A stretch of DNA of 64,000 nt from Caldifarciminota bacterium (GCA_025060695.1 JANXBH010000002.1:108826-172825); one strand, 5' to 3'. Counted from the first letter of the stretch, positions 1 through 64,000 are shown. Numbers and translations: made by a program. The notes: generated by a model from the letters alone, not told the origin.

Positions 1-187
1 AATTCAGTTAAAGAATATTGGAATTGGTATTTTAATTACAGACCATAACGTAAGGGAAACACTTGAAATTACCGATAGGGCTTATATTATATACGATGGA
101 GAGATTTTGATTGAGGGAACATCTAAGGAATTAATAGAAAATCCAAGAGTTAGAGAGCTATATATTGGTTGGAGATTTAAAATTTAG
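1..187 (+). CDS. lptB: LPS export ABC transporter ATP-binding protein LptB, C-terminal fragment
   Basis: Only the last 61 codons are in the window. The reading frame opens at base 2 and ends in TAG. The H-loop region [18 protein letters not shown] and the following [13 protein letters not shown] are characteristic of LptB, the cytoplasmic ATPase that powers lipopolysaccharide transport to the outer membrane with LptFG. The family is well conserved here, so identity is fairly secure even from this fragment. It implies an LPS-type outer membrane. The next gene begins 5 bp downstream on the same strand. Confidence 0.88.
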
Positions 188-192
188 TATAG

Positions 193-729
193 GTGGTATT
201 TGGTATATTGTCTGTTATTATAGGTTCGGTTTTAGGAATTTATTCTATTTATTTAATGAGAGTAAAAAATGATATAGTTCTTCCTTCAATACTGATAGTT
301 TTTGTGCACTTTGCTATGATTTTGGGTATATTTCTTATTACAAAGAATATAGGACTTGGCTTTGTAGCAATGATATTTTATAATATTCTCTTCGTTTCTG
401 AAATTATCATCTATATTATTAGAAATAAGGATACAAGTGCGAAAATTGAGAAACTTAAAAGTGATGTAAATGAGGAAATCAAGTTTTGGGAAAGTGTGTT
501 TTTAGAAAATCACAGATTTGTAGACGATGAGGAATGTTTCCATCATTTGTTAAGAGTTAATAAACTCGTAGAAAGAGCAAGAGAACTTAATTTAATTGAA
601 ATAGTAAATCCGCTTCTAAATTTTATTGCAAAAAATAAGGACTATTTTAAAAACTATGGAGTATCAAGAATTTCAGAAAATGCTAATATAGATAGAAATA
701 GCTGGTGGCTATATGTAGATAAGATGTAA
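193..729 (+). CDS. hypothetical membrane protein with three N-terminal transmembrane segments
   Basis: 178 aa starting at GTG, 5 bp after the lptB stop, so probably co-transcribed with it. Hydrophobic segments lie at about residues 1-21, 29-49 and 53-75. They are followed by a soluble charged helical domain (about 80-178) that ends in a Trp-rich tail (SWWLYVDKM). I do not recognise a family. The position behind lptB is suggestive but gives no function. The GTG start is chosen because it immediately follows the upstream gene, and the hydrophobic region begins at once. Confidence 0.6.
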   Translation: MVFGILSVIIGSVLGIYSIYLMRVKNDIVLPSILIVFVHFAMILGIFLITKNIGLGFVAMIFYNILFVSEIIIYIIRNKDTSAKIEKLKSDVNEEIKFWESVFLENHRFVDDEECFHHLLRVNKLVERARELNLIEIVNPLLNFIAKNKDYFKNYGVSRISENANIDRNSWWLYVDKM

Positions 730-760
730 GAATAATAATAGCATAACTATACTTTAGTGC

Positions 761-770
761 TTTAAAATTT
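761..770 (+). promoter_or_regulatory. TTTAAAATTT start-proximal promoter motif of the ferredoxin gene
   Basis: TTTAAAATTT ends 7 nt before the ATG at 778, and there is no Shine-Dalgarno sequence between. The same motif and spacing recur before many unit-leading genes here. I read it as a -10-like element giving a leaderless transcript. Confidence 0.6.
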
Positions 771-777
771 TATTACT

Positions 778-1071
778 ATGGCATACGTAATAACACAACC
801 CTGCATAGGAACGAAGAGTGGAGAGTGTGTCCAAGTTTGTCCAGTAGACGCTATCCATCCAAGAAGAGATGAAAATTGGGATGAAACTACACAGCTATAT
901 ATAGACCCAAATACCTGTATAGAGTGTGGAGCTTGTGCTTCAGTATGCCCAGTAAGTGCAATATACCAAGAAAATGACGTTCCGGAAGAATGGAAACACT
1001 TCATAGAGAAAAATGCAGACTACTATAGAATGGATAAAGAAAGCTTTAAGGCTAAATGGAATTCACTATAA
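778..1071 (+). CDS. seven-iron (3Fe-4S/4Fe-4S) ferredoxin, Thermus type
   Basis: 97 aa soluble electron carrier. Seven cysteines are visible: C9, C17 and C21 in the first motif and C47, C50, C53 and C57 in the CIECGACASVCPV motif. The first motif has a long C-x7-C spacing (CIGTKSGECVQVC), as in Thermus and Azotobacter-type 7Fe ferredoxins. By family precedent C9/C17/C57 hold a 3Fe-4S cluster and C21/C47/C50/C53 a 4Fe-4S cluster. The C-terminal extension (EEWKHFIEKNADYY) is also usual. The last eight codons reappear in diverged form 410 bp downstream (see the relic at 1446). Its redox partner is not evident from neighbours. Confidence 0.93.
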   Translation: MAYVITQPCIGTKSGECVQVCPVDAIHPRRDENWDETTQLYIDPNTCIECGACASVCPVSAIYQENDVPEEWKHFIEKNADYYRMDKESFKAKWNSL

Positions 1072-1089
1072 AAACTTGGGGGTTATGCT

Positions 1090-1413
1090 ATGTTTCAGGT
1101 TAAGTCTGAGGAAAAAGAAGTTTACATAAGAAAGTTATCACTTGAAAAAAAAGTCTCAAATGATGACTCTTCTACATATGAAATTGATTATACTATAAAT
1201 CTTCTCTTTGCTCCTACTCGTTTTATAAAACCTGAAACCTATGATCCTGAAGGTGATGTAGGAAAATCTTTTACTGCCCGTCCTTTCCATTTTTCGAATA
1301 CTTTGGTTGATATAAATTTGGTACGAGCAATAACGAAAGTTCTATCACAAAATGTGGAACACAGATTTTCCTCTGTTAAAAAAGATGATAAACCAAGAAT
1401 AATTTTGTTTTAA
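1090..1413 (+). CDS. hypothetical 107-aa protein
   Basis: ATG is preceded by a GGGGG-type Shine-Dalgarno sequence 7 nt upstream. The protein is soluble and charged, with no signal peptide, Cys or recognisable motif. It lies between the intact ferredoxin end and the duplicated ferredoxin tail at 1446-1481. It may therefore have arrived with whatever event duplicated that tail. I do not recognise the family. Confidence 0.5.
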   Translation: MFQVKSEEKEVYIRKLSLEKKVSNDDSSTYEIDYTINLLFAPTRFIKPETYDPEGDVGKSFTARPFHFSNTLVDINLVRAITKVLSQNVEHRFSSVKKDDKPRIILF

Positions 1414-1445
1414 AGATTTTAAATTTACTAATACTTTATTGTTAT

Positions 1446-1481
1446 AAAACTTTGCTGAAGGCTAAGTGGGGTTCGCTATAG
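1446..1481 (+). pseudogene. relic of a ferredoxin gene 3' end
   Basis: Read in one frame this encodes KTLLKAKWGSL followed by TAG. That parallels the C-terminus of the ferredoxin at 778-1071 (KESFKAKWNSL, TAA). Over 23 bases (1048-1070 against 1458-1480) there are only four differences, all A-to-G, and two of them are synonymous. It is immediately followed by a terminator hairpin that shares the last G of the stop codon. This is what an original ferredoxin gene end would look like. The rest of the second ferredoxin copy is missing. Confidence 0.6.
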
Positions 1482-3199
1482 GGACCATTGGTCCCTTTTT
1501 ACTAAGTATTTCTGACTATTACTATTTTTCAAGAGCATTAAGTCATTATGGATTAAATTTTTCTGACTTAGGATATTTTAAAGATATTTCTGTTGAAACC
1601 AATTTAAAACCCCTTGGCTTTTTAAATTTCCTAAAAAGTCCCTTTAAAATTGATACGTTTGGTTATAAAATATTAAGCAATATTCCTATCATAACTCTTG
1701 AAACTATTATAAATGAGTATTATGACATTAAGCTAATCGGACCTTATTCCATTGTATTTGATTTGAATGATACGCTCTTTAATGAATTTGAAATGAATAT
1801 TAAATATCATCTTCAAAAAATTTTAAAAACTGCAGAAATATATTCTTTTTACATGGAACACTCAAACATAACCTTAGATGAGATTGAAACTTTGTTAAAA
1901 TTTGCAAAAGAGAATATAATGGAAGATAGTTCTAATATATCGAAAGACAGTGTCGTAAGTTATTTAAAAAAAATAAATTTTAGGGATTTTTTTTATGCAC
2001 ATTTGACACTATTAAATACATTTCTTGAGCTAAGAGACGTAATAAAGGTATTAAAGGGAAAAAGTATAAATTTGGTATATGAAACGCAGTTTGGAAAAGT
2101 TATAATTACTGATAGCCTTTTGCCTTCAGACAGCGATTTTATATATATAAATACAAGAGGAAGTCAAAAATATAGTAAAATATGCAATAGTAATATTAGA
2201 ATTTGTGCATTTTTTGACCTTGAGGGAAACGATATTTATAACTTCGATAGTTTTTCTGTTCATACCGAGTATGGCTTAGTATTTTTCTATGAAGATGGAG
2301 GTGATGATATTTACAAATGTTTAGGATTTTGTCTTTCTTCTTCAATTTTAGGACTTAGTTATTTTGAGGATAATAGTGGAAATGACTACTACGATAGTGG
2401 CAAGTTTTCAATTTCTGCAAGCTATTATGGAATTTCAGTATTTTTAGATAAAACGGGGGATGATATTTATAGGGCTGTAAACTCATCTTTGGGTTTTAGT
2501 AGTATATGGGGAATTAGTGTATTTAAGGATGAAAGTGGAAATGATAGTTATTATCTTGGTAGATATTTTGAACATAAGCCACTTTGGAAAAACGAATATT
2601 TTGGCTTAGGTCTTGGTTTCTCCATAGGCATGAGAGAAGATATAGCTGGTGGTATTTCTGTTTTTGTAGATTATGATGGAAATGACCTTTACAGCTGTGG
2701 GACATATTGTTTAGGCAGTGCATACTGGTATTCAACGGGAATATTTATAGATTTAAAGGGTAATGATAGGTATATTGGAGTTCAATATGGTATTGGTTCA
2801 GGCATTCATATTGGTATAGGTGGTTTTTTTGATTTAGAAGGAAATGATATATATATATTTAGAGCTGGACCTTCTATTGGAAGTGCACATGATTTTGGAA
2901 CGGGTTTTTTTTACGATAAACTTGGAGATGATATTTACTATGTTTCAGGCGGTATTGGAAATAGTATAGCAAACGGTCTTGGTATATTTATTGATTCTCA
3001 TGGTAATGATATTTACAATTTTACTGAATTTAACCTAAGTTGCGGTGCAAGTCAAAAGTTAGATAAGCAAAGAGAATTTCTTGGACTTGGTATATTTATA
3101 GATAAAGAAGGTAATGATAGTTATCCAACAGTTTCTAAATGTAAAAATAATTCTACTTGGAAAGTTGGTGATATTGGCATTGGTTTTGATGGTTTTTAA
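1466..3199 (+). CDS. beta-repeat protein with about 11 copies of a G-[ND]-D-x-Y repeat; start uncertain
   Basis: 577 codons from GTG at 1466. Residues 1-245 form a non-repetitive, mostly helical region. Residues from about 249 to the end hold about 11 repeats of 22-45 aa with the core F-x-D-x-x-G-N/D-D-x-Y (for example FFDLEGNDIY, VFLDKTGDDIY, IFIDSHGNDIY). Such short Gly/Asp/Tyr repeats suggest a beta-helix or solenoid, perhaps on the cell surface, but no signal peptide is visible. The GTG lies inside the ferredoxin-tail relic, and a terminator falls 15 nt later. The next in-frame candidates are TTG at 1763 and ATG at 1793. The gene may therefore be 5'-truncated or rearranged. The 3' end overlaps the convergent yjbQ stop. 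Function unknown. Confidence 0.6.
   Translation: MGFAIGTIGPFLLSISDYYYFSRALSHYGLNFSDLGYFKDISVETNLKPLGFLNFLKSPFKIDTFGYKILSNIPIITLETIINEYYDIKLIGPYSIVFDLNDTLFNEFEMNIKYHLQKILKTAEIYSFYMEHSNITLDEIETLLKFAKENIMEDSSNISKDSVVSYLKKINFRDFFYAHLTLLNTFLELRDVIKVLKGKSINLVYETQFGKVIITDSLLPSDSDFIYINTRGSQKYSKICNSNIRICAFFDLEGNDIYNFDSFSVHTEYGLVFFYEDGGDDIYKCLGFCLSSSILGLSYFEDNSGNDYYDSGKFSISASYYGISVFLDKTGDDIYRAVNSSLGFSSIWGISVFKDESGNDSYYLGRYFEHKPLWKNEYFGLGLGFSIGMREDIAGGISVFVDYDGNDLYSCGTYCLGSAYWYSTGIFIDLKGNDRYIGVQYGIGSGIHIGIGGFFDLEGNDIYIFRAGPSIGSAHDFGTGFFYDKLGDDIYYVSGGIGNSIANGLGIFIDSHGNDIYNFTEFNLSCGASQKLDKQREFLGLGIFIDKEGNDSYPTVSKCKNNSTWKVGDIGIGFDGF
1481..1500 (+). terminator. Rho-independent terminator hairpin
   Basis: A perfect 6-bp stem GGGACC/GGTCCC with loop ATT is followed by TTTTT. 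It directly abuts the ferredoxin-tail relic, so it probably ended that ancestral gene. It now lies within the first codons of the long reading frame that follows. Confidence 0.75.
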
Positions 3200-3588
3200 A
3201 CCACTTTAATCCATACTTCTCTTTGTCTTGGTCCATCAAATTCACAAAATAAAATCCCTTGCCACCTTCCAAGCTTTATTTCTCCATTCTCTAATATAAG
3301 CATTATGCTTGAACCTATTAAACTTGATTTTATATGAGCATCCGCGTTCCCCTCCAAGTGTTTATAATTCCCATTTCTTGGAACAAGCTTATTTAGAAAG
3401 TCCAAAATATCTTCTTTAACAGAAGGGTCATAATTCTCATTTATAGTTATTCCCGCAGTAGTATGTGGAACATATAGTATTAAAATTCCATCCTTTTTTT
3501 CTAATGTTTTTATAGAAGATGAAACTATGTCCGTAATATCAACAATTTGATATTTCTGATAAGTCTTTATATTAATCTTTAACATCAC
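3196..3588 (-). CDS. yjbQ: YjbQ/UPF0047 family protein
   Basis: 130 aa, the usual length of the YjbQ (UPF0047) family, whose members have weak thiamine-phosphate synthase activity and a jelly-roll-like trimer fold. Diagnostic blocks are LYVPHTTAGITINENYDPSV, the HLEGNADAHIKSSLIGSS block and the C-terminal GRWQGILFCEFDGPRQREV, with the conserved His and Glu residues kept. It overlaps the dipeptidase-like gene upstream by 17 bp and is the last gene of a three-gene minus-strand unit (hslO - dipeptidase - yjbQ). Its cellular role is not known. Confidence 0.9.
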   Translation of the reverse strand: MMLKINIKTYQKYQIVDITDIVSSSIKTLEKKDGILILYVPHTTAGITINENYDPSVKEDILDFLNKLVPRNGNYKHLEGNADAHIKSSLIGSSIMLILENGEIKLGRWQGILFCEFDGPRQREVWIKVV

Positions 3589-4483
3589 TAAATTTTAATG
3601 CTCTTTTAAAAAAGCTATATGCGTTATTGTAGAAGAAATTGTTTACATATTCATCAGGTAAATATTTTTTTAGCTCTAAGTATAGATTTTTTAAATCATT
3701 TGGCTTACTTAAATTTTCTATCTTATGCTCTTGTGAAATTCCATAAAAATCACTTCCTATACATAAGGTATTTGGGTATTTTTCAATGAGTTTCGAAACA
3801 TACTTTGCTATGTCTGTCAGTGTTGCTTTTGAGAGAAATATATCCGCAAACGCTATACCAACGATACCATTTATCTTTGAAATTTCATAAATCATATCTT
3901 CACTAACATTTCTTTTTATATTAGAAATTTCTCTTATACCAGTATGCGATACGAAGATATTTTGTTTAAAGTTTTCTATTACATTGAAGAAAGTTCTATC
4001 GCTTGCATGCGAAAGGTCAATAGTCATATTTAAACTAATAGCTGTTTTGACTACATCATAGCCTAAATCAGTTAATCCATAGTCATTTTTACTATTCCAA
4101 TGAGGACAAATTAAATTATCCTTATTCCAAACAAGCCCTAAAACTTTTATTCCAAGTCTATTCATTATCCTAACTTCATAAGTACTTCTTACAAAATAAA
4201 GTCCCTCAACTGCTAATATTATATTTCCTTCATCAAACTCCTCTATACCTTTAATAATTTTCAAATTGAACTCTTTTTCTATTTCATATGCAATTTCAAT
4301 ACCTCTTAATGTATAAATTAGTGGCTCTTCCACGTCCAATATTTTATAAAAACCCCTAAAAGGGAATATAGCAAATACGAATTTATCTATATTTAAGTTC
4401 TTATATTCATTCAGAATACTTACGTTATTAGGATTGTCAATAATATAGTAAAGTAAGTCCTGATGCAAATCAAAAACTTTCAT
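3572..4483 (-). CDS. M19 (renal dipeptidase-like) family metallohydrolase
   Basis: 303 aa, about the family length (300-370). Family landmarks in order: DLHQDL near the N-terminus (zinc ligands H and D), AVEG (bridging Glu), the LTDLG block, DLSHAS and SHTGIR (His ligands) and IGSDFYG near the C-terminus. M19 enzymes cleave dipeptides or related N-acyl amino acids in a binuclear zinc site. No signal peptide is present, so a cytoplasmic dipeptidase is likely. The terminal motif reads SDFYG where most members have DFDG, so one acidic residue is replaced. The ATG overlaps the hslO stop by 4 bp, indicating translational coupling. Confidence 0.82.
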   Translation of the reverse strand: MKVFDLHQDLLYYIIDNPNNVSILNEYKNLNIDKFVFAIFPFRGFYKILDVEEPLIYTLRGIEIAYEIEKEFNLKIIKGIEEFDEGNIILAVEGLYFVRSTYEVRIMNRLGIKVLGLVWNKDNLICPHWNSKNDYGLTDLGYDVVKTAISLNMTIDLSHASDRTFFNVIENFKQNIFVSHTGIREISNIKRNVSEDMIYEISKINGIVGIAFADIFLSKATLTDIAKYVSKLIEKYPNTLCIGSDFYGISQEHKIENLSKPNDLKNLYLELKKYLPDEYVNNFFYNNAYSFFKRALKFSDVKD

Positions 4484-5343
4484 GAGGAAAGATTTTCATA
4501 AATCTGCACTATCTGAAATTTATTAAATATATAGCTCTTTCTGCAATACCTACATACAACCTCAATTTTATTATTTAGTTCAAATTCCTTAAGCATTTCT
4601 TCTTTTGGAATAAACGAAATCGCATCTTTTATACTACTTTCATTACACCAGCATTTATAGTATGCATAAGTTTGGTTGATAAAATTCCAACTTTTTGTAA
4701 TATTTGAAATTAAATCATATTCATCACTTTCTTCCTCTATTAGTTTCGTAATAGGCCCTATACTTTTTATTCTTTTCTCAATATCCAACAATTCACTCTC
4801 ACTTGTCCCCGGTCTTGCATATAGAAGAATACCTCCTGAGTTTTTTATAGAACCGTCTACATCCACTAATACTCCAAGTGATACCGCACACGGTAATTGT
4901 TCAGAACTATATAGAAAATAAGCTATATCCTCTGCAATTTCACCACTCACTATTTCTGAAATACTTTGATATATCTCATTTTCAAAATACCTATAAAAAT
5001 AGATTAAACCACCACCTACTACATCACTAACTGGCAACTTTTTATCTTTAATTTCATAGTTTGGATTGGGATTTCTTATGAAAGCCCTATAGTTCTGCTT
5101 CATATCTGTCTCAGTAGTAATTTCTGAAATTTCACCACTTGTTATAAATTGCATTACTAATCTTCTGACATTGGTATAGCTAAATGCATTTGACAGTAAA
5201 ACAAGTCCTGTCAATGCTCTCCCAAGCGCTGCGGAGGCAGGAGGATTCGTCTTGTGAATACTACAAGCTTCTTTAATTATATCTGTAGTTATAGTACTAA
5301 CTATTATAAAGCTTCCATACTTAACTTTTAAAACTTTAGCCAT
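4480..5343 (-). CDS. hslO: Hsp33 redox-regulated chaperone
   Basis: 287 aa from the chosen ATG. Hsp33 is a cytosolic holdase activated when its C-terminal zinc centre is oxidised. Visible marks are the N-terminal substrate-binding core (PPASAALGRALTG, VRYIDNG-equivalent region, GGLIYFYRY) and the C-terminal zinc cysteines CWC and CRYC separated by 32 residues. The frame extends to a TTG 15 nt upstream, but that TTG lies inside the TTTAAAATTT promoter motif. The ATG at 5343, 13 nt after the motif, is therefore preferred. It heads the unit hslO-dipeptidase-yjbQ. Confidence 0.92.
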   Translation of the reverse strand: MAKVLKVKYGSFIIVSTITTDIIKEACSIHKTNPPASAALGRALTGLVLLSNAFSYTNVRRLVMQFITSGEISEITTETDMKQNYRAFIRNPNPNYEIKDKKLPVSDVVGGGLIYFYRYFENEIYQSISEIVSGEIAEDIAYFLYSSEQLPCAVSLGVLVDVDGSIKNSGGILLYARPGTSESELLDIEKRIKSIGPITKLIEEESDEYDLISNITKSWNFINQTYAYYKCWCNESSIKDAISFIPKEEMLKEFELNNKIEVVCRYCRKSYIFNKFQIVQIYENLSS

Positions 5344-5356
5344 AAATAGTGTATTC

Positions 5357-5366
5357 AAATTTTAAA
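5357..5366 (-). promoter_or_regulatory. TTTAAAATTT promoter motif of hslO
   Basis: On the minus strand TTTAAAATTT ends 13 nt before the hslO ATG with no Shine-Dalgarno sequence. It overlaps the alternative TTG start, which argues against that start. Confidence 0.55.
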
Positions 5367-5421
5367 GTAATTCTTTACTTTTACACTATCTACCCCCCTC
5401 TTGATAATATCTTACCTTTGC

Positions 5422-5431
5422 CTTAAAATTT
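5422..5431 (+). promoter_or_regulatory. CTTAAAATTT promoter motif of prkA
   Basis: CTTAAAATTT lies 25 nt before the ATG at 5457, with GGAGGG at 5442-5447 in between. Here the same promoter motif is combined with a leader carrying a Shine-Dalgarno sequence. Confidence 0.5.
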
Positions 5432-5456
5432 AAAACTGAGTGGAGGGATGGAAAAA

Positions 5457-7292
5457 ATGACCGACGTGAAACTTGGTTCCTGGTACAGGGACCTTTTAAA
5501 GAAGTTAGAGAGTGGGGAAAAAGTAATTATTTTTGCACATGAAATATTATATAATGCCATAGTATCAAAAGGAGTTGAGAAAAGACCCGAAGGTTATCTA
5601 AAATACAAAGCATTTGAAAGTGAGATTTTTGGCATTGACTATATTCTTGATAGAATAATGCAATACTTTCATGCTGCTGCACAAGGTCAAGATATAGCTA
5701 AAAGAATATTGCTACTGATAGGTCCTCCTGGTTCTGCAAAATCCACAATAGTAAATATGTTCAAAGTTATACTTGAAGAATGGACGCGAAAGAATCCTAT
5801 TCCTGCAATTAAGGATTGTCCTGTTCATGACAATCCTCTATATGCAATACCATATAGTAAAAGACAAGAACTAAGAAAGTATGGGATAAATGTAGGTGAT
5901 GAACTATTACCTTGTCCTGTATGTCAAAAGAAATTACAAGAAATTGAATGGGAAGAACTTGAAATTCAATATATAAGCTTTTCAAGGACAAAAGGTATAG
6001 GCATTTCAACTTACGCACCTATGGACCCTAATACCGCAGATGACTCAGTATTAATTGGCAATATTTCACTTGCAAAACTTGCATATTATAAGGAAGAAAC
6101 TGATCCAAGAGTTTGGAGTTATACGGGAGTTTTACAAATAGGAAATAGAGGAATAGTGGAATTTGTAGAGATGTTAAAGGCAAAAACTGAACATCTAAAT
6201 ATATTACTTACTGCAAGTCAAGATAAAATGATAGTTTTAAAGAACTTACCTGCTATGTATCTTGATTTAATAATAGTCGGACATACTAATCAACCGGAAT
6301 ATGAAAAATTTGCTTCAAGACCTGATACTGAAGCATTTAGAGATAGACTATATATAGTAAAAGTTCCATATAATTTAGACTACAGGTCGGAAATAAAAAT
6401 CTTAAGAAAATTGGTTCATCCTTCTATACCAGTTGACCCACTCGTGTATATTACACTTGCATACTACACAGTAGCAACAAGATTAGTAAAATATGCAGAA
6501 GATTTAAATACACTTAAAAAGTTAATAGAACTAATGGATCAGGAAAACAATTCAGAAGAGGCACTTAAAATAAGGAAAAAAGCTATACAAGAAGAATGGG
6601 GGTTTTCAGGACTTTCACCGAGAAAAAGTGCTGAATTGCTTTCAACCCTAATGGTAAAATATCCAGAAGGCTTATCAGTTGTTGATGTGATGGAGGGAAT
6701 AAAAAATGAGTTTGTAAATTCTCCTAAATATAAAAATAATCCTGAAAATAAGCAAGCATACGATGCAGTAATAAGTTATGTAGATGAACAACTTTCAAAC
6801 TACGTAATGGAGGCTTTTCTTGGAACTTCAATAGAAGAGGAAGTTAAAAGCTACTTTCAAAACTATCTAAAGAACTTAGAAGCATACGTTAAGAAAAAGA
6901 AAATAGTTGATCCTGCAACAAATGAAGAAAGAGAACCTGATGAAAATATATTACAAGTTGTAGACTCATCACTAAACCAAATATCTACATTTGAAAGAAG
7001 AAAAGAATTATATGAAAGAATTGCAAGTGTAATAGCAAGTTCAGTAATAAGAGGAAAAACATTTGAACTAAAGGACGAACTTCCTGAGCTATATGAAGCG
7101 ATTAAGAGAGTATTCTTTAAAGAGAAAATTAAACTTGTGGGAGGTTCAATAGACGTAGATATGCCACTTCCTGAAACTAAGGGTATAGTAAGGGATATGA
7201 TTGAAAACTTGAAAAAAGTTGGATTTCCTGAGAGGTCGGCAAAACTTGTAATAAAGAGACTTGAGCATATGTTTAGAAAAGAAAGAAAGTGA
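5457..7292 (+). CDS. prkA: PrkA family serine protein kinase / AAA+ ATPase
   Basis: 611 aa from the chosen start. PrkA proteins combine an N-terminal AAA+ module with a C-terminal kinase-like domain, and act in stationary-phase or sporulation physiology; some behave as AAA+ proteases. The Walker A motif GPPGSAKST is at about residues 89-97. The downstream CPVHDNP and CPVCQKK segments are typical of the family. The ATG at 5448 abuts GGAGGG with no spacer, whereas the ATG at 5457 has 9 nt spacing, so the latter is chosen. The usual partners yeaH/spoVR are absent. Instead two exported or unknown genes follow, the first overlapping by 4 bp. Confidence 0.92.
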   Translation: MTDVKLGSWYRDLLKKLESGEKVIIFAHEILYNAIVSKGVEKRPEGYLKYKAFESEIFGIDYILDRIMQYFHAAAQGQDIAKRILLLIGPPGSAKSTIVNMFKVILEEWTRKNPIPAIKDCPVHDNPLYAIPYSKRQELRKYGINVGDELLPCPVCQKKLQEIEWEELEIQYISFSRTKGIGISTYAPMDPNTADDSVLIGNISLAKLAYYKEETDPRVWSYTGVLQIGNRGIVEFVEMLKAKTEHLNILLTASQDKMIVLKNLPAMYLDLIIVGHTNQPEYEKFASRPDTEAFRDRLYIVKVPYNLDYRSEIKILRKLVHPSIPVDPLVYITLAYYTVATRLVKYAEDLNTLKKLIELMDQENNSEEALKIRKKAIQEEWGFSGLSPRKSAELLSTLMVKYPEGLSVVDVMEGIKNEFVNSPKYKNNPENKQAYDAVISYVDEQLSNYVMEAFLGTSIEEEVKSYFQNYLKNLEAYVKKKKIVDPATNEEREPDENILQVVDSSLNQISTFERRKELYERIASVIASSVIRGKTFELKDELPELYEAIKRVFFKEKIKLVGGSIDVDMPLPETKGIVRDMIENLKKVGFPERSAKLVIKRLEHMFRKERK

Positions 7293-7669
7293 TAAAAAGC
7301 CTTGTTTTCTTAATTTTAACCTTTTCTTGCATCCCAAAATACAAGAATTTTAAAGTAATTCAAAAAGGAGAAATTAAAGTTTCTATTCTCACAGAAACAG
7401 GAAATATAAAAGTAGGAAACAATAAATTTCAAATAGTTGTAGAACCTAAAGAAAATATTATAAAAGAGGTTTTTTTATATATGCCACCTACGAATAGTAG
7501 CGATGAAAGTAGAATAGTCGCAAAATTTGAATATAAAAACTATGGAATTTACGAAGGTTCTATAGATGTAAATAAAAAGGGTATTTGGGATCTTGTAATT
7601 ATATTAAACGATGGCTCAAGTATATCGGAAAACATTGCCATAGGCATGCATGATGAATTTGGCTTTTAG
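7289..7669 (+). CDS. small lipoprotein with possible YtkA-like domain
   Basis: 126 aa starting at GTG within the GTGA overlap with the prkA stop. The N-terminus is a lipoprotein signal (hydrophobic stretch then LTFSC, lipid Cys at 14). The rest is a beta-rich domain with VFLYMPPTNSSD and the end GIWDLVIILNDGSS. This resembles the immunoglobulin-like YtkA/FixH-related domain, an assignment I hold only loosely. Tight coupling to prkA is the most informative clue. Confidence 0.6.
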   Translation: MIKSLVFLILTFSCIPKYKNFKVIQKGEIKVSILTETGNIKVGNNKFQIVVEPKENIIKEVFLYMPPTNSSDESRIVAKFEYKNYGIYEGSIDVNKKGIWDLVIILNDGSSISENIAIGMHDEFGF

Positions 7670-8249
7670 TCTTACTATTGAATTAGAAAATGCAATGTAT
7701 CAAAATAGTAAAAACTTCTTTTTAATTGAAAAAAATGATAGTATTGTAAATCTTTTTATAAAAAATTTCACAAGAACATATAAAAAACCGTCTATACCTA
7801 CCCTTATTGAAATCAGAGATTCTATATATAAACTAAACCAAAATCAGAAAACATATGCTAAACTAAGTGATACCCTTAAGATACAGGATATAGCAAAGTC
7901 TATTTCTAATCAAAAATTACACGATATTCATATAATTTACTTGCTTTCATACATAAGCTATAACTTCAATTTAAATTTTGACGTTTATTGTGTAGTAAAG
8001 TATAGCAAGACTTTTAAAGATGCTATGCTGTTTGATTTAACATTACTTTATGGAAACTCAATGTATGGATGTTATCCTCTGCTTGTAATTGATAATTATC
8101 ATATTATTGGTCCGAGAAAAATTTATGTATTAAATAGAGTTTCTGATTTTGAGAGATTTCCTGATGAACTATTTTCGAAAGAAATTCCGGAGTTAAATGC
8201 TCAAATGAAAGGATATAAAGTAAAACTTATTAAGGGAAACAAAAATTAA
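7650..8249 (+). CDS. hypothetical protein, prkA-linked
   Basis: 199 aa, overlapping the preceding lipoprotein by 20 bp and ending just before the next promoter motif. It has no clear signal peptide or membrane segment. The centre (KLHDIHIIYLLSYISYNFNLNFDVYCVVKYSKTF, about 105-140) and the following D-x-T block faintly recall transglutaminase-like folds with Cys, His and Asp. The order and spacing are not convincing. Third gene of the prkA unit; function unknown. Confidence 0.6.
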   Translation: MMNLAFSLTIELENAMYQNSKNFFLIEKNDSIVNLFIKNFTRTYKKPSIPTLIEIRDSIYKLNQNQKTYAKLSDTLKIQDIAKSISNQKLHDIHIIYLLSYISYNFNLNFDVYCVVKYSKTFKDAMLFDLTLLYGNSMYGCYPLLVIDNYHIIGPRKIYVLNRVSDFERFPDELFSKEIPELNAQMKGYKVKLIKGNKN

Positions 8250-8250
8250 C

Positions 8251-8260
8251 TTTAAAATTT
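8251..8260 (+). promoter_or_regulatory. TTTAAAATTT promoter motif of the nicotinamidase-like/ligA unit
   Basis: The motif ends 4 nt before the ATG at 8265 with no Shine-Dalgarno sequence. This is among the shortest spacings seen here and is consistent with a leaderless mRNA. Confidence 0.6.
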
Positions 8261-8264
8261 TTAC

Positions 8265-11540
<3,276 letters not shown>

Positions 11541-12893
11541 TTACTGATAAATCTTTATATACATATCTTTTTTGTGCTTTTCGTAGATTTCTGAAATTTT
11601 TTCCTCTATTTTCTTATTAGTTAATAATAACTTGATTTGCTCTCTTACTTCATCGTAAGTGGTAATTTTCTCAGGTATAAACTCCTTTACTCTTAAAATT
11701 GCATAAAATCCATCTTTATATATTGGTCCTATTATGGAATTTTGCTTCGCGTCTTTAAAATAGGGTTTAAAATCGTTTGGAAGTGCATCTTCTGGGATAT
11801 AACCAATGTCCAATGGTGCTACTGAATATTCCCTCGCTATTTTCTCAAAGTCGCTCTTTGCACCTTCTAATATGGAAATTACTTTTTCCCTTGCATTTTC
11901 AATATCCTTACTTGAAGGCCTTACTTTTACTAAAATATGACTAATTTTAATAGAGTCAGCAATTCTATCTTCAATTTTGAATATATTATATCCCAGTGGA
12001 GTTCTTATTGGTCTTGTATAAGAATTTTTAGGTTGTGAAAAAAGTTCAATTATAATATCTTGACTTAAGAACTGACTTAAATAGTCTCTCTTTACCCATC
12101 CAATTTGAACTATACTATCATCAGATAGTGTTTTTGCAAGTTTATTAAAATTTTCACCTTTCTGAAGTCTTTTGTATATACTTTTAATTTTATCATATGC
12201 CTTTTCTTCTTGCTCAAATGAAACTTGAACTGGAATAATAATTTGTTGTAAATAATAAATATTGGGCTGTCTTGGAAACGAGTCTTTATGCGTTTGATAA
12301 AACTCCCTTATCTCGTTTTCAGTTACACTAATATATGGAGATATATACTTTGAAATATACTTCTGGATTAAAATCTGCTTGCTTATAAAACTTCTTTGGC
12401 TTTCAATAAATTCAGTTATTGTCATTTTGCTATTTTTTAGCTCTTGTTCAAATACATTCCTTCCAATTATCAAAAATACTTTGTTTGCAAGTTCAGGGTC
12501 AGAAAAGTTAATTAGGCTATCAGGTATATTAAAATCTCTCAGTATTCTCCTTAATGCAGTTGTATCATTTGGATTTATTCCCTCATCCTGTATCTTTCTA
12601 AAAACCTCAATTCTACCATACTGAAAATAAATATTATTTATGTAAGTCTTTGAGAAGTTTTGAAATTCATCTTCTGATATATTTAAGGTTGTATCAATTT
12701 TTGCAAGTGCTAAAATCACCCTTTGTTTAATAAGATTTTCCAAAATTGCCCTTTTTATAGAGTCGTTTTCAGTAAGTGTAGTCGCCCTATAAAGCTCTTC
12801 TAATTCTGAATAAAATATAGGTTCATCATTTACAACAGCAATAACTTTATCAATTAGTTTTAAGGTATCAGAAAATAGAAATATAAATAACAT
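11541..12893 (-). CDS. SurA-like periplasmic peptidyl-prolyl isomerase chaperone
   Basis: 450 aa. The short hydrophobic N-terminus (MLFIFLFSDT) fits a signal peptide. A SurA-N helical domain follows (IDKVIAVVNDEPIFYSELE, to about 200), then two parvulin (PpiC) domains at about residues 211-309 and 317-404. The second carries the more canonical ISHILVK start and GYIPEDALP. SurA chaperones outer-membrane proteins through the periplasm. The ATG directly abuts the stop codon of the transaldolase gene upstream. Confidence 0.88.
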   Translation of the reverse strand: MLFIFLFSDTLKLIDKVIAVVNDEPIFYSELEELYRATTLTENDSIKRAILENLIKQRVILALAKIDTTLNISEDEFQNFSKTYINNIYFQYGRIEVFRKIQDEGINPNDTTALRRILRDFNIPDSLINFSDPELANKVFLIIGRNVFEQELKNSKMTITEFIESQRSFISKQILIQKYISKYISPYISVTENEIREFYQTHKDSFPRQPNIYYLQQIIIPVQVSFEQEEKAYDKIKSIYKRLQKGENFNKLAKTLSDDSIVQIGWVKRDYLSQFLSQDIIIELFSQPKNSYTRPIRTPLGYNIFKIEDRIADSIKISHILVKVRPSSKDIENAREKVISILEGAKSDFEKIAREYSVAPLDIGYIPEDALPNDFKPYFKDAKQNSIIGPIYKDGFYAILRVKEFIPEKITTYDEVREQIKLLLTNKKIEEKISEIYEKHKKDMYIKIYQ

Positions 12894-13538
12894 CTATTGT
12901 TCCTTCTTTTTCCAGTCTTCTAAGAACTTTTCAATACCAATGTCAGTTAAAGGATGTTTTATCATTTGATGAAAAACATTTGGTGGAATAGTTGCTATAT
13001 GTGCTCCGTATAGTGCTGAAAGCAAAACATGTCTTGGATTTCTAATACTTGCTGCAATTACCTCAGTTTCAATATCATGTATAGTAAATATCTCTACTAT
13101 CTCTTTAACAATAGAAAGACCATCATGACCTATATCATCAAGTCTTCCAACAAACGGGGACACATATCTTGAACCCACTCTTGCGGCAACCAATGCTTGA
13201 ATAGGATTAAAAATCAGTGTAGTATTTACTAAAATGCCTTTTTCAGAAAGATACTTAATAGCCTTTATACCGTCTTCTGTAAATGGAATTTTTACTACTA
13301 TGTTTGGATGTATATCAGCAAGTCTTTGAGCTTCTTCTATCATTTCATTAAATTCAAGTGAGGTTACTTCAGCGGAAACAGGACCTTTCACAATTTCACA
13401 TATTTGTTTTAATACTTCATAAGGTTTACCTTTCTCTTTAGAAAGTAATGAAGGATTAGTTGTAACACCACTAATTATACCCCATTCATTTAACTTCTTT
13501 ATTTCATCAATATTTGCACTATCTACAAAGAATTTCAT
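12894..13538 (-). CDS. tal: transaldolase, small (TalC/F6P aldolase-like) type
   Basis: 214 aa, typical of the short class. [23 protein letters not shown], the Schiff-base lysine K83 in VVKIPFT and the [14 protein letters not shown] block are all present. The enzyme transfers a dihydroxyacetone unit between sugar phosphates in the non-oxidative pentose phosphate pathway. Family members of this length are often annotated transaldolase, and aldolase activity cannot be excluded. It heads the tal-surA unit. Confidence 0.93.
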
Positions 13539-13545
13539 AGTTTGA

Positions 13546-13555
13546 AAATTTTAAA
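13546..13555 (-). promoter_or_regulatory. TTTAAAATTT promoter motif of tal
   Basis: On the minus strand the motif ends 7 nt before the tal ATG with no Shine-Dalgarno sequence. It lies in the 22-bp gap between tal and the rhodanese gene upstream. Confidence 0.6.
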
Positions 13556-13560
13556 GTGTT

Positions 13561-13929
13561 TTAGTAAATATCTATTGGCAAATTCTTATCTTTCCAATCC
13601 TGTAAGCTTCCCTTATAGTGCTTTACATTATAACCTAATGCTTTTAAAATCTCATATGCTTTTGAAGATAGAATACCTTTTTGACAATATACAACAATTG
13701 TATCTTCCTTATTTATTTTTATATTACCTCTTACAAACTCTTCTCTTAGTCTATCCATTGGAATGTTATATTTCGTGCCGGGTATATGTCCTTTTTCAAA
13801 CTCTTGATTACTCCTCACATCTATTAAGATAATGTTTGGATTATCTTTATTTTTTAGAATATAGTCCGCATCTACTACATCTTGATTATAATTACACGAT
13901 AAAACAAATAGAATTATCAGTCTTTTCAT
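13561..13929 (-). CDS. rhodanese-like lipoprotein
   Basis: 122 aa. Lipoprotein signal with Cys at 12 (LFVLSC). A single rhodanese domain follows: LIDVRSNQEFEKGHIPG, then the active-site loop VVYCQKGILSS with C82, and GYNVKHYKGSLQDWKDKNLPI at the end. Rhodaneses carry persulfide sulfur. As a lipoprotein it would act in the periplasm. It is the last gene of the minus-strand unit kinase-proline dehydrogenase-rhodanese and overlaps the dehydrogenase by 4 bp. Confidence 0.88.
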   Translation of the reverse strand: MKRLIILFVLSCNYNQDVVDADYILKNKDNPNIILIDVRSNQEFEKGHIPGTKYNIPMDRLREEFVRGNIKINKEDTIVVYCQKGILSSKAYEILKALGYNVKHYKGSLQDWKDKNLPIDIY

Positions 13930-14822
13930 TTTCTAAAAAGGTTTTTAAGTAAAAATATTACATTTGCAGGTCTTTCAGCAAGTCTTCTCATAAAGTATGG
14001 ATACCATTGACTACCATATGGAAGATAAATTCCACAATTATATCCTTCATCTTTTAGTCTTAAGAGGAGCTCAAATTTTATTCCATATAACATCTGAAAT
14101 TCAAACTTAGTTTTATCTATATTCAAATTTTTAACATGATTTATTATTTTCTCATCATGAGTAGCAATTAAAGTATATTGAGTATTCTTTAGCAAAATTT
14201 CCGCAATTTCAATAAATTTTCTATCTACCTCCTTTTTACTTTCATACGCTATTTCCCTTGGTTCTTTGTATGCACCTTTTACTAATCTAATAATGGGATT
14301 GTATTTTATAAGCTCATTAACATCCTCAATACTTCTTTTTAAATAAGATTGTATTGCAAGGGCTATTTTCTTGGTAGGATAATCAGTTTTAATTTTTTTG
14401 TAAATTTCAATTGTTGCATCTACGTAATTTGAACTTTCCATGTCAATTTCAATAAAATTAGAAACTTCTACAAGTTGTCTTAAATAGTCATAAGTTAAAT
14501 TTTTGTCAATATCAAGACCAATACTTGTTAGCTTAACTGATATAGAATTATTCCCACTTATATATGAGAGTATATTTTTATATTCCAAGAAAGTATTTTC
14601 TACTTCTTGTTTGTCTATTACACTTTCTCCCAAGTAATCAATAGTAATTCTTATACCTCTTTGATTTAAATTTTCCAAAACCTTTAGTGCGTCCTCCAAG
14701 TTATAACCTGCTATGAACCTGTTTACAAGTGGTTTTGTGATTCTTGAACTTACTATGAACTTTTCAAAATTTCTATTTTTTGAAAGATAGAAAAATAAAT
14801 TTTTAAAAACTCCATTAAGCAT
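13926..14822 (-). CDS. proline dehydrogenase (monofunctional)
   Basis: 298 aa, the size of Thermus-type monofunctional PRODH. The (beta/alpha)8 flavin barrel is recognisable from RLVKGAYKEPREIAYESK, IATHDEKII, FEFQMLYGIK and YLPYGSQWYPYFMRRLAERP, the last containing the substrate-binding arginine pair. It oxidises proline to pyrroline-5-carboxylate with FAD. The usual partner P5C dehydrogenase is not in this window. It overlaps the kinase-fold gene upstream by 8 bp and the rhodanese gene downstream by 4 bp. Confidence 0.92.
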   Translation of the reverse strand: MLNGVFKNLFFYLSKNRNFEKFIVSSRITKPLVNRFIAGYNLEDALKVLENLNQRGIRITIDYLGESVIDKQEVENTFLEYKNILSYISGNNSISVKLTSIGLDIDKNLTYDYLRQLVEVSNFIEIDMESSNYVDATIEIYKKIKTDYPTKKIALAIQSYLKRSIEDVNELIKYNPIIRLVKGAYKEPREIAYESKKEVDRKFIEIAEILLKNTQYTLIATHDEKIINHVKNLNIDKTKFEFQMLYGIKFELLLRLKDEGYNCGIYLPYGSQWYPYFMRRLAERPANVIFLLKNLFRK

Positions 14823-16080
14823 TGAATGTTACTTCCTTCTCAATATCCTCCGTCGGCAACACAAGTATCGGTATTTCTATAGGTTGTTTTATTAAGTGAT
14901 TTGAAAGCTTGTCCTTTACTTGAACTTTTATGTTTATAGTACCATAGTAGTCTTTCGGTGTGGTAAGCTTAAGAACAAACTCTCTCTTATTAGACTTATA
15001 TCCTCCATCAAATTTAACTTGGGGATTTACAGTTATATCTATGACATAATCGCAAAGATTATTAAATTTTATGTTAATTTCTCCTTCACTTCCTGAAGCA
15101 ATAAATATAGGGACTTGAATTTCAGTAATCTTTGCATCAAATGTTTCATTTATGTATACTTCCCTTTTTATCCTTTTACCATTTCTTATTTCTGTTATAA
15201 TATAAGGCAGAAAATTTTGAACTTCCGAAAATGCTAAATATAACTCTTCAAGCATTTCACTTGCGCTATTAAATGTCTCATCCTCCATTTCTAAGGCTTT
15301 GAGAATAAACCTTTCAACTTTTTCTGGTATGTTTTGATTTATATATCTCGGAAGCTCTAATTTATTTGAAAGTTTCTCCGCATGTGTCCTTGCAATATCC
15401 TCTTCATCATATGGTGGCTTTCCTGTAAGCATGTAGTATAACAAAGCTCCAACACTATATAAATCCGCCTCATATGGAGTAATATCTAAACCCCTTAGGA
15501 CTCTTGGAGAAATATACACAGGAGCACTAAGGAAACCTGATAACTTCAATCTTCTTATAGCCTTTTGAGCAATATGCCCAAGTCCAAAATCAGTTATAAC
15601 AACATTCCCATCTTTAAATCTAATATTTTCAGGTTTTAAATTTTTATGTGCAATACCATGACCGTGAGCATAAACCAATGCATTTAATATGTCCTCTGTA
15701 ATACGAAGTGCATCTTCCAAAGATAACTTTCCCTTTTTCTTAACTAAGCTCCTTAAATCCTCCTCTAAATAATCCACTACAAAGTAAAATATCTTACCTT
15801 CCATTTCCTTATCAATATCTAAAATCCAATTTATATTGGGATGACTTTCAAGAGCTGTGATATGCCTTATTTGTTCCAAAATCTCACCTGCAATCTCCTT
15901 TAATATTTGAACATCCTTTTGGTCTCTTATTAGGTCAATTCTTAATATTTTAACTATTACGTCTTTATGTAAAAACTGATGTACAGCCTTATATACATGA
16001 AATATTGGACTTACCGCAATCTCTTCCTTTAATAAGTATTTTCCACTAAAAACTTTGTTTGCAAACAAATTTTTATGCAT
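14815..16080 (-). CDS. Ser/Thr protein kinase-fold protein, probably a pseudokinase
   Basis: 421 aa from ATG 16080. A TTG two codons upstream overlaps the promoter motif and is rejected. A protein-kinase domain spans about residues 12-260. It has a lysine in the VIVKIL position (K44), an intact DFG (D164) and an APVYISPRVLRG activation segment. However, the catalytic loop reads HKNLKPEN, with Asn (N147, codon at 15640-15642) in place of the catalytic Asp, and the glycine-rich loop is degenerate (IAVSPIFHVY). The remaining 160 residues are beta-rich and resemble an Ig-like domain. No transmembrane helix is seen. It may be a scaffold or sensor rather than an active kinase. It heads the unit with proline dehydrogenase and rhodanese. 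Confidence 0.85.
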   Translation of the reverse strand: MHKNLFANKVFSGKYLLKEEIAVSPIFHVYKAVHQFLHKDVIVKILRIDLIRDQKDVQILKEIAGEILEQIRHITALESHPNINWILDIDKEMEGKIFYFVVDYLEEDLRSLVKKKGKLSLEDALRITEDILNALVYAHGHGIAHKNLKPENIRFKDGNVVITDFGLGHIAQKAIRRLKLSGFLSAPVYISPRVLRGLDITPYEADLYSVGALLYYMLTGKPPYDEEDIARTHAEKLSNKLELPRYINQNIPEKVERFILKALEMEDETFNSASEMLEELYLAFSEVQNFLPYIITEIRNGKRIKREVYINETFDAKITEIQVPIFIASGSEGEINIKFNNLCDYVIDITVNPQVKFDGGYKSNKREFVLKLTTPKDYYGTINIKVQVKDKLSNHLIKQPIEIPILVLPTEDIEKEVTFNA

Positions 16081-16085
16081 TTTCA

Positions 16086-16113
16086 AAATTTTAAAGTTTA
16101 TGCTGTAAAATTT
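16086..16113. promoter_or_regulatory. back-to-back divergent promoter motifs
   Basis: Minus-strand TTTAAAATTT (16086-16095) ends 5 nt from the kinase ATG. Plus-strand TGTAAAATTT (16104-16113) ends 5 nt from the ATG at 16119. The arms AAATTTTA and TAAAATTT form an 8-bp inverted repeat. There is no Shine-Dalgarno sequence on either side. Confidence 0.6.
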
Positions 16114-16118
16114 TAGTT

Positions 16119-17897
16119 ATGATTTACATTTTATTATCTAATATAATATTTTCTGAAAGTTTTGAAGGGGGAAGTTTTCCTCCAACTGGATGGGTAAAAC
16201 TAGATCTTGGAACTTCAAATAGCGATGGATGGCAAAGAACTACTTCAAAAAAGAGAAGTGGTAACTATTCTGCATATGTAAGCTATCAGCCTTCTGCCAA
16301 TACAAAAAACGAATGGCTTATAACACCTGCTATTAATCTATCAAATTATACAAAAGCATTTTTAATATTTTATGAAGATGAGAATTGGTGGTTCAGTTAT
16401 GGAGGAGTACATAGGATAAGAATCTCTACAACTTCTCAAACTGATACTAATTCTTTCGTAATAGTAAGAGAAATGACACCTGCAAATCATTCAATAACAG
16501 GTTTTTCAGGTGATCCTGTAATGGTTGATATTTCCTCCTTTGTGGGAAATTCTACTGTATATATAGCATTTCAATATCAGGGTAAAGATAGAGATGACTG
16601 GTTCATAGACGATGTTAGAGTTTTTGTGCCATATCATTATGATGTAAAACCTGTTAAGATTCTAAATCCAAAACCATTTGTAGGTTCTAATATTATACTT
16701 CCAAATGTGCAAATAATGAATTATGGTGTAAATAATCTAACGAATATTCCAGTAAGACTTATAATAAGGGACTTCAATAATAATATAGTATATAATGAAA
16801 TTAAATATGTTAACTCACTTAATTCCTTTGAGTATAGTAATGTTTCATTCCCTCAATTTACAGGTTTAAACAATAAAATCTATAAACTTGAAGTTATAAC
16901 GGAACTTCAAAATGACCAAGACAGAAGTAATGATACAATAAGAATGAACGCATATACTTACATAACTTCACAAAAACCACTATTTGAGAGATTTACTAAC
17001 ACCTCATGTGGTCCCTGTGGTCCTGCAGACAACTACATGCACCAGATATACCAAACCTATCTATATAATGTGGGAATAGTGGTTTATCATACCTGGTGGC
17101 CTTCAAGTTCCGATCCAATGTATGTCTATAATACTTCTCAAAACCAGCAAAGGACCAATTACTATAGTGTAAATGCAGTACCATGGGCTTGGATAAATGG
17201 TACAGTAAATGCATCATCCAGTTATACTCAATGGATGAACTTAGTAAATAGTGAAATGAACTATAGAAAAACTCCCATACTATTTGCGTTTGATAATACA
17301 AATAGTTATGTAAGCTTGAGTGGAAATGGTCAAATAGCTTTTCATATAAACCAAGTAGGTGAAATGGAAAGTGGAAACTATAAAATAAGAATAGCAATAC
17401 TTGAAGATAGTATTTACTACAGTGCTGCAAATGGAACACAATTTCATCCCATGACATTTAGGCATTTAATTGAGGATAACTTTTCACCGTCTACAAACCA
17501 GAATATATACAAAACTTATACATTTACATTTAGACCTGATAAAGCACCACCTGATAATATTGATAGTGTAAATGTAGATAAGATGGTGGCTGTAGTATTT
17601 ATCCAAAGAGATGACGATAAGAGCGTATGGGCAGTTGATGTGTATAAGTTCGTAAATGTAAATGTTTCCGAAGATAAAAAAGATAGTAATTTTTATTTAA
17701 AGGGTAATAGTTTCATACTTATAGGTAATAATTTAGCAAATTTAAAAATATATGATGTTTCAGGTAAACTATTAATAGATAGGAGTTTTAATCTAAAGGG
17801 TAAAATTGAGTTTATTCCAAAGCTTAAAAGAGGGCTATATATTTATAAAGCTGAAATCGGGAGTAAAACATGGGAAGGAAAATTCTTATATTATTAG
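16119..17897 (+). CDS. secreted protein: jelly-roll domain, Omp28-like thioredoxin domain and C-terminal sorting domain
   Basis: 592 aa. A short signal peptide precedes SFEGGSFPPTGW, the start of a cleaved-adhesin/MAM-like beta-sandwich (about 13-170). A CARDB-like Ig domain follows (about 175-275). Then comes an Omp28-related thioredoxin-like domain with C297-G-P-C300 (FTNTSCGPCGP). Residues of about 520-592 form a sorting-type domain (LKIYDVSGKLL, GLYIYKAEI) like those of type IX secretion cargo. The last 28 bp overlap the next Omp28-like gene. It is probably an exported or surface protein with thiol chemistry. No type IX machinery is visible in the window. Confidence 0.82.
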   Translation: MIYILLSNIIFSESFEGGSFPPTGWVKLDLGTSNSDGWQRTTSKKRSGNYSAYVSYQPSANTKNEWLITPAINLSNYTKAFLIFYEDENWWFSYGGVHRIRISTTSQTDTNSFVIVREMTPANHSITGFSGDPVMVDISSFVGNSTVYIAFQYQGKDRDDWFIDDVRVFVPYHYDVKPVKILNPKPFVGSNIILPNVQIMNYGVNNLTNIPVRLIIRDFNNNIVYNEIKYVNSLNSFEYSNVSFPQFTGLNNKIYKLEVITELQNDQDRSNDTIRMNAYTYITSQKPLFERFTNTSCGPCGPADNYMHQIYQTYLYNVGIVVYHTWWPSSSDPMYVYNTSQNQQRTNYYSVNAVPWAWINGTVNASSSYTQWMNLVNSEMNYRKTPILFAFDNTNSYVSLSGNGQIAFHINQVGEMESGNYKIRIAILEDSIYYSAANGTQFHPMTFRHLIEDNFSPSTNQNIYKTYTFTFRPDKAPPDNIDSVNVDKMVAVVFIQRDDDKSVWAVDVYKFVNVNVSEDKKDSNFYLKGNSFILIGNNLANLKIYDVSGKLLIDRSFNLKGKIEFIPKLKRGLYIYKAEIGSKTWEGKFLYY

Positions 17898-18922
17898 TCT
17901 TAATTTTCGCTTGTAAAAAGAAAGAAGTTAGTGAAGATACTACTTTGATTAATCCCATTCTTGTAGAACAATTTACTAACTATAAGTGTTTTCCGTGCAA
18001 TGGTGCAAACGAGATAGTTGACTCATTTCAGAGAGTTTATAGTGATAAAGTCTTTGTTGTAAGGTATCATGTAAATGTCCCGTATCCAAATGACCCAATA
18101 TATATTCCATACTCAGATAGCATGGTAAATTACTATAATTTGGACCTTAGCTCAGGTGTTCCAATTACTATAATCTCAGGAGGCTTTAAGGATATAGGAT
18201 ATGATGATACTCAAAGGGAAGACTATAAACAAAGATGGTTGAATAAAATGAGGGAGTTTTCAAAGATAGAATATCAATATAAAGCCAATGGAAATGTGGA
18301 ACATTTTGGAAATAGTGCAAATGTAAATATTACTCTTGATAAAAGTTTATCACCAAATCATAGGGCAAATATATATATAACTGAATACGACGTGAAACTT
18401 CCGCAAGGAAGCTCAAAACCATATTCTCACTTTGCCTTAAGAAGTGCATCTACTGGTTTAAGTGCAAACTTTACAATAAATGAAAGCTGGAATAAAAACA
18501 ACTTGTATATACTCTTTGTCATAAGAGATGAAAACAAAAAGGTAATTTCACTATGGCAAGGAAAATTACCTAATGAAATTTTGACTTATTATCTTCAAAA
18601 CGACTCAATTCTTAATGTGAACCAAAATGAAACAGGTAAGTTCTATTTAAAATTAAAAAATAATACTAATCAAGTTCAAAGAATACTAATTGACATTTCA
18701 GGTGTTCCTAAAACTTGGACCCCAATACTTTGCTTTAGAGGTGTTTGCAGAAATACAACCACCTTAGAGGATAGTATACTACCAAACTATGAAACCGCTG
18801 ACAGTGCCTTTTATTTTGGTTTTATACCTACTACAAGTGAAAATGTTATTATTGAAATGAAAGTTTCCATTGAAGGTAAAAACTTATATAAGACTATAAA
18901 CGGAAGGGTTATTGTCCCATGA
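17870..18922 (+). CDS. Omp28-like lipoprotein with CxxC motif
   Basis: 350 aa. Lipoprotein signal (LIFAC, lipid Cys at 15), then an Omp28-type domain with EQFTNYKCFPCNGANE. The pair C40/C43 matches the CGPC site of the preceding protein. A beta-sandwich C-terminal half follows (about 130-350). Omp28-related proteins are outer-membrane lipoproteins with a thioredoxin-like fold and no proven reaction. Start overlaps the previous gene by 28 bp; stop and next start overlap as ATGA. Confidence 0.8.
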   Translation: MGRKILILLVLIFACKKKEVSEDTTLINPILVEQFTNYKCFPCNGANEIVDSFQRVYSDKVFVVRYHVNVPYPNDPIYIPYSDSMVNYYNLDLSSGVPITIISGGFKDIGYDDTQREDYKQRWLNKMREFSKIEYQYKANGNVEHFGNSANVNITLDKSLSPNHRANIYITEYDVKLPQGSSKPYSHFALRSASTGLSANFTINESWNKNNLYILFVIRDENKKVISLWQGKLPNEILTYYLQNDSILNVNQNETGKFYLKLKNNTNQVQRILIDISGVPKTWTPILCFRGVCRNTTTLEDSILPNYETADSAFYFGFIPTTSENVIIEMKVSIEGKNLYKTINGRVIVP

Positions 18923-19320
18923 TATTTTTTATTGGCTTTTCAATAACAGATATTTATGGCAAAAGTTATAATCTTGCGGATTTTAATAGTTATATTATTT
19001 TAGATTTTTGGGCGACTTGGTGCGCCCACTGTGATGAAGAGCTTGATAAATTAAATAAAGAATTTTATAATGACAGCTTATTTAAGGTTGTTGCAATAAG
19101 CCTTGATACCAAGAGAGATGTTGAAAAAATTAAACAAATTGCAAAAAGTAGAAATTGGAACTTTATAATAAGTATTGATGAGGGGAAAAAAATTGCATCC
19201 AAGTATGGTATTGTAGGGCTTCCTACAGTTGTCATTTTAGATAAGAACTTAAAAGTAAAAAAGAAAATTACTGGTTATCATCCAAATCTTTTAGAACTAA
19301 TAAGAAAAGCAGTTAAATGA
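18919..19320 (+). CDS. TlpA/ResA-like thioredoxin
   Basis: 133 aa. Short hydrophobic N-terminus, then FSITDIYGKSYNLADF and the active site WATWCAHC (C35/C38), with cis-Pro in GLPTVVILD. This is the periplasmic TlpA/ResA class that reduces disulfides in exported proteins or apocytochromes. Directly coupled to two Omp28-like proteins, it could be their reductant. That is inference from the operon. Confidence 0.86.
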   Translation: MIFFIGFSITDIYGKSYNLADFNSYIILDFWATWCAHCDEELDKLNKEFYNDSLFKVVAISLDTKRDVEKIKQIAKSRNWNFIISIDEGKKIASKYGIVGLPTVVILDKNLKVKKKITGYHPNLLELIRKAVK

Positions 19321-20489
19321 TTTTTTTCATATCCATAGGTAATAACTTTTGGTTCTCCGATAGTATTAGAAATTTTTTTAGTTTAAACACCAACCTTAAT
19401 TTTAAGGACATTCAAGGTTATGTAGAACTAAGGGACTATCGAAGTCCATCCATTATTTATGGACAAAACTACAACTTCAATATTTTCAGAGCATACTTAA
19501 AATATAAACTATTAACTATAGGGGATAATACCATCTCTTTTGGAAGAGGGCTATCGTTATTTTTGTCATATGACGAAAAAGCCATATTGGAAAGTTATTT
19601 AAGGGGTATTGTGCTTGAGTTTAATAAAATTTCAATTTATGGAGGTATTAAAAGAAAATGGTTATACTATTCTTCTGATAATGATACGACCTATATTTTA
19701 GGCTCATACTTTCAATATAGGTTTTTTGGAGTAAATGGACTATATTATAAGAACCAAGATTACGGTTTTTTGACCTCTTCTTACTTGGATTTTTCTAATT
19801 TTTATGTAGAAATTGCGTATAGAAATGGATATGACATATTTACATTTTCAAACAATGAGGGATATGGATTATTTTCTTCAATTTCATTTTTTGGAATAAA
19901 GCTTGAGTATTGCTATTATGATAAAATATATGAAAGTTTTAATTTACCTGCCACTATAAATAGCTATGGACTACTTTCTTCATCTGCGAGAAATGAAACA
20001 GGCTTATCCTTAAGTTATGCCTATAAAAATTTTTTAGCAGAAATTTCAAGAACATACGATATTAAATGGAGTAAAAATTTACTTAATTACTACAATATTA
20101 GTTTCTATAACGAATTTTCAAAAATCAGAGCTTATAGAGTATTTTCTATAAACCAAAATTTGGACGATTACGTTTTAAGCTTAGATTTAAAAATAAAAAG
20201 TCTTATGGGAGCAATTGAATACAGAAATAGAAAGAATGAAGCTCAACCATTTATTTCTGTTGGTTATATATATGAATTTCTAAATATTGCCGTAAATTAT
20301 CGTAGGTTTTTCAATAGTAATAAATTTGACTATTTTTTTGAGTTAAAATACGATAATACGAAAAATATGATTATTTCTATAGGATATGGTGAGTTTTCAG
20401 GTGATATTGTATGCTCCTCTGGTATTTGTAGATACGAACCACCATTTAAGGGTCTAAAAAGCTCCATAAATTTCAATTATTCTTTTTAA
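19317..20489 (+). CDS. predicted outer-membrane beta-barrel, DUF6029-like
   Basis: 390 aa. Short hydrophobic start, then many alternating aromatic beta-strands and a C-terminal FNYSF typical of outer-membrane proteins. GDNTISFGRGLSLFLSYDE resembles the signature of DUF6029 proteins found in Bacteroidota. The ATG overlaps the tlpA-like stop by 4 bp, so the whole exported cluster from 16119 is one unit. Substrate unknown. Confidence 0.62.
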   Translation: MIFFISIGNNFWFSDSIRNFFSLNTNLNFKDIQGYVELRDYRSPSIIYGQNYNFNIFRAYLKYKLLTIGDNTISFGRGLSLFLSYDEKAILESYLRGIVLEFNKISIYGGIKRKWLYYSSDNDTTYILGSYFQYRFFGVNGLYYKNQDYGFLTSSYLDFSNFYVEIAYRNGYDIFTFSNNEGYGLFSSISFFGIKLEYCYYDKIYESFNLPATINSYGLLSSSARNETGLSLSYAYKNFLAEISRTYDIKWSKNLLNYYNISFYNEFSKIRAYRVFSINQNLDDYVLSLDLKIKSLMGAIEYRNRKNEAQPFISVGYIYEFLNIAVNYRRFFNSNKFDYFFELKYDNTKNMIISIGYGEFSGDIVCSSGICRYEPPFKGLKSSINFNYSF

Positions 20490-20492
20490 AAC

Positions 20493-20502
20493 TTTAAAAT
20501 TT
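20493..20502 (+). promoter_or_regulatory. TTTAAAATTT promoter motif
   Basis: Ends 9 nt before ATG 20512 and 3 nt before an in-frame TTG at 20506; no Shine-Dalgarno sequence. Confidence 0.55.
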
Positions 20503-20511
20503 AGCTTGATA

Positions 20512-21504
20512 ATGGAACTTAGTTTAATTTTCAAATTGGACTTTTATCCATTTTTTTCTTTTACTGAAAATAACTATATTTACTTTGTAGGAAATAAAGT
20601 TGAGGCATATAATAATAACAGAAAAATTTATAGCTATAGACTAAATTCAAGGTTTATAAGTGCTTGTAAGTTGGGTAATTCGCTATTTATTTTAACTGAT
20701 AACCAAGTCATAAATTTTAGCTACAAGAACAATAAAGTGATTAATTCTATAAAATCTTCCTTCTCAAGCATAAATTGTTATAAAAATAACATAGCTCTAA
20801 GTAATAACACTCAAACTTACATTTTTGATACAAATTTTAAAAATCTTTCAGTTATATCTTTAAATAACCTCATAGGAGATTTCATTTCTGACGCTGATAC
20901 AGTTTCAAAAAGGGTTAGACTTATTTCTATATCTAACTTAGATACTTTGACCATAAGAAACTTTGAGGGTTTTATACCATACTTTGGTAAAAAGGATAGC
21001 ATATATAGTTTAATTGCCGGATTTTCAAAAAGAAACTTCTATTTATACTTTTTTGAAAATAAAAGCTTGCGATGGTATAATAAAATATCAGTTAAAATAA
21101 TACTTTCAAATGCTATAATTAATCCAAAAGATAGAACGATTTTACTATATGGTTCATCACAAAGAACATTTTATATAAATCTAAAAGACATTTCAGGAGA
21201 GGACATATGGATATATAATCCAAGAGTTTTAGGTATATACCTACTTGATGAGAGTTTTAAAGATGTACTAATAGAGAATAAAAAGATAATTGCGGTAGGT
21301 TATTCAATGAGGGAAGGTGAAAAGGTTGGAGTTATTAAAGTTTTAGATTATACAACAGGAGAAGAAATATTACATTATCAAGATCAAGAAGTTGAAGATT
21401 TTATAAGGATACTTAAGGTAAAGGAGGAAATGTATTTAATTGGACTATCTAAGAAGTTCATAGGTGTTTATAGATTAGATTTTAAACCTAAGACTATTTA
21501 CTAA
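20512..21504 (+). CDS. hypothetical protein, possible beta-propeller
   Basis: 330 aa from ATG. A TTG two codons upstream is also possible. There are repeated beta-hairpin-like segments of about 40 residues (for example NYIYFVGNKVEAYNN, NSLFILTDNQVINFSY, EMYLIGLSKKFIGVYRLDF). These look like blades of a WD40/PQQ-type propeller without clear motifs. No signal peptide is evident. It is monocistronic between two promoter motifs. Function unknown. Confidence 0.6.
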   Translation: MELSLIFKLDFYPFFSFTENNYIYFVGNKVEAYNNNRKIYSYRLNSRFISACKLGNSLFILTDNQVINFSYKNNKVINSIKSSFSSINCYKNNIALSNNTQTYIFDTNFKNLSVISLNNLIGDFISDADTVSKRVRLISISNLDTLTIRNFEGFIPYFGKKDSIYSLIAGFSKRNFYLYFFENKSLRWYNKISVKIILSNAIINPKDRTILLYGSSQRTFYINLKDISGEDIWIYNPRVLGIYLLDESFKDVLIENKKIIAVGYSMREGEKVGVIKVLDYTTGEEILHYQDQEVEDFIRILKVKEEMYLIGLSKKFIGVYRLDFKPKTIY

Positions 21505-21510
21505 ATTTCC

Positions 21511-21520
21511 TTTAAAATTT
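21511..21520 (+). promoter_or_regulatory. TTTAAAATTT promoter motif of proS
   Basis: Ends 6 nt before the proS ATG; no Shine-Dalgarno sequence. Confidence 0.6.
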
Positions 21521-21526
21521 TCTTTT

Positions 21527-23206
21527 ATGAGATATAGTAATGCATTTATTCCTACACTGAGAGAAGAGCCACAGGACGCTGAAAATATTAGTCATAAACT
21601 ATTAGTTAGAGGTGGTTTTATAAAACAGTTGTCTTCGGGTATATTTATATTTTTACCAGTTGGCTGGAAAGTAATTAGCAAGATATATAGAATTATTAAA
21701 GAAGAAATGGATAGAATAGGAGCGCAAGAACTTTTCATGCCCTCATTAACACCTTCGCAAATATGGAAAGAGAGTGGAAGGTGGGAAGAATATGGAGATG
21801 ATATGCTTAGAGTAAAGGATAGAAAAAATAGGGAATATGCCTTATCACCAACACATGAAGAAATCATTACAGAAATAGCAAGAAAGCATATTCATTCATA
21901 TAAAGACCTACCCCAGATTTGGTATCAGGTTCAAACTAAATTTAGAGATGAACTTAGACCAAGGGGAGGTTTACTTAGGGTAAGAGAATTTTTAATGAAG
22001 GATTCTTATTCGCTTGATGAAAGTTGGGAAGGTTTAGATAGAAGTTATGAATTGCATAAACAAGCATATATAAGAATTTTCAAGAGATGTGGTCTTAAAT
22101 TTGTGCATCTTAGAGCTTCAAGCGGACTAATGGGAGGAAGTTTATCGGAAGAATTTGCAATAATATCGGATGCAGGTGAAGATGAAGTAGCTATATGTGA
22201 AAATTGCGGATATAGTGCAAACTTAGAAGTAGCAATTTCAAAAGTCCCTAACTATGCAATCTCAAAATATGACGAATTTAAAAAAGTCTATACACCTGAT
22301 AAAACTACTGTTGAAGAGTTGGCAGAATTTTTGAAAATTGGCAAGGAGCATATAATAAAGAGCTTAGTATACTACGTAAATAATAAACCTTATTTAGTGC
22401 TTATTAGAGGAGATTATGAGGTAAATGAGGAAAAACTTAGAAAGATAATAGGGAATTTTCAATATGCAACTGATGAGGATATTTTAAGTCTTGGTTCATA
22501 TCCCGGCTTTATCGGTCCACATAATTTAAACATTGAAATTATTAGTGATGAATCCATAAAGCATATGGACGATGGAATCATCGGTGCAAATGAAAAAGAT
22601 TATCATTATATCGGTTATAAAATCAATTTTGATAGATACTACGATATAAGAAAAGTAAAAGAAAAAGACTTATGTCCCGAGTGTGGAAAAGAGATAAGTA
22701 TTAAAAGAGCAATTGAAATAGGGCATATATTTAAGCTTGGGACAAGATACTCAATTAGTATGGGCGCATACTTTCAGGATAAGGATGGTTCCTTAAAGCC
22801 CATTATTATGGGAAGTTATGGTATAGGTCTTGGAAGAATCATGTCAGGTGCAATAGAAATATATAATGACGAAAATGGCATTATCTGGCCTATTAGTATA
22901 GCGCCATTTGAAGCTGTTATTATTGATATTTTAGGAAATAATTTTGCATCTGAAATATATGAAAAGTTAAGAAATGAAGTAGATATTTTATTAGACGATA
23001 GAAAGGACATTTCAGCAGGTGTAAAATTTAATGACGCGGACCTTATTGGTATCCCATTTAAAATAATTGTAGGTAAAAAGTTCAACGAAGGAAAGATAGA
23101 GGTTCAAAGAAGAGATAAAACCGCAGTTTATGAAGTAAATATAAATCAGGCTGTTGATACAATTAAGAAAATTATATTAGATGAAAGAAGGAAGTTTGAA
23201 ATATAA
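21527..23206 (+). CDS. proS: prolyl-tRNA synthetase, bacterial type with insertion domain
   Basis: 559 aa, near the usual 570 of the bacterial long form. Class II motifs: LPVGWKVISKIYRII, YALSPTHEEIITEIAR and FRDELRPRGGLLRVREFLMKD. Residues of about 225-400 form the YbaK-like editing insertion (SLVYYVNNKPYLVLIRGDYEVNEEKL). An anticodon-binding domain ends the protein (DILLDDRKDISAGVKFNDADLIGIP). Charges tRNA-Pro in the cytoplasm. The downstream gene starts inside its 3' end. Confidence 0.97.
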   Translation: MRYSNAFIPTLREEPQDAENISHKLLVRGGFIKQLSSGIFIFLPVGWKVISKIYRIIKEEMDRIGAQELFMPSLTPSQIWKESGRWEEYGDDMLRVKDRKNREYALSPTHEEIITEIARKHIHSYKDLPQIWYQVQTKFRDELRPRGGLLRVREFLMKDSYSLDESWEGLDRSYELHKQAYIRIFKRCGLKFVHLRASSGLMGGSLSEEFAIISDAGEDEVAICENCGYSANLEVAISKVPNYAISKYDEFKKVYTPDKTTVEELAEFLKIGKEHIIKSLVYYVNNKPYLVLIRGDYEVNEEKLRKIIGNFQYATDEDILSLGSYPGFIGPHNLNIEIISDESIKHMDDGIIGANEKDYHYIGYKINFDRYYDIRKVKEKDLCPECGKEISIKRAIEIGHIFKLGTRYSISMGAYFQDKDGSLKPIIMGSYGIGLGRIMSGAIEIYNDENGIIWPISIAPFEAVIIDILGNNFASEIYEKLRNEVDILLDDRKDISAGVKFNDADLIGIPFKIIVGKKFNEGKIEVQRRDKTAVYEVNINQAVDTIKKIILDERRKFEI

Positions 23207-24209
23207 GTTATGGTTTGATATTTCAAATAGTCCTCACGTGCTATTTTTCAAGCCCATCATAGACATTTTAAGCAATGAGTATGAAATTGTTATAACTTCA
23301 AGGGACTTTAGTCATACTATTGAGCTTCTTAGGAGTTTTGGGATAAATTCAACGATAATTGGAAAACACGATGGAAAAAATAAATTTAGAAAAATTTTGG
23401 GACTATTTAAAAGAGCTTTTGAACTAAGGAGTTATATAAAAGATAAAGGGAATATTTCCTTGTCAATATCACATAATTCTTACCATCAAATATTAGCATC
23501 AAAAATACTAAAAATTAAAAGCATTACATTTATGGATTTTGAAGGACAAATAGCAAACCATATTGCATTTAGACTTTCTGATAAGGTAGTTGTCCCAAAA
23601 TATTTTAAAAGAGAATATTTAAAAATTTATGGTGCTAAAAATGTAAGATTTTATAGTGGTTTAAAGGAAGAAGTTTATCTCTGGAATTTTTACGATAGTA
23701 AAGACTACATTTTAGAACTTGGTATAAGTAGGGACTTGCCCGTATGTGTAGTTCGGCCTCCTGCAATTTCTTCTTTATACTATAAAAATAATAACTTGTT
23801 CTATGAGGTTTTAAAATATGTTTCAAAATTTTCAAAAGTAATTCTAATACCAAGAGAAAAGAACGATATTTATAAGCTTGGTATATCAAAATTATTAAAT
23901 GAAAATATTTTTATACCAAATAAAGCACTAAATGGACCAAGGCTTTTATATTGGTCTGATTTTGTAATTTCAGGGGGTGGAACTATGAATAGAGAAAGTG
24001 CATTGCTTGGAACAAAAGCATATAGTATTTTTCAAGGTATAAAAAGTGGGGTAGATGAATACTTAGAAAGTATTGGAATGTTAAAATATATAAATCATCC
24101 AACTGAAATAAAAATAGAGAAAAAAACAAAATTTGAAAAACTTGTAAATGAACCAACGGTTTTAAACGAAATTGTTGAAATTATAAGAGAAACTATAAAA
24201 ACAACTTAA
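23181..24209 (+). CDS. DUF354 family protein (GT-B-like)
   Basis: 342 aa. LWFDISNSPHVLFFKPI at the N-terminus is the hallmark of DUF354, a family with a glycosyltransferase-B-like fold found in archaea and bacteria and suspected in glycan synthesis. Further landmarks are SHNSYHQILASK, GGGTMNRESALLGTKAYS and the C-terminal IEKKTKFE. The ATG overlaps proS by 26 bp. A TTG a few codons downstream has a better AAGGAAG site, so the exact start is open. Confidence 0.85.
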   Translation: MKEGSLKYKLWFDISNSPHVLFFKPIIDILSNEYEIVITSRDFSHTIELLRSFGINSTIIGKHDGKNKFRKILGLFKRAFELRSYIKDKGNISLSISHNSYHQILASKILKIKSITFMDFEGQIANHIAFRLSDKVVVPKYFKREYLKIYGAKNVRFYSGLKEEVYLWNFYDSKDYILELGISRDLPVCVVRPPAISSLYYKNNNLFYEVLKYVSKFSKVILIPREKNDIYKLGISKLLNENIFIPNKALNGPRLLYWSDFVISGGGTMNRESALLGTKAYSIFQGIKSGVDEYLESIGMLKYINHPTEIKIEKKTKFEKLVNEPTVLNEIVEIIRETIKTT

Positions 24210-24246
24210 ATATTTCTTACTCTTTTAGTAGTAAATAAAATTTAGC

Positions 24247-24278
24247 TTTAAAATTTTTTTCGTTGTTTAAACAGGAGG
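24247..24278 (+). promoter_or_regulatory. promoter motif plus Shine-Dalgarno leader of the ba3 oxidase operon
   Basis: TTTAAAATTT at 24247-24256 lies 29 nt before the ATG, and AGGAGG at 24273-24278 is 7 nt before it. Unlike most unit heads here, this operon has a true leader with a strong ribosome site. Confidence 0.6.
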
Positions 24279-24285
24279 TTGAAAA

Positions 24286-25905
24286 ATGAAAATTGCAAGG
24301 AGCTTAAAAAACCTTCTCTTTTGGGAGTTAACTATACCAATTATTCTTTTGGTGCTCGGAATTTACCATGGTCTAATGCAAGTTCTCTATAGAGCTGGAA
24401 TTATAAAATCAATGGAATTTCTCGGAATAAACTACTATCAAGGTTTGACTTTACATGGTGTAGTAAATGCGATTGCTCTTACTACATTTTTTGCAGTGGC
24501 TTTTGGAAATGCGATAATAGTATACTTCCTAAAAAGAGAGATAAATTTAAAAGTTGCATGGCTTTCATTTTGGACAATGTTAATAGGAACACTCTTAGTT
24601 GCATATGCTATACTTATTCAAAAAACAGACGTGTTATATACTTTCTATCCTCCACTTGTTGCACCACCTGCATTTTATATAGGTGCAGTTTTATTAGTAG
24701 TGGGCTCTTGGATAGCTTTTTTCAATTGGATACCCACATATTTAGCTTATAAAAAGGAGAATAAAGAAACACCACTTGCAGTATACGGAATCTTAACCAC
24801 TTTCTTAATTTGGTTTCTTTGCACTATACCTGTTGCAATTGAAATTCTATTTATGCTACTTCCAAAATCGTTAGGTCTTGTAGAGGAAATAAATAATCTA
24901 CTTGCAAGAACACTATTTTGGATGTTTGGTCATGCACTTGTATATTTTTGGTTATTACCTATATACGTGGCCTTATATGCAATGCTACCTAAAATTATAA
25001 ATTCAAAGCTATTTTCGGATACATTCGCAAGAATTTCTTTTGTTCTATTTATAATATTTTCAATACCTGTTGGAGTTCATCATCAATATGCTGATCCAGG
25101 TATAGGTACATCTTGGAAACTAATTCAAGGTTTCTTAACATTCGCCGTAGCAATTCCTTCATTTATTACCGCATTTACTGTTTCAGCAACGCTTGAATAT
25201 GCTGGAAGAAAAAATGGAAGCAACGGTCTTTTCGGGTGGCTATTTAAATTACCATACTTCGATAAGGAAAAGTGGCTCTTTGCATACTTCATAAGTGGTT
25301 TATTCGTATTTATAATTGGAGGTATAACAGGTATAGTCAATGCTTCATACAATGTTAATCTTGTAGTTCATAATACATCTTATGTACCGGGCCACTTTCA
25401 CCTTACAGTTGGAGGTCTTGTATTTCTTGGAATTATTGGAATAACACTATATTTAATTTCTGAAATTACAGGAAAGGAAGTAAAGTTTAAAACATTAAAC
25501 TTACTATCCCCATATCTTTGGCTAATAGGTTCAATAATTTTTGGCTTCGGTATGATGGGTGGTGGTATATTGGGTATCCCAAGAAGAACACACATGGGTT
25601 TAACCTATTCAAATCCTGATAGTCCTTTATATAATCCAGATTGGATGATATGGAATCACATATCAGTTATAGGTGGTGTTATTATGTTCATTTCTATGGT
25701 TCTGTACTTTATTGTATTCTTTGCTACAGTATTTTCTAAAAAGGAGAGAGAAGAGAAATTAGAAATAATGGATAGTGAGGCACTTGAAAAAACAGATAAT
25801 AAAGTTTTACACGAGTTTAAACTGTGGATAGCTATTGCTCTAATTCTCATAGTTATTGCATACACATTCGTATATTATGACGTATTTAGATCAACAGGAG
25901 GCTAA
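24286..25905 (+). CDS. cbaA: ba3-type (B-family) cytochrome c oxidase subunit I
   Basis: 539 aa, about 12-13 membrane helices. Haem-copper ligands: H57 in YQGLTLHGV and H372 for the low-spin haem; H370 for the high-spin haem in YVPGHFHLTVG; CuB ligands H216 (FGHALVY) and H265/H266 (VHHQYADPG). Y220 is placed for the His-Tyr crosslink. The wording of these blocks is closest to the Thermus ba3 enzyme rather than aa3 or cbb3. It reduces O2 to water at the inner membrane while pumping protons. First gene of an eight-gene operon ending at the terminator at 29293. Confidence 0.93.
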   Translation: MKIARSLKNLLFWELTIPIILLVLGIYHGLMQVLYRAGIIKSMEFLGINYYQGLTLHGVVNAIALTTFFAVAFGNAIIVYFLKREINLKVAWLSFWTMLIGTLLVAYAILIQKTDVLYTFYPPLVAPPAFYIGAVLLVVGSWIAFFNWIPTYLAYKKENKETPLAVYGILTTFLIWFLCTIPVAIEILFMLLPKSLGLVEEINNLLARTLFWMFGHALVYFWLLPIYVALYAMLPKIINSKLFSDTFARISFVLFIIFSIPVGVHHQYADPGIGTSWKLIQGFLTFAVAIPSFITAFTVSATLEYAGRKNGSNGLFGWLFKLPYFDKEKWLFAYFISGLFVFIIGGITGIVNASYNVNLVVHNTSYVPGHFHLTVGGLVFLGIIGITLYLISEITGKEVKFKTLNLLSPYLWLIGSIIFGFGMMGGGILGIPRRTHMGLTYSNPDSPLYNPDWMIWNHISVIGGVIMFISMVLYFIVFFATVFSKKEREEKLEIMDSEALEKTDNKVLHEFKLWIAIALILIVIAYTFVYYDVFRSTGG

Positions 25906-25906
25906 A

Positions 25907-26656
25907 ATGATATTTTTTCTTGTTTCTCACTGTCCTGCTTGCGTAGGAGCCTTAAATGTGCCAACATCACTTTCCACTACAAGCTTTAAAAACTATGAAT
26001 TTTTCATAAATTATAACTACTCTTTTGGTTCAAGTGCAGACGTAAAACTAAACGCTCATACTTTTAATTTGACATTTGTAAGAAACTTTAGTAAATTCTC
26101 TCTTATTTCAGTGCTTCCTTTTACTTTATCAAGGAGTACTCATCATTCCTCTATAGATAATATAAACACACTTTATGGTATAGACATGGGTTTTAGGTAT
26201 TTTCCTGTATATTCAAAATACTCCAAAACAAGAAGCACTCTATCTATATTAGTTTCATACAAATTTCCTATTGGTTTTTATTCCTTAAATAATGAAAACT
26301 TAAGGATAAGTGAATACATTAGTTTTGGAACAGGATATGCATTTATTATGAATAAAATTATAAGCTATGGTGAAGCAATTTATTCAAGGGCTTTAAAAAG
26401 AGATCATATGCAGTTAGATAAAGCAAGGGGTATTCTTGGTTTTTACTACGTTTTTGAGAATTTTGAGCTTGGACCAATTTTAAATTATGTATATCAGGAG
26501 GCATTAAGTTCAGATGAAATAAGCCTTGGTTTAAGTTATGGATTTTCTGTAAATAAACTGAATATAAACCTAAATGCACATAAAAGTGTGTTTTACAAAG
26601 GTCATGGAGTGGAAAATGAGTTTTCTTTTGAAATAAGCTTAAAGGGAGGTTTTTAG
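25907..26656 (+). CDS. predicted outer-membrane beta-barrel with N-terminal HCPAC motif, in the oxidase operon
   Basis: 249 aa from ATG 25907, which has AGGAGG 5 nt upstream. The longer frame into cbaA is rejected. The N-terminus (MIFFLVSHCPACVGALNVP) contains a HCPAC motif next to a short hydrophobic stretch. The rest is a run of amphipathic beta-strands with aromatic girdles, ending in Phe (ISLKGGF), as in outer-membrane barrels. Its place between oxidase subunits I and IIa hints at metal or haem supply. No family is recognised, so that is speculation. Confidence 0.6.
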   Translation: MIFFLVSHCPACVGALNVPTSLSTTSFKNYEFFINYNYSFGSSADVKLNAHTFNLTFVRNFSKFSLISVLPFTLSRSTHHSSIDNINTLYGIDMGFRYFPVYSKYSKTRSTLSILVSYKFPIGFYSLNNENLRISEYISFGTGYAFIMNKIISYGEAIYSRALKRDHMQLDKARGILGFYYVFENFELGPILNYVYQEALSSDEISLGLSYGFSVNKLNINLNAHKSVFYKGHGVENEFSFEISLKGGF

Positions 26657-26657
26657 C

Positions 26658-26768
26658 ATGGAAGAGAAATTCTTCCCAAAAGGTTCAATTGCATTTATGG
26701 TGCTAATGCTTGTTTTTTATGCTGTAGTGTGGCTTTTAGTTTACATAGTAATGCTAAATAGGGGGTAA
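26658..26768 (+). CDS. cbaD: ba3 oxidase subunit IIa (36 aa)
   Basis: A tiny gene encoding 36 aa: MEEKFFPKGSIAF, then one transmembrane helix (MVLMLVFYAVVWLLVYIVM) and a NRG tail. It starts one base after the preceding stop with GGGAGG 9 nt upstream. It matches the Thermus ba3 subunit IIa in length (34 aa there), in the MEEKP-like N-terminus, in the single helix and in the terminal RG. IIa supplies the helix missing from the one-helix subunit II. Confidence 0.85.
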   Translation: MEEKFFPKGSIAFMVLMLVFYAVVWLLVYIVMLNRG

Positions 26769-26771
26769 AGC

Positions 26772-27581
26772 ATGAGGTCAATACTCTGTGCATTCGATTT
26801 CACAAAACAGAGTGAAAGCGCCTTAATAACATCCTATACCATCTCAAGAGCTATGGATGCAGAATTTCACGTTGTATACTTTATTTCTTCAGAAGTTTTA
26901 GGCTTATCTACGCCAGATGTAGAAAAGAGTGAAAAGGAAAAGAAAATAAGTGAGTTTCTTAATAGCAAAGGGATAAGTTCAAAAATTCACGTGCAAATTG
27001 CTAAAGAAGCTATACCTATTGAGATATTGAGATTAGCAAAGGAAATAGATGCAGGCATGATTGCAGTTGGAAGGTCAAGCTACGATGTTTCTGATGTAAA
27101 TTTCATAGGTTCTAATACTCTTTCATTGAAAAAAATATCTGAAATTCCACTACTTATAGGAGCCTATAAGGCAAAGGATGCGTTTAAAAATATCTTAATT
27201 ACTTTAAATGAAAAATCCTATTCGCTTGATCCCCTAAGTTTTGGTATCAAACTCTCTAAAAATACAGATGCAAAACTTCATTTACTGAATGTTATTGAAA
27301 GTCCGTATCCAGTCGCCTTAGAAGAAAGAGAATTACAAGAGGCAAAAGTAAGGCAGAACATAAAAGACTACGAACCATTTTTAAAGGAAGTAGAACACTC
27401 CCTAAGTATAATCGTATCTGAAAGTGCAAGTAAGGGTATTTTAGAGTATGCTAACAATAACGAAATTGACCTTATTATGATGTCAAGGAAAAAAAGCTTA
27501 AATCTAATAGAAAGACTGTTATATAGTTCTACAACGCTGAGGATTATGAGAGGAACCATAGTCCCAGTTATTCTCTTTTAG
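26772..27581 (+). CDS. tandem universal stress protein (UspA) domains
   Basis: 269 aa, two Usp domains. The first is about 1-132 (SILCAFDFTKQSESAL to PLLIGAY). The second is about 139-269 (KNILITLNEKSYSLDPLSFG to TIVPVILF). The usual ATP-binding G-x2-G-x9-G(S/T) signature is weak in both (GRSSYDVSDVNFIGS; SRKKSLNLIERLLYSSTT). It may therefore not bind ATP. Soluble. It has a GGGGGT site 6 nt upstream. Its position inside the oxidase operon suggests respiratory-stress signalling. Confidence 0.85.
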   Translation: MRSILCAFDFTKQSESALITSYTISRAMDAEFHVVYFISSEVLGLSTPDVEKSEKEKKISEFLNSKGISSKIHVQIAKEAIPIEILRLAKEIDAGMIAVGRSSYDVSDVNFIGSNTLSLKKISEIPLLIGAYKAKDAFKNILITLNEKSYSLDPLSFGIKLSKNTDAKLHLLNVIESPYPVALEERELQEAKVRQNIKDYEPFLKEVEHSLSIIVSESASKGILEYANNNEIDLIMMSRKKSLNLIERLLYSSTTLRIMRGTIVPVILF

Positions 27582-27592
27582 GGGAATATCGT

Positions 27593-27973
27593 ATGGAAGG
27601 AGTAATTTCTAAAATTAGAAGCGAGGCGGAAAGGTTTATACCCGGTTTACTTGGAATTATTTTAGTTGACGAATATGGTTTTCCGATAGCTTACTCATTT
27701 TCTACTATTCTTCAAGACCCTATAGTTGTCTCTGGTCTTCTTGCAAGTGCAACTAGTATGTTAGAAAATCTTTTAAAAGAACTATCTGATGCAAAATTTG
27801 AACTTGTATACGTTCAAGGAGATAAGATTGCACTTTTCATAGGTTCAATCAAAAATATATACCTTGGATTTATAATAACTCCATCTACTAAAGTGGGTTC
27901 AGTATTTATGGAATATAAGATTTTAAAACCTAAAATAGAAGAAACAATGAAAGGCATATTGGAGGTAGAATAA
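27593..27973 (+). CDS. Roadblock/LC7 domain protein
   Basis: 126 aa single-domain protein. FIPGLLGIILVDEYGFPIAYS is the typical first strand-turn-strand of the Roadblock/LC7 fold, with the helix VSGLLASATSMLENLLKEL and the strand ELVYVQGDKIALFIG following. Bacterial Roadblock proteins often regulate small GTPases (MglB) or work in signalling operons. No GTPase gene lies in this window. One base separates it from the V4R-like gene downstream, so the two are coupled and may act together. Confidence 0.82.
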   Translation: MEGVISKIRSEAERFIPGLLGIILVDEYGFPIAYSFSTILQDPIVVSGLLASATSMLENLLKELSDAKFELVYVQGDKIALFIGSIKNIYLGFIITPSTKVGSVFMEYKILKPKIEETMKGILEVE

Positions 27974-27974
27974 C

Positions 27975-28409
27975 ATGGAGGAAAAAATAAAAGAGTTTTT
28001 AAAAGAAGAAGGATTAGTCCTACCTAAAGAACTAATTTTTGAAGCATATAAAGAAACTCTAAAATTTGCAGGAGCTTTGTCAGGGATATTACAAGCAGGT
28101 TCTAAAAGAGCAGGTAAAAGAGCAGGTGAAATTTTTAGAAATTGGCTAAAGCAAACTAATTTTGAAACAACTGAAATTTTGGAAACATTTTTAAGAGAGT
28201 CTGGTGTAGCAAAGGTAAAAGTCTTAAAATTAGAAAATGGCTTTAGTATTAAGATAATTGATAGCTTTTTACTTAAAGCACATGATAAATTTGAGGTTGC
28301 CATAAGACCAATTATAGGAGCCATTGAAGGTTTTCTTGAAGGTTTTGAAGGCAAAGCTTATACATCTAAAATTAAGAATGGGGAAATAATAGTGGAAGAA
28401 AAATTATGA
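27975..28409 (+). CDS. small V4R-like sensor domain protein
   Basis: 144 aa. An N-terminal helical section contains the GILQAGSKRAGKRAGEIFRNW repeat-like helix. It is followed by IRPIIGAIEGFLEGFEGKAYTSKI, the glycine-rich turn seen in V4R (4-vinyl reductase-like) domains, which often sense small ligands. The cysteines that bind metal in many V4R members are absent. It starts one base after the Roadblock gene and overlaps the next by 4 bp. I call V4R-like with moderate confidence. Confidence 0.55.
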   Translation: MEEKIKEFLKEEGLVLPKELIFEAYKETLKFAGALSGILQAGSKRAGKRAGEIFRNWLKQTNFETTEILETFLRESGVAKVKVLKLENGFSIKIIDSFLLKAHDKFEVAIRPIIGAIEGFLEGFEGKAYTSKIKNGEIIVEEKL

Positions 28410-28852
28410 ATGCAATTCACCTTCATCTAATTCTAAATCATTTTCCAACGGTTGGATTTATAATAGTTCTATTTATTTTTCTTCACGGTTTATATAGAAA
28501 GAATGAAGAATTTAACTTTGTTTCCTTATGGTTCATAATTGTACTTTCAGTAATTACTATTTTTGTATATCTTTCAGGAGAGGGTGCGGAGGAATTACTT
28601 AAAAACAAATTGGATAAAGAACACATAGAAATTCACGAGAGTTTTGGTAAAATTTCTTTATACCTTTCAATTGTTCTTGGTTTACTCTCAGCATTTTCAC
28701 TTATTACAAAAAAGCTTAGATGGTTAGTTTTAATTTTACTAATAATAAATATCTTGTCTTTGGGCATTACAAGCTTTTATGGGGCACAAATAAGGCATGA
28801 AGAAATAAGGAATTTACCAATTAAAAAGGAGGTAAGAAACTATGAACGCTGA
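28406..28852 (+). CDS. four-helix membrane protein, DUF2231-like
   Basis: 148 aa with hydrophobic helices at about 12-30, 42-58, 82-103 and 106-124. The N-terminus HLHLILNHFPTVGF resembles the His-Phe-Pro signature of DUF2231-type membrane proteins. Several conserved-looking histidines (H6, H8, H13, H72, H78) could ligate haem b, which is unproven. It sits just before the oxidase subunit II gene and overlaps it by 11 bp. Confidence 0.65.
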   Translation: MNAIHLHLILNHFPTVGFIIVLFIFLHGLYRKNEEFNFVSLWFIIVLSVITIFVYLSGEGAEELLKNKLDKEHIEIHESFGKISLYLSIVLGLLSAFSLITKKLRWLVLILLIINILSLGITSFYGAQIRHEEIRNLPIKKEVRNYER

Positions 28853-29276
28853 AAAACTTGCATTGAGTTTATCAAGTATCTTACTTTTGCTATTTTTCGC
28901 ACTAATTTTATATGGTGCATACGTAAGGGGTATAGACTTACCAACTTGCATAACTAATGTAAAGCCCTTTGATAAAGACACAGTAATTAAAATTTCTGAA
29001 AATAGATATGAGATTAGATATATCGCAAGACAATTTAGTTTCTTCCCTATGGAAGTAAAAATACCTAAGAATTCCATAGTGGACATATACTTAACAAGTC
29101 CGGATGTTACACATGGAATGCAAATTGAAAATACTAACGTAAATCTAATGGCTATTCCCGGAGCTATTACTTATTACAGGGTAAAGTTTGATAAACCTGG
29201 AGAATACAGAGTAGTTTGTCATGAATACTGTGGACTTGGGCATCAGAATATGATGAGCAAAATTATCGTATATTAG
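28842..29276 (+). CDS. cbaB: ba3-type cytochrome c oxidase subunit II (CuA)
   Basis: 144 aa with a single N-terminal helix (about 7-27), as in the short Thermus ba3 subunit II. All CuA ligands are present: H91 (VTHGMQIENTN), C126, E128 and C130 (VVCHEYCGLGH), H134 and M137. It accepts electrons from cytochrome c and passes them to subunit I. GGAGG lies 10 nt upstream of the ATG, inside the previous gene. It is the last gene of the operon, separated from subunit I by six genes. This is unusual because I and II are normally adjacent. Confidence 0.95.
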   Translation: MNAEKLALSLSSILLLLFFALILYGAYVRGIDLPTCITNVKPFDKDTVIKISENRYEIRYIARQFSFFPMEVKIPKNSIVDIYLTSPDVTHGMQIENTNVNLMAIPGAITYYRVKFDKPGEYRVVCHEYCGLGHQNMMSKIIVY

Positions 29277-29293
29277 GGGGGTTCCCCCCTTTC
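29275..29293 (+). terminator. Rho-independent terminator of the oxidase operon
   Basis: A 6-bp G/C stem (GGGGGG, loop TT, CCCCCC) begins in the cbaB stop codon and is followed by TTTCTTT. It stands out strongly against the AT-rich background. Confidence 0.8.
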
Positions 29294-29294
29294 T

Positions 29295-30272
29295 TTAGAA
29301 TATACCTGCTCTTAGTATATCATGTAAATGAACTATTCCAACGAGTTTATCATTATCATCCAAAACTAAAAGGACTGTAATTTTATACTTTTCCATCAAA
29401 TTCAAGGCATCAGCTACACTATCTTTATAACTTATAGTTTTTGGTGATGTTGTCATTGCAAGTTTTACACTACCATTATTTAAATCACCTCTTCTCTCCA
29501 CGTATCTTCTTAAATCTCCATCTGTTATAATACCTACAAGTTTTCCATCTCTATCTAATACTGCGGTTGCCCCAAAACCCTTACTTGTAATTTCTATAAT
29601 AGCATCCCTTATACTCATATCCTCACGTACAATAGGTATTTTTTCACCTTTATGCATTATCTCATAAACTTTTTTTAATCTTTTCCCTATTATGCCACCA
29701 GGATGTAGTTTTGCAAATTGCTCCTTTGAAAAACCTTTCATTTCCATTAGAACTACAGCTATTGCATCACCAAGTATCATTTGTGCAGTTGTTGAAGAGG
29801 TTGGGGATAAGTTAAATGGACATGCTTCTCTTTTAACTTTTATATCTATCGCAACATCACTGTTTTTTGCTATAGTTGACTCAGGATTTCCTGTTATACA
29901 AATTATAGGAACTTTTAAAAATTTAATATATGGGATGATATTTATAATTTCATCGGTTTCTCCGCTATTTGAAAGAATTATTATAACATCATTTCTATCA
30001 ATCATTCCTAAATCACCATGAACTGCCTCTGACGGATGTAAAAAGATAGAAGGCGTTCCTGTACTTGATAAGGTTGAAGAGATTTTCCTTGCAACATGAC
30101 CAGATTTTCCTATACCGATTAAAATTACCTTACCTTTGCAACTACCTAAAATTTCTATAGCCTTTACAAATGAACTATTCAAACTTTCCTTTAGGTTAAT
30201 TATAGTTTCTAATTCTATATCAATAACTTTCTTTGCAATTTCTATAATACTACTATCATTCAATAACTTCAT
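29295..30272 (-). CDS. kdsD: D-arabinose-5-phosphate isomerase KdsD/KpsF
   Basis: 325 aa, the standard length. SIS domain (about 1-190) with GIGKSGHVARKISSTLSSTG, LHPSEAVHGDLGMI and SNSGETDEI, then paired CBS domains (about 205-325). Interconverts ribulose-5-phosphate and arabinose-5-phosphate, the first step toward Kdo for lipopolysaccharide. This supports an LPS outer membrane along with lptB. The start overlaps the upstream phosphorylase gene by 17 bp. Confidence 0.95.
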   Translation of the reverse strand: MKLLNDSSIIEIAKKVIDIELETIINLKESLNSSFVKAIEILGSCKGKVILIGIGKSGHVARKISSTLSSTGTPSIFLHPSEAVHGDLGMIDRNDVIIILSNSGETDEIINIIPYIKFLKVPIICITGNPESTIAKNSDVAIDIKVKREACPFNLSPTSSTTAQMILGDAIAVVLMEMKGFSKEQFAKLHPGGIIGKRLKKVYEIMHKGEKIPIVREDMSIRDAIIEITSKGFGATAVLDRDGKLVGIITDGDLRRYVERRGDLNNGSVKLAMTTSPKTISYKDSVADALNLMEKYKITVLLVLDDNDKLVGIVHLHDILRAGIF

Positions 30273-31560
30273 ATATTAGGGGTTGAGGTTGAATTCTTCT
30301 TTTCACGGTTTTATATGAAGTCTCAAGTATTTCAATTGCATGGTTCATATTTTTTTCATCACTTGCCATAACTTCAAATATTACATCATTTTCTTCAATC
30401 CTATCACCAACTTTTTTATGAAGAATAATGCCCGCTTTATGGTCTATTACATCATCCATCTTACTTCTTCCTGCTCCAAGTATTTGTGCAGCTAAACCAA
30501 TTGCATAAGTATCAAATTGAGATATATAACCAGATGTATGTGCTCTTATATAGTATCTATATTTGGTTCTTGTAAATTCTTCAGAATTTACGTAATTCCA
30601 ATCACCTCCATGCAATTCTATCATACTTCTTAATCTTCTTAGACCTTCACGATTATACAGATTTTCCTTCAGCTTCTTATATCCTTCATCTACACTTTTT
30701 ACTACATCTACTATATATAGCATATACGCACCAAGTTTTAATGTAAGCTCTGTAACATCAGGTGGTCCACTACCTTTTAAAACTTCTATTGCCTCTTTTA
30801 CTTCTATTGCATTACCTATTGCTTTTCCTAATGGTTCATCCATATTTGTAATTAATGCTATTACCCTTTTATTCATTTTTCTCCCTATTTCTACAAGTAG
30901 CATAGCTAACTCTTTTGCATCTCTATACCTTTGCATAAATGCACCTGAACCTGTCTTTACATCAAGAACTATTGCATCTACACCTTCTGCAAGTTTCTTG
31001 CTCATAATACTTGAAGCAATTAAAGGAATGCTCTCAATCGTTGCAGAAGTATCTCTAATAGCATATAGTTTCTTGTCTGCAGGGACAAGATTTTCAGTTT
31101 GACCTATAATTGAACAACCAACTTTTTCAACTATAGTTTTAAATTCCTTAATTGATAAGTCCGTTCTATAACCTTTAATTGATTCTAACTTATCCAATGT
31201 CCCTCCTGTATGACCAAGTGCTCTACCTGATATCATTGGAACAGCTACTAAATTAGTAGATGCTACAAGTGGTGCAAGCGCTATAGATACTTTATCTCCT
31301 ACACCTCCCGTTGAGTGTTTGTCCACAGTAGGTTTCTTTAGAAATTTCCAATCTAATACTTCCCCGCTTTTCATCATAGCCTCAGTTAAGTATGCAGTTT
31401 CCATACTATCCATACCTCTATAGTATATTGCCATAAGAAGTGCTGAAGCTTGATAGTCCAAAATTTCTCCATTCAGTATTCCTTCTATAAAAAATTCTAT
31501 TTCTTTTTTGCCAAGCTTTTCTCCATCTCTCTTTTTTCTTATAATATCAACTATTCTCAT
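30256..31560 (-). CDS. thymidine / pyrimidine-nucleoside phosphorylase
   Basis: 434 aa, standard length. KHSTGGVGDKVSIALAPLVA (phosphate site), SGRALGHTGGTLDKLESI, the DVKTGSGAFM block and the C-terminal PYNP domain (HKKVGDRIEENDVIFEV) are clear. Splits pyrimidine (deoxy)nucleosides to base and sugar-1-phosphate. Whether it is DeoA or Pdp cannot be decided by eye. The ATG overlaps the upstream small gene by 4 bp. Confidence 0.94.
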   Translation of the reverse strand: MRIVDIIRKKRDGEKLGKKEIEFFIEGILNGEILDYQASALLMAIYYRGMDSMETAYLTEAMMKSGEVLDWKFLKKPTVDKHSTGGVGDKVSIALAPLVASTNLVAVPMISGRALGHTGGTLDKLESIKGYRTDLSIKEFKTIVEKVGCSIIGQTENLVPADKKLYAIRDTSATIESIPLIASSIMSKKLAEGVDAIVLDVKTGSGAFMQRYRDAKELAMLLVEIGRKMNKRVIALITNMDEPLGKAIGNAIEVKEAIEVLKGSGPPDVTELTLKLGAYMLYIVDVVKSVDEGYKKLKENLYNREGLRRLRSMIELHGGDWNYVNSEEFTRTKYRYYIRAHTSGYISQFDTYAIGLAAQILGAGRSKMDDVIDHKAGIILHKKVGDRIEENDVIFEVMASDEKNMNHAIEILETSYKTVKRRIQPQPLIYEVIE

Positions 31561-31883
31561 GACTTAATCTTTAATTGAACTCCAAGCGACATTCTTATAA
31601 CCTCACTTATTTGCTCCTCTACTGAAACCTTGTGCTTAGTATCAAAGCTAAGCAGAAAAAACAAAGGGTTAGTGCTTTCATATACTATCAATTTTGTTCT
31701 ATGATCAAAATACTTTTCATAATCGTCTTCTATAATTACAAGACCATAGTTTTTTTCTTCATAAATCTTTCTTAATAATTTTCTAACTTCAGATGGCTCA
31801 CTCAGAGTGATATAATCTACACCTACAAGTGAAAACCCGGGTTTATAATCACTTTGACCTATTACTAAAACTTTTTGTTTCAA
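31557..31883 (-). CDS. orphan V-type ATPase subunit F-like protein
   Basis: 108 aa beginning at TTG, 7 nt after a promoter motif; no ATG fits. The fold pattern VLVIGQSDYKPGFSLVGVDYI, then YGLVIIEDDY and ending KLIVYESTNPLFFLL, matches the small Rossmann-like F subunit (14 kDa) of V/A-type ATPases. No other ATPase subunit lies in the window, and the gene is coupled to nucleoside phosphorylase. It may have a different job. Assignment moderate. Confidence 0.5.
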   Translation of the reverse strand: MKQKVLVIGQSDYKPGFSLVGVDYITLSEPSEVRKLLRKIYEEKNYGLVIIEDDYEKYFDHRTKLIVYESTNPLFFLLSFDTKHKVSVEEQISEVIRMSLGVQLKIKS

Positions 31884-31890
31884 AGTGTGA

Positions 31891-31900
31891 AAATTTTAAA
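31891..31900 (-). promoter_or_regulatory. TTTAAAATTT promoter motif
   Basis: Minus-strand motif ending 7 nt before the TTG start of the F-subunit-like gene. It drives that gene, the phosphorylase and kdsD. The usual spacing supports the TTG. Confidence 0.55.
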
Positions 31901-31909
31901 GCACAAAAA

Positions 31910-33097
31910 TTATTCTATAATTTTAAATGAACTTATATCTTCGTTTTTATCTATCATTCCAATAATTTTTTCAATATTTGCTATAACTTTTTTAACATCA
32001 ATAACTTGATTTTCCTCTAAATATTTAGAGAGATAATTTTTAGCATTTATAAATATGTTCCTTGCACCATTTGGATTTCTTTGCTCAATGTGCTTATAGT
32101 ATCCTGCACATATTTGTATTATCCCTTTAATGAAATTTCTATACTTGTTTTCAACTGGCATTTCGCGCCATAAGTCTTCCAAAACTTCGTGTGCTTCAAA
32201 ATAATCGCCAGTTCTTAGTAATTCTAAACCTTTTATAAACCTTTCATCGTTAAATATATTCTTCTTTAAAACAAGATAAACTCCGCTTATGTCAAGACTA
32301 CCATGGTTTAAATTTACTGCTCTCTCAAGTATTTTATTAGTTGGTTCTAATATATGAGAATATAGATGAAAGTCATTTATTAGTTCAAAAAAATAATTTA
32401 AGTCTTTGTGTAATAATTCAATAGAGAATTGCGGTGAAAAGTCCTCATTTAAAATTTTTTCCTTTTTCACTTCTAAAAAATAACTTCTTCCTGCACCGTT
32501 TGAAAGAATTTCCAAAATTAAGTCCTTTCTTATTCCCATATTCTCACCTATAGTTATAGTTTCCATAATAGACTGTAATATCCCTGCAAGAGCAAAGTTA
32601 TTTAATAGTTTAAGTTTTGTAGGCTCACCTATGTTATCAAAATAGTAAAATTTCTTTGTAAATGTTTCTATAATGTGCTCTATAAGCTTTAGTCTGGACT
32701 TATCACCTGAAATTAACATTACAAGACTTCCTGTATTTGCAGCGGGAATACTACCAAGCAATGGTGCTTCAAAGTAGTATCCATTTAGCTCCCTTACTTT
32801 CTGATAAAACTTTTTTACAAAACTATAACTATTTGTAGTCATATCTACAATTATTTTATTTTCAATATTTTGAGGTTCAATCCTCTTGAAAAGAAGTTCT
32901 TCCACTGCTTTAGAGTCTCTTATTATGATAAATATAACATCTGAATTATAAAATAGTTCGTTTGGGTCTAAAAAGTGATTGTAATTTTTTGCTTTTTCAA
33001 CTGCTCTATTATATACATAAAGATTTATACCTTGAGAAATCATCCTATCTACTATAGCTTTTCCAAGATTTCCTAAACCAACAAAACCCACTTTCAT
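31910..33097 (-). CDS. fusion of a 3-hydroxyisobutyrate dehydrogenase-like enzyme with a DUF309 domain
   Basis: 395 aa. Residues 1-285 are a beta-hydroxyacid dehydrogenase: Rossmann start GFVGLGNLGKAIVDRMI, substrate block FEAPLLGSIPAANTGSL, and the catalytic lysine region GEPTKLKLLNN with K163 and N167. Residues of about 287-361 are a complete DUF309 helical domain (GDYFEAHEVLEDLWREMP, FIKGIIQICAGYYKH, GARNIF). DUF309 proteins are normally separate proteins of about 130 aa. The fused protein continues in one frame with no break. Substrate unknown (succinic semialdehyde or hydroxyisobutyrate class). It follows the SPOUT gene by 1 bp. Confidence 0.85.
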   Translation of the reverse strand: MKVGFVGLGNLGKAIVDRMISQGINLYVYNRAVEKAKNYNHFLDPNELFYNSDVIFIIIRDSKAVEELLFKRIEPQNIENKIIVDMTTNSYSFVKKFYQKVRELNGYYFEAPLLGSIPAANTGSLVMLISGDKSRLKLIEHIIETFTKKFYYFDNIGEPTKLKLLNNFALAGILQSIMETITIGENMGIRKDLILEILSNGAGRSYFLEVKKEKILNEDFSPQFSIELLHKDLNYFFELINDFHLYSHILEPTNKILERAVNLNHGSLDISGVYLVLKKNIFNDERFIKGLELLRTGDYFEAHEVLEDLWREMPVENKYRNFIKGIIQICAGYYKHIEQRNPNGARNIFINAKNYLSKYLEENQVIDVKKVIANIEKIIGMIDKNEDISSFKIIE

Positions 33098-33098
33098 A

Positions 33099-33557
33099 TT
33101 ATCCTCTCCTTACATAGTCAACCCAATAAAATATTATTCCAAATGCAACAGAAACGTTCAAACTTTGTACTTTTCCATATTGAGGTATTTTAATAAGAAC
33201 ATCAGACAAGTCAAGAATTTCCTTATCTATACCTTTACTTTCGTTCCCAAAGATAATTATAGTTTTTTGATTGTAGTTATAGTTCCTATAGTTTATCGCA
33301 TTTTCGGACAAACTCGTGGCGACAATTTTATATTCTTGTTTTTTCATATCTAAGAGAAATTCCATAGGTTCCTCTACAATTTCAATCCTTACCCATTTAT
33401 GTGAACCTTTGCTAATTTTTTCATTTATCACAAACGGTTTATCTTCAGTTATATAAACTTTTTCTATACCAACAGCATCTGCTGTCCTTACAATTGCAGA
33501 ACAATTTTGAGGATTTTCAAGCTTGTATAAATATGGAAATATACCAACTAATTTCAA
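33099..33557 (-). CDS. SPOUT-class RNA 2'-O-methyltransferase (TrmH family)
   Basis: 152 aa, minimal catalytic domain only. Motif 1 is NPQNCSAIVRTADAVGI with the catalytic Arg, motif 2 IIIFGNESKGID and motif 3 IPQYGKVQSLNVSVAFGI. Likely methylates a tRNA ribose. It starts at TTG, 7 nt after a promoter motif, and no better start is available. Upstream gene of the pair with the dehydrogenase-DUF309 fusion. Confidence 0.9.
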   Translation of the reverse strand: MKLVGIFPYLYKLENPQNCSAIVRTADAVGIEKVYITEDKPFVINEKISKGSHKWVRIEIVEEPMEFLLDMKKQEYKIVATSLSENAINYRNYNYNQKTIIIFGNESKGIDKEILDLSDVLIKIPQYGKVQSLNVSVAFGIIFYWVDYVRRG

Positions 33558-33564
33558 GAGCTTA

Positions 33565-33574
33565 AAATTTTAAA
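33565..33574 (-). promoter_or_regulatory. TTTAAAATTT promoter motif of the TrmH-family gene
   Basis: Minus-strand motif ending 7 nt before the TTG start; no Shine-Dalgarno sequence. Confidence 0.55.
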
Positions 33575-33579
33575 GTTTA

Positions 33580-34077
33580 CTAAATAATAACTATTTTTCC
33601 TTCAGTACCTACAATAATTCCGGCTTTATTTTCTAAATAAAGTTTTCCAGCTAAAAGGCAAATTATAGCATCTTTCTCATCCTTGATTAAATTTTGTTTC
33701 TCTAAACTATAACCAAGACCATTTATAAATTCAAAAAAATGCCCATTAAAAGCAGATGGAAATGTTTCAAAAACCAAAATACCATGCATTTCTAAAATAT
33801 TCTTAATGCTAATTCCTCTCAGTGCAAGTTCTTTCATATGTTTAAAAGTTATAGGCAGAACATTTATTCTCCTTTTCTTTAAGTAAATATCAATATCCCT
33901 AAAGTGTTTGTTTTTTCTTGGAAGTGAAAGAGGAGCATCTATTAGGACTATACTAAAGTTTTTCGAAAAATTAATAATTTCTTCATCATGAAACAGAGAT
34001 TTCAACCTTATTGTCTTGTTATCAAAGTATGCTAAATAAGAGTATCTCTTTACCGAAAGGTCTATACCAAGCACCAC
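33580..34077 (-). CDS. DUF429 family predicted RNase H-fold protein
   Basis: 165 aa. GIDLSVKRYSYLAYFDN at the N-terminus, VLIDAPLSLPR, and VFETFPSAFNG followed by KDEKDAIICLLAGKLYLE with late acidic residues are the DUF429 landmarks, a family predicted to have an RNase H-like nuclease fold. Starts at GTG (two tandem GTGs), 4 nt after a promoter motif. Monocistronic. Biological role unknown. Confidence 0.78.
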   Translation of the reverse strand: MVLGIDLSVKRYSYLAYFDNKTIRLKSLFHDEEIINFSKNFSIVLIDAPLSLPRKNKHFRDIDIYLKKRRINVLPITFKHMKELALRGISIKNILEMHGILVFETFPSAFNGHFFEFINGLGYSLEKQNLIKDEKDAIICLLAGKLYLENKAGIIVGTEGKIVII

Positions 34078-34081
34078 TTTT

Positions 34082-34091
34082 AAATTTTAAA
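34082..34091 (-). promoter_or_regulatory. TTTAAAATTT promoter motif of the DUF429 gene
   Basis: Minus-strand motif ending 4 nt before the GTG start. Confidence 0.5.
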
Positions 34092-34260
34092 TTACTAAGG
34101 AAAAATTTAACCTTCCTATTGAGTTTAAAGTGATTTTTAAAGTTTTTGATGAAGATTTGGAAATTGCTTTTTAAAAATTAATAATTAGTCTAAAGACCTT
34201 CCAAGGGCGAAAATTTGTAGCGAGTAAAAAAGAGTTAGAAAACTTAAAAAATTGTATAAC
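34092..34260. other. gene-free stretch, possible coding relic
   Basis: This is the longest intergenic stretch of the window. One plus-strand frame reads KEKFNLPIEFKVIFKVFDED and then LEIAF before TAA (about 34097-34174), preceded by no start codon. It looks like the end of a decayed gene but is too short to classify. I see no RNA gene, strong hairpin or repeat. Confidence 0.3.
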
Positions 34261-34270
34261 TTTAAAATTT
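34261..34270 (+). promoter_or_regulatory. TTTAAAATTT promoter motif of dnaX
   Basis: Ends 4 nt before the GTG start of dnaX; no Shine-Dalgarno sequence. Confidence 0.6.
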
Positions 34271-34274
34271 TAAT

Positions 34275-35663
34275 GTGAGTTTAGCTGTAAAGTATAGACC
34301 TAAAACATTTGATGAACATATTGGACAAGAGCACATTGTAAAAGCTTTAAGAAAAGCACTTAAAGAAGGAAAAATTTCTCAGGCATATCTATTTGCAGGT
34401 CCAAAAGGAGTCGGAAAAACTACAACTGCAAGAATATTGTCTAAAGCACTTAATTGCGAAAGTTCGAGCAAAATAACAGATAATCCTTGCGGAATATGTA
34501 AATCCTGTATAGACATAGAAAATTCAAGACATGTAGATGTTATAGAAATAGATGGTGCAAGTAATAGAGGTATAGATGAAGTAAGGAATATTAGAGAAAA
34601 CATAAAGAACCTGCCAATAAGAGGAAGATATAAAGTATACATAGTAGACGAAGTGCACATGCTAACAATAGAAGCCTTCAATGCACTATTAAAAACACTT
34701 GAAGAACCACCAAAACATGTAGTATTTATATTCGCTACAACTGACCCACAAAAAATACCTCCAACTGTCCTATCAAGACTCCAAAGATACGACTTTAGAC
34801 CAATTCCCATATTTGAAATTATTCAAAGATTAAATTACATAGTAAAGAAGGAAAATATAGATATTGAAGATAGAGCAATTGAGGAAATTGCAAGAAGGAG
34901 TGATAGTAGTCTAAGAGATGCTATATCTATACTTGAACAGATGACTATGTTTATTGATGGAAAGATTACTCATAAGGATGTTATTAATATTTTAGGTTCA
35001 GTAGAATCAGAACTAATGGAAGACTTACTAAGTAGTATTCTTTCAGGAAATGTAAATAGAGCAATAGATATAACGAATGAAATTTTACAAAAGAACCTGT
35101 CTATATTAGATTTTATTAGGGAGTTTAATACTTTTCTATTTGAAAAGTTCAAGGAAATTATCAATAATCCTTCTAAAGACTATACAAAGGAAGACCTAAT
35201 GCAACTTCTAAATACCGCACTTGAAATGGAAAAAGTAGTAAAATACTCTATAACACCAAAAATATGGTTAGTGTTTTTTATATCTAAAATGTGCTATATA
35301 CCAAGAACTGTTCAGCTATTACAAATACTTCAAGATTATAATTTAGTGTATAGGAAAACTAAAAGGGAAGAAGAAAAGAAAAAAGAAACCATTAAAGATA
35401 AGCTATATAACCATGTTATAAATCATAAGAAATCTCAAATTGATATATTTCTTACCGCTCAAATAGAAGAAGAAAAAGAAAGTATTATTTTTACGTTTAG
35501 TGATGCCAATTCATATAGTGAAGCAAAATTGAAATTAGATGAAATAAGAAAGGAACTAAGCGCTTTGGGATATAACTATAAAAATGTTGAAATTAAACTA
35601 AAAGAAGAAAATCCAAAGAAAGTAAAACTTATAAATGAGCTTTCTCTAAGGAGGATATCATAG
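34275..35663 (+). CDS. dnaX: DNA polymerase III subunit tau/gamma
   Basis: 462 aa. YRPKTFDEHIGQEHIV leads to Walker A GPKGVGKTT (about 42-50). Then come the zinc module with CGICKSC, the DEVH box (VYIVDEVHML) and SRLQRYDFRPI. It loads the beta clamp at replication forks. The GTG start overlaps an out-of-frame ATG at 34273 and is fixed by the conserved MSLAVKYRPK. The C-terminal part after residue about 360 is shorter than many tau proteins. The stop overlaps the probable start of pcm. Confidence 0.95.
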   Translation: MSLAVKYRPKTFDEHIGQEHIVKALRKALKEGKISQAYLFAGPKGVGKTTTARILSKALNCESSSKITDNPCGICKSCIDIENSRHVDVIEIDGASNRGIDEVRNIRENIKNLPIRGRYKVYIVDEVHMLTIEAFNALLKTLEEPPKHVVFIFATTDPQKIPPTVLSRLQRYDFRPIPIFEIIQRLNYIVKKENIDIEDRAIEEIARRSDSSLRDAISILEQMTMFIDGKITHKDVINILGSVESELMEDLLSSILSGNVNRAIDITNEILQKNLSILDFIREFNTFLFEKFKEIINNPSKDYTKEDLMQLLNTALEMEKVVKYSITPKIWLVFFISKMCYIPRTVQLLQILQDYNLVYRKTKREEEKKKETIKDKLYNHVINHKKSQIDIFLTAQIEEEKESIIFTFSDANSYSEAKLKLDEIRKELSALGYNYKNVEIKLKEENPKKVKLINELSLRRIS

Positions 35664-36274
35664 AGAGTATTATAAAAGATTGGCAAGAAAATAACTATAA
35701 AATCATAGGAAATATAAGGAAAGTAATAAAAGATGAGAAAATAATTAATGCCTTTGAAAAAATTCCAAGAAATCTTTTTGTTGAAAATGAACCATTTGAA
35801 GATAAGGCGGTTCACCTGAAATTAAATCAAACATCTTCTCAGCCAAGCTTAATAGCAAAGATGCTTGAACTACTTGAAATTAAACCTACAGATACTATCC
35901 TTGAAATTGGTACAGGAAGCGGTTATTTAACAGCTATTTTATGTGAAATTTCTCATTTTGTTTATTCTATTGATATATTTAGTGAGTTCATAGAAGAAAC
36001 GGACAAAAAGTTAAAACTATTAGGTTATAAGAACTATAAACTACTTGTAAGAGACGGAAATTATGGTTTAGCAGAATTTTCACCGTATGAAAAAATAATA
36101 GCTTCCGCATATTTTGAAAGTATTCCGACGGCATTGTTAGAGCAGTTAACTATTGATGGTATATTAGTTTTACCTGTTGGTAATAAACAATTGCAATATA
36201 TTTACAAGGTTATAAAAAAAGAAGCTGTTTTATTTGTACCTATTGTTCCTTTTGATAAACAAGGTCAAAACTAA
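35660..36274 (+). CDS. pcm: protein-L-isoaspartate O-methyltransferase with apparent ATA start
   Basis: About 204 aa if read from ATA 35660. The first in-frame ATG is only at 35861, which would remove the conserved N-terminal third. That third is clearly coding: FEKIPRNLFVENEPFEDKAV and NQTSSQPSLIAKM are Pcm signatures. SAM motif I is ILEIGTGSGYL. AAGGAGG at 35649-35654 lies 5 nt before ATA (or 2 before ATC 35657). The ATA overlaps the dnaX TAG. It repairs isoaspartyl residues in aged proteins. The 3' end overlaps the convergent YceI gene by 35 bp. Confidence 0.85.
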   Translation: MESIIKDWQENNYKIIGNIRKVIKDEKIINAFEKIPRNLFVENEPFEDKAVHLKLNQTSSQPSLIAKMLELLEIKPTDTILEIGTGSGYLTAILCEISHFVYSIDIFSEFIEETDKKLKLLGYKNYKLLVRDGNYGLAEFSPYEKIIASAYFESIPTALLEQLTIDGILVLPVGNKQLQYIYKVIKKEAVLFVPIVPFDKQGQN

Positions 36275-36725
36275 TATTTACAGTATCAGAAACCTCTATA
36301 AATCCAAACTTTGGACGAGTTATTTGAAAGTCCGAAAGTAAAATCTTAAACTCACCACTAACAAATGTGAAGTTATTTTCAAATTTCATATTTATTGGGA
36401 CAGATATATATCTTTCTATACCTGAGATTTTCAATTTTCCAAAAATTGCATTTTTTACTAAACTATCTGGGAAAAATTCAATATACTCATATTTATCCGC
36501 TTTTATTGACCTATACATTTGAGCATCCCTAATACCATTTCCTGTTTTTAATGACTTTGAAACCACTCTTACATAACCTGAAATATAAATACTATCGTAT
36601 TGAATTTTTGAATCTATACTATTTGCTATACCGTTTACTTGATGAAGTGTAGCATTAAGAAAAAATGAAATTTTTGATTTTGCATTAAGAAGAGTATAGG
36701 TTTGACTAATAAAAAAAATTAGCAT
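36240..36725 (-). CDS. YceI family periplasmic protein
   Basis: 161 aa. A short hydrophobic start serves as signal peptide. The YceI lipocalin-like barrel follows: YTLLNAKSKISFFLNATLHQVNG, GNGIRDAQMYRSIKADKYEYIEF and SGEFKILLSDFQITRP. YceI proteins bind polyisoprenoid molecules. It directly abuts the upstream lipoprotein, which bears a possible c-haem motif, so the two are a pair. Its stop lies inside pcm on the other strand. Confidence 0.85.
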   Translation of the reverse strand: MLIFFISQTYTLLNAKSKISFFLNATLHQVNGIANSIDSKIQYDSIYISGYVRVVSKSLKTGNGIRDAQMYRSIKADKYEYIEFFPDSLVKNAIFGKLKISGIERYISVPINMKFENNFTFVSGEFKILLSDFQITRPKFGFIEVSDTVNISFDLVYQKEQ

Positions 36726-37091
36726 TTATTGTATATATAAATATCTTCCTGCTTGACCACCGGGATAATGACAAGCTCTACAACCATTAGCATTACTCAC
36801 TGATACATTCATCTGTAAGTATGAAGAACCATCTATTTTCTCAATCCTTGCCTGATAAGGAAAACATATATTACCTACTATATTAAATCTTCCAAGTGTA
36901 TCAGTTGTATCGGAAAATATATTGTCTTTAGCATCTATTACTTTTACAACTACATTCTTTGCCCTTTTACTATAAGATGAGTCAATTGGGTCGGTCGACA
37001 CAAAGTATTCAAAACTTACACTTTGACAATTGTCAGATGACTGTCTTGAGCAAGCAAGAAAAAATACAAAAAATAGAAAAATCCTATGCAT
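36726..37091 (-). CDS. lipoprotein with carboxypeptidase-regulatory-like domain and a C-terminal CxxCH motif
   Basis: 121 aa. Lipobox FFLAC with lipid Cys at 14. A beta-sandwich domain follows (VVVKVIDAKDNIFSDTTDTLGRF), of the type found in carboxypeptidase regulatory-like repeats. The C-terminus carries C104-R-A-C107-H108, a single c-type haem attachment motif, then YPGG. Whether haem is attached is untested. Promoter motif 5 nt upstream; YceI directly downstream. Confidence 0.7.
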   Translation of the reverse strand: MHRIFLFFVFFLACSRQSSDNCQSVSFEYFVSTDPIDSSYSKRAKNVVVKVIDAKDNIFSDTTDTLGRFNIVGNICFPYQARIEKIDGSSYLQMNVSVSNANGCRACHYPGGQAGRYLYIQ

Positions 37092-37096
37092 AATTT

Positions 37097-37128
37097 AAAT
37101 TTTAAAGTTAGTTTTGGCTTTAAAATTT
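37097..37128. promoter_or_regulatory. back-to-back divergent promoter motifs, perfect 11-bp inverted repeat
   Basis: AAATTTTAAAG (37097-37107) and CTTTAAAATTT (37118-37128) are exact reverse complements with a 10-nt spacer. The left arm ends 5 nt from the lipoprotein ATG on the minus strand. The right arm ends 7 nt from ATG 37136. Confidence 0.65.
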
Positions 37129-37135
37129 TTGGACC

Positions 37136-37519
37136 ATGTTTTATATACTTTTGATATTTATTTCTGGATGTGCAATTTTTAGCACACAAACAACTTATAC
37201 TAATGAGAACGAAAAAGAGCTAACACCTGCAACTATAAGGAAAGAGATAAAAGTGGGTATGACATCCTCTGAAGTTGTCCAAGCTCTTGGCTCACCTAAC
37301 ATTCTTACATATGATAGCAAAGGTAGGGAAGTATGGGTTTATGATAGAATTTCTGCTGAGATAGAAACAAAAACTGATGCTCAATATGGAACAATATTAA
37401 TCTTAGGCTTCTTTAGCGAAAGAAAAAGAGTAAAGCAAACTCAAAAGACACTAACACTAATTATTACTATGAGTGATAATAAAGTAGAGAGTTTTAGCTA
37501 TCATTACTCAAAGTTCTAA
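37136..37519 (+). CDS. BamE/SmpA-like lipoprotein
   Basis: 127 aa. Lipobox FISGC (Cys 12). ATIRKEIKVGMTSSEVVQALGSPNIL followed by GREVWVYD is the SmpA/OmlA (BamE) fold signature. BamE is an accessory lipoprotein of the outer-membrane barrel assembly machine. Many other lipoproteins share this fold, so the exact role is open. Three bp before the next lipoprotein gene. Confidence 0.75.
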   Translation: MFYILLIFISGCAIFSTQTTYTNENEKELTPATIRKEIKVGMTSSEVVQALGSPNILTYDSKGREVWVYDRISAEIETKTDAQYGTILILGFFSERKRVKQTQKTLTLIITMSDNKVESFSYHYSKF

Positions 37520-37522
37520 GCT

Positions 37523-38140
37523 ATGAGAAGGTTATTTAATATCTTTATTACACTGCTTTTTTTCAATGCGTGTGCAACAACCGAACAAAGACCAAGAACT
37601 CAGTTAGAAATAAGGGAATATCAAACAAGATACTTTCAAGTAAATGATAAGAAAACCATCTCAAAAGCTATATTAAATGTTTTACTTGATGAAGGCTTCG
37701 TTATAAAAAATAGTGATTTAGAATTAGGAATTATAACAGCTGAAAGAGCTATGGATGCTAAAGAAAAAATAGAAGAAGATTCAAAAACTAACTGGGCAGG
37801 AGTATTACTAATAGGAGCTTTAGTTATACTTACAGTTGGACTAATTCTACTACTTTCAAAAGATAAAGACAAAGATGAAGATAGAAAGGATAGTGGCTCA
37901 GGTAGCACAAGTAGTCCATCAAACACAACATATGAAAAAAGTAAGATTTTGGAAACCACAGTAAGTTTTAGTGAATATTCAGATGGTTATAAAGTAAGAG
38001 CGGTATTTCAATATAAAGTTTATGACAATGAAGGTAAGTTAGTTCGTGTTAAGAACTTAGACGATGCAAACTATTACCAAAATTTCTTTTCCAAGCTTGA
38101 CAAAAGTATATTCTTGCAAAAGGAATTAGAAAATAAATAG
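37523..38140 (+). CDS. hypothetical lipoprotein with an internal transmembrane helix
   Basis: 205 aa. Lipobox FFNAC (Cys 17). A soluble domain (about 30-90) is followed by a hydrophobic helix GVLLIGALVILTVGLILLLS, a Lys/Asp-rich then Ser/Gly-rich linker, and a beta domain. Having both a lipid anchor and a helix is unusual. Genes of this type often sit beside BamE-like lipoproteins, as here. Function unknown. Confidence 0.6.
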   Translation: MRRLFNIFITLLFFNACATTEQRPRTQLEIREYQTRYFQVNDKKTISKAILNVLLDEGFVIKNSDLELGIITAERAMDAKEKIEEDSKTNWAGVLLIGALVILTVGLILLLSKDKDKDEDRKDSGSGSTSSPSNTTYEKSKILETTVSFSEYSDGYKVRAVFQYKVYDNEGKLVRVKNLDDANYYQNFFSKLDKSIFLQKELENK

Positions 38141-39123
38141 TGCGGTGTGTATATTTAGTAAATGGTAAAATAGTTATAAAGGATGTAGAAATTCCGAAAT
38201 TAGAAGATGGGGATATACTAATAAAGGTAAAATATGCACTAACTGATGGTACTGACTTAAAGACATATTTAAGAGGTCATCATATAATTAAGGATGGACC
38301 ATTTGGACATGAATATAGCGGTATAGTTGTTGAAAGTAGAAGCGAAAAATTTAAAGTAGGAGATGAAGTTTTTGGTTTAAATAGTGCATATTGTGGAAAT
38401 TGTAAATACTGTAAAGAAAGCAGGGAAAATTTATGTATAAGTTTAAAGTTTTTATTTGGAGCATATGCGGAATATCTCAAAATTCCAAAAGAAATAGTCA
38501 ATAAAAATGTATTTATAAAACCAAAAGAAATTAGCTTTAAAGTCGCTCCAATAATTGAGCCTCTTTCCTGTGTATTTAATGGAATTGAAAAATTAAACTT
38601 AAAAGGTAATGAAAATATCTTGATACTCGGAAGCGGTTCTATTGCTATTATGTTCTTCTTAGCTTTATCAGAAAACCATAATGTAAAAATACACTCAAGG
38701 AGCAAGGATAGACTAAAATTAATTAAGGATAAATTACTATATGAGCAAATTGAAAAGTCATTTATGAAAGAATACAAAGACTTTGATTATAGTATAGTAA
38801 TAGATACAACTGCAAGCTTTGATTTAGTTAATGAAATTCTAAAAAATCCAAGAAGGGGCTCCAAAATTCTATTATTCTCAGGTATGGAAAGCGAGAAATT
38901 TTTAACATTTGAACAAAGTTATTTTCACTACAACGAAATTGATATTATCACATCATTTCACCACAAACCTACTTCCACTAAAAAAGCCTACGAATATTTA
39001 AGAAGAAATCATATGATATTAGAAAATATTATTACTACTGAAGTTGAACTATCGGACATAGAAAAAGCATTTTTCCTAATGAAAGAAAGAAAAGCTTTGA
39101 AAGTCGCTATTAGTGTGCTTTAA
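38140..39123 (+). CDS. zinc-dependent medium-chain alcohol dehydrogenase-like enzyme
   Basis: 327 aa, starting at GTG that overlaps the preceding TAG. Structural zinc cysteines [15 protein letters not shown], catalytic-zinc residues near GHEYSGIV and EPLSC, and a shortened Rossmann motif [11 protein letters not shown]. The nucleotide loop is not the strict GxGxxG. It belongs with the sorbitol/threonine dehydrogenase-type MDR enzymes. Substrate not predictable. Its stop lies within the promoter motif of the ribosomal operon. Confidence 0.82.
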
Positions 39124-39128
39124 AATTA
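39119..39128 (+). promoter_or_regulatory. promoter motif of the ribosomal protein operon
   Basis: TTTAAAATTA overlaps the preceding stop codon and ends 9 nt before the rpmJ ATG. Confidence 0.5.
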
Positions 39129-39137
39129 TCGGCACTT

Positions 39138-39251
39138 ATGAAAGTAAGAGCTTCTATAAAAAAAAGATGTGATAAGTGCAAAATAATAAGAAGAAGAGGT
39201 AAAGTAATGATTATTTGTGAAAATTCAAAACATAATCAGAGACAGGGGTAA
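39138..39251 (+). CDS. rpmJ: 50S ribosomal protein L36
   Basis: 37 aa: [20 protein letters not shown] and on to QRQG. Zinc ligands C11, C14, C27 and H32 are all present, so this is the zinc-binding form. It immediately precedes rpsM, the standard order in the alpha operon. infA, map and secY, often upstream, are missing here. Confidence 0.96.
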
Positions 39252-39255
39252 AACT

Positions 39256-39630
39256 ATGGCTCGTATAGCAGGAGTAGACTTACCTAAAAATAAGCCTGTT
39301 TTTATAGGTCTTGAAAGGATATATGGTATAGGTATTCCCTTAGCGATGAAAATATTAGCTCAAACGGACATAGATCCTAATAAGAGAGTAAAGGATTTAA
39401 CAGAAGAAGAAGTATCTAAACTTAAGAATATAGTTGAGAACTTAAGAGTAGAAGGTGCTTTAAAAGCTGAAATTCAGAGAAATATAAAAAGACTAATGGA
39501 TATTAAGTGTTATAGAGGTATTAGACACTTAAAGGGACTACCTGTAAGGGGTCAAAGAACAAGACACAATGCAAGAACGAGAAAAGGTCCAAGAGGTAAT
39601 ATATTCAAGAGAAAGAAAAAAGGAGGTTAA
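39256..39630 (+). CDS. rpsM: 30S ribosomal protein S13
   Basis: 124 aa from the ATG at [12 protein letters not shown]. The frame opens 39 nt earlier inside rpmJ, but the conserved start fixes it here. [26 protein letters not shown] and the basic tail identify S13. Confidence 0.97.
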
Positions 39631-39635
39631 TACTA

Positions 39636-40007
39636 ATGCCTAATAAGCAAAAGAAGAAATTTGGACCCTATGGTATAGCATATATACAATCCACATTTAA
39701 TAATACTATTATTACCATAACAGACTTAGAAGGAAACACTATTTCTTGGGCAAGCGGAGGTAGCGTTGGATTTAAAGGAACAAGAAAAGGGACGCCTTTT
39801 GCAGCAAGCAAGGCTGCAGAGGCGGCTGCAAAAGCAGCAAAACAATTAGGTATTGAAATTGTAGAGGTAAGAGTTTCAGGTCCTGGTGCAGGAAGAGAAA
39901 CTGCAATCAGAGCATTAGTAAGTGCAGGTTTAAAAGTTCATTCTATAAAGGATACTACTCCTATACCTCACAATGGCTGCAAACCACCTAAAAGAAGGAG
40001 GGTATAA
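39636..40007 (+). CDS. rpsK: 30S ribosomal protein S11
   Basis: 123 aa. [48 protein letters not shown] and the [13 protein letters not shown] terminus are canonical S11. AAGGAGG lies 9 nt upstream. Stop overlaps the rpsD start (TAATG). Confidence 0.98.
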
Positions 40008-40639
40008 TGGCAAGATATACTGGTCCCAGATGTAAACTCTGTAGAAGAGAGGGAGAAAAGTTGTTTTTGAAAGGTCCAAGGTGTTTAACTAAAAAATGTG
40101 CTTTTGAAAGAAGACCTTATTCTCCGGGTATTCACGGTCCAAAGAAAAAGGGAACAAAATTAACAATCTATGGTATTCAGCTTAGGGAAAAACAAAAAGT
40201 AAAGAGAATATATGGAGTATTAGAGGGGCAATTTAGGAGATTTTTTGAAATAGCAAGGAAAATGCCAGGTAATACAGGTGAAAACCTTCTAATTTTACTT
40301 GAAAAAAGATTAGATAATATAGTATATAGGATGGGTTTTGCAAAATCAAGAGCTCAAGCAAGACAGTTTGTTAGACATGGTCATGTTTTAGTAAATGGTA
40401 GAAAAGTAGATATTCCTTCATATTTAGTAAAAGCAGGGGATATTATTATGATTGACGAAAGTTTAAAAGACAACTATGAATTAAAATCAGCAATAGAATT
40501 TTCAAAACAAATGATAAAACCAGATTGGTTAGAAGTGGACCATAACAATATGTTAGGAAAAGTTATAAGAGAGCCTCAAAGAATAGATGTATCGCATCCT
40601 ATAAATGAAAGACTTATAGTAGAGTTATATTCTAAATAG
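40007..40639 (+). CDS. rpsD: 30S ribosomal protein S4, zinc-finger form
   Basis: 210 aa. The N-terminus has a four-Cys zinc site (CKLC...CLTKKC), followed by [12 protein letters not shown]. The S4 RNA-binding domain ([30 protein letters not shown]) is complete. Primary 16S rRNA binder and frequent autoregulator of the alpha operon. Confidence 0.97.
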
Positions 40640-40648
40640 GAGGTAATT

Positions 40649-41632
40649 ATGAGTTTTGTGAATTTTTTATATCCAAAAGGTTTTTATGTAGACGAAATTA
40701 GTAATGACTATATAAAAATAGTAATTCCATATCTTGAAAAGGGATACGGTATTACAATTGGAAATGCTCTAAGAAGAATTCTTCTTTCTTCAATTGAGGG
40801 ATATGCTGTTGTTGGAGTTTACATTGAAGGTGTCGTTCATGAATTTTCATCAATTGATGGAGTTTTAGAAGATGTCCCATATATTTTATTGAATCTAAAG
40901 AAAGTAAGATTTAAAATTGATGAGAATTTAATTACATTTCCTGCAAGGGTAAGTATTAACTTTCAAGGTCCAGGTGAAATAAGAGCTGACGCAATTAAAA
41001 CATATTCAGGTATAGATATTGTAAATAGAGACCAGTTTATAGCAACTGTTACAACAGAAAGGAATTTAAATATTGACATATATATAGATAAAGGTATTGG
41101 TTTTGTACCAAAAGAAGAGTACCCTGAAAATTACAAAGATTTGTTTAGTTTTGGAACAATATTCGTAGATGGTAATTTCTCACCAATTGAAAAAGTAAAC
41201 TGGTCAGTTGAAAAGATGAGATACGAAGCATACATGGACAAAGATAAGCTTACTTTAGAAATATGGACAAATGGGACGGTAAATCCACTGAACATATATA
41301 AAAAAGCTCTTGAAATCTTAGAGAAACATATTTCACTACTAAAGAACGAGTTAAGAAAGCAAGAAGAATTTGAATATACTTCTATAGAGGAATTTAATAA
41401 GAGAATAGAGTTAGTAAAATCTAAACCTATTACTGACTTACCTCTATCTCCAAAAGTAATAGAGTTATTAAAATCTAAAAAAATAGAAACTATTGGAGAA
41501 CTTATAACATATGCGGAAGAAGAAGTAGGTGATTGGTTTAATGAAGCAGGATTACCCCAACGAGATTTTGAAGACTTAAGAAATAAGGTATATGCTTTAT
41601 CTTTAAAATTTTCTAGTAAAGCAAGGGGTTAA
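40649..41632 (+). CDS. rpoA: RNA polymerase alpha subunit
   Basis: 327 aa. Alpha-NTD with GYGITIGNALRRILLSSIEGYAV is complete, and an alpha-CTD follows a linker (about 255 onward; LPLSPKVIELLKSKKIETIGELI, then FEDLRNKVYALSLKF). AGGAGG is 6 nt upstream. Position between rpsD and rplQ is the conserved order. Confidence 0.98.
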   Translation: MSFVNFLYPKGFYVDEISNDYIKIVIPYLEKGYGITIGNALRRILLSSIEGYAVVGVYIEGVVHEFSSIDGVLEDVPYILLNLKKVRFKIDENLITFPARVSINFQGPGEIRADAIKTYSGIDIVNRDQFIATVTTERNLNIDIYIDKGIGFVPKEEYPENYKDLFSFGTIFVDGNFSPIEKVNWSVEKMRYEAYMDKDKLTLEIWTNGTVNPLNIYKKALEILEKHISLLKNELRKQEEFEYTSIEEFNKRIELVKSKPITDLPLSPKVIELLKSKKIETIGELITYAEEEVGDWFNEAGLPQRDFEDLRNKVYALSLKFSSKARG

Positions 41633-41634
41633 AT

Positions 41635-42030
41635 ATGAGGCATTTAAATAAAATAAAAAAACTATCAAGGGAGAGAGAACATCGAAAAGCATTATTAAGA
41701 AACTTAGCAAGAAGTATATTTGAAAAAGGATATATAATTACAACAACCACAAAAGCAAAAGCTTGCAAGTCTATAGTAGATAGGATTCTTGCAAGAGCAA
41801 CTGAAAATACTCTCCATAGTAGAAGATTAGTAAATAGATTTTTCAATGACAGAAAACTTGTAAAGAAAATATTTGATGATATCGCACCACTTTATAAAAA
41901 TATAAAAAGTGGTTTTACTACAATTGTAAAATATGGATATAGAAGAGGTGATGGAGCTGAACTTTCGCTATTAAAGCTAATAAATTTTCCTCAAAAGAAG
42001 GAAGAGAAAAATGAGCAAGCATCTAAATGA
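41635..42030 (+). CDS. rplQ: 50S ribosomal protein L17
   Basis: 131 aa. MRHLNKIKKLSREREHRKAL, NLARSIFEKGYIITTTTKAK and the GDGAELSLLKL end identify L17. The last 20 bp overlap the thioredoxin gene. Confidence 0.97.
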   Translation: MRHLNKIKKLSREREHRKALLRNLARSIFEKGYIITTTTKAKACKSIVDRILARATENTLHSRRLVNRFFNDRKLVKKIFDDIAPLYKNIKSGFTTIVKYGYRRGDGAELSLLKLINFPQKKEEKNEQASK

Positions 42031-42340
42031 GAAGGAATTTGATAGCGCTATAAGTGAAAAGGGTAATATAGTAGTTGACTTCTGGGCACAGTGGTGCATG
42101 CCTTGTAAAGCTATAGAACCGATATTAAATGAAGCAGAAAAAGACTTAGATATAAAGGTATATAAATTAAATGTAGATGACTATCCTGAAATTGCGCAGA
42201 GATTTAATATATTTTCCATACCTACATTGCTATGCTTTAAGGATGGAAAACTTGTAGGTAAAGTTGTTGGTGCTATGCCAAAACAAAAGTTATATAAAAA
42301 ACTTATGGAGATTTTTCAGATAGAAGGAGAATTAAAATGA
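42011..42340 (+). CDS. thioredoxin with CMPC active site
   Basis: 109 aa, single thioredoxin domain. VVDFWAQWCMPCKAIEPIL gives C29/C32 with Met-Pro between instead of the usual Gly-Pro; the cis-Pro loop is FSIPTLLCFKDG. Cytosolic, no signal peptide. It is embedded between rplQ and rplM with overlaps on both sides (20 and 4 bp), so it is translated with the ribosomal proteins. The Met may shift redox potential, which is inference. Confidence 0.92.
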   Translation: MSKHLNEKEFDSAISEKGNIVVDFWAQWCMPCKAIEPILNEAEKDLDIKVYKLNVDDYPEIAQRFNIFSIPTLLCFKDGKLVGKVVGAMPKQKLYKKLMEIFQIEGELK

Positions 42341-42786
42341 AGACCACATTTTTTAATAATATAGATGGAAGCAAAAGAAAGTGGTGGATAGTAGATGCCC
42401 AAGGTAAGGTTCTTGGAAGATTGGCAAGTACTATTGCAAAAATTTTAACTGGAAAACATAAGAAGGAATATACACCATCTGAAGATATGGGAGATTATGT
42501 AATTGTAATAAATGCGGAAAAAGTGGTTCTTAGCGGAAAAAAATGGCAAAATAAAATATATAGATGGCATTCTGGTTATATTGGTGGTTTAAAGGAATAT
42601 AGTGCATACGAGTTATATAAAAAAGATCCAAGAAGGCTTATCTATATTGCAGTAAAAGGAATGCTCCCTAAAAATAGGACAAGAAAAAGAAGATTAAAAA
42701 GATTAAGAATTTTCATAGGTCCAGAGCATATACATAGAGCTCAAGAGCCTAAAATTCTTGAAATAAAGGAGGATTATAAAATATGA
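42337..42786 (+). CDS. rplM: 50S ribosomal protein L13
   Basis: 149 aa. KWWIVDAQGKVLGRLASTIAKIL, HKKEYTPSEDMGDYVIVINA and GMLPKNRTRKRRLKRLRIF identify L13. ATGA overlap with the thioredoxin gene, and a 4-bp overlap with rpsI. Confidence 0.97.
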   Translation: MKTTFFNNIDGSKRKWWIVDAQGKVLGRLASTIAKILTGKHKKEYTPSEDMGDYVIVINAEKVVLSGKKWQNKIYRWHSGYIGGLKEYSAYELYKKDPRRLIYIAVKGMLPKNRTRKRRLKRLRIFIGPEHIHRAQEPKILEIKEDYKI

Positions 42787-43274
42787 ATGTCTATAAAGAG
42801 AAGCAGCTTTATACAGGGGATAAGATACTATTTTTAGATACAGGTGAAAGAATAATGCTAAAGAAATTTAAAAATGACTATAAAAAAATAATATTTACTA
42901 CAGGTTCTAGGAAAAGTTCAACTGCCCGCGTAAGACTTAAAAGTTGGGGAAATGGCAAAATATACATAAATGGCAAGCGATTAAATGAATACTTCAAAAG
43001 TGATGAATATCAAAAATTAGTCTTAAAACCATTAGAACTTACAAATAGTATAGGATTATATGATGTAGTAGTGAAGGTAGAAGGTGGAGGTATATCTGGT
43101 CAGGCAGGTGCGATAAGTCATGGTATTGCAAGAGCATTGGCAGTTTTAGAACCTGAAAAATACAGAAAAGTTCTTAAAAAAGCTGGCTTATTAAGAAGAG
43201 ATCCAAGAGAAAAGGAGAGGATGAAATATGCAAGAAGTAAAAGAAGAAGGTCTTGGCAATATACCAAACGTTAA
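42783..43274 (+). CDS. rpsI: 30S ribosomal protein S9 with N-terminal extension
   Basis: 163 aa against about 130 usual. The S9 core begins at FTTGSRKSSTARVRL (about residue 38) and ends RRRSWQYTKR, where most bacteria have a shorter Gln-Phe-Ser-Lys-Arg end. The first 36 residues are extra. The ATG at 42783 has AAGGAGG 9 nt upstream, so the extension looks genuine. An internal ATG (M25) has no comparable site. The 3' 47 bp overlap rpsB. Confidence 0.93.
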   Translation: MNVYKEKQLYTGDKILFLDTGERIMLKKFKNDYKKIIFTTGSRKSSTARVRLKSWGNGKIYINGKRLNEYFKSDEYQKLVLKPLELTNSIGLYDVVVKVEGGGISGQAGAISHGIARALAVLEPEKYRKVLKKAGLLRRDPREKERMKYARSKRRRSWQYTKR

Positions 43275-43968
43275 GATAGAACAACTTTTAGAAGCAGGAG
43301 CACATTTTGGTCATAAAAAAAGCAAGTGGAATCCTAAAATGGCAAAATATATCTTTAGGGAAATAAATGGTTATCACATTCTGGATCTCAGAAAAACTAT
43401 TTTACTCTTAGAAAATGCACTAAGATTTATATACGATATTGCATCAAAAAATGGAAATATACTTTTTGTTTGCACTAAAAAGAATCTAAGAGATACTATA
43501 GTAAATTTTGCTAATGAAGCAGGTGTATTTTATGTAGTTGAGAGGTGGCCTGGTGGTCTTCTTACTAACTTTGAAACTACAAAGCAAAGATTAATAAGAA
43601 TTAAAGAGCTTGAAGGCATATTTGAAGAATACAACAAAGGCAAGAGTGTATATGTAAAAAAGGAAATAGTTGAACTACAAAAAGAATACGATAAATTATT
43701 AAAAAAATTTGGAGGTGTAAGAAGTATGGAGGATTTACCGAGTGCAATATATATAATTGATCCTGTAAATGAAAAGCTTGCAGTCCACGAAGCTAATGTA
43801 TTAAAAATTCCAACAATTGCTATATGTGATACAAATGCAGACCCTGAACTCATTACTTATCCTATACCTGCAAACGACGATGCAATAAAGAGTGTATCAT
43901 TAATAACTTCATTAGTAGTTGAAACTATAAAAAGAGGAAAACAGGCAGGTTTAACATGGCAGATATAA
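43228..43968 (+). CDS. rpsB: 30S ribosomal protein S2
   Basis: 246 aa. KIEQLLEAGAHFGHKKSKWNP, YHILDLRKTILLLENAL, VERWPGGLLTNFETTKQR and DPVNEKLAVHEANVLKIP identify S2. The start lies 47 bp inside rpsI with AAGGAGAGG a few bases before it. There is no later ATG before the S2 core, so the long overlap appears real and adds about 15 residues at the N-terminus. Confidence 0.96.
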   Translation: MQEVKEEGLGNIPNVKIEQLLEAGAHFGHKKSKWNPKMAKYIFREINGYHILDLRKTILLLENALRFIYDIASKNGNILFVCTKKNLRDTIVNFANEAGVFYVVERWPGGLLTNFETTKQRLIRIKELEGIFEEYNKGKSVYVKKEIVELQKEYDKLLKKFGGVRSMEDLPSAIYIIDPVNEKLAVHEANVLKIPTIAICDTNADPELITYPIPANDDAIKSVSLITSLVVETIKRGKQAGLTWQI

Positions 43969-44813
43969 AGCCTGAATTATTAAAAGAACTAAGAGAAAGG
44001 ACAGGCGCAGGTTTGATGGATTGCAAAAAGGCACTTATAGAGGCAGACGGAGATATAGAAAAGGCTGTAGAAATTTTAAGAAAAATGGGCATAGCAAAAA
44101 GTGAAAAAAAGCTTACAAAGGAAGCGAGACAGGGTTTAGTAGCATCTTATCTATCAGAAGATAGGAAGCTTGGAATCTTAGTAGAGTTAAATTGTGAAAC
44201 TGACTTCGTATCTGCAACGGATGATTTTAAGAAATTATTAAATGAAATTCTAAATGCAATAAAAACATATAGACCAAAAACTATAGATGAAGCGAAGCTA
44301 ATAAAATTAGACACAGGAGATACAATTGAAGATGCAATTAAACTACTTATTAGCAAAGTTGGAGAAAACATAATTCTAAGAAGATTTTCTATTTTTGAGA
44401 GTAAAAATGGATTTATAGAAATATACGTTCATCCCGGTTCAATGCTTGCGAGTATGGTAGAAATAGAACCACATGACGAGAAACTATATCAATTTTCAAG
44501 AGATATAGCTATGCAAATTGCTGCTATGTCAGCCATAAGCATTTCAGAAGAAGATATGCCAAAAGACATTTTAGAAAGGGAGAAGGAAATTTATAGAGAA
44601 CAAGCTATAAAAGAAGGAAAGCCAGAAAAAGTAATTGATAAAATTGTAGAGGGTAAAATAAAGGCATTCCTTTCAGAAAAAGTCCTATTAAATCAGCAGT
44701 TTATAAAAGACAATACTAAAAGTGTGCTTGAATATAAGAAAGAAGTTGAAAGTAGTTTAAATTTAAGCGTAAATATTTTAAGATTTGTAAGATATAAAGT
44801 AGGTGAAGAATGA
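43956..44813 (+). CDS. tsf: elongation factor Ts
   Basis: 285 aa. [24 protein letters not shown] is the conserved N-terminal UBA-like start, and LNCETDFV and IAMQIAA follow. Exchanges GDP for GTP on EF-Tu. 13-bp overlap with rpsB; 4-bp overlap with the PLP enzyme gene downstream. Confidence 0.97.
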
Positions 44814-45982
44814 AACTTGGATTTATAGTTGAAGAGTTAGAGAAATTAAAAAATGAAGGACTCTATGTTAATATTAGAACCATAGAAAGTGAAGTTTCTT
44901 CATGGTTTATAGTAGATAATAAGAAGTGTTTAAATTTAACTTCAAATAATTATCTTGGATTTGCATCTGAAAAAAAATTAGTTGAAAAAGTTATAGAATA
45001 TATCAAAATCTATGGAATTAGTCCTGCGGCAGTAAGGACGATATCAGGGACGATGAGTTTACACGTAGAATTAGAAAGAAAATTAGCAAAGTTTAAACAT
45101 GTTGAAGATGTAATTTTATTACAAAGTGGATTTATGGCAAATCTTGCAGTGATACCTGCTATTGTATCAAGTGAAGATGTTATATTTTCAGATGAACTAA
45201 ATCATGCATCAATAATTGATGGTTGTAGACTAAGTAAGGCAGAGATTGTAAGATATAGACATTTAGATATGAATGATTTAGAGGATAAAATTAAGAAGTA
45301 TTCAAATAAAAGAAGAAAACTTATTGTAAGTGATGGGGTATTTTCTATGGATGGAGATATTGCACCATTGAATGAACTAATTGATATTTCAAATAGATAT
45401 GGAGCAATATTGATGATTGATGATGCCCATGGGGAAGGTGTGCTTGGAAGAAATGGAAGGGGTATAGTAGACCATTTTGACGCACATGGCAAAGTAGATA
45501 TTGAAGTGGGAACATTATCTAAAGCATTTGGTGTTGTTGGAGGTTTCGTAGCGGGAAGTAGATTTCTAATTGAATATTTAAAGCAAAGAGCAAGACCTTT
45601 CCTATTTTCTAGTGCTCTTACTGTCGCCGATACTGCTGCGAATTTAGGAGCACTTGAAATTATGGAAAGTTCTGACGAAAGAGTTAAAAAACTATGGGAA
45701 AACAAAAATTACTTTCAAAATCAATTAGTAAATATGGGTTTTAATATAGGAAGCACAAAAACACCTATTACACCAGTAATAGTAGGAGAAGAGAAAAAAG
45801 CACAAGAATTTTCAAAGAAATTATTTGAAAATAACATATTCGTTCAAGCAATTGTATATCCTACTGTACCAAAAGGAACTGCGAGATTAAGAGTTATGTT
45901 ATCTGCAATTCATAAAAAAGAAGACTTAGATTTCGCACTTGAAACATTTGAGAAAATAGGAAAAGAATTAGCTATTATTTAG
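44810..45982 (+). CDS. Kbl/BioF-type PLP-dependent acyltransferase
   Basis: 390 aa alpha-oxoamine synthase. [50 protein letters not shown] and the PLP lysine K238 in [18 protein letters not shown]. Glycine C-acetyltransferase (2-amino-3-ketobutyrate CoA ligase) is the most usual annotation for this subtype. 8-amino-7-oxononanoate synthase is the alternative, and no biotin or threonine-dehydrogenase gene is adjacent. Coupled to tsf by ATGA. Confidence 0.88.
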
Positions 45983-45983
45983 C

Positions 45984-45993
45984 TTTAAAATTT
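45984..45993 (+). promoter_or_regulatory. TTTAAAATTT promoter motif of lipB
   Basis: Ends 6 nt before the TTG start of lipB; no Shine-Dalgarno sequence. Confidence 0.6.
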
Positions 45994-45999
45994 TAGAAA

Positions 46000-46677
46000 T
46001 TGGATGCAATAGTTATCAGAAGCAATTTGATAGAATATAAAAAAGCTCTTGAAATTCAAAAAATTATTCACAATTTAAGGAAAAGTGATGTTTTACCAGA
46101 TACATTATGGCTATTGGAGCATGAACCTGTAATAACACTTGGAAGAAGCGGAAAAATAGAAAATTTATTAGTTCCAGAAGATTACTTAAAAAAAATAGGA
46201 ATAAATATTTACTACGTTGAAAGAGGTGGTGATATTACCTATCATGGACCGGGTCAAATTATAGGATATGTATTTTTCAAAATTGACGGTCTAGATAAAG
46301 TAAGGGACTTTGTAGGAAAAATAGAAACAGCTATTATTACCGCTCTAAAAAAGATAAACATAAATGCAAAAACCATAGAAAAACATAGAGGTGTATGGGT
46401 AAACCAAAATAAGATATGTGCAATAGGGGTTGCAATTAAGGATTGGGTCTCATTTCATGGCTTTGCACTATACTTAAATCCAATAATGGAACATTTTAAT
46501 TTAATAGTCCCATGTGGTATAATGGACAAAGGTATAACAAGTGTATATAAGGAAACTTCAATAGACAACAGAAAACTATTAGAAGAACTATTAATACTTG
46601 GTTTTCAGGAGGTCTTTAATATTTCCTTTAGGGAAGAGAAATTAGAGGAAATTCTTAAAATGGAGGTGAAAGTATGA
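46000..46677 (+). CDS. lipB: octanoyl-[acyl carrier protein]:protein N-octanoyltransferase
   Basis: 225 aa. RGGDITYHGPGQIIGYVFF, the acyl-site lysine K138 (NQNKICAIGVAI) and the catalytic C172 (IVPCGIMDKGITSV) are intact. It transfers octanoate to lipoyl domains of dehydrogenase complexes. The start is TTG, and its distance from the promoter motif supports it. The 3' end overlaps the next gene by 4 bp. Confidence 0.94.
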   Translation: MDAIVIRSNLIEYKKALEIQKIIHNLRKSDVLPDTLWLLEHEPVITLGRSGKIENLLVPEDYLKKIGINIYYVERGGDITYHGPGQIIGYVFFKIDGLDKVRDFVGKIETAIITALKKININAKTIEKHRGVWVNQNKICAIGVAIKDWVSFHGFALYLNPIMEHFNLIVPCGIMDKGITSVYKETSIDNRKLLEELLILGFQEVFNISFREEKLEEILKMEVKV

Positions 46678-47228
46678 AAATCTTAACACTTTTTCTTTTT
46701 AGTGAGATTTCAGACTATGAAAAACAGCAGATTATAGATATAGGAGAAAAAACTGCAATGTTCTTAATTGATAGTCTAAGAAAAGAGCTTCTTAATGCTC
46801 TTTCTAAAAATCCTGAAAATGCAATAGAAGTTTGCTCTAAAAAGGCACAATCTATAACGAAGTCAATAGAAAATAAAACAGGATACAAACTAAAAAGAAC
46901 TACATTTAAATATAGAAATCAACTAAATAAACCTGATAAATACGAAGAAGAAGTTTTAAGTATATTTGAAAAGTCCAATCCTATGCCTAACTATTACATT
47001 CAAAAAGTAAAGGAAGGGAAAACTGAAGTTTATAGATACTATAAACCACTAAAAGTTGATGGAGTATGCATAATGTGCCATGGCGATAGAAATAGTATGA
47101 ATGAAAATATACTAAAAAAGATAAACAAGATATATCCAAATGACAAAGCCCATGGTTATAAAGTTGGTGAATTTAGAGGTGTTGTGAGAGTTTCAATACC
47201 TGTAGAAAAAATTAAAAAAGGAGGATAA
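46674..47228 (+). CDS. DUF3365 (Tll0287-like) c-type haem protein
   Basis: 184 aa. A short hydrophobic N-terminus is likely a signal peptide. The Tll0287-like sensor fold follows: GEKTAMFLIDSLRKELL, then AIEVCSKKAQSI. The haem motif is C132-I-M-C135-H136, followed by the C-terminal FRGVVRVSIPVEK. Such domains bind a c-type haem outside the cytoplasm and are suspected redox or gas sensors. Placed between lipB and leucine dehydrogenase, a context that does not explain it. Confidence 0.85.
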   Translation: MKILTLFLFSEISDYEKQQIIDIGEKTAMFLIDSLRKELLNALSKNPENAIEVCSKKAQSITKSIENKTGYKLKRTTFKYRNQLNKPDKYEEEVLSIFEKSNPMPNYYIQKVKEGKTEVYRYYKPLKVDGVCIMCHGDRNSMNENILKKINKIYPNDKAHGYKVGEFRGVVRVSIPVEKIKKGG

Positions 47229-47232
47229 AGTT

Positions 47233-48315
47233 ATGTCAGATATAAAAGAACTTGATATACATGGATGGTCTAAGGTATACATTAAGGAATTATACGGGGG
47301 TTTTATTGGAATAATCTCCATACATAGCACAAAGAGAGGACCAGCACTTGGTGGATGCAGATTTTATCATTACGATAACCATAAGGCAAAGTTTGCTCTT
47401 GCTCTTGAAGACGTTTTAAGGTTATCAAGAGGTATGACTTATAAAGCGGTTGCAGGAAATTTACCTCTTGGAGGGGGAAAAGCAGTTATAGTATCTGAAT
47501 TTTATGAACTCAAACCTGATGTAAGAAGAAGCTTATTTGAAAGTTTTGGAGATTTTGTAGAGAAGCTTAAAGGTATTTATATTACGGCGGAAGATATAGG
47601 AACTACAGTTGAAGATATGAAAATTGTAAGTGAAAGAACTAAGCATGTAGTAGGACTATCTGAAAGCTTAGGAGGACTTGGAGATCCATCACCTGTAACT
47701 GCAATAGGAGTATTTACAGCAATAAATTGGATAACAGAGAAACTATTAGGTAAACCAAAAAATAAAGTAAGTATTTTACTTCAAGGACTTGGTAAAGTTG
47801 GAAGTAATCTATTAGAACATCTATATAATGAAGGATATAGAATTTACATTTCAGATGTAAGTCCAAAAGCTATTGAAAATGCATTAAATAAGTATAATAA
47901 TTTAGAATATATCCCACCTGATGAAATATTTGATAGAGAATTTGATATATTTTCTCCCAATGCACTTGGAAAAGTTATAAATAGTTCAAACGTAGATAAA
48001 ATTAGATATAAGGCAATCGTAGGTGCTGCAAATAACCAAATTGAAAATTATGAAGTTGCTCAAAAACTTCAAGATAGAAGTATAATTTATGCTCCCGATT
48101 ATGCAATAAACTTAGGTGGCTTAACACTAGTATATTATGAATACGAGCTAAGAATAGGAAAACAAAGGAGTATGGAGGAGGCAAAGGAAATAGCGATTGA
48201 GAAAACTAAAGAAAATGTAATAAAGAATTTAGAGGAAATTTTTGAAATAGTCAATAGGACAAATAAAAGTCCTGCCATTATTGCGGATGAGATTATGGAA
48301 AGTAGACTAAAGTAG
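47233..48315 (+). CDS. leucine dehydrogenase (Glu/Leu/Phe/Val dehydrogenase family)
   Basis: 360 aa, the length of leucine dehydrogenases. LGGCRFYHYDNHKAKFALA, RGMTYKAVAGNLPLGGGKAVI with K71 (substrate carboxylate) and K83 (catalytic), and the Rossmann region LLQGLGKVGSNLLEHL. Deaminates branched-chain amino acids with NAD. It may supply branched-chain oxo acids for a lipoylated complex, in line with lipB nearby; inference. AAGGAGG upstream. Confidence 0.9.
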   Translation: MSDIKELDIHGWSKVYIKELYGGFIGIISIHSTKRGPALGGCRFYHYDNHKAKFALALEDVLRLSRGMTYKAVAGNLPLGGGKAVIVSEFYELKPDVRRSLFESFGDFVEKLKGIYITAEDIGTTVEDMKIVSERTKHVVGLSESLGGLGDPSPVTAIGVFTAINWITEKLLGKPKNKVSILLQGLGKVGSNLLEHLYNEGYRIYISDVSPKAIENALNKYNNLEYIPPDEIFDREFDIFSPNALGKVINSSNVDKIRYKAIVGAANNQIENYEVAQKLQDRSIIYAPDYAINLGGLTLVYYEYELRIGKQRSMEEAKEIAIEKTKENVIKNLEEIFEIVNRTNKSPAIIADEIMESRLK

Positions 48316-48339
48316 AAAAGCTAATTAATTTCCAAAATT

Positions 48340-49041
48340 ATGACAATTTTATTAATATCTTGTACTGATAGTTTAATGGAAAGATTATGGAAAACAGCAA
48401 GTCTATGGAGGGCAGGAGAAAACGTTAAAAAAGTAGACATAGCAAGAGATAGTTTAAAAAAATGTCCTCAAGTAGTAGCATGGTTATTCAATAACAAACT
48501 CGGGAGGAGAGATAGATTTTCGCTTAGAGCGATAAGGGATATTTTTCAAGATAACTACAGTAGAACTATTCCATATTTAAAGATTTCTCTTCTTTCAAAA
48601 GATACACTAAAGGTTAAAGATGTCCTATATTTAATAAATGAGTGGAAAGTAAAAGAATTGGGAGATATACTAATTCAAATACTAATTAGATATGACGATA
48701 GACCACATATATTAAGCTCAATTATTAGAGCTATTGGAAATTCAGAAAACAAGGAATATGGAAAGTATTTACTTAGCTATATTGATAGTGAATATGAAAT
48801 GGTCAGATTTAGAACTATACAAGCTTTAGGGAAATTAAAATACTATCCCTCAATTCCCCAAATTATACCTCACTTAGTAGATAGCTTATTTACAGTTAGA
48901 TATATCTCATGCTTTACTCTATATCAAATGAAGGACAGTGCGTATAGGGAAATTGAAAAATTCATAAGAACTTCTGATAATCAAACATTTCTATATTTTG
49001 CCAACTTATCACTTAGTGGCAGTTGTTTATCTACTGACTGA
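48340..49041 (+). CDS. HEAT-repeat lipoprotein
   Basis: 233 aa. The N-terminus MTILLISC gives a very short lipoprotein-like signal. The body has alpha-alpha repeats of HEAT type: RPHILSSIIRAIGNSENKEY, MVRFRTIQALGKLKYYPSI and LFTVRYISCFTLYQMKDSAY. Such solenoids bind other proteins. There is no good promoter motif upstream, only a weak TTCCAAAATT, so it may ride on the leucine dehydrogenase transcript. Confidence 0.7.
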   Translation: MTILLISCTDSLMERLWKTASLWRAGENVKKVDIARDSLKKCPQVVAWLFNNKLGRRDRFSLRAIRDIFQDNYSRTIPYLKISLLSKDTLKVKDVLYLINEWKVKELGDILIQILIRYDDRPHILSSIIRAIGNSENKEYGKYLLSYIDSEYEMVRFRTIQALGKLKYYPSIPQIIPHLVDSLFTVRYISCFTLYQMKDSAYREIEKFIRTSDNQTFLYFANLSLSGSCLSTD

Positions 49042-49053
49042 AGTTTTTAAATG

Positions 49054-49650
49054 TTAATTTGTGATAAATGGTTGTCTTAAAATTATAGCTTTTTGTAGAG
49101 TAATATTATCAGTATAAGTAATTTCATAACCAGTCGGTATGCCTCTTGCTATTTGAGTAATATTTATATTTGTATCCTTAATCTTTTCATAGATATAATA
49201 ACCTGTTGCATCTCCTTCTATACTTGAACTTAAAGCTATTATAACCTCTTTAATGTCCTCCTCTAATATCCTATTTTTTAAGTTGTCTATAAATAAGTCC
49301 TTTGGCTCTATACCTTCTAATGGAGAAATTAGACCACCTATTACATGATATTTACCATTATATACTCCAAGCTTTTCTATATGATACATATCGTATGGAC
49401 TTTCAACTACCATAATAATTTTTTCTCTTTGTAAATCTGAACAAACTTCACATACTTCTCTTTCACTAATGGTATTACACTTAGAGCATAACTTCAGTTT
49501 TTTAATTTCGTTTAGTGCAGTGATTAGTTCATCTAAAATTCTACCATTTTTTACTATTACAAAAGCACTCTTTTCTGCAGTTTTTTCACCAATACCGGGA
49601 AGCTTTTTTAAAACTTCTATTAACCTTAAAAATCCTTTTGGAAATTTCAT
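49054..49650 (-). CDS. recR: recombination protein RecR
   Basis: 198 aa. The helix-hairpin-helix region LKKLPGIGEKTAEKSAF, the zinc finger CSKCNTISEREVCEVC, and the Toprim domain (IMVVESPYDMYHIEKLGVYNG) with the GGLISPLEGI loop are all present. Acts with RecO/RecF in gap repair. Its start overlaps the EbfC gene by 4 bp, the classical pairing. Confidence 0.96.
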   Translation of the reverse strand: MKFPKGFLRLIEVLKKLPGIGEKTAEKSAFVIVKNGRILDELITALNEIKKLKLCSKCNTISEREVCEVCSDLQREKIIMVVESPYDMYHIEKLGVYNGKYHVIGGLISPLEGIEPKDLFIDNLKNRILEEDIKEVIIALSSSIEGDATGYYIYEKIKDTNINITQIARGIPTGYEITYTDNITLQKAIILRQPFITN

Positions 49651-49961
49651 ATGCCAAGTTGTCTTCTTATTTCAGGTGGTAAATCTTTTAAAAGTTCTTG
49701 CATTTTCTTTGTGGATTCATTCTGGGCTTTCTTCTGAGCAGTATTTATTAAATTAGTTAATGTCCTTTCAATTTTTTTTATATCAGAGCTTTTAAATATT
49801 TCCTCACTTATCTTTATTTCTATTACTTCAGCTATACCATTTACTACAACTTTTAACTTTCCATCCATAGCTTCTTCAGTTATTCTTATGTTCTTTAATT
49901 CTTTCTGCACTTTTTCTATTTTTGCTTTTGCTTCCATAATTTGCTTTAAGTTTCCAAACAT
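49647..49961 (-). CDS. YbaB/EbfC nucleoid-associated protein
   Basis: 104 aa. MFGNLKQIMEAKAKIEKVQKE, the central GKLKVVVNGIAEVIEIKI, and the Leu/Gln-rich helical tail with LPPEIRRQLGI match the family. Small DNA-binding dimer typically encoded next to recR, as here. Confidence 0.93.
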   Translation of the reverse strand: MFGNLKQIMEAKAKIEKVQKELKNIRITEEAMDGKLKVVVNGIAEVIEIKISEEIFKSSDIKKIERTLTNLINTAQKKAQNESTKKMQELLKDLPPEIRRQLGI

Positions 49962-49972
49962 ACTTTCACCTC

Positions 49973-51049
49973 CTATAGTTTTATTAATTCCTTTGTTATA
50001 TCTGATAGCACAGAAATTTTATTATTTTCCTTATTTAACACTACACTATCCTCTATCCTAATACCAAACTTATTTTCAATATAAACTCCCGGTTCGATTG
50101 TAAATACTTCATTTCCTTGCAAAACGTATTCTTCCGCTTTTTGACTAAATACAGGAAATTCGTGGACTTCAATACCAATTGAATGACCTAATGCATGACC
50201 AAAATATTTATTGTCATAACCATACGATTTTAAAAATTCTCTCACAACCTTGTCTAAATCTACATTTTTCATTCCAACTTTTGCAACATCTTCAGCTAAA
50301 AATATAGCATTTTTTACAATATCATAAGTATTTATAAAATCATGATCAACTCTATTTCCTATCCATATAGTTCTTGTAATATCACAGCAATAACCATCAT
50401 AAACTATACCAAAATCAATTAAAAGAGGTGCATTATTTAAAATAGTTCTATTTGATGCTCTACCATGTGGCATAGCACTTCTTTCTTTACTTAAAACTAT
50501 TGTTTCAAAAGCCATATCTTCAGCATTTAAATACTTCCTTGCTATGTATTCCATCTCTATTGCTATATCCCTTTCTCTCATTACTTCAGGTTTTATAAAA
50601 TTTAAAATAATCTCAAATAATTCTTTTGCAATACTGCAAGCTTTTTTAATCTTTTCAATTTCTTCGTTAGTCTTTATAGCCCTTAATTTTTCTACAACAT
50701 TACTAACTGAAATAAGACTTAGTTGAGGTAAGTTTTTTTTCAGTTGACTATATGCATTTAATGTAGTATAGTTTTCTTCAATAGCCAAGTTTTTTATATC
50801 TTTTAGAATTTCTTTCAGGATATCATAATACTGGTCGTAAATTACAATTTCAAATTCTTGTTTGTCTATTTTTTCATTTGCATAAGTTTTATATCTAAAA
50901 TCCGTTAAGAAGTAATTTTTTTCTAAAGTAATAAGAACTTGTGCATTTGAACCTTTAAATCCAGTTAAATATCTAATATTTGATAAGTTGGTTATAAGAA
51001 TTGCTTCTAAATTGTTTTCAATTAGATAATTACGAAGGTATGACAGCAT
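49973..51049 (-). CDS. M24B Xaa-Pro aminopeptidase/prolidase-like enzyme
   Basis: 358 aa. A creatinase-like N-terminal domain is followed by the pita-bread domain with metal ligands in LIDFGIVYDGYCCDITRT (two Asp), GHALGHSIGIEVHEFP (His) and IEPGVYIENKFGIRIED (two Glu). Cleaves the N-terminal residue before proline or an X-Pro dipeptide. It overlaps the small upstream gene by 20 bp. Confidence 0.92.
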   Translation of the reverse strand: MLSYLRNYLIENNLEAILITNLSNIRYLTGFKGSNAQVLITLEKNYFLTDFRYKTYANEKIDKQEFEIVIYDQYYDILKEILKDIKNLAIEENYTTLNAYSQLKKNLPQLSLISVSNVVEKLRAIKTNEEIEKIKKACSIAKELFEIILNFIKPEVMRERDIAIEMEYIARKYLNAEDMAFETIVLSKERSAMPHGRASNRTILNNAPLLIDFGIVYDGYCCDITRTIWIGNRVDHDFINTYDIVKNAIFLAEDVAKVGMKNVDLDKVVREFLKSYGYDNKYFGHALGHSIGIEVHEFPVFSQKAEEYVLQGNEVFTIEPGVYIENKFGIRIEDSVVLNKENNKISVLSDITKELIKL

Positions 51050-51377
51050 CTATTTTTGATAAAACAATTTCAGGTTTAACTCTTGGATCTCTTTTCCATT
51101 CTTCTCTTAATACTTTTAAAACAGAAGCCCTAATATCTATTGGATATTTATTTATTCTTGGTTCAATATGCTTTATCCATAATTCTACTCCTCTTTTATA
51201 TGCCCACCCTCTTATATTCGTTGGATATTTTAATATGAAATTTTTAGTTAATTCTAATGCTTTTTCTACCTCCCCTGCAAGCAAAAGTTCTGCTACTTTA
51301 CTTTCTACCTTATAACTTTTCTTTTTTAGCTTTAACTTTTGTTGCTTTTTAATTTGATATTGCTTCCACTTACTCAT
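51030..51377 (-). CDS. hypothetical basic protein, 115 aa
   Basis: A Lys/Gln-rich N-terminal helix (residues 1-25) precedes a helical section with one TPR-like unit (LLAGEVEKALELTKNFILKYP). No signal peptide. Unit head of the aminopeptidase-EbfC-RecR operon, with a promoter motif 6 nt upstream of ATG. Function unknown. Confidence 0.65.
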   Translation of the reverse strand: MSKWKQYQIKKQQKLKLKKKSYKVESKVAELLLAGEVEKALELTKNFILKYPTNIRGWAYKRGVELWIKHIEPRINKYPIDIRASVLKVLREEWKRDPRVKPEIVLSKIDAVIPS

Positions 51378-51383
51378 AATTGA

Positions 51384-51416
51384 AAATTTTAAAGCATAGA
51401 AAATACTTTAAAATTT
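51384..51416. promoter_or_regulatory. back-to-back divergent promoter motifs, perfect 11-bp inverted repeat
   Basis: AAATTTTAAAG (51384-51394) and CTTTAAAATTT (51406-51416) are exact reverse complements with an 11-nt spacer. They end 6 nt from the ATG of the 115-aa gene and 5 nt from the hemW ATG. No Shine-Dalgarno sequence on either side. Confidence 0.65.
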
Positions 51417-51421
51417 ATAAA

Positions 51422-52513
51422 ATGAAAGGGTTTTATATTCATATTCCATTTTGCAAAGTGAAATGTTTATATTGCGACTTTTATAAGATAATACCTAAAA
51501 GTAGTTTTGAAATTGATAACTTTTTAAGGGTTTTAAGTATGGAAATTCATGAAAACAGTTGCTATTACAATACTATATTCATAGGTGGTGGAACTCCGAA
51601 TATTTTAGATAGGAATAAACTAATTGAACTTTTTGAAGTTATAGTTAAAAATATAAAGCTTTATGAAAATTACGAATGGACAATAGAGTTAAATCCAGAG
51701 CTTGTAAATTTAGATAACTTAGTAATTTTTAAAGATTATGGAATAAATAGATTGAGTCTTGGCATTCAAAGTCTGGATGACTATGAACTTAAATTTATGG
51801 GAAGATTACATAGAAAAAGGGATGTATTTAAAAAGATAGACTTAATTGAAAGACTTGGTTTTGAAAACGTAAATGTAGATATAATATTTGGTGGATATTT
51901 TCAAGATGTTGGTAAATTCAGAAAAACTCTATACGAAATAGTAAACTTTCCAATAACTCATATTTCTACATATTTACTTACTATTGAAGATGGAACGCCA
52001 TTTAAAAAGTTGAATATAAAACTAAAAGATGAAGATACTATTGAGGAAATGTTTAAGATGAAGGAGGAGATATTATATGAGCATGGATTTTATAGATATG
52101 AAATCTCAAACTATGCAAAAAAAGGTTTTCAATGTAAGCATAATTTAATTTATTGGAAAAGAGAAAGCTATATTGGTGTCGGTCCCTCCGCTGCTTCCTT
52201 TATAAAGCCAAATATAAGGTATAAAAATGTAGAAAATTTAGGTCTTTACTTGGAAGACTATAAAAAGTATAGAGAATATGAGTTTTTGAATGATGAGCAA
52301 ATATTGTTAGAGAAAATATACCTTTCACTAAGACTTGATGAAGGATTAGAATTGCAAGATATTAGTATAGTCTCGGATTTAACTGAATTCTTTAACATAT
52401 ATGGAAATAGAATAAAGCCTAATATAAAAGGGATTATGGTTTTAGATAGATTAGCTATTGAAATATTTCAAAGGATAAATAGTAGAGAAACTTTAAAATT
52501 ATCAAGCTTATGA
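51422..52513 (+). CDS. hemW: HemW-like radical SAM protein
   Basis: 363 aa from ATG 51422. A longer frame runs through the promoter and is rejected. [17 protein letters not shown] carries the radical-SAM cysteines C11, C15 and C18. [22 protein letters not shown] and GVGPSAASF follow. HemW proteins are haem chaperones related to coproporphyrinogen dehydrogenase; true HemN activity is less likely at this size. Overlaps gyrA by 4 bp. Confidence 0.92.
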
Positions 52514-54897
52514 GTAAAATTGTAAATTCAGAATTTGAAACTGAATTAAAAGAAAGCTATTTAAAATACGCACTTAGTGTAATTATAAGCAGAGCTATAC
52601 CTGATGCAAGAGATGGATTGAAACCAGTTCAAAGAAGAATATTGTATGCAATGTATGATATGAACTTGCTTCCAAATAAACCATTTAGAAAATCCGCAAC
52701 AGTAGTCGGAGAAGTAATAGGTAAGTACCATCCTCATGGTGATCAAGCAGTTTATGAAGCATTAGTTAGACTTGCACAAGATTTTCATATGCGATATCCA
52801 CTAATTGAAGGTCAAGGCAATTTTGGTTCAATAGACGGAGATCCACCTGCAGCATATCGTTATACCGAGGTAAGACTTGAGAAAATAGCCCTTGAACTAC
52901 TAAACAATATAGAAGAAAACGTAGTAGATTTTGTAGATAATTTTGATGGAAGATACAGAGAGCCTGTTTTACTTCCAGCAGGATTTCCTAATCTATTAGT
53001 AAATGGTGCAGTAGGTATTGCAGTTGGTATGGGAACAAGCATTCCTCCTCACAACTTATCAGAAATTATTGATGGGACAATAGCTCTAATAGATAATCCA
53101 AACATTACCATAGAGGAACTATTAAAATATATAAAAGGACCTGATTTTCCAACAGGTGGTACAATAGTTGGAAGAGAGCAGATATATCAAGCATATAAGA
53201 CAGGTAAAGGTAAAATTACTATAAGAGCAAACTATGAAATACAAGATAAAGACATTATTATTAAAGAAATACCATATCTTGTAAATAAGGCGGAGCTAAT
53301 TAGTAAGATAGCTCAACTTGCAAGGGAAGGGACAATAGAGGGCATATCTGATATTAGGGATGAGAGTGATAGGGAAGGTTTAAGAATAGTAATTGAAGTG
53401 AAAAAGGGTTATGAACCACAAGTAGTTCTAAATCAATTAATGAAACATACAAAACTTCAAGATACACTTAGTATAAATATGATAGCAATATTAAATAATC
53501 AACCAAGAACTTTCAATTTAAAGGAATTACTACAAGTTTTCATAGACTACAGAGAGGAAATAATTAGAAGAAGAACTCAATTTAGATTAAACAAAGCAAA
53601 ACAAAGAATGCATATAATAGAAGGTTTTATATTAGCTCTTGAAAACTTAGATGATATTATTGAAACTATTAGAAAGAGCGAAGATGTTGATAGTGCAAGG
53701 GAATTTTTAATTACTAAATATAAACTTACTACTGAACAAGCAAGTGCAATACTTGACATAAAACTGCAAAGCTTAACAAAACTTGAAACAGATAAGCTAC
53801 TTGAAGAATATAGAAAACTTGAAAATGATGTGAAAAATTATGAGAAGATATTATATCAAAGGGAGGAGCTTTTAAAGTTAATGAAATTAGAACTTTTAAA
53901 TATAAAAGAAAGATTCAAAGATATTAGAAAAACAGAAATAATTGATAGCGAGGAAGACAAAATTAGTTTAGATATTGAAAATTTAATTCAAAGAGAGGAC
54001 ATTTTAGTTCTCATTACAAAGGACGGGTATATCAAGAGAATGCCTCTAAAAAGCTTTAGAAACCAAAAAAGAGGAACAAAAGGAAAAACAGGTATAACAA
54101 CTTATCAAGGAGATGTCCCTTATAAGGTCTCAATTTGTAATACTCACTCGCAATTATTGTTTATAACAAATAAAGCAAGAGCTTTTTGGACGAAAGCATA
54201 TAAAATACCTGAGATGAGCCTTTCAAGTAAAGGAAAATCCATAAATAGTCTTTTTAATTTGCCCAAAGATGAAAGAGTAGTTGAAATATTACCAAATGAA
54301 GACTCAAAGTATATTGTTATTATAACTAAGCAATCAAGGGTAAAAAGAATAGAAATAAGTGAAGTTCTTAAGGGAAGAATGGGTGTGCCAATTATGAAAT
54401 TAAAAGAAGGAGACGAAATTGTAAGTTGTTTATTAACTTTAGGTGAGGAAGATATACTTATTGCAAAAGAAGATGGAAAAGTAGTAAGAATAAAGCAGAA
54501 TGAAATACCTATTCAAAGTAGAAAAGGTTCAGGTGCAATAGGAACAAGGGGGGAAAACGTTATAGCTGCTTGTACTATATTGAAAAATTCTAAGGTTATT
54601 ACTATTACTAATAAGGGATATGGTAAAAAAGTGAAGGAAGAAGACATACCTGTTTTAAAAAGAGGTGCAAAAGGTGTATATATTTTAAAAACTAAAGAAA
54701 AGTTTGGGAAATTGGTTTCAGTTCTTAGTAGCTTTGAAAATTACGAAAACTTGATAATAATTACCAATAAAGGAATCATATTGAGAATAGATGTTTCAGA
54801 ATTGAACGAATATTCAAGACAGGCAAGTGGCATGAAGTTAATTGAACTTCAAGAGGATGATTATATTGCTTGTGCTCAAATTATAAGAGGTGATTAA
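52510..54897 (+). CDS. gyrA: DNA gyrase subunit A
   Basis: 795 aa. Breakage-reunion domain with [41 protein letters not shown] and the active-site Y118 (AYRYTE). The C-terminal beta-pinwheel begins near residue 500 and includes QKRGTKG (about 519-525), a close variant of the GyrA box QRRGGKG. This favours gyrase over ParC. ATGA overlap with hemW. Confidence 0.95.
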
Positions 54898-54899
54898 GA

Positions 54900-55298
54900 A
54901 TGATAAGGAGAATTTTTATAGTTTTATTTTTTTTGATAAGTTGTCGTGTTGGAGATCCACCTGAGAAAGTTGTAGAAAACTATCTAAGTGCTCTTGAAAA
55001 GGGAGACTATAAAAAGGCTTATGGCTTAATAGATAGAATCTCAAGAAATTACGTTAGTGAGAAAGATTTTAGAGAATATTGGGAAAAGCAGTTTAGTGAA
55101 TGGGGTAAGCCCGATAGTCATGAGGTTTATGCTATTAAGCGAGAAGGAGACACTATGCGAGTTTATTTTAGATGGTATTTTGATAGAGGGAATTTTGAAG
55201 ACTTAGTAATGAGACTAACTAAGAATGTAAATCAAGGTGTATACGAATGGAGAATAAAATTCTATAAATATAGAATTGTAGAGAAAAAGAAAAAATGA
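54900..55298 (+). CDS. small lipoprotein, NTF2-like (DUF4878-type)
   Basis: 132 aa. Lipobox FLISC (Cys 15), then PPEKVVENYLSALEKGDYKKAYGLID, the usual start of an NTF2-like cone fold as in DUF4878. Basic C-terminus. Two bp after gyrA and 4-bp overlap with carbamate kinase. Confidence 0.7.
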   Translation: MIRRIFIVLFFLISCRVGDPPEKVVENYLSALEKGDYKKAYGLIDRISRNYVSEKDFREYWEKQFSEWGKPDSHEVYAIKREGDTMRVYFRWYFDRGNFEDLVMRLTKNVNQGVYEWRIKFYKYRIVEKKKK

Positions 55299-56212
55299 GA
55301 GTAGTAATAGCACTTGGAGGAAATGCCCTTGTAAGAAAAAATGAACCATTTAATACAGAAACTCATGACATAAATTCACATCTTGCTATAAAAAGTATTT
55401 CAAAGATTATTGAAAATAACGAAATTGTAATTACACATGGTAATGGACCACAAGTAGGAGAGGAATTTTTTAGAAATGTTTTTACAATTGGTAAGGTATT
55501 TACTATGAGCTTAGATTACCTAAATGCACAAACTCAAGGATGGATAGGATACTTATTGGAAAAGCACATTAGAAATGAAACAACTAAAAAAGTTGCAACC
55601 TTAGTTACACTTGTAAGAATTGACCCAAATGATGAAGCTTTTTTAGAACCTACGAAATTTATTGGAAGGTTTTTTGATGAAAACGAAATGAAGGAATATT
55701 CCTTAAAATATGGTTGGAAGTTCAAAAAAGATAGCAATAGAGGTTATAGAGTTGTAGTTCCTTCACCAAAGCCTAAGGAAATTTTAAATAAAGATGCCAT
55801 TTTAAATCTAATTGAAAATGGTTTTGTAGTAGTCGCACTTGGTGGGGGAGGTATTCCTGTAGTTTTAGAGCACGATAAGTATATTAGAGGTGTTGAAGCT
55901 GTCATAGATAAGGATTTAGCAAGTTCGCTACTTGCAATAGAAATTAATGCAGATTTATTTATGATTTTAACAGAAGTGGAAAAGGTATATTTAAATTATA
56001 ATAAGGAAAATCAAAAAGCGTTAGATGTAATAAATGTAAATCAATTAGAAAAATATTACTATGAAGGTCATTTTCCTGAGGGTAGTATGGGACCTAAAGT
56101 TTTAGCAGCAATGAATTTTGTAAAAGCTACAAAAAGAAAAGCAATAATTACATCACTTGATAAAGCACTTGATGGTTTTTATGAAAAAACTGGGACAATA
56201 GTAATTCCATGA
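55295..56212 (+). CDS. arcC: carbamate kinase
   Basis: 305 aa. RVVIALGGNALVRKNEP, VITHGNGPQVGEEF, the VPSPKPKEIL segment, ALGGGGIPVV and the EGSMGPKVLAAMNF end identify the enzyme. It makes ATP from carbamoyl phosphate. Arginine deiminase and ornithine carbamoyltransferase genes are absent, so its metabolic source here is unknown. Confidence 0.95.
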   Translation: MRVVIALGGNALVRKNEPFNTETHDINSHLAIKSISKIIENNEIVITHGNGPQVGEEFFRNVFTIGKVFTMSLDYLNAQTQGWIGYLLEKHIRNETTKKVATLVTLVRIDPNDEAFLEPTKFIGRFFDENEMKEYSLKYGWKFKKDSNRGYRVVVPSPKPKEILNKDAILNLIENGFVVVALGGGGIPVVLEHDKYIRGVEAVIDKDLASSLLAIEINADLFMILTEVEKVYLNYNKENQKALDVINVNQLEKYYYEGHFPEGSMGPKVLAAMNFVKATKRKAIITSLDKALDGFYEKTGTIVIP

Positions 56213-57288
56213 TAGATGTATTTGAGATAAAACTACACTACCCTATACCTATATTTTTATATACAAGCAACATAAAAAGCATTTACGAATTTTATAAATT
56301 TCTAAGTGAGTTAAAAAATGACACCTTAGTAATACCTTTAGAAAACTTTGAATTTATAACCATAGATGAACTTGACATTAGTAAAAGTTATAGATTAAAA
56401 AGCGTGCTTGTGCCAAAAGGAGAAATTTTAGTTAAGTTCTTTTTGGGACTTTTAGAAGGTTTAAATATTTACTATTACTTTCTTCCAATAGTAGAGATTA
56501 ACCCAATAGGAAAGAAGTTATTAAATAAAAAAAGAAAAAACAAAAATTGGTCTATTGAGTGGAAAAGCTTTTTAAGATATATTAACTTAATCAAGGATAG
56601 AATGATAAAATTTGAAGTTTTTGAAAATGAATTTTTATCCTTAATTATTTCAAATGTAAGTTATAAAGAACCTCTATTTTATGTGGGAGAACTTGTAAAA
56701 TTAAAAAATAAATCGGTATATGGAAGAATTGTTGAATTAAGAGAAAAATCAGTGTTTTTAGATAATGGTGAGTTTTACAATAAATCAGATTTAATTACCA
56801 TAAAAACTCAACCCGAAACGAATATAAAACATAGTGATAGTAAATTTATGATAGAATTCCTTTTGAAATACCTAAATAGAGAACTAATTAAATATGGTTT
56901 GGAACTTGTAAGGAAAGAGTTTGATTTTGAAAAAGTTGAAATTTCTAAAGACTGTTTAAAAGATTTTCTTAAGAACAAGCGAATAAATTTAGTCTTTAAA
57001 AGCGAAAAGATAAAAGAAAAGTTTTCAAACTTTAAATTCCCATTTATTTTAGATGAAAATTCAGAATATAGTTTTTTAATAGACAGTCCACGTTATTTAA
57101 AAAGTCCAAAAAAACTATATAAGGAAGTTTCTAAACTATTTTTAAATTTAGATCACAACTGCCCTCGTGTTTATTCAAAAATCCCCGTAAAATTGAAATT
57201 AAAAGATGGAAGATATCTCATTTCTAATAACTACAACTCAGCAATCTGCAATGAAGAAGAAATAAATATTGGAATTTTGGTGCTCTAA
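56209..57288 (+). CDS. hypothetical protein, 359 aa
   Basis: ATGA overlap with arcC makes it part of the hemW-gyrA unit. It is rich in Lys, Phe and Tyr, with no signal or membrane segment. A central KOW/SH3-like stretch LVKLKNKSVYGRIVELREKS (about 164-183) is the only local feature I can point to. The last 4 bp overlap the convergent regulator gene. Not recognised. Confidence 0.6.
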   Translation: MIDVFEIKLHYPIPIFLYTSNIKSIYEFYKFLSELKNDTLVIPLENFEFITIDELDISKSYRLKSVLVPKGEILVKFFLGLLEGLNIYYYFLPIVEINPIGKKLLNKKRKNKNWSIEWKSFLRYINLIKDRMIKFEVFENEFLSLIISNVSYKEPLFYVGELVKLKNKSVYGRIVELREKSVFLDNGEFYNKSDLITIKTQPETNIKHSDSKFMIEFLLKYLNRELIKYGLELVRKEFDFEKVEISKDCLKDFLKNKRINLVFKSEKIKEKFSNFKFPFILDENSEYSFLIDSPRYLKSPKKLYKEVSKLFLNLDHNCPRVYSKIPVKLKLKDGRYLISNNYNSAICNEEEINIGILVL

Positions 57289-59147
57289 AAGTCAAAGTTT
57301 CTTCTATAATATATCAAATACCTTATTTCACTGGCAAATGGAAAGACAGAGGATAGTTTTACAAAAGGCTCAAACCTTAACAATTTATAGGCTTTTCTCT
57401 TATCACCAAGTTTTATTAGTTTAAAAAATTCATTTAAATCAAAGAATACATCCTTATTTAAGACAACACTTTGATTTCCAATGGATATTAATCTAAAACC
57501 TACTTCGTGATTTATTCTATAAACAAAAGACTTAATATTTCTAAAGCCTTTTTGCTCCAACTCCTTAAAACTAACTTTTCTACCTTTCTCATTGAGCAAA
57601 TAGAACAACAACATATAAGCTCTATTAGCTCTCCTTGAACTTCTGATTTGAGTGTTATTAACATAAACTGTTTCTTTTCTTGAAAGAACATAAACCCTTA
57701 CCCTGTAATATCTCTTAATTCTAAGTAATCTAACAATATTTTTGAATTCTCTATATTTTCGTATGTGCTTTAAGGATTTATTTAAAAGTAGTGCATAAAC
57801 ATGTAAATTATAAATCAAACCATATTTATTCGCAACTTCAACAGCTTTCTTTATATTTCCCATTAAGAGGTATTTCAAAACTAACTCCTGCTTTCTATAA
57901 CTTGATAGAAGTGTATAGTCTTTATTATATATTGCCTTTAGTGTATTTGAAAACTTTGAGCCTTCATTCAATAAATCTCTAACTTTGTCATACTTACCTT
58001 CAATAGAATACTTCAACATTAATATAGTTTTAAATTCAGGTAAATAGAATTTATAGTTTTCTATTTCTTTTTCAATTTCATTCAATCTCGTATGGAAATT
58101 CACAAAATCCCCTTTTAAAAGCAACATAGAATTACAATTTAAACACTTGTATAATAATCTTGATTGAACGAACTTAGTATTTTCTATTAAGCTTTTTGCC
58201 TTTGAAATGAAAATATTATATTTACCTGAAATCATATCTAAGATTGCATCATCCTTTATACTCTTAGCAGTTTTTATATAACCTAAACCTACAAGTAATC
58301 TAAAAACTCCCTCTTTATCAATGTTTTTCTTTTTAATCATCTTAAAAGTTAAACTTTTTGCCAATTTTGGTTCTAATACTATAAATACATTAGCTAAATT
58401 TAAAATAAATTCATATTTAAGTTGAAATGGCAATTTTTCTATTTGAGACTTATGCTCATCGTATATTTTTAAGATTTCTTGAAACTTTCCATGTATTTTC
58501 AGGATGAAAATCTTTAAAAATAGTAAGTAGAAGTAATTGAGAGTATTTTTATTAGTTTTCATAGTTTCTTCAATCTTTTGTAAATAGATTATCTGTTCTT
58601 CAATTGTTAGCTTTTGAACTTGAATAAGATAGATAATTTTATATACAAAAGCATAGGTAGGTAAATAGTTATCAGGTATTTTTTCAAGTAAATAGTAGTT
58701 TTTACTATCTAACTTATGATATTTCAAAATTTCACTTGCTTCAGCTAATTTGTTTTCTTCTATAAGAATTTTAAATAGTTCAAAAAGTTCTCCTGACATA
58801 GTCTTAACTTTATAAAGATTGTAGTTTTGTAATTTATTTGAAATCGTTGAAGCAGCTATATTTAGATTATATTTTTCCTTTAGGTAAGTTTTTATTTGGT
58901 TTATTGTAAAAAATGGATTTTGCTCTTTTACTTTATAAATCAAGTATCCTAATTCATCAACTTCTAAGTATGGAACTATACTATTTTTAGCCTTTTTTTT
59001 AATGTGTAAAATAGTACTTACTGAGCATTTAAATTCTTTTGAAATATGCCTTATACTTTTATTCTGACATAAACTTTTGTAAACCATGTATTTTTTAAGA
59101 GGTGATAAGCTATTTTTTCTATATTTTGAAAACCTTGTTTTAGCCAT
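57285..59147 (-). CDS. large regulator: transposase-like paired HTH, helical repeats, C-terminal SARP/BTAD-like module
   Basis: 620 aa. Residues of about 14-56 (SPLKKYMVYKSLCQNKSIRH, then EFKCSVSTILHI) and 68-118 (NPFFTINQIKTYLKEKYNL, then ASTISNKLQNYNLYKVK) are two HTH units arranged as in the N-terminus of IS630/Tc1-type transposases. No transposase catalytic domain follows. Residues of about 115-470 are all-helical, TPR-like. From about 490 come a winged-helix-like domain (RVRVYVLSRKETVYVNNTQI, LLFYLLNEKGRKVSFKELEQ) and a short BTAD-like end (FFDLNEFFKLIKLGDKRKA). SARP proteins carry this module at the N-terminus, so the order is reversed. Probably a transcription regulator of the divergent exported gene. 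The domain reading is mine, by eye. Confidence 0.6.
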   Translation of the reverse strand: MAKTRFSKYRKNSLSPLKKYMVYKSLCQNKSIRHISKEFKCSVSTILHIKKKAKNSIVPYLEVDELGYLIYKVKEQNPFFTINQIKTYLKEKYNLNIAASTISNKLQNYNLYKVKTMSGELFELFKILIEENKLAEASEILKYHKLDSKNYYLLEKIPDNYLPTYAFVYKIIYLIQVQKLTIEEQIIYLQKIEETMKTNKNTLNYFYLLFLKIFILKIHGKFQEILKIYDEHKSQIEKLPFQLKYEFILNLANVFIVLEPKLAKSLTFKMIKKKNIDKEGVFRLLVGLGYIKTAKSIKDDAILDMISGKYNIFISKAKSLIENTKFVQSRLLYKCLNCNSMLLLKGDFVNFHTRLNEIEKEIENYKFYLPEFKTILMLKYSIEGKYDKVRDLLNEGSKFSNTLKAIYNKDYTLLSSYRKQELVLKYLLMGNIKKAVEVANKYGLIYNLHVYALLLNKSLKHIRKYREFKNIVRLLRIKRYYRVRVYVLSRKETVYVNNTQIRSSRRANRAYMLLFYLLNEKGRKVSFKELEQKGFRNIKSFVYRINHEVGFRLISIGNQSVVLNKDVFFDLNEFFKLIKLGDKRKAYKLLRFEPFVKLSSVFPFASEIRYLIYYRRNFDF

Positions 59148-59153
59148 TTTGAA

Positions 59154-59163
59154 AATTATAAAG
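59154..59163 (-). promoter_or_regulatory. promoter motif variant of the 620-aa regulator gene
   Basis: Minus-strand TTTATAATTT ends 6 nt before the regulator ATG; same spacing class as the other start-proximal motifs. Confidence 0.5.
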
Positions 59164-59170
59164 GTTAATA

Positions 59171-59200
59171 TAAATTTTAAAATCAGTCTTAAAATTTATT
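59171..59200. repeat. perfect 11-bp inverted repeat between regulator and exported protein genes
   Basis: ATAAATTTTAA (59171-59181) and TTAAAATTTAT (59190-59200) are exact reverse complements with spacer AATCAGTC. It may be an operator for the adjacent regulator, or a second pair of outward promoter motifs. The rightward gene also has a TATAAAATTT-like element near 59244 and AAGGAGG just before its ATG. Confidence 0.55.
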
Positions 59201-59272
59201 GTCTTAACTATAAAAACCATTGCATATTTTAAATATTCGTATTATAAAATTTCATTCAGAAGGAGGTTAAAA

Positions 59273-61000
59273 ATGAATGTGCTTAGAGTAATGTCAATAG
59301 GAGTATGGGCTCTCCTATTGACGATAAGTCCAGCCCAAGCGGAAAGGGAAATTCACACTCACCAACCTTCAGTAAATGACCCCAACCACATGCTAAACGT
59401 CCAAAAGGATATATTCAACATAGAAAGTATGGGACATAAAATCATAGGAGTTACCCTATATGTTCAAGACCCATATACTAATCAGGTTGGAAGTGATGGA
59501 AGGTATATGGTAGAAAGGGCAAATGAGTTATTCAATAGTGGAAATAGAGATGAAGCTATAAGAATACTAGAGGAATTTTCAAGAAAGTATCCAAAAGCAA
59601 TTCTTATGTATCAGCATGTTCCCAAAAATCCAGATAACCGTGGTGGCTCTGGTACTCTATGGCTTCCTAACGATGTTTATGTTAGCGCATACTCAAGTGG
59701 TTATAGAGCTACAGAAATAGCAATTGATAGAGATTCAAAAACAGGTAGATTTCATATAATAACTTCGTATAGAAATAACAATACTCAACAAAGTGGTTAT
59801 TGTATTAACTATTCAGATCCAGCTAACTATACACTGTGGACTATCTTTACATGCTGGACATTTACGCACGCTACCAATTACATAACTTCAGTCGATATAG
59901 CTGTTAAAGGTGATACAATGCTTGCACTATCAGGTGGAGCGGACGGAGGTGTAGGATACTGGTATTATCTCCGCGCAAGTACAACTCCAATAATAAACAA
60001 TCAACCTATACTTGCTGCTGATGCTAATAGAGCACCTATTAATAGAGTTGTATTTGCTAAAGGTCATGCAGAAGGATTACCTATGAGATACGAGTTCGTA
60101 TTTGTCCACGGAAAAACTATGCTTTACAGATTAGCAACAAAACAGGGTTTAACACCAGGTGGAACTTGGAATAGCTTTACAATCTACTCAAACGGTATTC
60201 CTAATTTCCCAAGAACAATAAGTGCTGATATGGATCCACAAGCAAGTGGCTCAAAAATAGCAATGTCTCATAGGTTTACTTCAGGTTCTGATACGGCTTA
60301 CTATGTATATTATTACAGTTTCAATAGTGATACCTCTAATTTTATTTACGATGGTTATGTAAGAGTTGATAGCCCACCACCACCACCATCTAAATGCGGA
60401 GGTGCTTCGTTTTACGCAAATGACGTTTCCCATGATGATGGTTTTACTGATGTCGTATTTGAGTGCAGAGACAGTATAGGATATAGACTAATTCAAAGCC
60501 CTGCTGCAGTTCATTCTTTTTATGGTCCTGGTCTTTATCCAGCAATTTCTCAAGTATTGTTAGACAATGAATATTATGTCTTTAAATACCGTCTTGGTAA
60601 AATAATTAACGTTTACCCTATTATTGATACTATTAATGATAAACCAGCATTTTTCTATTTATATGCTGCAGTCAAAGATGCAAATCTCGGCGTTGCCTGG
60701 ATATATAGAGGTACATTGGATAGCATACTTTTTAACTATCGAATTACAACTTCTCATTCTGAAAGGACAAAAACTGATAAAATTGTAAGCAAGTTTAGCT
60801 ATAAAAATGGTAAAGTTATATTCAATTCAAGCTATAGTGGTTATACTTCAATTAAAGTATATGATATCTCAGGTAAAGTTGTATTTAACAGAAATTTATA
60901 TATCAAGACCGGTTTAAACGAAATTGAGATTAGACTAATTAGAGGTCTATACATAATCGATGTAAATAATGTAGGAAGTGATAAAATTGTTGTTAAATAG
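59273..61000 (+). CDS. exported protein with C-terminal sorting-type domain
   Basis: 575 aa. A classical signal peptide (positive start, hydrophobic core, cleavage after SPAQA). Residues of about 70-110 include a TPR-like unit (ANELFNSGNRDEAIRILEEF). The middle is beta-rich and perhaps propeller-like (about 140-480), with a proline run SPPPPPSKC near 365. Residues of about 505-575 are a sorting-type beta domain (IKVYDISGKVVF, GLYIIDVNNVGSDKIVV). AAGGAGG lies 7 nt upstream, so this mRNA has a leader. Divergent from the 620-aa regulator. Function unknown; probably at the surface. Confidence 0.8.
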   Translation: MNVLRVMSIGVWALLLTISPAQAEREIHTHQPSVNDPNHMLNVQKDIFNIESMGHKIIGVTLYVQDPYTNQVGSDGRYMVERANELFNSGNRDEAIRILEEFSRKYPKAILMYQHVPKNPDNRGGSGTLWLPNDVYVSAYSSGYRATEIAIDRDSKTGRFHIITSYRNNNTQQSGYCINYSDPANYTLWTIFTCWTFTHATNYITSVDIAVKGDTMLALSGGADGGVGYWYYLRASTTPIINNQPILAADANRAPINRVVFAKGHAEGLPMRYEFVFVHGKTMLYRLATKQGLTPGGTWNSFTIYSNGIPNFPRTISADMDPQASGSKIAMSHRFTSGSDTAYYVYYYSFNSDTSNFIYDGYVRVDSPPPPPSKCGGASFYANDVSHDDGFTDVVFECRDSIGYRLIQSPAAVHSFYGPGLYPAISQVLLDNEYYVFKYRLGKIINVYPIIDTINDKPAFFYLYAAVKDANLGVAWIYRGTLDSILFNYRITTSHSERTKTDKIVSKFSYKNGKVIFNSSYSGYTSIKVYDISGKVVFNRNLYIKTGLNEIEIRLIRGLYIIDVNNVGSDKIVVK

Positions 61001-61008
61001 TAGCACTT

Positions 61009-61023
61009 GGGGGCTTTGCCCCC
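61009..61023 (+). terminator. intercistronic G/C hairpin
   Basis: Stem GGGGGC/GCCCCC with loop TTT, 8 bp after a stop codon. It is followed by ACAAAAA rather than a T-run, and by a Shine-Dalgarno sequence for the next gene. It may be a partial terminator or an mRNA-stabilising 3' end. Confidence 0.5.
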
Positions 61024-61042
61024 ACAAAAAGGAGAAGAAAAA

Positions 61043-62014
61043 ATGAAAAAAATTATAGCTTTAGTTTCTTTTTTATTAATGATATCATGTAGTAAAAAGA
61101 AAGATGAACCTACGGGACCTTCACAACTTTCAAAAGAACAAGCACTATCAATGATAGCAACACAAACCATAACTGATATGGACGATTATGTGAGGATAAA
61201 CGCATGGAGAGGAGGTTATTTTGTATTCAAGGAACATCCATCACTTGAACCTTACAAAAAACAGATAAATAAAGTATTAGAAATAACCTCAGGTTGCGGT
61301 GATCCCCCTATACAAGGCGACCAAACTGACAATGACGGAGATGAAATTCCTCTAAATGCATGGTTTGATTTAAATTGTGATACTACAATCAACTTTGGTG
61401 ATGGTACTCAAAGAATAGTATATCAAGGAAGAGTTAGGGGAGAAGACCCAAATGACAATCCAAATGATCCTAATAGTAAATGGATAGGCAAAGTAACAGT
61501 TAATAATCCTTCAAGACAAGACCAACTATTTAAAATGAGATTTGAAATAAATAATCAACAACAAAATTTCTTTATTGAATGGCTATTTAGATATACTATA
61601 TCTACAAATAGACAGGGAAATAATTACTCAGTGTTGCTCAATGAAAACATATCACTTATTTTTCCTGATAGTTTAGGAAATCCGCAATCATTCGGACCAC
61701 TTAATATAAATTATAACATAGTATTTACTTCAAATGACCCAAATTGGTATCCTGATTCTTCCTATTTAAGTGGTTCTCTATCACTAACAGGTAATTTCCA
61801 ATATCAAAATGAAACTTGGGCAATAAACACACCACAACCACTACAATATAGCAAGCAATGCGTTATTGACAATGAGCCTATGCCATTAGGGGGAACTTTA
61901 AGATATCAATATCAACAAGAAGAAATAAGAGCGGTATTTACCTCATGTGGTCAATGCACTATCTACTATAATAATCAAGTGATAGGTTCTTGTGAGACTG
62001 GACCAGTTTATTAA
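61043..62014 (+). CDS. hypothetical lipoprotein, 323 aa
   Basis: From ATG 61043 (AAAGGAG upstream). A longer frame running into the hairpin is rejected. Lipobox LLMISC, then a charged linker KKKDEPTGPSQ. The body is Asn/Gln/Asp-rich and beta-type, including DGDEIPLNAWFDLNCDTTIN and the end CGQCTIYYNNQVIGSC with several cysteines. Not recognised. Same strand and likely same transcript as the exported protein before it. Confidence 0.7.
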   Translation: MKKIIALVSFLLMISCSKKKDEPTGPSQLSKEQALSMIATQTITDMDDYVRINAWRGGYFVFKEHPSLEPYKKQINKVLEITSGCGDPPIQGDQTDNDGDEIPLNAWFDLNCDTTINFGDGTQRIVYQGRVRGEDPNDNPNDPNSKWIGKVTVNNPSRQDQLFKMRFEINNQQQNFFIEWLFRYTISTNRQGNNYSVLLNENISLIFPDSLGNPQSFGPLNINYNIVFTSNDPNWYPDSSYLSGSLSLTGNFQYQNETWAINTPQPLQYSKQCVIDNEPMPLGGTLRYQYQQEEIRAVFTSCGQCTIYYNNQVIGSCETGPVY

Positions 62015-62028
62015 GCGAGGAGATAAGC

Positions 62029-62442
62029 ATGGCAGAATTAGAAAATAACATTTCAAAATTTGTATTAGAGAAGCTGCCATCCATATCTGATGAATGGAGA
62101 AAAACTATTAACACAATCTTACCTTGGCTGTTTATAATCTTTGGTGCTTTCTCATCTTTTATGTTGATTTCCACACTAATAGGTGGTGCATTTGTACCTT
62201 ATCTTTTTAGTTTTGCGCTATATTTATACTTCATTAGTATTATCTACTTAATTAGTTCTATAGCCACCTTCATAGCAGGCATATTAATGTTAAGAAAACA
62301 ATACTTAGGATGGCGTCTAGCATTCATATTCAACCTTCTTAACATAGCTATAGGTATAATTTCCTTTAATATCCTATCCATCATAATGTCTACAATATCC
62401 ATATACCTACTTTCTCAGATTAGAAGTTTTTATTTAGGTTAA
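62029..62442 (+). CDS. small membrane protein with four transmembrane helices
   Basis: 137 aa. The N-terminal amphipathic part (ELENNISKFVLEKLPSISDEW) is followed by four hydrophobic helices at about 30-50, 55-74, 76-90 and 97-125. Short proteins of this layout are common in Bacteroidota-like genomes without assigned function. GAGGAG upstream of ATG. Confidence 0.65.
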   Translation: MAELENNISKFVLEKLPSISDEWRKTINTILPWLFIIFGAFSSFMLISTLIGGAFVPYLFSFALYLYFISIIYLISSIATFIAGILMLRKQYLGWRLAFIFNLLNIAIGIISFNILSIIMSTISIYLLSQIRSFYLG

Positions 62443-62477
62443 GGTGAATAACATGCTACTAAAGGAGGTAAAAGAGT

Positions 62478-62981
62478 ATGTTAATTTTAATAATTTCGTT
62501 TGAAGGCAAAGTGTATTATAAAACAAGTGCTGGAACTTCATATGTAACATACGTAAAAGGTCAAAATCAAATTGCATTAGAGATGGAAGGAATGAGAACC
62601 ATCATAAAAGGAAATAAAGCCTACATAATAATGGATGAACAAAGAACATATATGGAAACAGATGCTAAATCACAGAAACAAGCTCATCATACATTTTCAG
62701 ACTATCAAAAAGATTTTGAATTAAAAAAGACAGGTAAAACATATACTATTGCAGGTTATAAGTGTGAAGAGTATTTCGCTAAAGATAAAAAAACAGGATA
62801 TAAATCCGAGGTCTGTTTTTCAAAAGATATACCTCTGCCATTAAGAACAACCTTTTACATTGAAGGTGGAAGGAAAGAAACTGCTGAAGTTTATAAGATA
62901 GAAAAAACAACTATTGATCCAAAAGTTTTTGAAGTTCCAAAAGGTTATCAAAAATTAGATTTCAATATACCTACAAGATAG
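62478..62981 (+). CDS. exported DUF4412-like protein
   Basis: 167 aa. Short hydrophobic start then FEGKVYYKTSAG. Repeated beta-hairpins (TIIKGNKAYIIMDEQRTYMET, TYTIAGYKCEEYFAKDKKTG) and the end FEVPKGYQKLDF fit the LolA-like DUF4412 fold. AAAGGAGG is 10 nt upstream. A short out-of-frame ATG at 62453 encodes only 16 residues and is ignored. Probably periplasmic; ligand unknown. Confidence 0.75.
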   Translation: MLILIISFEGKVYYKTSAGTSYVTYVKGQNQIALEMEGMRTIIKGNKAYIIMDEQRTYMETDAKSQKQAHHTFSDYQKDFELKKTGKTYTIAGYKCEEYFAKDKKTGYKSEVCFSKDIPLPLRTTFYIEGGRKETAEVYKIEKTTIDPKVFEVPKGYQKLDFNIPTR

Positions 62982-62998
62982 AGGGGTATTCACCCCTC
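62981..62998 (+). terminator. 3'-end hairpin
   Basis: Stem GAGGGG/CCCCTC with loop TATTCA, starting at the stop codon of the DUF4412-like gene. No T-run follows. Same style as the hairpin at 61009. Confidence 0.5.
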
Positions 62999-63072
62999 AT
63001 AATCTAATAGTGAGTATTTACTATAAAATCATAGAAGGACTAAGGATAGTTTTACAAGGGTCTCACTTATAG

Positions 63073-63339
63073 TCAAAGATGCCAGAATTTTGCTTTACCT
63101 ATTAGTTTACCACTCAATAAAATAGCAAAATCTACAAAACTTGATTTTTGATGTAGTTTTAAGATTTTTGAAGCTTTCTCTTCTATTTTCCTATAGTTTT
63201 CAATCGCAAGATTTTTATTTCCTTGATTATACTGATTTTCTGCAAGTTGAAATATTTTTTTAAGATTGTAGTAGTTATTAAAATATGCTCTTAAGTCAAG
63301 CAAAAATTGAGAGAAAGAATAACTTATTAAAAGTATCAA
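63073..63339 (-). CDS. small hypothetical exported protein
   Basis: 88 aa from TTG 63339, which lies just after a CTTAAAATTT-like motif, as for other leaderless genes here. Hydrophobic start (MILLISYSFSQFLLDL), then one TPR-like helix pair (AENQYNQGNKNLAIENYRKI). No family recognised and no ATG start, so moderate support only. Confidence 0.45.
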   Translation of the reverse strand: MILLISYSFSQFLLDLRAYFNNYYNLKKIFQLAENQYNQGNKNLAIENYRKIEEKASKILKLHQKSSFVDFAILLSGKLIGKAKFWHL

Positions 63340-63349
63340 AATAAAATTT

Positions 63350-63370
63350 TAAGGGGCAGAACGCCCCTTA
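63350..63370 (-). terminator. terminator of the SBBP-repeat gene
   Basis: Stem TAAGGGGC/GCCCCTTA with a 5-nt loop. On the minus strand it is followed by AAAATTTTATTTT, which supplies the T-rich tract. The start of that tract also forms the motif before the 88-aa gene. Confidence 0.7.
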
Positions 63371-64000
63371 GTTTTTGACAAATCTAATAATTTCTTTCCT
63401 GTTATCTAATATCACTTCCACTATGTATATACCTTTTTCTAAGTCTTTGATTGAAATTTCATAAGTGCCAATGTTTAATTTTCTTAAGTTTAACTCTTTT
63501 TTCTTTGTGCCATCTATTGTGTATATTCTAAATTGTAATTCCATAGGCTCTTTTATATTTAGTATGATTTTGTTGTTTTTAATTTTGAATATGTCGTAAA
63601 TTCCTAACTTGTTTTCATTGGTAAAAACAACAGTAGGTGAAAATTTTGAAATAAAGGCATCAGAATAACCAGCATTACTTCCTTGAAAATAAGCTCCTCC
63701 TTCTGGGTTTTGTGTGGGAAAATTGGTTGACCAAGTCGAACCCACTACATATACATTGTTATTATTGTCTGTGGAAATGGAAATAGCATAATCATCATCA
63801 TTTCCCCCATAATAAGTAGCCCAAGTCAGTTGTGGGTCAATAACTAATTCATTATTACCACTATAACCATATACTACAAAACCTATCTCATTTTCTTTAT
63901 ACCTGTAGCTAACTTCTATCTTATTATCATTCTCATACGCAACTAAATTCCCATCTATTAATAAACCATTACTCGTTTTCATCTCTATTTCTCTATCTTT
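63368..64000 (-). CDS. SBBP-repeat protein with C-terminal sorting-type domain, 5'-truncated by the window
   Basis: 210 codons are visible and the frame continues past the window edge. NNELVIDPQLTWATYYGGND leads into one SBBP-type beta-propeller repeat (ISISTDNNNNVYVVGSTWS, then SDAFISKFSP). After it comes a sorting-type domain (LQFRIYTIDGTKKKELNL, GIYIVEVILDN). Typical SBBP proteins have many such repeats after the VIDP segment; this one has a single repeat. It is probably an exported surface protein. It ends at the hairpin at 63350. Confidence 0.8.
   Translation of the reverse strand, partial: KDREIEMKTSNGLLIDGNLVAYENDNKIEVSYRYKENEIGFVVYGYSGNNELVIDPQLTWATYYGGNDDDYAISISTDNNNNVYVVGSTWSTNFPTQNPEGGAYFQGSNAGYSDAFISKFSPTVVFTNENKLGIYDIFKIKNNKIILNIKEPMELQFRIYTIDGTKKKELNLRKLNIGTYEISIKDLEKGIYIVEVILDNRKEIIRFVKN

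Follow-up and report, generated by a model that had tools for sequence, protein, structure and literature searches.

A -10 box lacking a -35 element lies next to start codons in a Caldifarciminota order and very probably yields leaderless or near-leaderless mRNAs

Introduction

About one third of Deinococcus-Thermus genes have a -10 motif 6-7 bp ahead of them (PMC12340547), and a survey table puts the share of start-proximal -10 or leaderless genes at 36-46% in Deinococcus-Thermus and 21-32% in Aquificae, with Actinobacteria and other groups also represented (PMC3160421). In Actinobacteria, including M. tuberculosis (PMC3898074) and Streptomyces, a TANNNT Pribnow box right before the start marks leaderless transcripts. 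Related promoter types are the extended -10 (TGn) sigma-70 promoters, strong in Lactococcus, which are -35-independent and strengthened just 5' of the -10 hexamer (PMC3160421), and bidirectional promoters with shared -10 elements (PMC12825309).

Here we describe a comparable arrangement around a 64 kb stretch of Caldifarciminota DNA (the window). Across the genome sample, 291 of 934 genes (31%) carry a box at a spacing of 4-11 nt, which is within the range of the known groups; leaderless -10 promoters being established there, the phenomenon is already known. As with the '-10 motif adjacent to ORFs' of Deinococcus-Thermus (PMC12340547, PMC3160421), the gap is 6-7 bp, about a third of genes are involved, these lack a Shine-Dalgarno (SD) site, and SD sites occur at other genes. 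Whereas the Deinococcus-Thermus motif is a loose TANNNT, most commonly TACACT, the box here, from another lineage, keeps rigidly to RCTTTAAAATTT, including C(-15), and has an R-C-T-T initiator. It is placed like the actinobacterial Pribnow box, but that box is degenerate and found in GC-rich hosts, whereas this one is long, nearly invariant and set in an AT-rich genome. Like TGn promoters it is -35-independent and strengthened just 5' of the hexamer, in this case by C(-15) and TT(-14/-13) instead of TGn. Palindromic, overlapping boxes between some divergent genes recall the shared -10 elements of bidirectional promoters, although most divergent pairs here have two separate boxes. New here are the lineage, the lack of a -35, a box that is uniform over 12 bp and extended by C(-15), and the initiator; a literature search turned up no previous description of leaderless genes in a lineage of this kind. 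True gene starts, promoters and transcription start sites would be readable straight from the sequence of this lineage, allowing start annotation to be corrected throughout the uncultured order.

Materials and methods

The window belongs to a 1.5 Mb metagenome-assembled genome of 77 contigs with 30% GC, which also contains T9SS tails and oxidase genes. We analysed a 944 kb sample of this genome, between 40 and 156 kb from each of seven order members, and lesser amounts of sequence from other families in the class. Genes were called with a dicodon model without any upstream motif (motif-blind), and starts are therefore computational. Spacing is the number of nucleotides between the final T of TAAAAT and the start codon. 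RpoD residue numbering was anchored on W433-W434.

Results

A directional box precedes unit-leading genes

Aligning upstream regions on TAAAAT gave the consensus RCTTTAAAATTT, in which the hexamer is preceded by C at -15 (84-89%), T (78-80%) and T (90-93%) and followed by T (97-98%) and a further T (92%). We found this box in a start-proximal position at 237 of 438 unit-leading genes, in contrast to a mean of 2.2 and a maximum of 8 in dinucleotide shuffles, and at the right spacing before 49 of 482 operon-internal genes; coding DNA has a background of 0.135 box matches per kb. A de novo EM search recovered CTTTAAAATT upstream of unit-leading genes and AGGAGG upstream of operon-internal ones. 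The initial annotation had proposed such a motif search, and had named equal abundance before operon-internal genes or at random AT-rich sites as evidence against its reading; the motif is equally common in neither place. No motif was found within about 70 nt of 127 of the 438 leading genes, for some of which start miscalls may be the explanation.

In a genome of 30% GC, AT richness together with start-codon choice could by itself produce such an association, and the window does hold 153 one-mismatch copies of the motif versus 98 expected. The motif-blind starts, the shuffles and the coding background all contradict this. Furthermore, 16 of the 24 exact 10-mers in the window lie in the same orientation 4-15 nt ahead of a motif-blind called start (chance 0.7% per site), and among 100 co-directional pairs 13-40 nt apart the box ahead of the downstream gene is forward in 39 and reversed in 3. 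The signal also persists in GC-rich relatives, and we consider the probability of chance or artefact to be negligible.

Boxes in the window

The initial annotation had listed 19 sites at which TTTAAAATTT or a one- to two-base variant ends 4-13 nt ahead of a start. All 19 were confirmed, usually with a C 5' of the box, and the motif-blind caller recovered 16 of the 19 starts exactly. For 34077 it chose the adjacent in-frame GTG at 34074, and for 51422 it chose 51458, 36 nt downstream; 39138 is below its length range, the product being the 37-codon ribosomal protein L36.

On the forward strand, gene 778 has the box CTTTAAAATTT at 761-770, followed by 'ACT ATG', and the isochorismatase-family gene 8265 has its box at 8251-8260, where a spacing of 6 puts the ATG at the predicted +1. 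Further forward boxes lie at 20493-20502 for gene 20512, the true start of which may be the in-frame TTG at 20506, at 21511-21520 for the prolyl-tRNA synthetase gene 21527, at 39119-39128 for rpmJ (L36), and at 45984-45993 for the lipoyl ligase-family gene 46000, with a TTG start. The forward box of dnaX (34275, GTG start) is at 34261-34270 with a spacing of 6, and the N-terminus matches the dnaX profile. On the reverse strand, boxes are found at 13546-13555 for the transaldolase-family gene 13538, at 31891-31900 for gene 31883 (TTG start), at 33565-33574 for the SpoU methylase gene 33557 (TTG start) and at 34082-34091 for gene 34077/34074 (GTG start), and the variant TTTATAATTT at 59153-59162 serves gene 59147. 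The weakest of the 19 sites is that of the Hsp33 gene 5343 (5357-5366, reverse), where a spacing of 15 implies a short leader of about 8-9 nt.

The remaining listed sites form divergent pairs, each with one reverse and one forward box: 16086-16095 for gene 16080 and the variant TGTAAAATTT at 16104-16113 for gene 16119; 37097-37106 for gene 37091 and 37119-37128 for gene 37136; and 51384-51393 for gene 51377 and 51407-51416 for the hemW-like gene 51422.

Additionally, start-proximal copies absent from that list precede gene 193 (GTG start; 176-185, forward, spacing 9), gene 3585 (variant ATTAAAATTT at 3590-3599, reverse, spacing 6) and gyrA at 52510, whose forward box at 52492-52501 lies within the end of hemW as an internal promoter. 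Leadered genes with both motif and SD, likewise absent from the list, all carry forward boxes. These are gene 5448 (CTTAAAATTT at 5422-5431, then GGAGG), the cytochrome oxidase subunit I gene 24286 (24247-24256, 31 nt upstream), gene 41635 (41602-41611, 25 nt upstream) and gene 59273 (TATAAAATTT at 59243-59252, spacing 22 nt).

Stable-RNA genes share the box and its geometry

The box also precedes most unit-leading tRNA genes and the tmRNA gene, as well as the sole rRNA operon found. We scored 19 stable-RNA promoters. About three quarters of them have a purine (A or G) seven bases past the hexamer, and the next three positions are C in 63%, T in 79% and T in 68%. The resulting R-C-T-T initiator sets +1 at the textbook distance without reference to any start codon, and the recurrence of the same box and geometry at tRNA, tmRNA and rRNA genes marks a transcription signal, not a translation signal. 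A TANNNT hexamer with a purine +1 about 7 nt downstream, as expected of sigma-70 promoters, is thus present at rRNA, tRNA and mRNA genes alike.

The absence of a clear -35 box, remarked on from the window, extends to the genome sample: of 254 promoters, 14 have a TTG with a 16-18 bp spacer (shuffles: 12.5), and TTG at spacers of 10-27 gave no -35 signal anywhere in the order. TG at -15/-14, the TGn extended -10, is found in 4 of the 254 promoters (genome G000), and the conserved C, present at -15 in 77%, stands in its place, with TT at -14/-13. Stop-to-start gaps of 15-26 nt often hold such promoters almost wholly, as at 8265, 13538, 20512, 21527, 31883, 33557 and 46000. An archaeal TATA/BRE leaderless promoter, whose TATA-like box would lie some 26-30 nt ahead of the start, was rejected, as the box ends 6-11 nt before the start.

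We are highly confident that the housekeeping promoter of this genome is RCTTTAAAATTT, read by RpoD with no -35, with unit-leading start codons at +1 to about +6 and leaderless or near-leaderless mRNAs as the product. In this model the primary sigma factor would read the -10 element TAAAAT (-12 to -7) together with the conserved C(-15) and the T-tract at -6/-5, and RNA polymerase would start at the purine seven bases past the hexamer, within the R-C-T-T initiator.

The unusually high conservation across 12 bp, and the frequent pairing of boxes in divergent regions, could also be expected of an operator or repeat bound by a DNA-binding regulator and distinct from the core promoter. Two boxes are present in 110 of 121 divergent pairs; in 12 of the 110 the predicted start sites are 15 bp apart, which corresponds to palindromic, overlapping boxes, and in the remainder they are never 16-29 bp apart and mostly 30-47. 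However, the box is directional, keeps a fixed distance to starts, is found whatever the function of the gene, rRNA and tRNA genes included, and itself holds a -10 hexamer with the +1 purine seven bases on. Relatives of 51-58% GC moreover keep the TANAAT core with different flanks, and a regulator site is in our view extremely unlikely.

Shine-Dalgarno sites are absent next to the box

SD matches of at least 5 nt were found in none of the 291 genes with a box at spacing 4-11, in 10 of the 23 genes with a box at spacing 20-29, and in 135 of 423 operon-internal genes without a box. Both parts of the earlier observation, that motif-bearing unit-leading genes lack an SD and that operon-internal genes have AGGAGG-like sites, therefore hold across the genome sample, the latter agreeing also with the AGGAGG returned by the EM search. 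Within the window, 24286 and 59273 have a strong AGGAGG and 5448 has GGAGG, while leader and SD are both lacking at genes such as 778, 8265 and 13538.

The distance from box to start resembles that of an SD site, and the motif might accordingly be taken for an AU-rich element of translation initiation, bound by S1 or serving as an alternative ribosome-binding site, with the promoter farther upstream of a normal 5' UTR. Genes for S1 and IF3 are present in the genome, in keeping with this proposal, and indicate that an ordinary initiation apparatus exists. Against it, the identical box stands at genes that lack a start codon altogether, those for tRNA, tmRNA and rRNA; few operon-internal genes carry it, SD being used there instead; and SD sites return where the box is 20-29 nt upstream. 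The 16S rRNA tail is canonical (GGATCACCTCCTTTTATAAGG / GGATCACCTCC, the anti-SD), and the complement of the box is absent from the 16S rRNA, tail included. We judge a translation element to be very unlikely; an SD-like ribosome site was rejected outright, the box not being complementary to the 16S 3' tail. Under the promoter model, the leaderless or near-leaderless mRNAs would be translated without SD pairing, and operon-internal genes and genes with a farther-upstream promoter would use ordinary SD sites.

Spacing and predicted leader length

Gaps from TAAAAT to the start cut off sharply at 5-6 nt on the lower side and are most frequent at 6-7, with almost none below 5 and few above 11. Such one-sidedness is what a start codon barred from positions ahead of +1 would produce. 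The same spacing rule holds for ATG, TTG and GTG starts, which bears out the similar spacing reported for the non-ATG starts of the window. The base immediately 5' of the start codon is a pyrimidine in 51% of genes without the box but in 66-89% of those that have it. With the box so near the start codon, most unit-leading mRNAs very probably have almost no untranslated leader; a start codon at +1 to about +6 would leave none or at most about 5 nt.

With +1 at the seventh base after the hexamer, genes of spacing 6 begin at the A of AUG. On this count, spacings of 6-7 probably correspond to leaders of 0-1 nt and those of 8-11 to 2-5 nt, and genes of spacing 9-10 read ACT-ATG or ACTT-ATG, that is, leaders of 3-4 nt from the predicted +1. 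Short leaders might even be the norm, with initiation always at the purine 7 nt after the hexamer and functional leaders of 2-5 nt (ACU-AUG). The 'ACT' or 'ACTT' between box and start at spacings 9-10, as at tRNA genes, speaks for this, whereas the commonest spacings, 6 and 7 (148 of the 291 box genes), place the start codon at +1/+2; it is a possibility that we take seriously but do not favour. For spacings of 8-11, the sequences make a 2-5 nt leader and no leader equally likely. The earlier proposal that the transcription start coincides with the start codon is thus retained for about half of the genes, at +1/+2, and not for the other half, which probably have a 2-5 nt leader; 'leaderless or near-leaderless' is the more exact wording.

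The arrangement is shared across the order

We compared spacing 5-10 with spacing 14-69 and found an 8- to 25-fold enrichment of TANAAT at the former in each of eight order members, which span 28-58% GC. A genus of 51% GC retains the box as CTTTAAAATT, and in a second family (55-58% GC) it becomes C(-18)nnC(-15)nnTANAATA, the extension shared order-wide being the C at -15 (57-85%). Orthologous genes in genome G002 keep the arrangement in 8 of 16 cases, versus 0 of 16 at a control spacing. In the small samples available from other families of the class, enrichment is weak or none in f3, f10, f7 and f9, and 7.8-fold in f4, where 4 of 18 promoters have TTG at 16-18 bp, so that f4 may have -35 boxes. 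The arrangement is common to the whole order, and most other class families tested lack a comparable signal in these small outgroup samples. This offers a natural test of the shift from SD-led to leaderless initiation, seen in one order and possibly one further family of the class.

The primary sigma factor carries order-specific changes

The genome encodes RpoD with complete regions 2 to 4, and a search with the RpoD model returned two sigma-70-family genes only. Among 37 genomes, His at the residue equivalent to E. coli Q446 occurs in the 11 order members examined, without exception, and in none of the others; RpoD of the order also shows several changes in region 4.2. The promoters suggest a -35-less, C(-15)-dependent sigma-70 recognition, with position 446 as the candidate residue. 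Hypothetically, His446 could read the C:G pair at -15; a literature search found no known role of sigma-70 residue 446.

We tentatively suggest, as an idea that may well prove wrong, that the order swapped -35 recognition for a -10 element extended by C(-15), and that its primary sigma factor has been re-specified to read this element. The changes in question would be the order-unique His446, an altered region 4.2 and, within this genus, T440I or T440M at a position known to contact -12. At about 20 bp, a promoter would then fit between stop and start codon, and most unit-leading genes would be leaderless or near-leaderless. The E. coli substitutions T440I and Q437H are suppressors of a T-to-C mutation at -12 (PMC2613000). 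Position 440 of RpoD is Ile in this genome and Met in its sister species.

Start codons and divergent gene pairs

Genome-wide, the leaderless-type genes, which carry the start-proximal box, begin with TTG (39/291) roughly twice as often as internal genes lacking the box (25/423). Leaderless mRNAs are usually said to prefer AUG, and the richness in TTG observed here differs from that general preference. Across the genome, we also observe back-to-back boxes packed between divergent genes, with examples in the window at 16080/16119, 37091/37136 and 51377/51422. The predicted start sites of divergent pairs lie at preferred distances of 15, 30-31, 36-37 and 42-43 bp, with no pair in the genome 16-29 bp apart, and this spacing suggests a steric or helical rule.

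Start-proximal -10 boxes are also present in f4, another family of the class (for example, in genomes L118-L122), where some are accompanied by TTGACA-like -35 boxes at 17 bp. This family possibly represents an intermediate state.

Additional genomic features

T9SS type A sorting-domain matches were found in three proteins of the window (16119-17897, 59273-61000 and 63368-63982), two of them slightly under the curated cut-off; these matches point to a type IX secretion lineage.

In the same-genus genome, GyrA (L001:10001-13129, a region with one in-frame stop in the deposited contig) carries an intein-like insert of ~248 residues (CLTGDALV...FVANGFINHN) adjoining the catalytic tyrosine (GDPPAAYRY^TEARL), whereas the window GyrA has no such insert.

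Finally, two sequence pieces, L138 and L064, stand apart: the DNA adjoining the 16S gene appears unlike the 30% GC bulk, and the contig C7 end (L064) is at 36% GC; this DNA is possibly foreign or misbinned.
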